A stretch of 37,519 nucleotides of DNA from Saprospiraceae bacterium (GTDB lineage Bacteria > Bacteroidota > Bacteroidia > Chitinophagales > Saprospiraceae). The position numbers and the translations under genes are program-made. Positions within the stretch are counted from its first letter, which is position 1. Every line of letters starts with the position of its first letter. Below, one piece after another: positions 1-37,519 of this stretch. The DNA is taken from the NCBI GenBank assembly GCA_030728245.1, contig JANQZX010000025.1:3617-41135 (forward strand). Reading direction: 5' to 3'. Under the pieces are notes generated by a model. It did not search any database. It was not told the DNA's origin and saw only the letters and a list, made by a program, of their open reading frames with translations.

Positions 1-1156
1 CAATGACATGGGGCACACCGCAGGTATAGAAAATGAGACATTTTCTTTAGCACTATCCTTTTTTGAGCCTTTGGCTGATCATATTTTTCCATCCTCTGCA
101 GATACCCTACAATTTATTGCCCATGTTCCCTTGAAATGGCCCGACACCACCGATGTATCCCTATTTACGAATCAGGGATTGGAAATTAAGTCTATCACTA
201 AGGGTTCTCAGTCAAATGAGTGGACTTTGCATTTAAAAAAACCTATAGATTCAGGCATTATATATCCTTTTACTGTGTTAAAAGGATTGAAGAACTGTTT
301 GGGTCAGGAAAACAATCAGCCGCAAGTCCTGCGATTAGCCATTCCTCAAAAGCCTGAAAAAGAAGAAAGAATTTTTATCAATGAAATTTTATTTGATGCC
401 CTACCCTTTCAGAAGCCATTTGTAGAAATTCAGGCAAATACCAAATACCCTATCGACATGAATTACCTGCACTGGGGCGATCGCAAGGAGGTAAATTTCT
501 CTCAAAGAGTACTCTTCCCTTTTGAGCCTTATGCCATTACTGAAAATCCTGCTGCATTAATACAACAATATGGATCATCGATGGAAAATCAACGAATCAT
601 AGCGGGGAAAATGCCATTTTTGAATAGATCACAAGGAAGTATGTCCCTTTTCTATGAAGATTTTGAAACAGATATTATCACTTACGATAAAGCCTGGCAT
701 TCTCCCTGGTTGACATCGACAACTGGCGTTTCTTTGGAAAGGAAAGGAGCACAAAGTAACGGAAGTAATCAAAGTAGTTGGTTAAGTGCGGCAGGATTTA
801 AAACGGGGGCTAGTCCGGGAAGGGAAAATATGTCCTTTGGAAAGGAGCAAAGCCTGGTGAATGAGGCCGTTGTTTTAAATCCTCCATCATTTACACCATA
901 CAATCAACTTCAATGCTGTACCATTTCTTCCGTCAACCGTGGAAGCATCGTAAATATTCGCATTTTTGATTCATTGGGGAATGAGGTGAAATATTTAGTT
1001 AAAAATCAAGTACTGGGCAGTAATGATGAAATTTGTTGGGATGGAAAACAACAATATGAAGTGCCACTGGCGCAAGGTCACTATATTTGGTGGATAGAAT
1101 TGTTGAATGCCAATGGCGTAAGAACTATTTTCAGATTATTAAGCACTTTAGATTGA
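1..1156 (+). CDS. Lamin-tail-type surface protein, C-terminal part (5' end outside window)
   Basis: The reading frame is open to the left edge, so the true start lies outside the window; the internal ATG at 8 is probably not the start. The visible ~384 residues begin with a beta-rich stretch. Around residue 125 follows a segment with the lamin-tail pattern (FINEILFDALPFQKPFVEI), usual in exported Bacteroidota proteins. The last ~60 residues (INIRIFDSLGNEV-like, then WDGKQQYEVPLAQGHY) resemble a FlgD-Ig/T9SS-type C-terminal beta-sandwich. By family pattern this is an exported surface or extracellular protein; ligand unknown. The stop codon is one base before the dgkA start, so the two genes are probably co-transcribed. 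The lamin-tail assignment is from motif recognition only. Confidence 0.6.
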   Translation, partial: NDMGHTAGIENETFSLALSFFEPLADHIFPSSADTLQFIAHVPLKWPDTTDVSLFTNQGLEIKSITKGSQSNEWTLHLKKPIDSGIIYPFTVLKGLKNCLGQENNQPQVLRLAIPQKPEKEERIFINEILFDALPFQKPFVEIQANTKYPIDMNYLHWGDRKEVNFSQRVLFPFEPYAITENPAALIQQYGSSMENQRIIAGKMPFLNRSQGSMSLFYEDFETDIITYDKAWHSPWLTSTTGVSLERKGAQSNGSNQSSWLSAAGFKTGASPGRENMSFGKEQSLVNEAVVLNPPSFTPYNQLQCCTISSVNRGSIVNIRIFDSLGNEVKYLVKNQVLGSNDEICWDGKQQYEVPLAQGHYIWWIELLNANGVRTIFRLLSTLD

Positions 1157-1157
1157 C

Positions 1158-1523
1158 ATGAAAAAATTTATTGACAGTATGGGCTACGCATTAAATGGTA
1201 TAAAACTATTATTTGCTGGTCAAAATAATATAAAAATTCAAGGGGTTATAGGCATTTTGGTCTGCTTAGTAGGTTGGATTGTCACCTTATCGACCTTAGA
1301 ATGGATAATTGTGATTTTTTGTATAGGATGGGTTTTGTCGGCAGAAAGTTTCAACACTTCCATAGAATATGTAGTCGATTTTATTTCCCCGGACTATCAC
1401 ATAAAAGCGGGTCAAATAAAAGATATATCAGCTGGAGGGGTGTTAATTATATCTATAATAAGTAGTATCATAGGACTTATTATTTTTATTCCAAAATGCA
1501 TTAAGTTGCTTCTGGCCATCTAA
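1158..1523 (+). CDS. dgkA: Diacylglycerol kinase / undecaprenol kinase (DgkA family)
   Basis: A 121-residue integral membrane protein, the usual length for the prokaryotic DgkA family. Residues 1-30 form an amphipathic N-terminus; hydrophobic segments lie at about 29-44, 47-62 and 94-112. The family signature is intact: E63-SFN66-TSIE70 followed by K88-D89-x-S-A-G-G. These acidic and Asn residues bind Mg-ATP in characterised members. The enzyme phosphorylates diacylglycerol or, as in Gram-positive relatives, undecaprenol, feeding lipid recycling or the cell-wall lipid carrier pool. Substrate preference cannot be read from sequence. It starts one base after the upstream stop codon, so it is probably translationally coupled to it. 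Confidence 0.9.
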   Translation: MKKFIDSMGYALNGIKLLFAGQNNIKIQGVIGILVCLVGWIVTLSTLEWIIVIFCIGWVLSAESFNTSIEYVVDFISPDYHIKAGQIKDISAGGVLIISIISSIIGLIIFIPKCIKLLLAI

Positions 1524-1540
1524 AAATTTGATATATTTGC

Positions 1541-1574
1541 AAAAAAAAAGCCGGTAGGTGGATCCAACCGGCTT
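1541..1574 (-). terminator. Intrinsic terminator, minus strand
   Basis: Perfect 8-bp inverted repeat (AAGCCGGT at 1548-1555 with ACCGGCTT at 1567-1574). Nine A residues at 1541-1549 become a T-tract after the hairpin when read on the minus strand. No T-tract follows on the plus strand, so it does not look like the dgkA terminator. The nearest minus-strand gene (DUF2452) ends ~330 bases upstream, so it may instead serve a small transcript starting near 1710. Confidence 0.6.
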
Positions 1575-1593
1575 CGAAAAGAGCTTTGAGAGG

Positions 1594-1710
1594 CTATCTA
1601 CATACCATATAACGCCACGTTTGACGATACAGAGTCTGATACAATTTATTGGGTGAATGAACCACCGGAGGAAGGATTTCATGAACTCGTTTGCCATTAT
1701 TTCCTTTCAT
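1594..1710 (-). CDS. Possible 38-residue small protein (or small RNA) between dgkA and DUF2452
   Basis: On the minus strand an ATG at 1710 opens a 38-codon frame (begins MKGNNGKRVHEILPPVV, ends RQTWRYMVCR) that stops 20 bases before the intrinsic terminator at 1541-1574. The peptide is basic. Upstream the sequence CATATTTG matches the TAnnTTTG promoter box except at its first base. Placement between promoter-like box and terminator supports a real short transcript. Against it: no clear ribosome binding site; a second ATG at 1697 with a better AAAGGAA box opens a frame that runs through the terminator; and the plus strand also has a protein-like open stretch here without a start codon. I recognise no family. 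Confidence 0.25.
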   Translation of the reverse strand: MKGNNGKRVHEILPPVVHSPNKLYQTLYRQTWRYMVCR

Positions 1711-1901
1711 GATTCAAATATGAGGGTAATTGTCAAACAGAATAAGTACAATTTTACTAATTACTGAATTTTAAAAAGGCATATTTAATAATATAAAATA
1801 ATGATATTCAATTTATTACGCACAAAAAATACACTATAAAGTAAGAAAAATATCATAATACATCGGCACTATTTTATATATTTTTTTTAATCCGAGTAGC
1901 A

Positions 1902-2354
1902 TTAAATAGAGAATTCATCATTGGTTGATAAAATCTCCCAAGTATGGTCTGCAAAAAGTTTTACTGTGGCTTGAAAGAAGTAAGGCGGGTTAGCTCCCCA
2001 TTCCTCAGGAGCGATCATAGAAAGCACATAAGCCCCGTTCTTTTTTGCGTATAAATGATAGACGAAACCCACGAGCGGGGTAAAGGCCATTTCTGCCTCA
2101 TAAATTTTTTCAGATATGAGCACTCTTTTTCTAATATCATCTGCTTGTTTAGCGAGAAGCTCAATTTGTTTCCTGAGTTGACCCAGTTGAATATCTGTTT
2201 GTTGATACATAGAGGTTACGGCTCTGCCCTTGATTCTTCCTTTATCAATAGGCTTAATAACAACGCCCCCAACAGAATGAGAATAAGGTAGCAGGTGAGG
2301 TTCCAATGCTACCTTATCAATATCTATAGGATTTACAAATTCTTCCTTTTCCAT
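1902..2354 (-). CDS. DUF2452 family protein
   Basis: A 150-residue soluble protein matching the DUF2452 pattern common in Bacteroidota: an N-terminal NPIDIDKVA segment, then LLPYSHSVGGVVIKPIDKG, a helical stretch rich in Gln/Lys (about residues 50-85), then an aromatic region ending in a GxYVLSMIAPEEWG motif. The molecular function of the family is not known to me. There is no signal peptide or membrane segment, so it should be cytoplasmic. It lies 51 bases downstream of the coiled-coil gene on the same strand and is probably co-transcribed with it. The 1711-1901 stretch beyond its 3' end is very AT-rich and shows no clear terminator. Confidence 0.85.
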   Translation of the reverse strand: MEKEEFVNPIDIDKVALEPHLLPYSHSVGGVVIKPIDKGRIKGRAVTSMYQQTDIQLGQLRKQIELLAKQADDIRKRVLISEKIYEAEMAFTPLVGFVYHLYAKKNGAYVLSMIAPEEWGANPPYFFQATVKLFADHTWEILSTNDEFSI

Positions 2355-2405
2355 TTATTTTTTAACCAACAACAAAAGAGGACTAAGTAAGTTTACCAAA
2401 GCCAA

Positions 2406-3398
2406 TTATTTCAGTGAAAAGCTGGATGATCCTGCCAGATAGGCCTTATTATAAATTTCCACTTTATAAGTACCAGCCGAAAGCATCGAAGATGGTTCCC
2501 AGTTAAAACAAGCAGTTTGGGTACCGTTAATGGTTTGAATCTCCTTTGTTTCAAAGGTATATTGAATTTCATCTCCAGATTCTGGGTGATTAAAAACGCT
2601 GATATTGGTATTCAGGGAAATGGTTTCACCGCGGGGAGAAATAACCCGGACTATAAATTTTTCTCCATCGCCTGAAGCCGAAGGATTTGGTAAAGGGAGG
2701 AAGCAAATTTCCAATAAATTCACATTATCAGCATTTTTCCTACTTACATTTTTACCATTATCTTTTTTCTGCAGCGTTTTAACACTTATTTTATCTGTTT
2801 TAATCATGGACGCTTTATCCACTTTTTTCGCCAGACTACTTTTTTCTTTTTCCAATTTTGATTTCTCCACTGTCAGATCTCTGGTCACAGAGGTTAGATA
2901 ATCATTTGTCTGCTTTGATTCATCCAATCTGCTATTCAGGGTTTGGTTAATAGAATCCTGTCTGTTTTTTTCAGCTAAAAGAGATTCTTTTTCAAGAGCC
3001 CAACGTTCTCTCTCTTCCTTGAAAAAAGCAATTTGTTCATTTAGCTTACTAATTTCAGCTTTTGCTTTGTCCAATGAACTGGATCTTTTCAGTAAACCAA
3101 TGATTCTATTCTTCTGACCGGTCAATTCCAGTTTCTGATTATCGATTAATTGATTTAAGGCTTCATTCTCCCCTCTAAGGCTCTCCAAGTCAGCTAGTGC
3201 CTCTTCGTATTGTACTTCCAATTCTTCCTTAAGCTGGATAGTTTCGTCAAGCTCTGTTTTAACCTCTTGATTTTCTATGGTTAATTCCTGTTTGTTATTA
3301 AACAGATAAATGATGACACCAATGAGAATGGCGATGACGATTACAGCTAAAATAAGCAAATTTTTTGAACTCGACGGATTGGAAGATTGGCTGTTCAT
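2406..3398 (-). CDS. Membrane-anchored coiled-coil protein, unknown function
   Basis: A 330-residue protein. Residues 1-12 are polar, 13-34 form one hydrophobic membrane segment (NLLILAVIVIAILIGVIIYL), and ~35-200 are a long charged heptad-rich region (many E, K, L, Q) that should form a coiled coil. The last ~100 residues (from about VNLLEICFLPLPNP) look like a beta-sandwich domain with motifs such as KFIVRVISPRGETI and SAGTYKVEIYNKAYLAG. Topology is probably inner-membrane anchored with coil and sandwich in the periplasm. Such proteins are easily mislabelled as SMC-like because of the coil; no ATPase motif is present. It shares its strand with DUF2452 and is divergent from the exonuclease gene. 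Confidence 0.6.
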   Translation of the reverse strand: MNSQSSNPSSSKNLLILAVIVIAILIGVIIYLFNNKQELTIENQEVKTELDETIQLKEELEVQYEEALADLESLRGENEALNQLIDNQKLELTGQKNRIIGLLKRSSSLDKAKAEISKLNEQIAFFKEERERWALEKESLLAEKNRQDSINQTLNSRLDESKQTNDYLTSVTRDLTVEKSKLEKEKSSLAKKVDKASMIKTDKISVKTLQKKDNGKNVSRKNADNVNLLEICFLPLPNPSASGDGEKFIVRVISPRGETISLNTNISVFNHPESGDEIQYTFETKEIQTINGTQTACFNWEPSSMLSAGTYKVEIYNKAYLAGSSSFSLK

Positions 3399-3477
3399 GG
3401 GATTAAAAATTTAAGTGAAAATAAAGTACCTTAGTGTTGAGAAAGCAGTTTACAGGTTCGTAAAATACAACTCTTTT

Positions 3478-4227
3478 ATGTCTAAATCGTTCGAAATAGA
3501 AAAAATATTGTTTTTTGATATCGAAACCGTGAGTTTAACCTCAAATTACTCAGAGATTACACCCACCTTACAAGGATTATGGAAGCGAAAAGCCACTTCG
3601 TTTTATCCAAATAAAGAGGAAGAGTTAACGGTAGAACAGCTACAGGAAAGCTATAAAAATAAAGCAGCTATCTTTGCTGAATTTGGGAAAATCGTTTGTA
3701 TTTCCGTGGGTATTGCCTATTGGGATAAAGAATCAAGTCAATACAAAATACGATTGAAATCATTCGCCCAGGCATCAGAAAAGGATTTGCTACAAGCCTT
3801 TTGCGAACTTATTAACAAGCATTATTCCAATCCCTTGACCCACGCGCTGGGAGGACATAATATCAAAGAATTTGACATCCCGTTTATCTGCCGCAGATTA
3901 ATTATAAACAACTTGAAATTACCTGAAATATTAAAGATTAGTGGAAAAAAACCCTGGGAACTAAATCATTTCATAGACACAATGGAAATGTGGAAATTTG
4001 GTGACTGGAAAAGCTATACTTCATTAAAATTATTAACCTCTATTTTCGATATTCCCTCTCCGAAAGACGATATTGACGGGAGCCAGGTAGGTCAGGTTTA
4101 CTGGGAAGAAAATGATTTAGAGAGGATATCCCGATACTGTGAAAAAGATGTGTTGGCCACCATGCAAGTGTATGACAGAATTTCGGGAGATAACCTATTT
4201 AATACCGAACGAATTCTGGTAGATTAA
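3478..4227 (+). CDS. 3'-5' exonuclease, PolB-like DEDDy fold
   Basis: From the chosen ATG at 3478 the protein has 249 residues. An upstream in-frame ATG at 3415 adds 21 residues with no match to the fold and lies 17 bases from the divergent gene, so I prefer the later start. The three exonuclease motifs are visible: Exo I FFDIETV (D14, E16), Exo II GHNIKEFDIPF, and Exo III YCEKD, the tyrosine form (YxxxD) giving a DEDDy active site. This matches the predicted PolB-like 3'-5' exonuclease family of stand-alone proteins, which degrade or trim nucleic acid ends in the cytoplasm using two metal ions. The specific role (repair or RNA processing) is unknown. Its stop codon overlaps the stop of the convergent gene by four bases. 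Confidence 0.8.
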   Translation: MSKSFEIEKILFFDIETVSLTSNYSEITPTLQGLWKRKATSFYPNKEEELTVEQLQESYKNKAAIFAEFGKIVCISVGIAYWDKESSQYKIRLKSFAQASEKDLLQAFCELINKHYSNPLTHALGGHNIKEFDIPFICRRLIINNLKLPEILKISGKKPWELNHFIDTMEMWKFGDWKSYTSLKLLTSIFDIPSPKDDIDGSQVGQVYWEENDLERISRYCEKDVLATMQVYDRISGDNLFNTERILVD

Positions 4228-5678
4228 TGCGTATCAAAACCACTACACTCCTCTTCCAGCCAAAATTTATTGATTACATTTTCCGTATTATTGATTTGCT
4301 CTCTCAGCGATTTTAATTGAGAAGCTGCCTTACCGGCCTCCATATAATCTAATTGATGTTTTATCATCACCATTTTTTTGGTGAACCTTAGAAAGTTGGT
4401 ATATCCCTTTTTTTGGTCTGTATTGATGTGCGTATTTCTCATGATATATATCCGGAAAGTGTCCAGCAAAGAGAGCAGCGCATCGGTGTCACGTTTGGCA
4501 TGATAGGTTCTAATCATTAAAAACGACGTATTCAAGTGATAGGTAATATCAGTAAATTGAACCCGAATAAGCGCTGAAATAGCTTCATCAAACATTTTTT
4601 TATGGTAATACAAATTGCCAAGGTTGTAGAGATAAGCGTTATCTCTGCGATGTGCGGGCAAAAAATCTTTAAATTCCTGAATAAAATTTTCTGTCCAGGT
4701 AAATTCCTTTAAGCTACACCCCAGGGTGGTTATATTTTTATAATCCCATTCGTTAATAATGCCATTCGTCAGTAAATCGCCCCCTGCCAAGCCCTTTTGA
4801 TAAAGTTCAAATAACTCCCGCTGATAGGCTTTATCCCCTTTATTTATTTTTGATATACAATAATTATAGGAAAAACTGTATAAATCTTGCCTATCCTGAG
4901 GAGACAAATTGAGATCAAGGTTTCCCAGCATATCTTTTAATGCAAGATAATATTGAGGATTATTGTCGTCTTGTAAGCTTTTAAGAATAGTATAATATAA
5001 GGCAATTACCTTATTGAGAATTAAAATATCAGGATGGTTTTCAATAAAAATTAAGAGTTCTGTTAATAAACCAAAATCATAATTGGCATTCACCAATATT
5101 TTGTGCGCGGTAAGGTGACATACATTGCGTAATTTTTCTTCAAGATAATAGGCGTCAAGATAATGTAACATTCGTTGCATGGTATCGGACTTAGATCTAT
5201 CGACAAATTGACCACCGTAGTAACCCATTAGATAATTTAACCGATACTTAGCGTAAGTAAGTTCAGTTTTTTGTACTACCTCGCTTTCAAATTTTTTTTC
5301 GAGTTGCTTTGCTCTATTTGTTAAAAGATCAAACTGATTTCTTTTATAAGCCCATTCCATGGCGAATATTTCTTCTACATTTTCTTTACATTCGTATTGT
5401 TGGAGCGCTAAAAATCGGAGCAGTAATTTTCTTAAACCTGACATCAGGTTATGTATTTTTTGTTCGTCGTAAGGATCTTTGGGGAACAATTTTTTGAAAA
5501 TTTTTTCCTTATTCAATAACTCTAACTTACCTAATTGCAGTTGTTTAAGGATAATGTCGAGAAATTCAGTCGTTTTTTTGTGCAAATTGTAATAGGGAGA
5601 TGAGACAAACAAGCTAAATTGCTCTCTTTCCCTTGTATTTAGTTCAACGATAGTTTTAATTAATCGACTTTGTTCCAA
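4224..5678 (-). CDS. Large alpha-helical protein of unknown function, TTG start
   Basis: A 484-residue soluble protein with no signal peptide and no membrane segment. It is almost entirely helical in composition, with repeated Leu/Tyr/Lys patterns such as YLYNLGNLYYHKKMFDEAI (around residue 355) that resemble a tetratricopeptide repeat, so a TPR-like solenoid is likely. I do not recognise a named family; similar lengthy helical proteins are common in Saprospiraceae-type genomes. The start is forced: an in-frame TAA lies three codons upstream of the TTG at 5678 and no ATG occurs near the beginning. A TATATTTG box about 45 bases upstream on the minus strand fits as its promoter. It converges with the exonuclease gene with a four-base overlap. 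Confidence 0.6.
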   Translation of the reverse strand: MEQSRLIKTIVELNTREREQFSLFVSSPYYNLHKKTTEFLDIILKQLQLGKLELLNKEKIFKKLFPKDPYDEQKIHNLMSGLRKLLLRFLALQQYECKENVEEIFAMEWAYKRNQFDLLTNRAKQLEKKFESEVVQKTELTYAKYRLNYLMGYYGGQFVDRSKSDTMQRMLHYLDAYYLEEKLRNVCHLTAHKILVNANYDFGLLTELLIFIENHPDILILNKVIALYYTILKSLQDDNNPQYYLALKDMLGNLDLNLSPQDRQDLYSFSYNYCISKINKGDKAYQRELFELYQKGLAGGDLLTNGIINEWDYKNITTLGCSLKEFTWTENFIQEFKDFLPAHRRDNAYLYNLGNLYYHKKMFDEAISALIRVQFTDITYHLNTSFLMIRTYHAKRDTDALLSLLDTFRIYIMRNTHINTDQKKGYTNFLRFTKKMVMIKHQLDYMEAGKAASQLKSLREQINNTENVINKFWLEEECSGFDTH

Positions 5679-5722
5679 AAGTTTTTAAAATTAAATACTG
5701 AAATAAACAAATAATTATTTTA

Positions 5723-5730
5723 CAAATATA
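5723..5730 (-). promoter_or_regulatory. Promoter -7 box for the 484-residue gene
   Basis: Minus-strand TATATTTG matches the Bacteroidota -7 consensus TAnnTTTG exactly. It lies 45 bases upstream of the TTG start, giving a leader of about 38 bases. No clear -33 TTTG is seen. Confidence 0.45.
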
Positions 5731-5813
5731 TAAATATTAAGCATATATCTTTTACTTAGGAAGAATAATTACTCAGGAAATCAAAAAAAAAATAAATAAT
5801 AAAGAAAACCTTT

Positions 5814-5821
5814 TAAATTTG
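5814..5821 (+). promoter_or_regulatory. Promoter -7 box of putative ncRNA
   Basis: Plus-strand TAAATTTG matches TAnnTTTG exactly. The region 20-25 bases upstream is an A-rich tract without a TTTG -33 element. Transcription would start near 5828, and no convincing open reading frame follows before the terminator at 5996-6031. Confidence 0.4.
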
Positions 5822-5827
5822 TCTTCA

Positions 5828-6031
5828 ATTAATTGTAAAGAACCTCATGAACATATAAAGGTATTTTTCAGACGAACATTTTTAGCCTATCAACACAACA
5901 CCTGTCGGGGGTTTCTTAAGAGAAAATTAGGTCCCTAAACTGGGTTTTTAAAGGCTGTTTTGTTCTACACTTAACAGAGTATAATCTCCCATCAGGAGCA
6001 GTTCCGGTTTCGGCAGCTGCTCTTTTTTTTT
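5828..6031 (+). ncRNA. Putative structured non-coding RNA, about 200 nt
   Basis: A consensus -7 box (5814-5821) and a strong intrinsic terminator (5996-6031) bracket ~200 bases with no convincing ORF. Within it, distant segments can pair into a long hairpin: 5874-5878 with 5961-5965, a small asymmetric internal loop, then 5884-5888 with 5952-5956. Inside lie 5900-5903 with 5929-5932 and a 5-bp hairpin at 5912-5925 with a TAAG loop. Length and the long, interrupted-hairpin shape would be compatible with a 6S-like RNA, but I cannot assign a family. It could also be a leader whose terminator controls lepB by attenuation, although lepB has its own strong promoter downstream. The ends are inferred. 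Confidence 0.4.
5996..6031 (+). terminator. Intrinsic terminator of the putative ncRNA
   Basis: GAGCAG (5996-6001) pairs with CTGCTC (6017-6022); an inner CCG/CGG pairing with a GTTT loop (6004-6013) can extend the hairpin. A run of nine T follows. No plus-strand protein gene precedes it within the 440-base gap. Confidence 0.75.
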
Positions 6032-6065
6032 GATACTACCCAATACAGATGCCTCATCGAATATA

Positions 6066-6097
6066 TTTGTCCAATCAATATAGTATTTGTATATTTG
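6066..6097 (+). promoter_or_regulatory. lepB promoter
   Basis: TTTG at 6066-6069, a 20-base spacer, then TATATTTG at 6090-6097: an exact fit to the Bacteroidota TTTG-N19-21-TAnnTTTG promoter. Transcription would begin around 6104, giving a leader of under 20 bases before the ATG at 6121. Confidence 0.7.
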
Positions 6098-6120
6098 GCA
6101 CTTAAAAAAAAATTAAGCTA

Positions 6121-7725
6121 ATGGGTCTTTCTGAATTTTTACTGTTATATTATATTTTGCTAATGATTTCCCTTGCAGCCGTATTTAAAAAAGCGGGTAT
6201 AAGTGTATGGAAAGCGTTCGTTCCCGTGTATCAATTTATGGTTTGTGCAGAATTAGTTGGCAGAAAAGCCAGCTATGGTTTGCTTATATTAATACCGATT
6301 GTAAATATTTTCATATTTGCTGCCTTAATGATAGATTTGGTGAGATCATTCAAAGTTTATCAGTTTTGGCACCATGTACTGGTTGTAGTTTTTGCCCCCA
6401 TTTATTTAATTTACCTAAGTTTCAGAAAAGATTTAAGCTATCAAGGGCCTGTTCTAACTTACGAAAAATCGATATTAGATGCTATTGAAGCAGCAAGAAT
6501 CGCAAACGATACCAAGCAATACAATAAATTAGTTGCACAAAATCCGTTCAAAAAATCTCCGGTAAGAGAATGGGCAGAGGCGATTATCTTTGCTGTATTT
6601 GCCGCTACCTTTATACGCATGTTTCTTATTGAGGCATTTGTCATTCCAACCTCCTCCATGGAAGGCTCCTTGGTAGTTGGAGATTTTTTGTTTGTAAGTA
6701 AAGGTCACTATGGTATTAGAATGCCACAAACCATAGCTATGCTACCTCTTTTACATAATAGAATACCCGTAATTGGCGGCGAGTCATATATTAAAAAACC
6801 GCAATTAAAGTATCAAAGATTACCTGCATTAGAAACCATAGATCGTAACGATCCTGTCGTTTTTAATTATCCCGAAGGTGATAGTGTTTATGTGTTTCCT
6901 GAAAGAACCTGGAGTATTTATGACTTGCGGCGAGGATCTATTCCCCCAATGTTTTCAGGAGCCATTCAATCTGGACTAAATCCGTTGGTTACCAGACCTC
7001 TTGACAAAATGGATCATTACATCAAACGTTGCATCGGTTTACCAGGTGATTCTTTGGAGATAAGAGCTCAACAAGTTTATATCAATGGAAAAAAGGGTAA
7101 AAATCCTGAAAATGTCCAGTTCATGTATTCTGTTTTATCCCCTAATGCAGCTATAAATACAAAAGATTTCACTAAATGGGCGATTAGCACAGAAGATAGA
7201 ATGCAACAATCACCGAATGCCTTTTATTTAGTGCTGAATAATAGCCAAAAGGCAAAAATTAAAGCCATGGATCCATCTATCAAAATTGAAAAAGTGGATG
7301 TAGGAAAATTATACGGAGAAAGTGGGCGATTATTTCCAAATGATGCCCTACATTTTGGAAATTGGACCAGAGATGATTTTGGACCTATTTATATACCAAA
7401 AGCTGGTGTTAAGGTTGCTCTGAATAAGGAAAGTATAGCGCTTTACCAACGAATCATTCAAGTTTACGAAGGACACCAACTTCGTATAGATGGCAATAAA
7501 TTTTATATTGACGGTAAATTAAGTACTCATTATACCATAGAACAAAACTATTATTGGATGATGGGTGATAACAGACATAATTCTGAGGATAGCCGTTTCT
7601 GGGGATTCGTTCCTGAGACCCACGTGGTTGGAAAACCTTTATTCATCTGGATGTCCTTTTTGGAGGGAAGCCCATCTAAAGGGATTGTCTGGAATAGAAT
7701 ATTTACCCGTGCTGACACAAAATAA
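6121..7725 (+). CDS. lepB: Signal peptidase I with N-terminal membrane domain
   Basis: Cleaves signal peptides from exported proteins on the outer face of the inner membrane. The catalytic pair is visible: Ser179 in IPTSSMEGSL and Lys302 in DHYIKRCIGLPGD, plus the C-terminal box GDNRHNSEDSRFWGFVP (from residue 482). At 534 residues it is much longer than E. coli LepB (324). The first ~115 residues hold several hydrophobic segments resembling the DUF5684 domain, followed by a linker and the usual membrane anchor at about 152-172. About 180 residues separate Lys302 from the GDNR box, an insertion typical of Bacteroidota enzymes. It has its own strong promoter and is followed directly by palindromic repeats. 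In this window it would be the peptidase for the many Sec-exported T9SS cargo proteins. Confidence 0.93.
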   Translation: MGLSEFLLLYYILLMISLAAVFKKAGISVWKAFVPVYQFMVCAELVGRKASYGLLILIPIVNIFIFAALMIDLVRSFKVYQFWHHVLVVVFAPIYLIYLSFRKDLSYQGPVLTYEKSILDAIEAARIANDTKQYNKLVAQNPFKKSPVREWAEAIIFAVFAATFIRMFLIEAFVIPTSSMEGSLVVGDFLFVSKGHYGIRMPQTIAMLPLLHNRIPVIGGESYIKKPQLKYQRLPALETIDRNDPVVFNYPEGDSVYVFPERTWSIYDLRRGSIPPMFSGAIQSGLNPLVTRPLDKMDHYIKRCIGLPGDSLEIRAQQVYINGKKGKNPENVQFMYSVLSPNAAINTKDFTKWAISTEDRMQQSPNAFYLVLNNSQKAKIKAMDPSIKIEKVDVGKLYGESGRLFPNDALHFGNWTRDDFGPIYIPKAGVKVALNKESIALYQRIIQVYEGHQLRIDGNKFYIDGKLSTHYTIEQNYYWMMGDNRHNSEDSRFWGFVPETHVVGKPLFIWMSFLEGSPSKGIVWNRIFTRADTK

Positions 7726-7733
7726 ATGATATA

Positions 7734-7890
7734 GACATGTGACCCCTCCGGGGTCAGGTTATTATGAAAATCGACCCTGAAGGGGTCGCATGTTATAATT
7801 TTATGCCGCCAGGGGCTAAAATTGTCAAAAGACATGTGACTCCTCCGGGGTCAGGTTATTTTGAATCGACCCTGAAGGGGTCGCATGTTT
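7734..7890 (+). repeat. Palindromic intergenic repeat cluster, copy 1
   Basis: Two near-identical units (7734-7794 and 7831-7890, period about 97) fill the whole gap between the convergent lepB and Nudix genes. Each unit has outer inverted arms (ACATGTGACCCC versus GGGGTCGCATGT, one mismatch) and two internal hairpins (GACCCCTCCGGGGTC and GACCCTGAAGGGGTC). Between them lies TGCCGCCAGGGGC (7804-7816). The same parts recur inverted at 11363-11576. No transposase is nearby, so this looks like a REP-type or MITE-type element; it may also end both convergent transcripts. Confidence 0.85.
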
Positions 7891-7891
7891 A

Positions 7892-8326
7892 TTAGGGAAT
7901 AATATTTTTTTCGTTAGTAAAAAGCACGCCCTCCTTGTAATCCTTTAAAACTCTTTTGATGGTTCCCGTCAAATTTTTTGGTAATTTATGTAGATCGTGC
8001 CATTCTGCGGCTTTAAACTTTTGGGGTTCATTTCGCTGAAGCTCACCCTCCCATCGAAAAGCTTTGAAATACAAAACCAGTCGCTGATTTTTGATGCTTG
8101 TTTTTTGCAAAACGTGCACTAATCTTAAATCATTTTCCAAGATGGTTATTCCCGCTTCCTCCTTACACTCTCTCACTAAAGCCTCCTTGCTGGTTTCACC
8201 CAACTCAACGTTACCACCAACCAGGGTATAATTTCCCCCATTCAATTTGGTTTGTTTAAGCAACAAGATTTTTCCTTGATTAAAAAGAATTAATCTTACT
8301 TTTAATGACAATTTATGTGGATTCAT
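7892..8326 (-). CDS. Nudix hydrolase
   Basis: A 144-residue cytoplasmic protein with a complete Nudix box, Gx5Ex7REUxEExGU: G38-NVELG-E44, R52-E53, E56-E57, G59-I60. The Glu residues of this helix coordinate Mg for hydrolysis of nucleoside diphosphate-linked substrates. The rest is a short beta-grasp of the expected size (VRLILFNQGKILLLKQ at the start). The substrate cannot be predicted: ADP-ribose, modified nucleotides or capped RNA ends are all possible in the family. It stands alone with its own promoter-like box just upstream; its stop codon is one base away from the repeat cluster. Confidence 0.9.
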   Translation of the reverse strand: MNPHKLSLKVRLILFNQGKILLLKQTKLNGGNYTLVGGNVELGETSKEALVRECKEEAGITILENDLRLVHVLQKTSIKNQRLVLYFKAFRWEGELQRNEPQKFKAAEWHDLHKLPKNLTGTIKRVLKDYKEGVLFTNEKNIIP

Positions 8327-8347
8327 TGGGACTTTTTAGACAACAAA

Positions 8348-8355
8348 CAAAGGTA
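8348..8355 (-). promoter_or_regulatory. Promoter -7 box for the Nudix gene
   Basis: Minus-strand TACCTTTG matches TAnnTTTG exactly and lies 22 bases from the ATG at 8326, predicting a leader of about 15 bases. Confidence 0.5.
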
Positions 8356-8435
8356 AAACTAAAACCGTTTTAAAACAGATGTAATGAATATTTTAAAGAA
8401 ACTTATTTTCACCACAAAGCAGATATAAAAATCTC

Positions 8436-9263
8436 ATGAAAACCTTCCAAATTATAATTTGTGTTTTGGGTATTTCCTTAATGGTACAGCGATTAACTGC
8501 ACAGAGAGATACGGTTATAATATATAAAAAAATAGATACGACAGATTTAAAGTTATGGATCCATTATCCTGAAAAATTAAAAAATAAACATAAAGCCATT
8601 ATCTTTTTTCATGGAGGTGGCTGGAACAATGGAACAGCAGAACAATTTTTACCTCAATCGGAATATCTGGCAAGCCAGGGAATGGTGGCGATCAGAGCTT
8701 CATATCGATTAAGAAATGTGCATGGCACAACCCCGAAAGAAGCATTGGAAGATGCTAAATCTGCTATTCGGTTTTTAAGACTCAATGCAAGAGAATTACA
8801 TATTATACCTAATAAAATTGCAGCTGGTGGCGGATCTGCCGGCGGGCATTTGGCTGCAGCAGCCTTCACCTCCCTAAATATAAACGATTCAAAGGATGCC
8901 GTCAATGTAAGTGCTAAACCTAATTGCCTGGTATTATTTAATCCAGTAATTGATAATGGCCCGGAAGGCTATGGTTATGAAAGAATAAAAACATGGTTTC
9001 CCGATATATCACCCATGCACGGTATCACTAAAAAATTTCCACCGACCGTCCTTTTTTTGGGAACTAAAGATGCTTTAATACCCGTTTCTACAGGAGAGAT
9101 TTTTCGCGATAAAATAAAGGAAACTGGAGGAGAATGCACTTTATTTTTATACGAGGGAGCTGGTCATGGATTTTTCGGATGGAAAGATGGGAAAAATCCG
9201 TACTATTATGAAACCTTGAAACAAACAGAAATTTTTCTTCGTGAGCATAGGTATTTAAAATGA
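8436..9263 (+). CDS. Exported alpha/beta hydrolase (esterase/lipase family)
   Basis: A 275-residue protein with a signal peptide (residues 1-22, ending MVQRLTAQ). The fold markers of the HSL/BD-FAE esterase type are present: oxyanion-hole HGGGW at 59-63, nucleophile elbow GGSAGG with Ser134, acid Asp212 in LGTKDALIP, and His244 in GAGHGFFGW. The family hydrolyses carboxyl esters, often acetyl or feruloyl groups on plant polysaccharides, but also other small esters; the substrate here is not decidable. It should act in the periplasm or outside the cell, as no lipobox or T9SS C-terminal domain is seen. It is a single gene, divergent from the Nudix gene. Confidence 0.82.
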   Translation: MKTFQIIICVLGISLMVQRLTAQRDTVIIYKKIDTTDLKLWIHYPEKLKNKHKAIIFFHGGGWNNGTAEQFLPQSEYLASQGMVAIRASYRLRNVHGTTPKEALEDAKSAIRFLRLNARELHIIPNKIAAGGGSAGGHLAAAAFTSLNINDSKDAVNVSAKPNCLVLFNPVIDNGPEGYGYERIKTWFPDISPMHGITKKFPPTVLFLGTKDALIPVSTGEIFRDKIKETGGECTLFLYEGAGHGFFGWKDGKNPYYYETLKQTEIFLREHRYLK

Positions 9264-9302
9264 TTTAACCTTACTAAAACACAAAAATGTATTTATTTAC
9301 CG

Positions 9303-9310
9303 TATATTTG
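9303..9310 (+). promoter_or_regulatory. Promoter -7 box for the PLP enzyme / hydroxylase operon
   Basis: TATATTTG matches TAnnTTTG exactly, 72 bases before the ATG at 9383. It predicts a leader of about 65 bases. No clear -33 TTTG is visible. Confidence 0.5.
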
Positions 9311-9382
9311 CGAATCTAAAGTACCTTGAATGAACATACCACTAAAAATGTTAACAGTTTAATTAATTGGAATAGATAGGTT

Positions 9383-10522
9383 ATGGTATATGAAAGTTTA
9401 AGTGGTACCATTGGCAATACACCCTTGGTTAGGTTAAATAAGATAACAGCGAGTTTAACTGGAACATATTATGCCAAGGTAGAGGCTTTTAATCCCGGCC
9501 AAAGTGCTAAAGACAGAATTGCTTTTTACATGGTTGAGCAAGCGGAAAAAAAAGGCTTAATCAAACCAGGGGGAACCATTGTTGAAGCAACATCGGGAAA
9601 TACAGGATTCAGTATTGCTATGTTGTCAGCAATAAAAGGCTATAAATGTATTCTCACACTTACCAGTAAGGCCTCTACTGAAAAAATATCACTTTTAAAA
9701 TCACTCGGGGCAGAGGTTATCATTTGTCCTGTTGATGTAAGTCCAGAAGACCCAAGGTCTTACTATTCCAGAGCAGAACAAATAGCAAAGGAAACACCTA
9801 ACGCTTTTTATTTGGCTCAAAACTTTAATACAGATAATGCGGCAGCACATTACCATTCTACTGGACCTGAAATATGGAAACAGACGGAGGGTAAAATTAC
9901 GCATTATGTTTGTTGTGCCGGCACAGGAGGAACTCTTTCAGGCGTGGCAAAATATCTTAAAGAACAGAATCCTGCCATCCGCATTATTGGTATTGATGCT
10001 TACGGATCAGTTTTAAAGAAGTTCTGGGAAACGGGTATTTATGATCCAGATGAAATAAAACCATACAAAGTCGAAGGTTTAGGTAAAAATATCATTCCTT
10101 CAAATATTGATTTTTCATTAATCGACGAATTTATAAAAGTAAGCGATAAAGATAGTGCCATTAGAGCCAGGGAACTGGCTTCAAAAGAAGGCTTATTGAT
10201 GGGGTATTCCAGTGGTTCTGCCATGCACGGTATATTTCAAATTCAAGATGAATTAGATGAAAATAGCGTAGTAGTAGCACTTTTTTCTGACCATGGATCA
10301 AGATATCTCGGAAAAATTTATAATGACGGATGGATGACTGAGCAAGGTTATCTTTTGGGAAATGAATCAGAAACCAAAGTTCCTTCTATCAATGAATGGG
10401 AAGACCACGAACACTACTACAGCTACGAATCTGTAAAAAGAAGGTACAGAACTTATTATCGAATTTATCGTTTGATGTATAGAAAATATATTAGCCAGAC
10501 AAAGAAATCATTAGGTTTATAA
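9383..10522 (+). CDS. Cystathionine beta-synthase / cysteine synthase-like PLP enzyme
   Basis: A 379-residue fold-type II PLP enzyme. The PLP lysine is K43 in NPGQSAKDRIA; SGNTG at 71-75 binds the substrate carboxylate; GTGGTLSG binds the PLP phosphate. Motifs EGLGKNIIPSNID and SDHGSRYLGKIYNDGWM resemble cystathionine beta-synthase more than CysK, but the C-terminal CBS regulatory domains are absent. The family replaces the beta-substituent of serine, O-acetylserine or O-phosphoserine with a sulfur nucleophile, so cystathionine, cysteine or cysteate could be the product. The last ~50 residues are a basic, Tyr-rich tail (nine Tyr within about 27 residues), unusual for the family. It is followed after 16 bases by a membrane fatty-acid hydroxylase gene, which may link its product to lipid synthesis. 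Confidence 0.85.
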   Translation: MVYESLSGTIGNTPLVRLNKITASLTGTYYAKVEAFNPGQSAKDRIAFYMVEQAEKKGLIKPGGTIVEATSGNTGFSIAMLSAIKGYKCILTLTSKASTEKISLLKSLGAEVIICPVDVSPEDPRSYYSRAEQIAKETPNAFYLAQNFNTDNAAAHYHSTGPEIWKQTEGKITHYVCCAGTGGTLSGVAKYLKEQNPAIRIIGIDAYGSVLKKFWETGIYDPDEIKPYKVEGLGKNIIPSNIDFSLIDEFIKVSDKDSAIRARELASKEGLLMGYSSGSAMHGIFQIQDELDENSVVVALFSDHGSRYLGKIYNDGWMTEQGYLLGNESETKVPSINEWEDHEHYYSYESVKRRYRTYYRIYRLMYRKYISQTKKSLGL

Positions 10523-10538
10523 CAAAAATTTTCACGAA

Positions 10539-11204
10539 ATGAGAACTGAAAAAAAACAAGCATACCTCTCTAATGAGAATATATCCGTTCCTTTATTTAA
10601 GAATAAATGGTTGGATAGTTTAACAAGAACACACATTGCCATTCCTGTCTCTATGTTTTTCTTGTACGCGATAGCGTTGTTATATTATACAAAAGTTGCT
10701 ACAGATTTAACTACATTACAAGTAACATCGCTTTATCTAACTGGATTTTTATTTTTCACTTTTGCAGAATATATGGTTCACCGCCACGTATATCATTTAC
10801 CTGGTACCACTGAAAAGAGAGCAAAATTTGCCTACACCATGCATGGAATACACCATGATTACCCGAAAGATAAACAAAGATTAGCGATGCCCCCAGCCAT
10901 GAGTGTAGCTGTAGGAACCATTCTCTTTTTCCTATTTGAGCTTATACTGGATAAATTTTCCTTCTCATTCCTTGCAGGTTTCTTAAGTGGCTATGCATTT
11001 TATCTGTTAGTTCATTATTCTATTCATATATTTTTACCCCCTAATAACATGTTTAAAGCATTATGGGTTAACCATGCTTTACATCATTATGGAAAATCTG
11101 ATACAATGTTTGGTGTTTCATCTCCCCTTTGGGACTATATTTTTGGAACCACTCACGCTAAATTAAAAGGAAGTATTCCAACTGATCTTGCTCACGATCA
11201 TTAA
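10539..11204 (+). CDS. Membrane fatty-acid hydroxylase / sterol desaturase superfamily
   Basis: A 221-residue integral membrane protein with the di-iron histidine boxes of the FA-hydroxylase superfamily: HRHVYH (81-86), HGIHH (102-106), H159 and H163, and NHALHHYG (H179, H182, H183). Hydrophobic segments lie at about 34-50, 62-78 and 120-160. Size and box spacing resemble fatty acid 2-hydroxylases, which add a hydroxyl to the acyl chain of sphingolipids or similar lipids; carotenoid or sterol substrates are less likely. It is 16 bases downstream of the PLP enzyme gene and followed by a strong terminator, so the two form a two-gene operon. The exact substrate is inferred. Confidence 0.82.
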   Translation: MRTEKKQAYLSNENISVPLFKNKWLDSLTRTHIAIPVSMFFLYAIALLYYTKVATDLTTLQVTSLYLTGFLFFTFAEYMVHRHVYHLPGTTEKRAKFAYTMHGIHHDYPKDKQRLAMPPAMSVAVGTILFFLFELILDKFSFSFLAGFLSGYAFYLLVHYSIHIFLPPNNMFKALWVNHALHHYGKSDTMFGVSSPLWDYIFGTTHAKLKGSIPTDLAHDH

Positions 11205-11227
11205 AAAAGAATAAAAATTAAAATACG

Positions 11228-11262
11228 AAGGCTGTTAGGATAAAACTTAACAGCCTTTTTTT
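11228..11262 (+). terminator. Intrinsic terminator of the PLP enzyme/hydroxylase operon
   Basis: Perfect 10-bp stem (AAGGCTGTTA at 11228-11237 with TAACAGCCTT at 11248-11257), 10-base loop, followed by a T-rich tail to 11262. It starts 23 bases after the hydroxylase stop codon. Confidence 0.85.
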
Positions 11263-11362
11263 CTTAAAAAAAGAGGCTGTCTAAAAAACCTGGATACATT
11301 AGAAACATTAGCACGAAGATTGCATGGCTATGCTGCTGTGATAAATTTACACTTTTCATTTC

Positions 11363-11576
11363 TGACCCCGGAGGGGTCACATGTCTATTGTCAATTTAGC
11401 CCCTGGCGGCAGAATTTCCCTAATATCCCATTATGCCCCTGGCGGCAAAAATGTTTTATTGTCAATTTGGCCCCTGGCGGTATAATGACTATAAACATGT
11501 GACCCCTCTGGGGTCTTTTATATTTGTCATTACTACTGTGGGGTCACATGTATCTTAATATTGCCTCGGGCGGCAA
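11363..11576 (-). repeat. Palindromic intergenic repeat cluster, copy 2 (inverted)
   Basis: The reverse complement of the block at 7804-7852 recurs here: the palindrome with ACATGT flank at 11363-11384, and GCCCCTGGCGGC cores at 11398-11411, 11434-11447 and 11469-11482. ACATGTGACCCCTCTGGGGTC at 11495-11515, GTGGGGTCACATGT at 11538-11551 and a diverged TTGCC...GGCAA palindrome at 11561-11576 follow. Copies are more degenerate and more numerous than in copy 1. The 485-base gap 11205-11689 holds only a terminator at each end and these repeats; I see no gene in it. Confidence 0.8.
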
Positions 11577-11624
11577 CAATTTCTCTAATAAACACTTTAG
11601 CCCAATTGCCATGCACGGCACACC

Positions 11625-11653
11625 AAAAAGAGGCTATCTGAAAAGATAGCCTC
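11625..11653 (-). terminator. Intrinsic terminator of the sdh operon
   Basis: Perfect 10-bp stem (GAGGCTATCT at 11630-11639 with AGATAGCCTC at 11644-11653), 4-base loop, followed on the minus strand by a five-T tract (11625-11629). It lies 36 bases after the sdhB stop. Confidence 0.8.
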
Positions 11654-11689
11654 GGAAATCTATTAAACAAAGGAGCAATAATTGCGAAA

Positions 11690-12445
11690 TTAGTTGGCGT
11701 CATTTGAAGAAAACGACGCAGAAAGAAATTCTCTATTCATCAAAGCGATATTAGAAACTGAAATACCTTTTGGACATTCAGCCTCACAAGCCGTAATATT
11801 AGAACAATTTCCGAAATTTTCCAAATCCATTTGACGAACCATATTTAAAACTCTTTTTTGAGCTTCCACCTTACCTTGAGGTAACAAGGCTAAATGCGCC
11901 ACCTTCGCCGAGGTAAAGAGCATGGCGGAAGAATTTGGACAGGCAGCCACACAAGCACCACAACCTATGCAAGTTGCGGCATCAAAAGCGTGAGAAGCCA
12001 CATCCTTTTCTATTGGAACAGCATTTGCATCTTGCGCCTGACCGGTACTCACTGATATAAATCCACCTGCCTGAATAATTCTATCTAAAGCACCTCTATC
12101 TACTGAAAGATCTTTCAATACAGGGAAAGCAGAGGCGCGATAGGGTTCTATTACTATAGTTTCACCGTCTTTGAAGTTACGCATGTGTAATTGACAAGTG
12201 GTAGTACCTTGTAATGGACCATGAGGCTGACCATTAATGACCAAACTGCAGGTACCACATATACCCTCTCTACAATCGTGTTCAAAAGCAATAGGAACTT
12301 TTTGCTCGAAACTCAGTTTTTCATTTAAAACATCCAGCATTTCGAGAAATGACATGTGTTCACTTACATTATCCAGGGAATAGGTTTCGAACTTTCCTTT
12401 TACATTTTGGCTTGGTTGGCGCCATATTTTTAGTGTCAATTTCAT
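11690..12445 (-). CDS. sdhB: Succinate dehydrogenase/fumarate reductase iron-sulfur subunit
   Basis: 251 residues from the ATG at 12445; a TTG three codons upstream is an unlikely start. It carries the three Fe-S clusters that pass electrons from the flavin to the quinone site. [2Fe-2S] ligands are C58, C63, C66 and C84 (CREGICGTC, then TTTC). The [4Fe-4S] set is C159, C162, C165 (CIGCGAC) plus C224; the [3Fe-4S] set is C169, C214 and C220. The protein lies on the cytoplasmic face, bound to SdhA and the membrane anchor. It is the last gene of sdhCAB, followed by an intrinsic terminator. Direction (succinate oxidation or fumarate reduction) is not decidable here. Confidence 0.95.
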
Positions 12446-12487
12446 AATAATCAATTTAAAGCCAAAAGGCCAGCAATTAAGATAAGA

Positions 12488-14503
12488 TTATTTGTAAGAA
12501 CGGGTTTTTAACTCAACATTGTCAAAATGCAGCATTTCTTTGTGCAAAATAGGATCTTGATCAGCCCCTTTGAACTCCCATGCGGAAACGTAAGCATATT
12601 CGTCGTCTCTTCTCAATGCTTCTCCGTCTGGCGTTTGATATTCTTCTCTAAAGTGACCTCCACAAGATTCATTTCTATCGAGCGCATCGACGACCATGAT
12701 TTCACCTAAATCTATAAAATCTGCTACTCTGAGGGCTTTTTCAAGTTCAGGATTCAAGTCATTGGCAACACCAGGCAGATAAAGATCAGAATAAAACTCA
12801 TCTCTCAATGCGCGCACCTGCTGTCTTGCTAAAGTTAGACCTTCAGCTGTTCGTGACATACCACAATATTCCCATATAATCTTACCCAATCTTCTATGAA
12901 AACTTTCAGCCGATTGCTTTCCTTTTATAGCGAACAACTTATCTATTCTTTGTTTTGCCAAATCAGCCGCAGCGGTAAATTCAGGTGCATTAACATCTAA
13001 TTTAGGGGTACTAATATCTTCACTTAAGAAAGTACCTATAGTATAAGGAAGTACGAAATAACCGTCAGCCAGACCCTGCATTAAAGCGGATGCACCTAAA
13101 CGATTAGCCCCATGATCAGAAAAGTTTGATTCACCGATAGAGAATAACCCTGGAACATTGGTCATAAGATTATAATCGACCCAGAGACCACCCATTGTAT
13201 AATGTACTGCAGGATAAATTTTCATAGGAAACTTGTAAGGATTTTCGCCTGAAATTTTCTCATACATTTCAAACAAGTTTCCATACTTTTCTTCGATTAC
13301 CTTTTCACCCAGTTCAACTATTTTTGCATTGGTCGGGTTTGAAAGACCAAGAATATTAGCTTTTGATTTACCATATCTTTCTATAGCTGCAGAAAAGTCG
13401 AGGAAAACACCTAAACCAGTGGGTACTATACCGTTGCCTTCATCACATGCTGTTTTAGCTGCACGGGAAGCAACATCTCGTGGCACTAAATTTCCAAAAG
13501 CAGGATATCTTCTTTCGAGGAAATAATCACGATCCGCTTCAGGAATATCCAATGCTGTCTTTACTCCATCGCGAATAGCTTTGGCATCTTCTTTTTTTGC
13601 CGGAACCCAGACGCGCCCGTCATTTCTCAAAGACTCAGACATTAGGGTAAGCTTCGACTGGTATTCCCCCATCTGAGGAATGCAAGTTGGGTGAATCTGT
13701 GTAAAGCAAGGATTGGCCATGAAGGCACCTTTTGCCACTGCACGCATAGCGGCAGTAACGTTACAATTCATTGCATTCGTAGAAAGATAAAAAACGTTAC
13801 CATACCCACCAGTAGCGAGAACAACGGCATGAGCGCCATGTTTTTCTAATTCGCCGGTTAATAAATTTCTTGCTATAATACCTCTTGCCTTACCATCTTT
13901 TAGCACCAATTCAATCATTTCATGTCTGGTAAACATCTTCACATTACCCAGGGCAATCTGACGTGACAGCGATTGGTAAGCGCCCAATAAAAGTTGCTGT
14001 CCTGTTTGGCCTCTTGCATAAAAAGTTCTGGAAACCTGAACCCCCCCGAATGATCTGTTATCCAGCAATCCACCATATTCTCTGGCAAAAGGAACACCTT
14101 GAGCCACAGCCTGGTCGATAATGGACGTACTCACTTCGGCTAATCTATAAACATTAGCTTCTCTTGATCTGTAATCCCCCCCTTTAATAGTGTCATAAAA
14201 TAAACGAAAAACACTATCCCCGTCATTTCTGTAATTTTTTGCGGCATTAATCCCCCCCTGAGCAGCGATACTATGCGCCCTTCTAGGACTATCATGAAAA
14301 GTATAACATTTTACAAGGTAGCCCAACTCGCCCAAAGTGGCTGCTGCCGAGGCACCAGCAAGGCCTGTACCAACGACAATAATTTCAATTTTAAGTTTAT
14401 TATTTGGCGCAACCAAAGGCAGGGTTGAACGATATTTTGTCCATTTATCGGCTAAGTCCCCAGAGGGTACATTTCCATTTAAATTTAAGTTATCCATGTG
14501 CAT
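12488..14503 (-). CDS. sdhA: Succinate dehydrogenase/fumarate reductase flavoprotein subunit
   Basis: About 671 residues from the ATG at 14503 (a second ATG at 14497 is equally plausible; a TTG at 14509 is less likely). The FAD-binding GxGxxG-type motif [20 protein letters not shown] is near residue 45. The covalent FAD histidine is in [13 protein letters not shown]. Substrate-site motifs HPTCIP and [11 protein letters not shown], and later [10 protein letters not shown] and [14 protein letters not shown], match the family. It oxidises succinate to fumarate in the TCA cycle, or the reverse, at the cytoplasmic face of the membrane. Length and the N-terminal PSGDLADKW pattern match Bacteroidota SdhA. 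It lies between sdhC and sdhB with short gaps, a standard operon order. Confidence 0.95.
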
Positions 14504-14530
14504 TAACAATTAAAGTCAAAAATAAAACAA

Positions 14531-15268
14531 TTACCACCATAAGTTATTTCGTCCGTAAACGATGATGGGAATGATAGCAAACCCAAATGGGACGATAAAA
14601 GCATAAATTCTGCCGATGTATTTAATAAAAGGGGTATATTTTTTATGATTAAGACCCAGCGTTTGAAATGAGCTTTGAAATCCATGATTTAAGTGAATAC
14701 CAATAATAATCATAGAAACCACATAAAATATCACAAAGCCTGGATTTGAAAAAGCCAAAACTACGGGCTCATAAAGATTCTTATACTCAGTCCCTTCAAT
14801 CATAACCATCGGTACTTTGCCCAACTTCATCTGTAGCCAAAATTGATACATGTGCACGGCTATGAACACAAAAATGATAATACCCAACCAAGCCATGTTC
14901 GACGCTGCTTTCACATTGGTTCCGTCACCTCTTAGTGCACTGACCGCATAACCAATATTTCCTCTGGCCTTCTTATTTTTTCTCCACAATAGCAATCCTT
15001 GAATGGTATGGAGAAGAATAGAAAAATAAAGAAGATACGAAACCGTTTTAATCAACGGATTGTGCGTCATGAAGTAAGAGTACAGGTTAAAAGAAACCCC
15101 AGCGTCCTTTGCCAGTAATTGTAAATTTCCGATCAGGTGAACAGGAAGAAACAAAATAAGGAACAAACCTGAAAGGCTCATCAACAGCTTTTTACCTATT
15201 GATGAAGTTAAAAAATTAGCAAACCAAACTAATCCGATTGGTTTAAGTGCATTAGTCATCCAACTCAT
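14531..15268 (-). CDS. sdhC: Succinate dehydrogenase cytochrome b subunit (b558 family)
   Basis: 245-residue membrane anchor of the single-subunit, di-haem type. Five hydrophobic segments are visible at about 28-50, 72-95, 125-147, 168-192 and 212-240. The candidate haem ligands are H44 (LPVHLIGN), H87 (ILLHTIQG), H139 (IAVHMYQFW) and H192 (GIHLNHGF), as expected for two b haems. It anchors SdhAB and exchanges electrons with the (mena)quinone pool. First gene of the sdhCAB operon; a TAGATTTG box lies 42 bases upstream. It is divergent from the unknown gene at 15419. Confidence 0.93.
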   Translation of the reverse strand: MSWMTNALKPIGLVWFANFLTSSIGKKLLMSLSGLFLILFLPVHLIGNLQLLAKDAGVSFNLYSYFMTHNPLIKTVSYLLYFSILLHTIQGLLLWRKNKKARGNIGYAVSALRGDGTNVKAASNMAWLGIIIFVFIAVHMYQFWLQMKLGKVPMVMIEGTEYKNLYEPVVLAFSNPGFVIFYVVSMIIIGIHLNHGFQSSFQTLGLNHKKYTPFIKYIGRIYAFIVPFGFAIIPIIVYGRNNLWW

Positions 15269-15309
15269 TGTATTATATTTTCATTAACAGCATTTTGAAA
15301 AATGTTCTA

Positions 15310-15317
15310 CAAATCTA
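15310..15317 (-). promoter_or_regulatory. sdhCAB promoter -7 box
   Basis: Minus-strand TAGATTTG matches TAnnTTTG exactly. A TTG lies 18 bases upstream as a possible -33 element. Predicted leader is about 36 bases. Confidence 0.55.
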
Positions 15318-15418
15318 TACCTTTAAGGCAATTTACAACTCAATGCATAGCGTTAAGTTTATTATTTTAAATTAATTTAGAATCATTTCAAATAACATTA
15401 TTAACAAAATCGACGATA

Positions 15419-15931
15419 GTGCCTTTAAAAGAAGCAACCTTTACCGAATTCATTCAATTTTTTCCTGTAATGCCGTTACCCATTGTTTTGGCTGAAGAGA
15501 ATATAAAGATATTCAGTCAGGACAATATTCCTCTTCCTGACGCAATTATACAGCAATTTATTTATCCTTTAGAAGAAAATGAACCTGACGAATTTACAGA
15601 ATTCATGGCCTGTTTTCGTATTGGAGAGACAGAAGCATTTGAAGCCCTGGTTTATTGGAAAGCTGCTTTATTGAATTATCATTACATCATCGCTACATTT
15701 ACTAAAAAGGGAGTACTTATAGACAAAAGAACACTTTCAGGTACCAGTGTTATCCAGGAAACCATATTGCAGTCTATTGCAGTCATGGACGAGGATTGGC
15801 GCATAAGAATTTTATCTGGAATATCACATATTGATGAAACGTATGAACCAGGAAGCAGTACCACGTTGTTATTAGAATTATTGCCGGAGGGACGCATCGT
15901 TGAAATTGAAGATGAACTTATTCCGGATTAA
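15419..15931 (+). CDS. Unknown acidic protein upstream of RNase R
   Basis: A 170-residue soluble protein, acidic especially at its C-terminus (EIEDELIPD), without signal peptide or membrane segment. The start is GTG at 15419; no ATG precedes it in frame, and the next in-frame Met is at residue 18. The predicted pattern is mixed alpha/beta with an aromatic segment VYWKAALLNYHYIIATF. I recognise no family and assign no function. It stops nine bases before the RNase R start, so the two are very likely co-transcribed, which hints at a link to RNA metabolism, though only by position. It is divergent from sdhC. Confidence 0.65.
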   Translation: MPLKEATFTEFIQFFPVMPLPIVLAEENIKIFSQDNIPLPDAIIQQFIYPLEENEPDEFTEFMACFRIGETEAFEALVYWKAALLNYHYIIATFTKKGVLIDKRTLSGTSVIQETILQSIAVMDEDWRIRILSGISHIDETYEPGSSTTLLLELLPEGRIVEIEDELIPD

Positions 15932-15940
15932 AAAACAGAC

Positions 15941-18115
15941 ATGTCAAAAAAGAAAAAAACAATATCGTCCAATGATTCTCAGCCAAAATATAATGCTAAA
16001 GATTTAAGGCTGGCCATTTTGGATTTACTCAAAAATTCACCAAAAAAAAGGTATAATCCCCGTCAAATAGCCCAAACGCTATCTATTGCAAATACTAAAG
16101 ATTCCATATTGCATGCACTGGAACTATTAGTAACAGAAAAAGAAGTGGTTGCCCTGGAAGACTATAAATTTCAGTTCAACCGAAGTGTACCTGTTGAAAA
16201 GCAGGAAAAAGGAGACATTGGTATTGTTGATATGACTCGTTCCGGTGCTGCATTTATCAAGGTGGAGGGTAAACCCATAGACGTTTATATTTCCATGCGG
16301 AATTTGAACACGGCGATGAATGGTGATACTGTGAGGATACAAACATGGACTCCCAGAGGGAAACGTCGCCCTGAAGGTGAGGTTATCGATGTAATTACAA
16401 GGGCTAAAGAGTCCTTTTTGGGCGTTTTACATTTGAATAATAAATTTGGCCTCGTAGTTACGGATACCATTTTACCCTATGACATCAAAGTTGATCTAAC
16501 TGAAATATCAGGAGGTAAAGACGGGGACAAGGTCGTAGTTAAAATTATAGGCTGGACAGGTCAATCTACCCCTCTCCCCATTGGAAAAATCACCTACGTT
16601 TTAGGGGCTGCAGGTAGCCATGATATTGAGATGCAGAGCATTTTGCTCAATGCAGGTTTCGACTTAGGCTTTGGTGAAGCTGCTTTAAATGAAGCAAAAA
16701 ATATAGATACCTCTATTTCACCAGAAGAAATAGCTTTGCGCAGGGACCTTCGCGATGTTTTAACCTTTACTATCGATCCCTGGAACGCTAAAGATTTTGA
16801 TGACGCCATTTCTTATCGCCTATTACCTAACAATGAGGTCGAGGTTGGGGTGCATATCGCCGACGTTACGCATTACCTGAGAGAAGGATCTTCCTTAGAT
16901 AAAGAGGCATATACTCGTTCAACCTCTGTTTATTTAGTAGATCGCGTGCTTCCAATGCTACCTGAAAAGTTAAGTAATGAATTATGTTCGTTAAGACCGA
17001 ATGAGGACAAACTTACCTTTTCCGCAATTTTCAATATCGATGGAAAGGGAAAAGTCACGGAAAAATGGTTTGGGCGAACCGTTATTCATTCTGACCGACG
17101 GTTTACTTATGAAGAAGCCCAGGAGATCCTGGACACATCTGAAGGACTTTATTCTGCAGAATTGATACATCTAAACAAAATAGCCCACCAATTAAGGAAG
17201 AGGAGATTTGCCTCCGGAGCTATCCAATTTGAATCCGATGAAGTTCAGTTTAAACTCGATGAATCAGGGACGCCTATTGAAATATTTATTAAAGAGCGAA
17301 AAGATGCGCATAAGTTAATCGAAGACTTCATGCTTTTGGCAAATCAGGAGGTTGCGCTATTTCTTCAACATAAAATGGATGCCACCGGCTATGAAATTCC
17401 ATTTATTTACAGGGTACATGATGAACCAAATGAGGATAAAGTATTTGAACTTGCCAGGTTTGCCAAAGAATTTGGTGTAAAAATGAGGGTAGATTCCCCA
17501 AAAGAAATAGCTAATTCCTATAATTTACTGGCAGAGCAATCCCTTCGAGACCCTGCGCTTAAATTTTTAGCACCTATTGCCATCAGAACCATGGCAAAAG
17601 CCATTTATTCTCCAGAAAATATTGGTCACTACGGACTGGCTTTCAGTCATTATACTCATTTTACATCGCCCATCAGACGGTATTCCGATGTTATTGCCCA
17701 TCGCTTGCTGGCCAAAAATCTGGACACGGTATGGCTTACCAACAAAGTTTATTTAAAAGAACAATGCCGTCATATTTCCAGCATGGAGAGGAAAGCTATG
17801 GAGGCCGAAAGGGAATCTATTAAATACAAGCAAGTAGAATTTTTAGAAAGCCATGTCGGCGAAGTTTTTGAAGGTATAGTTACCGGAATGATGGACAGAG
17901 GTCTGTTCATTGAACTATTAACCACACATTGTGAGGGATTTCTCTCCTTTAACCGTTTTTCCGAACCTTATGAAATGGATCCTTCCCGACTATTTGCCCG
18001 CGGGATTTATACTGGACAAACGATAAAAATGGGAGGCAAACTAAAAGTTAGACTCATAGATACCAATCTTCAAAAAAGACAGGTGGAACTTGGGGTGTAT
18101 GAAGAACCAAAGTAA
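15941..18115 (+). CDS. rnr: Ribonuclease R
   Basis: A 724-residue 3'-5' exoribonuclease that degrades structured RNA to short oligonucleotides. Architecture: a Lys-rich N-terminus and winged-helix segment (to about 75), cold-shock/OB domains (about 75-245), the RNB catalytic domain with the four metal-binding aspartates D279, D285, D287 and D288 (DPWNAKDFDD), and a C-terminal S1 domain from about 638 (GEVFEGIVTGMMDRGLFIEL). Motifs HYGLAFSHYTHFTSPIRRY and RVHDEPN in the RNB domain are typical. Length is slightly below E. coli RNase R (813), as usual in Bacteroidota. It is the second gene of a pair with the unknown protein at 15419 and converges with the oxidoreductase gene with only eight bases between stops. 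Confidence 0.95.
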   Translation: MSKKKKTISSNDSQPKYNAKDLRLAILDLLKNSPKKRYNPRQIAQTLSIANTKDSILHALELLVTEKEVVALEDYKFQFNRSVPVEKQEKGDIGIVDMTRSGAAFIKVEGKPIDVYISMRNLNTAMNGDTVRIQTWTPRGKRRPEGEVIDVITRAKESFLGVLHLNNKFGLVVTDTILPYDIKVDLTEISGGKDGDKVVVKIIGWTGQSTPLPIGKITYVLGAAGSHDIEMQSILLNAGFDLGFGEAALNEAKNIDTSISPEEIALRRDLRDVLTFTIDPWNAKDFDDAISYRLLPNNEVEVGVHIADVTHYLREGSSLDKEAYTRSTSVYLVDRVLPMLPEKLSNELCSLRPNEDKLTFSAIFNIDGKGKVTEKWFGRTVIHSDRRFTYEEAQEILDTSEGLYSAELIHLNKIAHQLRKRRFASGAIQFESDEVQFKLDESGTPIEIFIKERKDAHKLIEDFMLLANQEVALFLQHKMDATGYEIPFIYRVHDEPNEDKVFELARFAKEFGVKMRVDSPKEIANSYNLLAEQSLRDPALKFLAPIAIRTMAKAIYSPENIGHYGLAFSHYTHFTSPIRRYSDVIAHRLLAKNLDTVWLTNKVYLKEQCRHISSMERKAMEAERESIKYKQVEFLESHVGEVFEGIVTGMMDRGLFIELLTTHCEGFLSFNRFSEPYEMDPSRLFARGIYTGQTIKMGGKLKVRLIDTNLQKRQVELGVYEEPK

Positions 18116-18123
18116 TCTGCTGA

Positions 18124-19509
18124 TTATTTTGACTTTTTAATGGCCATATTTAATGCTTCTGTGGTTAATTTGTATTTAACCAACATATTTGGAACTTCCC
18201 ATTTCGGCATTTTACCTTTGGCGAGAAAGTCAAGATATTTTTCAGTTACCCTGGCAAAATGTGCCTCATGACCTTCTTTATACACATTGGGGATATCGAA
18301 AACAGCGGTGTTTTCAATCAAAATATAACTGATACCTGGGAATGCTTTCGCAACTTCCCGAAATACTCTTTCAAAGGTATTGCGAAAGGCCACTTCCTTA
18401 AATCTATTGGTTTCAACAGAGAAAACGGGTTGATACCCTTGTTCAGCACCTTGACGAATTACCAAATTGGCGTTGGTTCCTCTCATTATGGAATAATGGG
18501 TATCCCCGGCACCGGGTTCAGCCTGCCATGCCCAGGTTACTTTTACGCGCGCGAAGTGTCCTCTTATTTGAAAGTCAATCTGACCATTCGAAAAAACAGC
18601 CAGTTGACCTTCAGCATTCAAGGTATTTTTAAGATATTCGGGAACCTGAGTAAGTTTAGTACTTGTTTGAAATTGGGCGGGTGTTATTAGGGTTGCCCAA
18701 CGTTTTGCATCCCACAGTTTGATATCCTTTTCATAGTTCAGTATTTGGTCAGGAAAACAACTCCATTGAATAAGATCAACCAAATGGGTGGTAACATCAA
18801 CAATCCCCTCCCCTTCTTGTGTAACATCGTAGAACCACCCCGGACGTTGCAGAGGAGCGCCCGAAACTTCTTTATAGAAATGATGAATACTCTCTTTAAT
18901 CACGGCAGGATTATCTACTGAACCGTCTTGTAACACGCCAAACACCTCTTCAAATTCTGAGAATGCCTTTTGAAGCATAGAAGTAATTTCATACCTCTCT
19001 GTCATAACATCATAAATAAAGACCTTTTTCTGATCAGCCAGTTTGAAGGACTTTTCCAGTAAATTAAATCCTGCAGCATTTATAGCCATCGGTTTGTCGG
19101 CAAAAACATGATATCCAGCAGCTACTGCATCAGAAATATACTTTGTTTTCAGTTTATTATTACCGGCCAGCATGACCACATTCCCCTTTTTTTCAGCTAA
19201 CATTCTAGCCAAATAATCCTTTCCGATGTAGACCTTTTCATCCCACTGAGTAGGTTTATCGGTTCTTTTATTATAAGCATTAATTCTGGCGAGATGCAAA
19301 TCGACATCGGTACCTGAAGGAGCATAAACATGAACGACAGGAGATAATTGTGGGTACATTGATTTTTGAATCAATGCGGCATGAAAATGACCGGGATTCA
19401 AAGTAATTAGTCTTATTTCGTTATTGTCAACCACATTTTGCCCAATAAGAACATTTAGCATAAGATTAGAAACTAGTAAAAACATTGATATTTTCCAGAA
19501 CATACCCAT
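18124..19509 (-). CDS. Exported Gfo/Idh/MocA-type oxidoreductase
   Basis: A 461-residue protein with an N-terminal signal peptide (hydrophobic 7-21, then IGQN). The Rossmann part begins with IRLITLNPGHFHAALIQ, replacing the classic GxGxxG with a GHFHA pattern typical of a Bacteroidota subgroup. The catalytic-type motif ADKPM (EKP in the family) follows about residue 140. The second half, with IIVDVTTHLVDLIQW-like and WEVPNMLVKYKLT segments, fits the dedicated C-terminal domain of this subgroup. Gfo/Idh/MocA enzymes use NAD(P) on sugars or sugar acids; a tightly bound cofactor would be needed outside the cytoplasm. Substrate unknown. It follows yraN on the same strand but has a promoter-like sequence of its own. 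Confidence 0.75.
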   Translation of the reverse strand: MGMFWKISMFLLVSNLMLNVLIGQNVVDNNEIRLITLNPGHFHAALIQKSMYPQLSPVVHVYAPSGTDVDLHLARINAYNKRTDKPTQWDEKVYIGKDYLARMLAEKKGNVVMLAGNNKLKTKYISDAVAAGYHVFADKPMAINAAGFNLLEKSFKLADQKKVFIYDVMTERYEITSMLQKAFSEFEEVFGVLQDGSVDNPAVIKESIHHFYKEVSGAPLQRPGWFYDVTQEGEGIVDVTTHLVDLIQWSCFPDQILNYEKDIKLWDAKRWATLITPAQFQTSTKLTQVPEYLKNTLNAEGQLAVFSNGQIDFQIRGHFARVKVTWAWQAEPGAGDTHYSIMRGTNANLVIRQGAEQGYQPVFSVETNRFKEVAFRNTFERVFREVAKAFPGISYILIENTAVFDIPNVYKEGHEAHFARVTEKYLDFLAKGKMPKWEVPNMLVKYKLTTEALNMAIKKSK

Positions 19510-19521
19510 TACAATTTTGTA

Positions 19522-19553
19522 TAAAATTAGCTTTAAAGTAGCTTAAAAACAAA
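19522..19553 (-). promoter_or_regulatory. Possible promoter of the oxidoreductase gene
   Basis: On the minus strand TTTG (19550-19553), a 20-base spacer and TAATTTTA (19522-19529, one mismatch to TAnnTTTG) lie just before the ATG at 19509. The predicted leader would be very short. Confidence 0.35.
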
Positions 19554-19559
19554 TTGAAA

Positions 19560-19928
19560 TTAGAATAAGCCTGGAAAAAAGGCATCGGGAAAATGGCGAA
19601 TTTCAGGGTTATGATGACCATCATACACAATTCCGATGATATCAAATCTAATATCCCCTTGATAATCTTTACTTTCTGTGAAAGCAGCGGCGGCTGAAGC
19701 TATTTTTTTTCTTTTTAAACCACTCACTGTATTTTCAGGTAAATGGGCATTATTTCTGTGTAGCAGCCTTACCTCTATAAAGATTAAAACATGAGCATGC
19801 CAGGCGATGATATCAATTTCTGCATGCCCATAAAACCAGTTTCTGTCGATAATTTGAAAATCGTGTTGAACGAGCCAGTTTATAGCCAGCGTTTCTCCCC
19901 ACTTTCCCTTTTGGAATGTCGAAGCCAT
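19560..19928 (-). CDS. yraN: YraN / UPF0102 family nuclease-like protein
   Basis: 122 residues from the ATG at 19928 (MASTFQKGKWGETLAINWL). A longer TTG-started version would run through the terminator hairpin upstream and is rejected. The UPF0102 pattern is complete: GxxGE near the start, DRNWFYGHAEIDII, then FIEVR, matching the restriction-endonuclease-like core (E, D, ExK/R). The Arg form of the last motif also occurs in E. coli YraN. Members are suspected Holliday-junction-type nucleases, but the function is not established. The start codon lies two bases from the T-tract of the preceding gene's terminator, so its transcription must be read-through or begin within the hairpin region. Confidence 0.88.
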   Translation of the reverse strand: MASTFQKGKWGETLAINWLVQHDFQIIDRNWFYGHAEIDIIAWHAHVLIFIEVRLLHRNNAHLPENTVSGLKRKKIASAAAAFTESKDYQGDIRFDIIGIVYDGHHNPEIRHFPDAFFPGLF

Positions 19929-19930
19929 AT

Positions 19931-19975
19931 AAAAAATTTCAGGATAAAGTGGCAAATAGGCACTTTATCCTGAAA
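19931..19975 (-). terminator. Strong terminator after the 1271-residue gene, abutting yraN
   Basis: 15-bp perfect inverted repeat (19937-19951 with 19961-19975), 9-base loop, then six T on the minus strand (19931-19936). It ends the HYR/dockerin gene 15 bases after its stop and touches the yraN start codon at 19928. Confidence 0.85.
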
Positions 19976-19990
19976 AAACAAAATCATGAG

Positions 19991-22900
19991 TTATTTCTGT
20001 AAAATCAGATTTCCTGTATATTGTCCAAAACCATCGGTATATTTATAGATATAGACCCCTGCATGAGGCAATTCATTGGCTTGAAGGGTAAAAAGTGGAG
20101 AATCTCCTTTATTCAACTGCCAGGATTTTGTCCATATTTTTCTTCCCTGCACGTCATAAATATCTAAAACACCTTGAAGACCAGAAGCGGGAGGCAATTG
20201 AAAAGTAACCCAGTCTTTAAAAGGATTCGGCCAAAGCCGCAACCCACTATTGGTTGCGGCATTTGGTGAAGCATACTGAATGGTCAGGGGGGCGACCACC
20301 ACTGAATCAATGTTCTGTGTTGATAAGTAAGCCTCTGAATCAAAAGAATTATTATTTAATGCTATAGCATCAGAGAGATTAGTATGTCGAAGTGCTTCCA
20401 CCTCAATAAATCCTAGCACCTCACCAGCCTCGCTTTTTTTCAAATCGTCTGCATACCAGGACAAAGCCCAGGTATTATCATTTAATGGTTTACTACTGAT
20501 ATTGAATTCTTCAGAACCAGAGAAGCCATGTATTTTAATCAATTCCGGGTTCACTTGCAGGGCAAATTGTCCACCCCACCAGAGGTCACTGTGTTCAAAA
20601 TGTATAGGTAACCAGACCCGTTCCCCTGGTTTAAGCTTCCATTGTGGGAGTAAAAAGACTCTGGAAGATTCCTGGGAACGGGGGCTGATTCCATTTTCAG
20701 GGATTATACTATTATTAACATCTCCAACCTTTATGGCAACAAAATCACCATCGATCATATCTTTGAAAAGATTGGAAACTTCTTTTGATTCTGGGAAAGG
20801 CATTGACAATGGATCCCTTGGATTAGGGAACTGGAAACTTTTAGGAATGAAGCGCCATGGTTTATTCTCAGGAAAAGTATTGGTCACATTCAAAATCAAT
20901 CTTTGCAACTGAATGACATCTCTTACAGAAATCCTTCCATTTCCATCTACATCTGCTGCAATTATTTTGTAAGGTGATTCAAGCGCTTTAGAACCCGTCA
21001 GATGCCTATTAACCAGTATCAAATCGAGGGTAGTCACACCATCTGTATAATTACCTGTTTTACCAGGCATGAATTCATAGGTACCCCCTGGCACCAGATT
21101 CCCTAAGGAATAGGCTCCTTTATTATCAGTCATAGATTCCCCGGAATAATTTTTCATTTCCTCCACTTTGACCGTTGGGACACCGGAACCGTTTTCCAAT
21201 CTAATAGCTCCAGCAACGGTAACACCGCCACCACAAACAGCAAGTGGATCATTTATTCTAACTATAACATCACAACGCTCATAATTTCCTGCAATATCAA
21301 CTGCCCACACAGTCAACTGATTATCACCAATATCGTCACAAGCAAAAGTCAAAGAAGCGTTGGGCGGCGGACCGGTAAAACCTGGTGTGGGTCGGGCACC
21401 TATTCTCCATCGGATGGAATCGGTTGCTGTACAATTATCTACTGTAGCACCCGTATTAAATTCTACGGCATTCACAACAATAGTGCCAGAGGCTGCGAGC
21501 GACCTACTAACTATATTATTACAAAACAAATCTGGCGGTGTATTCTCGATGATAGCAAAAGTTGCATCACAGGTTCCAAAATTTCCACATATATCTGCAA
21601 CACGATAGGTTACATTATAAATACCTGCTGGAATTCGGGATATGTCTAAAGAATTTCCAAAATCACCACTTACGGAAATCGTAACCAGATCGGGAAGACA
21701 TTCCTGAATATTTGTTGGAACAGGAAGTCTTATGGTAGTATTACATGAATCCGGATCCAGATATATAACCAGACCCTCTGAAGGACAGATAAAACTGGGC
21801 GGCGTGTTATCGAATACCCTAATGAGTTGAGTGCCAACAATTCTACCTGATGCTGGCCCAATAGGGTCACCAGCTTCATAAACACAGGTGTCGGTAATCG
21901 TCCAGGTTCTGGAAATCTGAATACAGGCACCGGAAACATTATAATTTACCGCATCACTATGAGTAACCACAATACCCTTATAAGCAGGATTTAATACGGT
22001 AGGTGATCTGAATCCTACAGGTAGATTTACTGGATCCAGGGAAGCCAGATTAGTACAATTTGTCTGAGAATAATCAGGAGGAAAAGTAGCTCTTAAGGTA
22101 GTAGTATCATTTAATATTATGATTTGCGCTGGGCAGGTTGTTGTATCGATGCCCCCATAATAAACGGTCCAATCTCTTCTTATGACACCGGTTCCACCGC
22201 CGCATCCCAGATTTCTGTCGTCCTCATATTCTAGTTGAAACAAATTACAGGTACCATTTACAAAGGGAGCTCCAACCACACTGGTATCAGCTAAAAAGGC
22301 AGGATTTTGTAAAATAACCGTATCGGGACAAATAATCGTTCTTGGAAGTTTATCCACCACATCCACTTCTACCATACAAAAATTGGAGTTTCCGTAACAA
22401 TCGGTTACTTGAAGAGTGGCCATGTTATTAGTCAAAATTTCTGCACAAAAATATTTTAGCGAATCAGAGAATGGTAGAGGAGAAGCCGTCATTTTCTGAA
22501 GTTTAAAAGTCAGATTAGTACAGCATAAATCGGTTGCCTGCAGATAGAAGGAGCTGGGTTCCACCTGAGCTTCTCCAGTAAGCGTTAACGATACCTGAAT
22601 ACTTGAAGGACAGACCAAAACAGGCGGTGTATTATCTAATACCTGAACCATGCGCGTACATTGGGAAGTATTTCCACAAGGATCTGACACCATGTACATG
22701 ATACTGTGCAAGCCAGGAGGAACACCTGTTAATTGGCCTCCATTCCCATTTATAACACCATAGTTAGACATAATAACCACCCTAATCTGATTGTTTGGTG
22801 CACAGGAGTCTATGAAAGCAATGGGTGGAACGATAACGGTAGCACCACATTGTGTGGCAGACGAAGTAAATGCAACTAAAGTGTCGGAAATACAGGTTAA

Positions 22901-23806
22901 TCGAGGTTTTATAGTATCTATGACTTGAATAATTTGTTGGAAAGTACGTATTCCATTGGTACACCCATCGACAGCTGTCCAGTTTCTGATTAGGGTAAAG
23001 GTAGGCGCGCAACCATTGATTATTTGATCATTATAGGTGAGGGAAAGGCCACAAATATTTGTAGGCGTTATATTAAATCCGTTTAATTGAGGCCAACCTG
23101 TGCTATCGGGGGTTACATTGGGCGTTACACATGAAACGCCCCTTCTGCCAGCTACATTATCACGGTTTGCCGGAAAAACCAAGTCACCCACGACAGGCCT
23201 TCTTATATTTATTTTTTGAACACAAGTATTTTTCAATCCATTAAACAAGGTAATAGTCCAGGTTCTGTTTATGACACCAACAAGAGTATCGGTGCAGGCA
23301 TTAATTCTATTGTCGTATTTATCTTCATAGGTAATACTATATGAGTTACACTCTAACGAGGTAGCCCTACCCAATCGCGCGGTGTCTGTAGGCGTACCAC
23401 AAAGAACGGTGGTATCTCTCGGACAAATAACCAGAGGGGAACCCAGAGAAACCACTCTAAAGGAACCTACACATATATTTCCGCTGGGAATATGTCTGAT
23501 TCTTGCATAGAGCAGCTGATTTAGATAGGTACGGCCAACGAAAGGCGTTGTGGGTAAAAGCTGGCCATTGGGACCGAGCATAACCGTAATTTCATAATCT
23601 GTTGGCGCTGATGGTGTACAAATACCTGGATTCGTCTCGCTGAGAATCATTGCGGGCGTAATTCTAAGATTACAGGTAGAATCTGCGCTAATCAAAACAT
23701 TATTATTACAAATCAGTGTACACTGGCTGTGCAATAAAATAGGAAAATTTAAAAAGAAAGCAATTATAGCTATGATAATCCAATCTAATTTTTTGTAACC
23801 ACGCAT
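19991..23806 (-). CDS. T9SS cargo: HYR repeats, dockerin-like, cohesin-like, sorting domain (1271 aa)
   Basis: Signal peptide at about 8-27 (ends LLHSQ). Then six or so Cys-rich HYR/Ig-like repeats, recognised by the recurrent pattern D(N/T/K)xPPxxxCP (for example VLDNTPPVLVCPSS). Next come a carboxypeptidase-regulatory-like beta-sandwich (VTVAGAIRLENGSGVPTVKV) and a dockerin-like module. Its second calcium loop, DVDGNGRISVRD at residues 952-963, is canonical; its first loop (TDGVTTLD) has lost most ligands. A cohesin-like sandwich (GGQFALQVNPELIKI, then WALSWYADD) and a type A T9SS C-terminal domain (LRLWPNPF to the end) follow. It should be exported and fixed on or released from the surface. 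The same architecture is seen in the genes at 23928 and 35539. No catalytic domain is seen. Confidence 0.8.
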   Translation of the reverse strand: MRGYKKLDWIIIAIIAFFLNFPILLHSQCTLICNNNVLISADSTCNLRITPAMILSETNPGICTPSAPTDYEITVMLGPNGQLLPTTPFVGRTYLNQLLYARIRHIPSGNICVGSFRVVSLGSPLVICPRDTTVLCGTPTDTARLGRATSLECNSYSITYEDKYDNRINACTDTLVGVINRTWTITLFNGLKNTCVQKINIRRPVVGDLVFPANRDNVAGRRGVSCVTPNVTPDSTGWPQLNGFNITPTNICGLSLTYNDQIINGCAPTFTLIRNWTAVDGCTNGIRTFQQIIQVIDTIKPRLTCISDTLVAFTSSATQCGATVIVPPIAFIDSCAPNNQIRVVIMSNYGVINGNGGQLTGVPPGLHSIMYMVSDPCGNTSQCTRMVQVLDNTPPVLVCPSSIQVSLTLTGEAQVEPSSFYLQATDLCCTNLTFKLQKMTASPLPFSDSLKYFCAEILTNNMATLQVTDCYGNSNFCMVEVDVVDKLPRTIICPDTVILQNPAFLADTSVVGAPFVNGTCNLFQLEYEDDRNLGCGGGTGVIRRDWTVYYGGIDTTTCPAQIIILNDTTTLRATFPPDYSQTNCTNLASLDPVNLPVGFRSPTVLNPAYKGIVVTHSDAVNYNVSGACIQISRTWTITDTCVYEAGDPIGPASGRIVGTQLIRVFDNTPPSFICPSEGLVIYLDPDSCNTTIRLPVPTNIQECLPDLVTISVSGDFGNSLDISRIPAGIYNVTYRVADICGNFGTCDATFAIIENTPPDLFCNNIVSRSLAASGTIVVNAVEFNTGATVDNCTATDSIRWRIGARPTPGFTGPPPNASLTFACDDIGDNQLTVWAVDIAGNYERCDVIVRINDPLAVCGGGVTVAGAIRLENGSGVPTVKVEEMKNYSGESMTDNKGAYSLGNLVPGGTYEFMPGKTGNYTDGVTTLDLILVNRHLTGSKALESPYKIIAADVDGNGRISVRDVIQLQRLILNVTNTFPENKPWRFIPKSFQFPNPRDPLSMPFPESKEVSNLFKDMIDGDFVAIKVGDVNNSIIPENGISPRSQESSRVFLLPQWKLKPGERVWLPIHFEHSDLWWGGQFALQVNPELIKIHGFSGSEEFNISSKPLNDNTWALSWYADDLKKSEAGEVLGFIEVEALRHTNLSDAIALNNNSFDSEAYLSTQNIDSVVVAPLTIQYASPNAATNSGLRLWPNPFKDWVTFQLPPASGLQGVLDIYDVQGRKIWTKSWQLNKGDSPLFTLQANELPHAGVYIYKYTDGFGQYTGNLILQK

Positions 23807-23869
23807 GATAAATATTTTTAATAATTACAAGAGAGGCAATACCAAATTCATGCCAAACTGAATGATTTT

Positions 23870-23898
23870 AAAAAAAGCGACATCTAAAAAGATGCCGC
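23870..23898 (-). terminator. Terminator of the 1347-residue gene
   Basis: 9-bp stem with one G-U pair (23877-23885 with 23890-23898), 4-base loop, then seven T on the minus strand (23870-23876). It begins 30 bases after the stop codon, so the 1271-residue gene downstream must have its own promoter. Confidence 0.75.
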
Positions 23899-23927
23899 CT
23901 TATATAAACTATGGAAAAGCTTTTAAT

Positions 23928-26900
23928 TTATTTATTACCGGAGCTTAGGATCATTCTTTTAACATCGGTAAAAGAACTGGTTTCCAATCTATAGTGGTAA
24001 GCTCCATCACTCCACAAGCCATCTCTTTGGAAAGGAATTTCGTTATAACCCTTCTGAAAAATTCCTTTTGTTTCCCAAACTGATCTTCCGATCATATCAG
24101 TAATAGATATTTTAACCTCTTGTGATTGTGGTATAGTGAAACCTATAGTGGTATTTTGATAAAAAGGATTCGGATAATTTTGAAATAACTGGTAACCCCC
24201 TTTATCTATATCTTTAGATCCGTCTTTGAAAATAAGATTGAGATCGAGCATCCCACCTTCATGGGTGTATGCCTCAGGAACGGTAGGATGAGGGGCTACT
24301 TTTAACGCGTAGATTAACTCTGATGATTTTTTAGCCCTGAGAGTAAGTCTGAGCACGGGAGTGGTCGTGGTAGGCCAGGTTTTCTCGCGCATCACATTCC
24401 AACTGGCCGTTAGAATACCTTTTTCTTTATTAATAAGCGCAAAATTTTCATCTGAAATGCCAGGAACATCTCCAGCAGTATAATCTATTATTTCCAGTAT
24501 TCTCTCATCAAAATCGAAGGTAAATTGAAATCCAGCGACATCCTCCTGAGAAGCTGCATTTACCTCGATGGTAAATTCCTCTCCATAGTTAAACTTCAAA
24601 TTGGGTATTTGCAATTGGAGTTCTCCAAAAGTACTTCTTGGATTTTGTACAATGAGGCTATTTGGCGTTGCAGAACTATTTAGATCACCCACTTTAATAC
24701 CTATGAAATTAGCCTGGGCAAATTTTGTTTTAAAATCATCTAAGGTCTTAGCTTCAGGAAAAGGGGCCTTAAGTGGATTTATACCAGCAGGGAAGACATA
24801 ATCAGCGTCAATAAAGCGCCACGAATTATTCTGTGCACCTAAATCAGTATCTTTTCCTAAGATTAACTTCCTCAATTTTATTAAATCGAGCGTAGAAACA
24901 TTACCAGATCGATCAATATCAGCAGCAATTTGCTGGTAGGGAGATTTCAGTGAAATTATACCGAGGATAAACTTTTGGATTAGCACCAAATCCATGGTTG
25001 ACAGGCCATTAAGCAAATCGTCATTCTTATAAGGTTGTAATATATAGTTTTTACCAAAAGCTAAATTTGCTAATTCAAATGTGCCGGTAGCTGTAGTTAT
25101 CACGTTCATTGCTGGGTCATTCACCTCTTTTATGAGGACTTTTTCAACATCTTCTCCTTTTTCCGTTTTAATAACACCGGCTATTTTTCCGATAGGATTT
25201 GTTAAGCAAAGGCCATCATTATCCTGAACATCAACGGTAACGGTACAAAAATCACTGTTTCCTTTAGAGTCTGTCACCCAAAGTTCCACGGGTTGAATAC
25301 CAAAATCGGCACATGTAAAAGTTAACATAGTATCGAGTGGATGAGGAGGGATTATGTTCCCTGAATTACCTCTTTTAATACTTATTTTAATTGGGCCGCC
25401 ACAAGCATCGCTACTGGCAAGATTTATATCTTTAGCATCAACCATGGCCATGATAGCTGGCATTCTAGATAGATTTACCGCTATATTTTTACAAATCGGG
25501 GTAGGCGGTTTTTTATCAATCACCGTCACCGACGTTTGTCCTGTTACTTTATTACCGCAACCATCAGCTACAGAATAGGTAAAAGTTGTAGTACCTAAAG
25601 GATAGGTTCCACTGGCATTAGCTCCATTTTGATTTGCAAAAGGTGAGTTATTGGTAATGATAAGATTCTGATTACAATTATCGGTAGCCGTTGCCAAAGG
25701 AATTGTAACCTGAGCTACATTACAGTCAGTAAACAAATTAATAACCTGATTGGCAGGAACGTTCAAAACAGGTGGAGTTTTGTCCTCAACGATAATTAAC
25801 TGTGCGTAAGTAAACCGATGACCTGGAGAACCAGGCACATATTTACACAAATCTACTACTTCCCAGGTACGGTAAACTTTGAAACAGCCTGGAGAAGTCA
25901 TACCAAATACATTATCGGAGTAAGCAAAAGCAATTTGAGCACATAAAGGTTCTTTTACAACTGGCCTTCTGCTATTTATCGGAAGCTCATTCACGCCTAC
26001 CTGAGCGTTACAAGAATTTATTGTTACATCGGCAGGCCAGGTGATATGTTGAGCTAGTAAAACAGAATTATTAACAATAGTAACATTTTGGGTACAAGTA
26101 GCTTTTAATCCCCGGGCATCTGTAGCCGTAAAAGTACGGGTAAGAAGACCGGTATTACATTCCTCCATTTTCACATTGTGGGTAGAATCTAAAGTATAGC
26201 TGCAAGCTTCTAAAACGATAGGACTACCAAAACGACCTAGATTAATAAGTTCATCATTACATTCAGTGGTAGTATTGACAGGACAAATAATAACAGGGGG
26301 AAGTTTATCTTCGACCAACATTTTAACTTCGCAGGTATTATAAAAATTACCCCAAAGATCTCCACCTGGCTGTTCCCTGCTAGCATCAACAGGCCCATCC
26401 CCTGGATTTGAGATATACACTCTCATTTCAACGGTAATTCTACCTTTATCGACATCATCGCAACAAAAGGTAACATAATCATCAAACCATTCCTGATAAC
26501 CAGGAGCGGGAGAATCATCACCATTAGAACCGTTACAACTATTGGTATCTTTTCTGCGCACTTTATAATATATAGGAAGTCCGCAATTGTCTCTTGAACC
26601 ACTGTCAAAAGCTCTGGCAGAGGCATAGGCTGTACCCTCATTAGTCAGCGTAATATTTCCCGGACCGCTGCAGATGGCAACTGGAGGTGTAGTATCAAAA
26701 ACCTCCACCGTAGAGGTACAGACCGCGGTATTTCCGCATTTATCGATGGCCATATAGGTTATGGTATGTGTACCTAAAGGCATGCTTATTAAATTGGGAT
26801 AAGTTCCTGAAAATGGAGTTGTTACCATTAAATTTGGATCAGCATCACAGTTATCTGTTATGAGTTGAGGCGCGCTTAAAGGTACAAAAGCCAAGCAGGT

Positions 26901-27971
26901 TGACGGTTGAGTTGAAACCCTTTTAGGTAAAGGACAAACGATAACAGGCTTAGTGGTATCTTTAACCTGAATAATCTGAATATGAATAGTATCTTGGCTG
27001 TTACAAAGGTCGATGGCGGTCCAACGACGAATTACAGCAAAACTTATCCCTTCACAGGTTCTTGTTGTATCATCAGAATAAGAATAATTAATTTTACACA
27101 ATCCAGCGGAATTTATCACACTTCCGTTTACGGTAGGAAAACCTGTTATATTAGGGCTCACATTAGGCGTATTACAACTGAGCAAGGTATCACGTGGAAA
27201 AACGATTCTTCGAAGAGGAGTTAATGAATCGAGACCAGGCTTAAGCAAGCTGATTTTCTGAATACATGTGTCGGCATTACCATAAATATCAGCAACAATC
27301 CAACGTCTGAATATTTTTTGAAGGGTATCAAGCGAACAATCAGAAACAGAGACACTATCTTTATAATTATAGGTAAGTGTACCATTGCAATTATTAGTTA
27401 CGACGGTAGGTCTTCCCAGATTAATTCCAGAAGTATCAACACTACAGCTAACAATAGTATCACGGCAGGCAATAACGGGTGGCATTTTATTCACAATCCT
27501 GGCAAAACCATTACAGGAAAAGCCACCGGTACCAAAAACCAAAATTTCGATCCGAACAATCGTTCCGATATATTGATTTAAATTTACCGTGAGACTTCCA
27601 GTATCCCTCTTAATCAGCGTCCCACTTTGTGTAAATAGCGCAATAGACATATTAGAAGTTGAATAGGTCGTTGAAGCAGTATCGACAATAATAGCAGGAT
27701 GAATAACCCCCTCACAATTTTGATTTACTGCAATTTCCTTGGGTGCATTTATTGGTGCAGGGTTGCAGGTTAGAGTTTGGGCACCCATATTCTCTGATAA
27801 GAAAATAAGGAGGGAGAGAACCAGTAAAGGTCCGAACCTTAATACATTGGTTAAAGATAGATTCCCCAATCTAAGTAAATTAGTGGGGAAAGAGGGTACA
27901 TTTTTTTTTGCTTTTCCATTCATGATTTCCATAATTGCCGGATTTGAGATACGAGATAAAACCGTCCACAT
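23928..27971 (-). CDS. T9SS cargo: HYR repeats, dockerin-like, cohesin-like, sorting domain (1347 aa)
   Basis: Three in-frame ATGs (27971, 27932, 27923) can start it; the promoter-like sequence lies upstream of all. The signal segment FGPLLVLSLLIFLSENMGAQ comes after a long basic n-region. At least six HYR-type repeats follow (VFDTTPPVAICSGP, VEDKLPPVIICPVN and others). Then come a carboxypeptidase-regulatory-like domain (IGKIAGVIKTEKGEDVEKVL), a dockerin-like module with its second loop DIDRSGNVSTLD at residues 1018-1029 and a degenerate first loop, and a cohesin-like domain (VAGFQFTFDFDERILEI, LTASWNVM). A type A T9SS sorting domain (FQNYPNPFYQNTTIGF) ends the protein. It is a paralogue of the genes at 19991 and 35539 in layout. 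Function is likely surface adhesion or assembly; that is inference. Confidence 0.8.
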   Translation of the reverse strand: MWTVLSRISNPAIMEIMNGKAKKNVPSFPTNLLRLGNLSLTNVLRFGPLLVLSLLIFLSENMGAQTLTCNPAPINAPKEIAVNQNCEGVIHPAIIVDTASTTYSTSNMSIALFTQSGTLIKRDTGSLTVNLNQYIGTIVRIEILVFGTGGFSCNGFARIVNKMPPVIACRDTIVSCSVDTSGINLGRPTVVTNNCNGTLTYNYKDSVSVSDCSLDTLQKIFRRWIVADIYGNADTCIQKISLLKPGLDSLTPLRRIVFPRDTLLSCNTPNVSPNITGFPTVNGSVINSAGLCKINYSYSDDTTRTCEGISFAVIRRWTAIDLCNSQDTIHIQIIQVKDTTKPVIVCPLPKRVSTQPSTCLAFVPLSAPQLITDNCDADPNLMVTTPFSGTYPNLISMPLGTHTITYMAIDKCGNTAVCTSTVEVFDTTPPVAICSGPGNITLTNEGTAYASARAFDSGSRDNCGLPIYYKVRRKDTNSCNGSNGDDSPAPGYQEWFDDYVTFCCDDVDKGRITVEMRVYISNPGDGPVDASREQPGGDLWGNFYNTCEVKMLVEDKLPPVIICPVNTTTECNDELINLGRFGSPIVLEACSYTLDSTHNVKMEECNTGLLTRTFTATDARGLKATCTQNVTIVNNSVLLAQHITWPADVTINSCNAQVGVNELPINSRRPVVKEPLCAQIAFAYSDNVFGMTSPGCFKVYRTWEVVDLCKYVPGSPGHRFTYAQLIIVEDKTPPVLNVPANQVINLFTDCNVAQVTIPLATATDNCNQNLIITNNSPFANQNGANASGTYPLGTTTFTYSVADGCGNKVTGQTSVTVIDKKPPTPICKNIAVNLSRMPAIMAMVDAKDINLASSDACGGPIKISIKRGNSGNIIPPHPLDTMLTFTCADFGIQPVELWVTDSKGNSDFCTVTVDVQDNDGLCLTNPIGKIAGVIKTEKGEDVEKVLIKEVNDPAMNVITTATGTFELANLAFGKNYILQPYKNDDLLNGLSTMDLVLIQKFILGIISLKSPYQQIAADIDRSGNVSTLDLIKLRKLILGKDTDLGAQNNSWRFIDADYVFPAGINPLKAPFPEAKTLDDFKTKFAQANFIGIKVGDLNSSATPNSLIVQNPRSTFGELQLQIPNLKFNYGEEFTIEVNAASQEDVAGFQFTFDFDERILEIIDYTAGDVPGISDENFALINKEKGILTASWNVMREKTWPTTTTPVLRLTLRAKKSSELIYALKVAPHPTVPEAYTHEGGMLDLNLIFKDGSKDIDKGGYQLFQNYPNPFYQNTTIGFTIPQSQEVKISITDMIGRSVWETKGIFQKGYNEIPFQRDGLWSDGAYHYRLETSSFTDVKRMILSSGNK

Positions 27972-28011
27972 AAAAAACCAGCGAAATACCTTAATTAAGT
28001 ATTTCTGTTTT

Positions 28012-28044
28012 CAATAATATGTTACAATAAAAAATCATGCCAAA
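28012..28044 (-). promoter_or_regulatory. Possible promoter of the 1347-residue gene
   Basis: Minus-strand TTTG (28041-28044), a 21-base spacer and TATTATTG (28012-28019, one mismatch to TAnnTTTG). The -33 part lies in TTTGGCATGA, a ten-base sequence also found upstream of the 1271-residue gene (23848-23857). Confidence 0.4.
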
Positions 28045-28090
28045 TTACATATATAGATAATATTTAATTTAAAAAATTTACTTATACTTG

Positions 28091-28124
28091 AAAGGCCTCT
28101 ATCCGGATTAGGATAGAGGCCTTT
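28091..28124 (-). terminator. Terminator after the PorP/SprF gene
   Basis: 14-bp perfect stem (28091-28104 with 28111-28124), 6-base loop. T-tracts on either side are short (three T on the minus strand within the stem), so it may work weakly in both directions. It begins 30 bases past the porP stop. Confidence 0.65.
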
Positions 28125-28154
28125 TAAGCAAATAAAAAATGGTTATCTTATTGA

Positions 28155-29126
28155 TTATTTTTTACTTCCGTATTTTTGGGGATCAAAAGCGATGGCGAAA
28201 GTAACTTCGTGCGTACCTGTTCCACTGGCATAGTTGCTAATTTCCTGGAGGGATAAATCGAAGGAATAGAAGAATTGAATATTAGCTGCTTTAGCCCCCA
28301 AAAGAAGACCTACTGCCCCTAAAGAACGATATGAAATACCAGTAATAAACTGATCATTTAACAAACCAACATTGAGATTCAGGTCTGCTTGAAAAGGTGC
28401 GTTTTTAATTCTCCTTAAAAAAACAGAAGGTTCTATAGAAACATTACTGGAAGACGATTTAATCTTGTGTCCAGCCAGTAACATATAGTAATCGAAAGGA
28501 GAAGATTTATTAACATCTACTATAGCTATATTATCGAGACGATTCCCCACAATATTAGAAAAAGTAACGCCTAAATAGGTAGGTCTTTCGTGACTTCCCT
28601 GTGTTACGGGGTTACCAAACCCAGCCATAACGGACAGTGCCACATCGAAACGACCGATACCTGCAACGGCATTTTCCGCTATAGGATCATTGAGATCATA
28701 ATATTTATTTCCATTAGTAATATCGGCAAAGATGGCGGAACTTCTTAAGCGCAACTGTTGAAATTCAGTTGAAAAACCAGCGGACAGGAAAAAGTCTTCT
28801 TTAATATCAAAAAAGAAAGAGTAATTCACCATAGCCTTTGTTCTGGAGAGAAGGCCTGCATTTTCTGAAAGAACGCCAACGCCCAGGCCAAATTTATCTC
28901 CCAGAGGCCCGTTGTAGAGCGCATTTAACGATTTGGGACTATCTGAAATACCGGCCCATTGATAACGGCCATTTACTTGCAGCTGATGAAAGCCACGTAA
29001 GCCTGAAGCTGCTGGGTTCACCAACACTGGATTTACAGTATAGTGAGAAAAATTAGCTTCATCTTGAGCGAGTAAAGACCCTGAACAAATAAGAAGGAGC
29101 AAAAGGGGGAGAAATAAATTTTTCAT
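28155..29126 (-). CDS. PorP/SprF family type IX secretion membrane protein
   Basis: 323 residues with a signal peptide (KNLFLPLLLLLICSGSLLAQ) and the typical opening of the family, DEANFSHYTVNPVLVNPAASGLRG. The remainder is an alternating beta-barrel pattern ending in a conserved FAIAFDPQKYG. PorP/SprF proteins are outer-membrane partners that attach to exported type B T9SS cargo; SprF is needed for SprB export in Flavobacterium johnsoniae. Here the gene lies 37 bases after the SprB-like multi-cohesin gene on the same strand, matching the sprB-sprF order, and is therefore probably its dedicated partner. A hairpin terminator follows. Confidence 0.9.
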   Translation of the reverse strand: MKNLFLPLLLLLICSGSLLAQDEANFSHYTVNPVLVNPAASGLRGFHQLQVNGRYQWAGISDSPKSLNALYNGPLGDKFGLGVGVLSENAGLLSRTKAMVNYSFFFDIKEDFFLSAGFSTEFQQLRLRSSAIFADITNGNKYYDLNDPIAENAVAGIGRFDVALSVMAGFGNPVTQGSHERPTYLGVTFSNIVGNRLDNIAIVDVNKSSPFDYYMLLAGHKIKSSSSNVSIEPSVFLRRIKNAPFQADLNLNVGLLNDQFITGISYRSLGAVGLLLGAKAANIQFFYSFDLSLQEISNYASGTGTHEVTFAIAFDPQKYGSKK

Positions 29127-29163
29127 GAATCTCAGATTAATATTTTAGCACTTTGGCGATAAA

Positions 29164-32100
29164 TTAGTTTTCCCTTAACAGGGTAATAGAACCTTCCAAT
29201 GGTTTATCGCCATTAAAGTCCAGGGTAAAATAATACACTCCTTGAGGTAAAAGCTCACCATTTATGGTTGTACCTTTCCAATCATTCCTATAATTTTTCT
29301 GATCGAGAACGAGTTGTCCCCAACGATTAAAAATACGAAGTTGATTTTGCTGGTATGCTGGGTCAAAGGTTACACAATTGATAATAAACTCCTCATTTAA
29401 GCCATCTCCATCGGGGGTAATCAGTTTGCGGTATTCTAAACAATCGAATCTTTCATCATTTACTTCAACGACAGATATAGCTGGATTAGGTGCGCATCCC
29501 CTGGAATCAGTTAACTGAAGGCCATAAATTCCCGGGCAAAGATTCAATAAAAACGAATCTCTTTTTCCAACAACCTGTGGCCAGGAGTAATAGTATGGAG
29601 GAAATCCACCGGTTGCGGAAGCGGTAATCTTTCCATCACAATTTCTATCATCGAGAGTTGGCGTCGCTTTAAGGGTAACTACAATAGGCGTTGGATCCTT
29701 TAAAGTATAGGTTTGGGTATATTTACAATTATTTCTATCCTCAACCTCTATGGAATAGGTACCCTGTGGAATTAAATTCAGGGAAGGACCTCGTACGCCA
29801 TTATTCCAAACATACACATACGTAGAACCAGGAACTCCACCAGAAGCAGAAACCACAATAGAACCATCTCTTGCTGCAGGACATCCAATATCAATCACAG
29901 AGGCATTCAATTCTACTTTTGTAGGAGCAGTAGCGTTGATTTCTCTTGTTATGGTGCAACCAAGTGGATCTGAAATTTTAACCTGGTACATTCCTGCGGC
30001 TGCATTTTGAAATAAGGAAGCGCTACTTGCCAAATTACCATTGAGCAACCATTCATAAACAAAAGAAGTACTTCCGCTATTATTTTTTGCTGTCACTTCC
30101 AGAATGCCATCTTTATTAGAAAGACAGCTAACAACGAATCCATTATAATTAGAATTTGCCTTTACATTGGCTGTCAATATATTCTTAGCCTCTACATTAT
30201 AAACCCTGACCACCTCGTTACCGGAAGCCTCTCCGATAATTACAGTATATACTCCTGACATAACATCAATTAGGTCTTTTGAGCTACTAATAGTGTCCCC
30301 TTTACTATTCACCCATCTAAATTTGTAAGGTGTTTTACCCCCTTGAACATCCAGAATAACAGATCCATTAAGATCTTCCGGACAATCACTTTTTGTGATA
30401 GCAGGTTTCGCAGAAAAAGTATTTACAAAGATGGGCGCTCCCACAAAAGTACAACCGTTGGCATCCCTTATTGAAGGAGTGTAACTACCTTCACAAAGAC
30501 TAATCAATTGCAGACCCGTATTATTTGTATTCCAATTAACAGTGTAAGCGGCGGTGCCACCAGAAATAGATAAAACAATTCTACCTGTACATCCACTTTC
30601 CTCACTATCGTGTTTTACGCTAGCTTCAACAGTAAAAGGAGTAGGTGTTGAAATAGTGAACGAACCTTCTTTTTTGGTATTTATCGCGTCCTCCACAACA
30701 TAATTAATAACACCGCCTCTAAGATTTTCCAGATTAAGAATACCATTTGCTGTATTGAAAACCCGACCATTTAAGGAAAGAGTTAATTTATAAGGGCTCG
30801 TTCCTCCACTTATCATCACTTTGGCTTTACCCGTAGTATCTCCTGGACAAAGAACACCTGTGGTAGTAACGTCGATATCAAGAGGCACCAATTTGTATTC
30901 AATATTAAAACAAGTATCTACAGGACAGGAAGAATTATCACTTACCTTCACGCAATACTTACCAGTTACCAAGGTTTCAATGGTAGAAGAAGTAGCCCCA
31001 TTATCCCATAAAAAGGTGTAAGGTGGGGTACCGCCTAATACTGAAAGCGATATTTGGCCATTATTATTTGAAGGTGCCCCCGTAACATGAGTTATTGTTG
31101 GGGTTACTCTTGGTTTGCTTTGTTCTGTTAAAGTTACGGACAATGATAAGGTTGCATTTTGTGCATCGGTGACTGTCACTGAATAATTTCCAGGACCCAG
31201 GTTACTTAAATTTTGAACCGTTTGTCCGTTACTCCATTTGTAAGAAAATGGAGCAACTCCGCCAGACAGTGACAATGTTACGGAGCCAGTACTTGATCCT
31301 TCGCAGGGATTAACGACTACAGCGGGAGCAAATTGAAGTTTACGGACCATTTTGACGCAAATCTCCGCTCTACATGCTGTTGTATCCCTAACTATCAGGC
31401 AATAATTACCCGTATCAAGATTGGAAATATTCTTAGTAGTTGCTGTGTATGTCCCTGGACCTGTCCAATTATAGGTTACCAGGCCTTTTGTTCCCTGCAC
31501 TGTCAAATCTATTGCTCCGTCATTTCCGTTATTTATATAGGTAGGTTGAACTGCTGAAATGGTTATACCATCCGTTTGCCCAACAGTAATTGAACGAAAT
31601 AGTTGACACCCTGTTGCATCTGTTAAAGTAACATTATAATTATCAGGCGCAAGATTTGTTTGAATTGCCTGAGATGGAAGACCTTTATCCCAAAGGTAGG
31701 AATAAGTTGTTTCACCTCCTGTAACTGAAAGCTCGATCGACCCAGTATTTCTACCTAAACAAATGGCATCCACCTTTTGAATAGAAAGACTAAGATTCGA
31801 CTGTTTAATAACCTGTGGCGTTGATACAATAGCACAACCCAATGCATCAGTAAGTGTTAATTGATAGGTTCCCAGAGGCACGCTTTTTAATTCAGGGGCA
31901 GCAGATAAACCGCCACTCCAGGCATAAGTATAAGGTTTTTGTCCACCAGTCACCACTGCCTTCAAGGTACCTAATTCTTGATTTGCACAACCTGCATCCG
32001 TTTTGGATATCTGAGAAATCAACGCAGTATCAGCACCTGTCACCACAAAAGTAGCGACAGCATTCAGAGGATTACCAACATTGGTTACAGTAACTGTATA

Positions 32101-34602
32101 AGTACCCTTTGCCACATTTTGTAAATCTTTTGATGTTGCCTGATTACTCCAAAGATAAGTAAAGGTTCCTGTACCTTCTGAAACCGAAATACTAATACCT
32201 CCTGTATTGGAACCAAAACAAGAAACTGATTTAATAGTAGCGCTTGGTGATATGACTGGTGGTACTAAGTTACCGGCACGAACGGTTCCCGGAATAAATT
32301 GATAAGGGATAGCCGTTTCGTTTTTATCTAAAATTTCTGTAGTAGCCGTTGGATCGTGGGTGATTCTGGATGAGCCATTTTCACTTAAAATAGTAAAGCA
32401 TAAATTAAAAATCACCGTATTATTTGGCACAGATACTCCCGCAACATTTGGGTCTAACCATGAAAGTTTAATTTTTCCTGGAAGATTTGTTCCTGTTCCT
32501 GGTAACCCAAATTGTGATTCATTTAACCCAGCAAGATTAAAATCAGATAAAGTATCAAATTTTAATCTTATCGGATCATAAGCCAAACTAAACTCAAGAC
32601 CAAGAATATCTTTAAAGTTTAATACGGAGATAGGCATGCAAACCTTATCGCCAACAACTCCAGTTGCGTCGCCGACTTTAACGGTAAAATCAGTCGTATT
32701 CACTAATCCCTCTATGAACACCTCGCCGTCTGTAAATCCGGGAGTAAGTTTATTTTGTAGGCTATCCAGGACTTCAAAATTACTCTTATTAAAGCGAATA
32801 GGCACTGGTCCAGCGCCTTGTGCGGTAAAACAAGCTTTAAAAAGAACTGTATTATTTACCACTGAAATACCCTTGGTATCTGAACTGACCCAAGACATTC
32901 TGATATTTCCTGCTACATTAGAACCTTGTCCGGGTAAACCGAAGGAATTAACGCTTAGATCTTGTAATCCAAAGCGAGTGACCGAGTCAAATCGTAATTG
33001 AGCAGCGTCATAAGTTAGTGTAAATTGTGTCGCTGATATTTTATTGAAACCTGATGCACTAATATCAATACAAATGGGCTCATTCGCTTCAACAGCCCCA
33101 CCAGTAACCTTAAAAGTAGGCCCGTTTACTGAAGCACCACCACTACCTGGTTTACCTAGGGTAATCGTACCAGATTGCGTGGAATAGGGAAGAAGTAAAT
33201 CTGAAGCGTTGATAATTTCACCTGTTGTAGGAATCGAAATGGAGGTATTCCCAGAAGAATCTCTCGCTGTGAAACATAGTTCAAACAGCGTAGCGCCATC
33301 AGCCAGCGTCGTCTTTTGGCCTCTGCTATCGAACCATCCTAAAATAAGTGAGCCAGGTCTGTTTAAACCATCTCCTGGTTTTCCTATAGCAGATTCTTCA
33401 AAACCTCCGGGAGACAAAGTACTATTAAAATTCCTAATTGATTTGAACAATAATTTAGTTGAATCATAATTCATTTTAAATTGTAACCCAATAATATCTT
33501 TGAATCCTTCTATGGTAACGGGAACACAAACTTCGGAACCAAAACCAACAGAAGCATTTCCCACTAAAACCTTAAAATTATCAGAAGTGGTTGTTCCGCC
33601 GGCACCTACAGTAATTTGACCTTGTCTGCCTTCAAAAACAACTTCTCTGTTACTTGAATCTATAATTTCTGCTATTGCATCGAAAGTAATATTGGTTGTT
33701 CCATCCGTTTGTCCGGCTGCGAAACAAACCTGAAAGATCGAAAGATTATCTGCAAGGGTTACTCCTTTTGCTTCGTTATCAAACCATGAACATTTAATTT
33801 TTCCCAATGGATTTGCACCACGTCCTGGCATACCAAATTGTACGGTATCGAGTCCAGGAACCTGAAAATTTCTCAATGAGGTGAAGGTTAACAAGCTGGA
33901 ATTATAATTCATGGTGAACTCCATACCAGCTATTTTAGTAAAGTTTTGAGTATTCACATTCAAGCAAAAACTTTCCCCTTTCGCCACTGATTTGTCCTCA
34001 ATGTCCAATATAAAGTTTCCCACATTACCCGTGGAACCCCCACCTGTACTTCCACCGCCAGTGCTTCCGCCGCCCGTACTTCCACCACCTCCAGTGCTTC
34101 CACCACCTGTGCCACCTGCCCCAATGATGATAACAGGCGCATTTACTGTACTGGGAACCAAAGCCTCTGATAGATTTATGATTTCAATATTATTAACTCT
34201 AATAGTGTCTTGTGCATCAGCATTCACCGCGGTAAAGCAAACTTGAAACAAGGTACTTGCAGCAGGTATAGTGATTCCCTTTAATTGGTCATCGAACCAA
34301 GCCATATTTAGCTTAGCAGATTTACCGTCAGGTGCCACAACATTATTAAAAGCACCAGACAAACCGGATGCTGCCGGATTAAATGCCTGCACTCTGCTGT
34401 AGGTTAATTTTTGAGGATTGTAATTTAACGATAACTGAACGCCAATTAAACTGGTAAAATTAGTTACCGTCACATTTGAACAAAAAGCAGCCCCTTTAGC
34501 CACTGTAGTATCTTTAATAGCTATGTTTAACGTTTGCGCGTTTAAGAAATGACTGAAAATTAAAAGCCCAAAAATAAGAACCTGGCTAATTGTTAACTTC
34601 AT
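29164..34602 (-). CDS. SprB-like giant surface protein with five cohesin-like domains (1812 aa)
   Basis: Signal peptide 1-22 (ends FLNAQ). Cohesin-like domains lie at about 24-160, 196-335, 342-485, 496-632 and 637-777, sharing the patterns NFxxIxGxxFxxxYD and SWFDxxxKGxTLxxxxxxFxxCF. Domains 1 and 2 are joined by a Gly/Ser/Thr linker (161-195). Each cohesin has two Cys at matching places (C41/C122, C213/C293, C359/C443, C511/C591, C655/C735), probably a disulfide. About twelve SprB-type repeats (C-G-x-x-x-G-x-I, GGxxPYxYxW, GxYxVxVTD) span ~787-1715. The end is a gliding-type (CHU_C, type B) sorting domain: LITPDGDGLNEEF, FNRWGQLV, PQGVYYFTL. The PorP/SprF gene follows after 37 bases and a single-cohesin gene precedes it by 50. 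It may act as a surface scaffold or adhesin; binding partners are hypothetical. Confidence 0.82.
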   Translation of the reverse strand: MKLTISQVLIFGLLIFSHFLNAQTLNIAIKDTTVAKGAAFCSNVTVTNFTSLIGVQLSLNYNPQKLTYSRVQAFNPAASGLSGAFNNVVAPDGKSAKLNMAWFDDQLKGITIPAASTLFQVCFTAVNADAQDTIRVNNIEIINLSEALVPSTVNAPVIIIGAGGTGGGSTGGGGSTGGGSTGGGSTGGGSTGNVGNFILDIEDKSVAKGESFCLNVNTQNFTKIAGMEFTMNYNSSLLTFTSLRNFQVPGLDTVQFGMPGRGANPLGKIKCSWFDNEAKGVTLADNLSIFQVCFAAGQTDGTTNITFDAIAEIIDSSNREVVFEGRQGQITVGAGGTTTSDNFKVLVGNASVGFGSEVCVPVTIEGFKDIIGLQFKMNYDSTKLLFKSIRNFNSTLSPGGFEESAIGKPGDGLNRPGSLILGWFDSRGQKTTLADGATLFELCFTARDSSGNTSISIPTTGEIINASDLLLPYSTQSGTITLGKPGSGGASVNGPTFKVTGGAVEANEPICIDISASGFNKISATQFTLTYDAAQLRFDSVTRFGLQDLSVNSFGLPGQGSNVAGNIRMSWVSSDTKGISVVNNTVLFKACFTAQGAGPVPIRFNKSNFEVLDSLQNKLTPGFTDGEVFIEGLVNTTDFTVKVGDATGVVGDKVCMPISVLNFKDILGLEFSLAYDPIRLKFDTLSDFNLAGLNESQFGLPGTGTNLPGKIKLSWLDPNVAGVSVPNNTVIFNLCFTILSENGSSRITHDPTATTEILDKNETAIPYQFIPGTVRAGNLVPPVISPSATIKSVSCFGSNTGGISISVSEGTGTFTYLWSNQATSKDLQNVAKGTYTVTVTNVGNPLNAVATFVVTGADTALISQISKTDAGCANQELGTLKAVVTGGQKPYTYAWSGGLSAAPELKSVPLGTYQLTLTDALGCAIVSTPQVIKQSNLSLSIQKVDAICLGRNTGSIELSVTGGETTYSYLWDKGLPSQAIQTNLAPDNYNVTLTDATGCQLFRSITVGQTDGITISAVQPTYINNGNDGAIDLTVQGTKGLVTYNWTGPGTYTATTKNISNLDTGNYCLIVRDTTACRAEICVKMVRKLQFAPAVVVNPCEGSSTGSVTLSLSGGVAPFSYKWSNGQTVQNLSNLGPGNYSVTVTDAQNATLSLSVTLTEQSKPRVTPTITHVTGAPSNNNGQISLSVLGGTPPYTFLWDNGATSSTIETLVTGKYCVKVSDNSSCPVDTCFNIEYKLVPLDIDVTTTGVLCPGDTTGKAKVMISGGTSPYKLTLSLNGRVFNTANGILNLENLRGGVINYVVEDAINTKKEGSFTISTPTPFTVEASVKHDSEESGCTGRIVLSISGGTAAYTVNWNTNNTGLQLISLCEGSYTPSIRDANGCTFVGAPIFVNTFSAKPAITKSDCPEDLNGSVILDVQGGKTPYKFRWVNSKGDTISSSKDLIDVMSGVYTVIIGEASGNEVVRVYNVEAKNILTANVKANSNYNGFVVSCLSNKDGILEVTAKNNSGSTSFVYEWLLNGNLASSASLFQNAAAGMYQVKISDPLGCTITREINATAPTKVELNASVIDIGCPAARDGSIVVSASGGVPGSTYVYVWNNGVRGPSLNLIPQGTYSIEVEDRNNCKYTQTYTLKDPTPIVVTLKATPTLDDRNCDGKITASATGGFPPYYYSWPQVVGKRDSFLLNLCPGIYGLQLTDSRGCAPNPAISVVEVNDERFDCLEYRKLITPDGDGLNEEFIINCVTFDPAYQQNQLRIFNRWGQLVLDQKNYRNDWKGTTINGELLPQGVYYFTLDFNGDKPLEGSITLLREN
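34018..34122 (-). repeat. Gly/Ser/Thr linker-coding tandem repeat
   Basis: Codons for residues 161-195 of the 1812-residue protein form imperfect 12-15-base units encoding GGGST. Such short tandem units can change copy number by slippage, so the linker length may vary between strains. Confidence 0.75.
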
Positions 34603-34652
34603 AAAAATCGGTTTTGGAATGAATGCTTAAATAAAAATGCAGCAAGAAAGCA

Positions 34653-35456
34653 TCAATTTGCTGGCATATATATGATTTGTTGATTTGACTGAAAATTACC
34701 TTGTTTAATTTGCAAATTATAATAGCCCCTCGCTGGAAAATCAGAAACGGGCATTTGCAGAAATTGATCACCAGAGCCAATTTTATTTAACCATCGTTTT
34801 ATTACACTGCCTCTTACGTCAGTTAGAGTGTATTCTACTGTACCCGGAACAGACGAAAACCAATTGACCGATACTTCACCTGAGGAAACTGGATTGGGAT
34901 AAACTTTGTCTATCCTTAACTGGTCTGAATCTATACCTGCTGCGGAAGAAGTTGCCCCCATTTTTAAAACAACGAAACCATCCACATAGAATGCAGTCAC
35001 CGCTTTGTAGGAGCTATCAGCCGTTTCTCTTATATTGGTAGGTGTGTCAACGAAAGTGATAGGAGATTTAAGACCTCTCAAACCTTTCACCTTAAAATAA
35101 AGAGAAAAAATAGATTTTTTATCGGGCAATGTCACCCCTTTCAACGACTCGTCAAACCATTGGAAGCTAAGTACTCCTTTCGATTTTGAAACCAAGCCAA
35201 AATGATCATCTAATTTTAATGGTAACCCAAAATTTCCAACACTATCTAAAACAAGTAATGTTGAATCCCAAGCCACATTAAATTGTGTACCCACAATAAA
35301 TTTGAAATTACTTACTTGAATATCAGCTTTATACACATCAACGTTTGCCATAATTGAATCTTTTGGTGCCCAATAAGAAACATTCTGAGCAACCATGTGA
35401 TTCAGACCTACAAAACTCAATAATAAACTAACATACACAGATAACAACTTACTCAT
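34653..35456 (-). CDS. Single-cohesin T9SS cargo protein (267 aa)
   Basis: Signal peptide 1-23 (ends HMVAQ). Residues ~25-160 form one cohesin-like domain closely resembling those of the next gene: SNFKFIVGTQFNVAWD and LSFQWFDESLKGVTLPDK. Both positions of the conserved Cys pair are replaced (K43 and Y120). Residues ~185-267 are a type A T9SS C-terminal domain (VYPNPVSSGEVSV, RGYYNLQIKQG), which exports the protein and usually leads to surface attachment. It is 50 bases upstream of the multi-cohesin gene and probably heads a three-gene operon with it and the PorP/SprF gene. A short surface-bound cohesin plus a long multi-cohesin protein recalls anchor and scaffold proteins of cellulosomes, by analogy only. 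Confidence 0.78.
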   Translation of the reverse strand: MSKLLSVYVSLLLSFVGLNHMVAQNVSYWAPKDSIMANVDVYKADIQVSNFKFIVGTQFNVAWDSTLLVLDSVGNFGLPLKLDDHFGLVSKSKGVLSFQWFDESLKGVTLPDKKSIFSLYFKVKGLRGLKSPITFVDTPTNIRETADSSYKAVTAFYVDGFVVLKMGATSSAAGIDSDQLRIDKVYPNPVSSGEVSVNWFSSVPGTVEYTLTDVRGSVIKRWLNKIGSGDQFLQMPVSDFPARGYYNLQIKQGNFQSNQQIIYMPAN

Positions 35457-35496
35457 TTTCTAAATTTTAATTTAACACAATGAACCAAAACCATTA

Positions 35497-35504
35497 CAAA
35501 ATTA
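35497..35504 (-). promoter_or_regulatory. Promoter -7 box of the cohesin operon
   Basis: Minus-strand TAATTTTG matches TAnnTTTG exactly, 41 bases upstream of the ATG at 35456. No clear -33 element. No similar box precedes the multi-cohesin or PorP/SprF genes, supporting one operon. Confidence 0.45.
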
Positions 35505-35538
35505 AGGAAATAAGTTAATAAATATGACCATTTGTGAG

Positions 35539-37519
35539 TTATTCAAATTTGACCATTTTAAGCGTCCTTTTATACTCTGCAGATTCTATGGTAAAATAAT
35601 AAATACCGGAAGAATGAAAGGTATTTTTTTCAAAATCCAGCACATGTTCCCCTGCACTAAACCATTGATTTGACTGCTTGATTAATCTTCCGGTAACATC
35701 AGTAATACTCCATTTCACTAAACTTTGAGTAGGAATTTGAAACCAAACATTGGTAGTTTCCGTAAAAGGATTCGGGAAATTTTGCTTTACTTCCGTAAAA
35801 TCAATCGATTTACTTTTTTCTATCCAACCTAACTCTAAACGCAATAAATCATTATTTATATATGCCTCAGGGGACATAAATCTGGAATTTAGAGAAATGG
35901 CGTCTTTAATAAAGCCATCCATTTTAGCTTTAAGCACAATGGTAGTCAGCGCTGTATCGGTAGTGCTTCCATTCCAGCTGGCCGTTAGCAGACCATCCTG
36001 AGGGAAAAATCCAAAAAATTCTTTGGACGCCAGACCTTGTTTCATTTCAACCAAATCAAACACCTTTTCATCGAATTGCAATGCAAATTGGAATCCTTCC
36101 AGACCCTTTGTATTTTTTAATAAAATTGGAATTTCAACTAACTGACCTGCCTCAAAAAATTCATTTTCTAAAAATAAATTCCAGGTTCCCTTTTCCTCAC
36201 CACTTCTTATTCCAGGAGCCACCGGACCATTAATTTGTGCTGAACCATTTACATCTCCGATTTTAATACCTATAAAATCAGCCCTTTTGTGCCCATCAAT
36301 GGGATTATAAGAAACCTCTTCAGGGAAAGGTGTTTTCCATGGGTTATTTGAATCCGGGAAAACGAAAGAGGAGCTAACAAACCGCCAGCTTTCATTAAAC
36401 TGAAAAGCTAAATCAATGCCAAGAATCAACTTTCTTAACTGAATCAAATCGATGGTACTCAGTGTTTTTGAATTATTTACATCGGCCGCTATAATTTTAT
36501 AGGGCGAATTAAAAGGCTCTACGTTTAAAATATGCTTGCTTATCAGCACTAAATCGAAAGTAGTTATCCCATTTAAAAAACCTCTGTTAAGCGAGGGCTT
36601 AACAGTATAATTTCTATTTAAAGTCAGGGACGGAATAGAATATCTTCCATCGATGGCAGTATTCACTGTCGATGTAGAGGTACCTGACAGTCTTACTGAA
36701 ACACCCTCGAGTCTTGCTTGATTTTCATTAGTAATAACTCCTGAAATAGATGCAGAACCACTACCTTTGCAAATGTTAATGTTATCTTCCACATTGATAT
36801 AAGTGGTACAAAAACTGTGATTTCCTTTGTTATCCCAGGCATGAATTTCAACAAAAACCAAGCCTACTGTGTCCGAACACATTAAGGTTATAGAAGTGGA
36901 ATCTTTATTAAATGGGACACCTACTCTATTGATAGAATAATGGGTAATTTGATTCTGCTTGTTATTCTGGGCATTAACTGCTCCCTGACCATTACAATCA
37001 AATACAGCAGCACTTATGAAATCTGAAGCCCAGACGACCATCATCCCCTCTCCATCCAGTCCAGGCATCAATCCAGTAACCACGCCATTTAAACAAAGCG
37101 GAGTTGTGGCTATTTTATCTGCAACAATGAAAGGAATTCTATTTATGGCAACATTACCACAACCATCTCTTACTGACACCAAAAGATCATGCTTTCCTTC
37201 AGGTAAATTTTTCAATTTCACACTCCCAGTTGCTAAAGAATCTGTAGTCATACTGGTGCTTGCCGCTAAGGTCCAATCAGATTGAAAGGTGATAGGTGCG
37301 GCTACTGCGGTACCCTGATTTAATGCCACACTTACAGCGGTTATCGTTAGATTACTTTTACAGAGATCAGCCACTTTGAAACGTACATCAATATTTGCTA
37401 AACAAGTATTGGGAAAAGTAGGAAAAGTATCTGGCGTCGGTATTGTTACGATAGGTGGGGTTGAATCAAATATTTTAACTATCTGCGTATATTGGTAAGA
37501 AAAAGCCGGCGTGGAATCT
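35539..37519 (-). CDS. T9SS cargo: HYR, dockerin-like, cohesin-like, sorting domain (5' end outside window)
   Basis: The frame stays open to the right edge (IVKIFDSTPPIVTIP near the edge is a HYR-repeat boundary), so the protein is longer than the ~660 residues seen and the GTG at 37374 is not its start. Visible order: HYR-type repeats, a carboxypeptidase-regulatory-like domain (ASISGVITNENQARLEGVSV), a dockerin-like module with second loop DVNNSKTLSTID (36448-36483) and a degenerate first loop (FLNGITTFD), a cohesin-like domain (LEGFQFALQFDEKVFDL, LLTASWNGS), and a type A T9SS sorting domain (VKQNFPNPFTETTNVWF). Layout is the same as in the two large genes at 19991 and 23928. It ends 82 bases upstream of the single-cohesin gene. 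Confidence 0.8.
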   Translation of the reverse strand, partial: DSTPAFSYQYTQIVKIFDSTPPIVTIPTPDTFPTFPNTCLANIDVRFKVADLCKSNLTITAVSVALNQGTAVAAPITFQSDWTLAASTSMTTDSLATGSVKLKNLPEGKHDLLVSVRDGCGNVAINRIPFIVADKIATTPLCLNGVVTGLMPGLDGEGMMVVWASDFISAAVFDCNGQGAVNAQNNKQNQITHYSINRVGVPFNKDSTSITLMCSDTVGLVFVEIHAWDNKGNHSFCTTYINVEDNINICKGSGSASISGVITNENQARLEGVSVRLSGTSTSTVNTAIDGRYSIPSLTLNRNYTVKPSLNRGFLNGITTFDLVLISKHILNVEPFNSPYKIIAADVNNSKTLSTIDLIQLRKLILGIDLAFQFNESWRFVSSSFVFPDSNNPWKTPFPEEVSYNPIDGHKRADFIGIKIGDVNGSAQINGPVAPGIRSGEEKGTWNLFLENEFFEAGQLVEIPILLKNTKGLEGFQFALQFDEKVFDLVEMKQGLASKEFFGFFPQDGLLTASWNGSTTDTALTTIVLKAKMDGFIKDAISLNSRFMSPEAYINNDLLRLELGWIEKSKSIDFTEVKQNFPNPFTETTNVWFQIPTQSLVKWSITDVTGRLIKQSNQWFSAGEHVLDFEKNTFHSSGIYYFTIESAEYKRTLKMVKFE

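What the first reader, a model, noticed from the sequence alone, without database searches (positions are those of the whole stretch)
19991..37519. Possible T9SS-exported cohesin-dockerin surface assembly without recognisable enzymes
Six consecutive minus-strand genes encode dockerin-like modules (three proteins), a five-cohesin protein, a single-cohesin protein and a PorP/SprF partner. The modules are recognised from sequence patterns: calcium loops DVDGNGRISVRD, DIDRSGNVSTLD and DVNNSKTLSTID, and the cohesin SWFDxxxKGxTL pattern. In cellulosomes such modules bind each other and carry glycosidases; here the dockerin proteins carry HYR adhesion-type repeats and no catalytic domain, and the scaffold carries SprB repeats. 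I infer a non-cellulosomal adhesive or motility assembly.
Basis: partly seen in the sequence, partly recalled or inferred. Interest (0 to 1): 0.75.

Follow-up and report, generated by a model that had tools for sequence, protein, structure and literature searches.

The report
Bacterial surface cohesin–dockerin scaffold cluster
These genes encode exported surface proteins built from matching plug-and-socket modules (dockerins and cohesins) best known from cellulose-degrading complexes, here mostly carried by adhesion-type proteins; the sequence evidence for the modules is strong, but no binding has been measured.

Summary
Six consecutive minus-strand genes encode three dockerin proteins (P0001, P0002, P0006), a five-cohesin scaffold with SprB repeats (P0004), a one-cohesin protein (P0005) and a PorP/SprF protein (P0003). 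A dockerin profile without rows from the window or its genus scores the three at 186–221 bits; the best of 200 shuffled proteins reaches 1.5.

Three corrections to the interpretation. (1) Each dockerin protein also carries its own cohesin, between the dockerin and the type IX sorting tail. (2) The window stops at a contig end; two genes further on lies a haem-peroxidase–dockerin–cohesin gene, and the genome also has a trypsin-like dockerin protein. 'No enzymes' is true only of these six genes. (3) Two hairpins split the run, so it is probably not one operon.

The system is family-wide (probably Saprospiraceae): both modules occur in 108 of 120 family genomes. Cohesins beside dockerins and other cohesins are two clean groups (one change, 221 sequences). 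Of 18 dockerin modules without a neighbouring cohesin, 16 sit in proteins that also lack the sorting tail.

Best reading: a PorP/SprF-anchored cohesin array organising adhesin-like proteins and a few enzymes on the cell surface. Binding is inferred. New variant of a known kind.

The parts
19991..23806 (-). P0001: 1271 aa; signal peptide by eye, sub-threshold HYR/Ig-like repeats, dockerin module, cis-cohesin, type A T9SS tail
20705..21232 (-). P0001 dockerin module (CarboxypepD_reg-like + two dockerin repeats + K.GD motif)
   Evidence: 186.4 bits with own-genus rows left out
20309..20638 (-). P0001 cis-cohesin (no Pfam hit; found by family profile, residues 1057-1166)
   Evidence: 36.8 bits with own-genus rows left out
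23870..23899 (-). terminator-like hairpin with T-run after P0002
   Evidence: -14.5 kcal/mol, z -6.3, 0 of 200 shuffles as good; place
23928..27971 (-). P0002: 1347 aa; HYR repeats, dockerin module, cis-cohesin, type A T9SS tail
24669..25199 (-). P0002 dockerin module
   Evidence: 192.9 bits
24318..24617 (-). P0002 cis-cohesin (Pfam stretch)
   Evidence: PF00963 29.7 bits, over cut-off
28087..28125 (-). strong hairpin between P0003 and P0002 (no long T-run)
   Evidence: -24.8 kcal/mol, z -7.2, 0 of 200 shuffles as good; place
28155..29126 (-). P0003: PorP/SprF family outer-membrane protein, probable partner of P0004
29164..34602 (-). P0004: 1812 aa scaffold; five cohesins, 11 SprB repeats, type B (CHU_C) T9SS tail
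34126..34527 (-). P0004 cohesin 1
33604..34011 (-). P0004 cohesin 2
33154..33576 (-). P0004 cohesin 3
32710..33117 (-). P0004 cohesin 4
32275..32688 (-). P0004 cohesin 5
29185..29433 (-). P0004 CHU_C / type B sorting domain
   Evidence: 76.3 bits; TIGR04131 47.2 bits
34653..35456 (-). P0005: 267 aa, one scaffold-type cohesin + type A T9SS tail
   Evidence: 71.6 bits
35539..37518 (-). P0006 (C-terminal 659 aa in the window): dockerin module, cis-cohesin, type A T9SS tail; continues on contig C94
36238..36759 (-). P0006 dockerin module
   Evidence: 220.6 bits
35914..36153 (-). P0006 cis-cohesin (Pfam stretch)
37465..37519 (.). 55 bases at the window and contig end, identical to the first 55 bases of contig C94; no other copy in the genome

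Best explanation
A lineage-wide, type-IX-secreted cohesin-dockerin surface system.

SHOWN from sequence: P0004 (five cohesins, SprB repeats, type B tail) and P0003 (PorP/SprF) sit together, as do their counterparts in other genera; P0005 is a one-cohesin protein with a type A tail; P0001, P0002 and P0006 are large proteins ending in dockerin - own cohesin - type A tail.

INFERRED mechanism: P0004 crosses the outer membrane through the T9SS and is held by P0003, presenting cohesins. Dockerin proteins are exported separately and join the array through calcium-dependent dockerin-cohesin contacts. The cohesin next to each dockerin either caps that dockerin until a scaffold competes for it, or passes the contact on to the next protein, as in an adaptor scaffoldin. 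The result would be a cross-linked adhesive or protective coat, which also carries a few enzymes (a haem peroxidase; perhaps a trypsin-like protease). Neither the binding nor the adhesive role is demonstrated.
For: Modules far above chance. The 20 best Foldseek matches of the P0006 model are all chains from cohesin or cohesin-dockerin entries (best 3ul4_A, E 1.4e-6, TM by target length 0.54; the matched part of the model is not printed). Cohesins and dockerins occur together: both in 108 of 120 family genomes, neither in 11, cohesin alone in 1, dockerin alone in 0 (E<=1e-8; the cohesin profile also matches cis-cohesins, so the counts are not fully independent).

A PorP/SprF gene is adjacent to all 14 scaffold-type ORFs (two or more cohesins, or one cohesin in over 700 aa) that do not run off their locus: 13, the 14th (L179) in the overlapping locus L071. 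Four of the 14 are from the own genus. The order mono-cohesin, multi-cohesin, PorP/SprF recurs in the own genus and in L068, L121, L122, L128, L160 and L071/L179. A Doc-Coh gene lies just upstream in the own genus and in L121, L122, L128, L160.

SprA, PorU and 15 PorP-family genes over cut-off are in the genome. In Flavobacterium johnsoniae two type B substrates need cognate PorP/SprF proteins for secretion (PMC12618676, abstract) and SprF binds SprB (PMC9143113, abstract and section 2.7).
Against: No binding data, and no two-chain structure prediction was possible. In 140 of 158 distinct dockerin modules a cohesin follows in the same chain, and AF2 gives pTM 0.86 and 0.84 for two such dyads; this fits self-pairing, which would leave scaffold cohesins without partners. 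Scaffold and cis-cohesins are separate groups, so they may not bind the same dockerins. Dockerin loop I has leucine, not a ligand, at position 5 in 65 of 98 modules. The hairpins between P0003/P0002 and P0002/P0001 argue against a single operon. Eleven of 120 family genomes show neither module, so the system is not universal.
Confidence: 0.5

Rival explanations
1. Cis lock: the dockerin and the cohesin beside it bind each other within the chain (or between two copies of one protein) and form a rigid stalk next to the sorting tail. No trans assembly with P0004 takes place; P0004 cohesins bind something else or nothing.
For: 93 of 96 dockerin ORFs in named relatives run through the cohesin; 140 of 158 distinct modules have it. 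Cis-cohesins separate from all other cohesins by one change (136 against 85 sequences, 29 and 38 of them from the own genus), as expected if the pair evolves as a unit. AF2 pTM is 0.86 and 0.84, although the block between the modules averages pLDDT 59 (first model) and 78-79 (second model, where a block inside the cohesin is lower, 72); I read the pTM as a defined orientation of the two modules, which is inference because no coordinates or PAE were available.
Against: Scaffold cohesins are conserved beside dockerin genes and co-occur with them, which would be pointless without a partner. Doc-only proteins with no cis-cohesin exist. In known adaptor scaffoldins a dockerin and a cohesin in one chain bind different partners (recalled).
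Confidence: 0.3
2. Enzyme-display complex like a cellulosome: the main job is to carry hydrolases or redox enzymes, and the HYR proteins are structural.
For: In this genome dockerins sit on a haem peroxidase (461.4 bits) and on C138, a homologue (33% identity over 624 columns) of L176, which has Trypsin_2 over cut-off. In other family genomes dockerin-only proteins carry Trypsin/Trypsin_2 (L169, L171, L176; L173 weakly) or Redoxin (L166, L170). Three of 18 tails without cis-cohesin match the CelK cellobiosidase model (best E 1.7e-4), presumably through its dockerin. A T9SS-tailed cohesin scaffold with dockerin enzymes was predicted in Ca. Stygibacter (PMC8542988, section 7).
Against: No catalytic Pfam family in the 57 N-terminal parts scanned (shortest 57 of 81). 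No glycosidase domain listed for any dockerin protein given to Pfam. Enzyme carriers are a minority in the own genome (2 of 8 dockerin proteins; three of the eight, C51, C89 and C95, are cut or masked at the N terminus).
Confidence: 0.12
3. Gliding adhesin system: P0004/P0003 is an SprB/SprF-like moving adhesin and the cohesins are generic beta-sandwich filler.
For: SprB repeats, type B tail and adjacent PorP/SprF, the arrangement of SprB/SprF in F. johnsoniae (PMC9143113, section 2.7).
Against: PorP/SprF genes are many (15 over cut-off here), so the pair alone does not mean gliding. GldJ only below cut-off. Five well-preserved cohesins co-occurring with dockerins are unlikely to be filler.
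Confidence: 0.1

Closest known systems
T9SS-tailed cohesin scaffoldin of Ca. Stygibacter, Cloacimonadota (PMC8542988; section 7 and passages read)
   Same: Tandem-cohesin scaffold with a C-terminal surface-attachment domain (CTD); secreted proteins with C-terminal dockerins; predicted from genomes only
   Different: There: carbohydrate-binding domains and GH18, GH57 and peptidase dockerin enzymes. Here: SprB repeats, type B tail with PorP/SprF neighbour, HYR/Ig-type dockerin proteins, and a cohesin fused to the dockerin
Clostridial cellulosomes (PF00963 with PF00404; PDB 3ul4, 4uyp and others)
   Same: Cohesin fold and dockerin repeats
   Different: No glycosidases or CBMs found on the proteins scanned; T9SS export; degenerate first dockerin loop; cohesin in cis
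Adaptor scaffoldins (e.g. R. flavefaciens ScaC; recalled)
   Same: Dockerin and cohesin in one chain
   Different: Here the dyad is fused to large ectodomains and a sorting tail, and is the common form in the set collected (140 of 158 modules)
SprB/SprF and other type B substrates of F. johnsoniae (PMC9143113, PMC12618676)
   Same: SprB repeats, type B tail, adjacent PorP/SprF
   Different: Carries five cohesins; gliding function not shown
[quoted passage not shown] 2009; seen only as a reference entry in PMC8542988; paper not held)
   Same: By its title, cohesins and dockerins outside cellulosomes
   Different: Could not be read; whether it lists this lineage is unknown to me

Membership tests
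Cohesin (PF00963) | Profile match over the curated cut-off | tested here: met
   P0004 133.7 bits, five stretches; P0002 29.7; but P0005 and P0006 below cut-off and P0001 not listed; all found by leave-out profiles
Cohesin (PF00963) | Cohesin fold | tested here: met
   P0006 dyad AF2 model: top Foldseek matches are cohesin entries, best E 1.4e-6, TM by target 0.54. Scaffold cohesins not folded; their profile matches PDB cohesins, best E 1e-8
Dockerin type I (PF00404) | Two F-hand calcium loops with ligands at 1, 3, 5, 12 (positions recalled) | tested here: inconclusive
   Loop II canonical (D1 98/98, N/D3 95/98, S/D/N5 97/98, D12 98/98). Loop I: D12 98/98, D/N1 80/98, D/N3 72/98, Leu5 65/98. 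Pfam: P0001 at cut-off, two below
Dockerin type I (PF00404) | Calcium-dependent binding to a cohesin | not testable with these tools
   No binding assay or two-chain prediction
Cellulosome | Dockerin-bearing glycosidases with carbohydrate-binding modules | tested here: not met
   No GH or CBM family listed for any dockerin or cohesin protein given to Pfam; 3 of 18 tails match the CelK model in NCBIfam, presumably by its dockerin
Cellulosome | Multi-cohesin non-catalytic scaffold | tested here: met
   P0004 and C7 (L039:5681-11398), five cohesins each by the family profile; Pfam lists five and two stretches
T9SS substrates | Type A or type B C-terminal sorting domain | tested here: met
   TIGR04183 over cut-off in P0001, P0002, P0005, P0006; TIGR04131 in P0004
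T9SS substrates | Host has the T9SS | tested here: met
   SprA and PorU over cut-off
SprB/SprF gliding adhesin | Role in gliding | tested here: inconclusive
   GldJ below cut-off, 346.1 of 458.2 bits; no motility data
Adaptor scaffoldin | Dockerin and cohesin of one chain bind different partners | not testable with these tools
   Dyad present; partners unknown

The most novel reading that the evidence does not exclude
Cohesins as adaptors for proteins without a secretion tail. Dockerin proteins of this lineage fall into two classes: Doc-Coh with a T9SS tail, and Doc-only with neither cohesin nor tail, stopping within 30 residues of the dockerin. Stand-alone cohesins likewise come with a tail (P0005) and without (C35 type, 163 aa). 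The fused Doc-Coh-tail protein looks like the sum of a Doc-only protein and a cohesin-tail protein. The bold reading is that tail-less dockerin enzymes (trypsin-like, redoxin-like) are carried out or retained by binding a tailed cohesin, a piggy-back route through the type IX system; or, as the tamer alternative, that they pair with tail-less cohesins inside the periplasm. Either would be a cohesin-dockerin role in protein localisation rather than in substrate degradation.
Probability: 0.18. Interest if true: 0.85.

Novelty: new variant of a known kind. Interest (0 to 1): 0.6.

Why it matters
Cohesins and dockerins are studied mostly as cellulosome parts (general knowledge). Here they are a family-wide trait of what are probably Saprospiraceae, bacteria common in wastewater and saline habitats (PMC9304909 and PMC10384058, search-listing titles and abstract beginnings only), mostly on adhesin-like proteins, tied to type IX secretion by a conserved gene order. 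If the contacts are real, the group has a modular way to build its surface, with specific pairs that can be tested one by one; the dyads also offer a natural case of a dockerin tethered to its own cohesin. The pattern 'no cohesin, no sorting tail' makes a concrete question about localisation testable.

Tried and rejected
Split (circularly permuted) dockerin loop. An invariant K-x-G-D-[VIL]-[ND]-x-[SN] motif about 100 residues after loop I ends the dockerin module and looks like positions 1-5 of a calcium loop, while loop I keeps 6-12. I considered that the two halves form one site. Against it: loop I itself has D/N at position 1 in 80 of 98 and at position 3 in 72 of 98 modules, so a local, degenerate loop explains it as well. 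Without coordinates this stays undecided. The A4 rows were collected with the pattern [KR].GD, so its K, G and D columns are biased; 2 of 151 hits checked lacked the pattern (1 of 55 and 1 of 96).

Single operon: rejected as likely because of two hairpins. A Bacteroidota promoter-like pattern (recalled) gave 3 matches against 2.2 expected, none in the cluster.

Cellulosome membership: rejected (no glycosidase or CBM listed on the proteins scanned; see the CelK model matches).

Literature: terms for dockerin with type IX secretion, Saprospiraceae (19), non-cellulosomal (31), HYR domain (32), T9SS (84), genus names (85) and same polypeptide/intramolecular (96) showed me no paper describing this system; only open-licence PMC papers were searched, and for most hits I saw the listing only (searches listed 25 of 48 and 15 of 172). 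Searches added nothing used here.

Selection to keep in mind. The fourteen loci L165-L178 were picked because the matches stopped early, so 16 of 158 is not a frequency. The two modules without cis-cohesin but with long tails (L070, L174; 238 and 226 residues) may hold a divergent cohesin. The CTD scan used 60 of 137 Doc-Coh tails, drawn at random. The Pfam census took the 57 shortest of 81 N-terminal parts, some cut by locus ends. One search kept the best 80 of 136 confirmed relatives (79 loci). Listings were cut by the tool. 67 of the 221 cohesins and 31 of the 158 dockerin modules are from the own genus.

Full report
WHAT IS THERE. Pfam finds five cohesins, 11 SprB repeats and a CHU_C (type B) sorting domain in P0004, PorP_SprF in P0003, and type A sorting domains in P0001, P0005 and P0006 (P0002 just below Pfam's cut-off); NCBIfam puts P0001, P0002, P0005 and P0006 over the type A cut-off. 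Dockerin hits are weak by Pfam: at the cut-off in P0001, below it in P0006 and P0002. To exclude chance and circularity I scored the window proteins with profiles that leave out the window's genome and six same-genus genomes (dockerin, cis-cohesin) or the window rows (scaffold cohesin): dockerins 186-221 bits, cis-cohesins 37-88, P0004 cohesins 54-72, P0005 71.6; 200 shuffled proteins reach at most 2.0.

WHAT WAS MISSED. Each dockerin is followed in the same chain by a cohesin and then the type A tail. In P0002 this cohesin is over Pfam's cut-off. An AF2 model of the P0006 dyad (mean pLDDT 90.3, pTM 0.86) has chains from cohesin or cohesin-dockerin entries as its 20 best PDB matches (best E 1.4e-6). 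A second model, of the P0002 dyad, gives pLDDT 88.0 and pTM 0.84. The high pTM I read as a defined mutual orientation of the two modules; coordinates and PAE were not available, so this is inference.

BEYOND THE WINDOW. The window ends at the end of contig C25. Its last 55 bases are identical to the start of contig C94 and occur nowhere else, and the reading frame of P0006 continues there as a 901-residue ORF in which Pfam finds nothing at E<=0.001. In the same-genus genome G002 the whole run lies on one contig, which confirms the order: P0001, P0002, PorP, P0004, P0005, P0006, an NADH:flavin oxidoreductase, and an animal-haem-peroxidase protein with dockerin, cohesin and tail. The peroxidase domain scores 461.4 bits in this genome and 464.2 in G002. 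The genome has eight dockerins of this type: seven with a cis-cohesin (the seven rows) and one without, C138. C138 has no protease hit of its own in Pfam but aligns over 624 columns at 33% identity with L176, which has Trypsin_2 over cut-off. There is a second five-cohesin scaffold (C7) beside another PorP/SprF gene, and a 163-aa tail-less cohesin (C35). So 'without recognisable enzymes' is true of the six genes but not of the system.

HOW WIDE. In a sample of 120 genomes of the same family (the window's own included) the dockerin module occurs in 108 (102 of 112 genera) and the cohesins in 109; both in 108, cohesin alone in one (G087), neither in 11 (E<=1e-8). In a phylum sample of 118 genomes 12 match, three of them from the same family; of the other nine, one is strong (G205, E 8e-39) and eight are weak (E 9.6e-18 to 8.4e-10). 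Named relatives are labelled Saprospiraceae, Saprospirales, Lewinella, Flavilitoribacter or Haliscomenobacteraceae, or less specifically Bacteroidetes/Bacteroidota or Chitinophagales; two loci carry a Thermoanaerobaculia label, probably a mis-binned genome. The family name for the window is therefore an inference.

GENE ORDER. Mono-cohesin (260-278 aa reading frames), multi-cohesin scaffold and PorP/SprF lie in this order in the own genus and in L068, L121, L122, L128, L160 and L071/L179; a Doc-Coh gene is next upstream in the own genus and in L121, L122, L128, L160. All 14 scaffold-type ORFs not cut by a locus end have PorP/SprF adjacent, on either side (13, one seen in the overlapping locus); four of the 14 are from the own genus (window, C7, L054, L066), and one of the 14 (L181) has a single detected cohesin. 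Within the window the gaps P0005-P0004 and P0004-P0003 are 50 and 37 bases; hairpins of -24.8 and -14.5 kcal/mol lie between P0003 and P0002 and between P0002 and P0001, so P0002 and P0001 are probably separate units.

TWO COHESIN TYPES, TWO DOCKERIN CLASSES. On a FastTree of 221 cohesins, the 136 that follow a dockerin and the 85 in scaffolds or alone are separated by one change; 67 of the 221 are own-genus. Of 158 distinct dockerin modules, 140 have a cis-cohesin and 18 do not; 16 of the 18 end within 30 residues of the module. The type A tail is found in 60 of 60 sampled Doc-Coh tails (of 137) and in 2 of the 18 others. Two of the 18, L070 and L174, have tails over 200 residues; they are presumably the two with the sorting domain, and may hold a divergent cohesin. 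The Doc-only class includes trypsin-like and redoxin-like proteins. Doc-only dockerins are clustered but not one clade (6 changes against 13-16 in 200 shuffles). Tail-less mono-cohesins exist too: a 163-165-aa frame in all seven genomes of the genus, and others in three further genera, one of them (L084) with a lipobox by eye. This co-variation of cohesin and tail is the most unusual observation here; its set was partly selected (see Tried and rejected), so it shows a class, not a frequency.

DOCKERIN DETAILS. Loop II is canonical. Loop I lacks a ligand at position 5 in most modules (Leu in 65 of 98). A K.GD.[ND].[SN] motif closes the module in both classes. A CarboxypepD_reg-like domain precedes the dockerin (PF13620 sub-threshold in P0006 and P0001, not listed for P0002, over cut-off in C138); this recalls the X-module before some cellulosomal dockerins (recalled).

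MECHANISM. I think a PorP/SprF-held cohesin array that gathers Doc-Coh adhesin-like proteins is most likely (0.5), with a purely cis dockerin-cohesin lock the main rival (0.3). The export steps rest on family membership and on papers about F. johnsoniae and P. gingivalis (PMC9143113, abstract and section 2.7; PMC12618676, abstract). Binding, calcium dependence and adhesion are inference.

KNOWN OR NEW. Among the papers I looked into, a CTD-tailed cohesin scaffold with dockerin enzymes is predicted in Cloacimonadota (PMC8542988, section 7), which also mentions a planctomycete 'planctosome'. [quoted passage not shown] I found no description of this cluster, of the Doc-Coh-tail dyad or of the tail-less class. 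It is a new variant of a known kind, not a new kind.

Noticed in passing
G000 C7 (L039:5681-11398, minus): Second five-cohesin scaffold (1905 aa) with a CHU_C tail and a PorP/SprF gene at the contig end; two cohesins pass in Pfam, five are found by the family profile.
   Followed up: partly
G000 C35 (L040:6132-6623, minus): 163-aa secreted single cohesin with no sorting tail, present in all seven genomes of the genus; tail-less counterparts in three other genera, one (L084) with a lipobox by eye.
   Followed up: partly
G000 C94 (L035:5118-8099, minus): Animal haem peroxidase (461.4 bits) fused to dockerin, cohesin and T9SS tail, two genes upstream of P0006.
   Followed up: partly
G000 C138 (L034:5734-7665 and 3067-5121): Trypsin-like protein with dockerin but no tail (homologue of L176); a pullulanase-like gene (alpha-amylase, CBM48) lies upstream, one small ORF between.
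   Followed up: partly
G000 C120 (L038:3488-5974, plus): 828-aa Big_9/cadherin-type protein with a more canonical dockerin loop (GDTNNDGIVSLSD; Pfam dockerin 20.2 bits, below cut-off) and a T9SS tail; looks like a different dockerin type.
   Followed up: no
G000 C31 (L043:6593-7270, plus): 225-aa ORF with a cis-type cohesin and sorting tail but no dockerin: a possible decayed or truncated copy.
   Followed up: no
dockerin modules, e.g. window 36238-36759 (minus): K.GD.[ND].[SN] motif that closes the dockerin module and resembles the first half of a calcium loop (K.GD in 98 of 98 aligned modules, which were collected with that part).
   Followed up: partly
L131 and L134: Two loci labelled Thermoanaerobaculia hold the Saprospiraceae-type module at 65 and 63% identity; likely a mis-binned MAG.
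   Followed up: no
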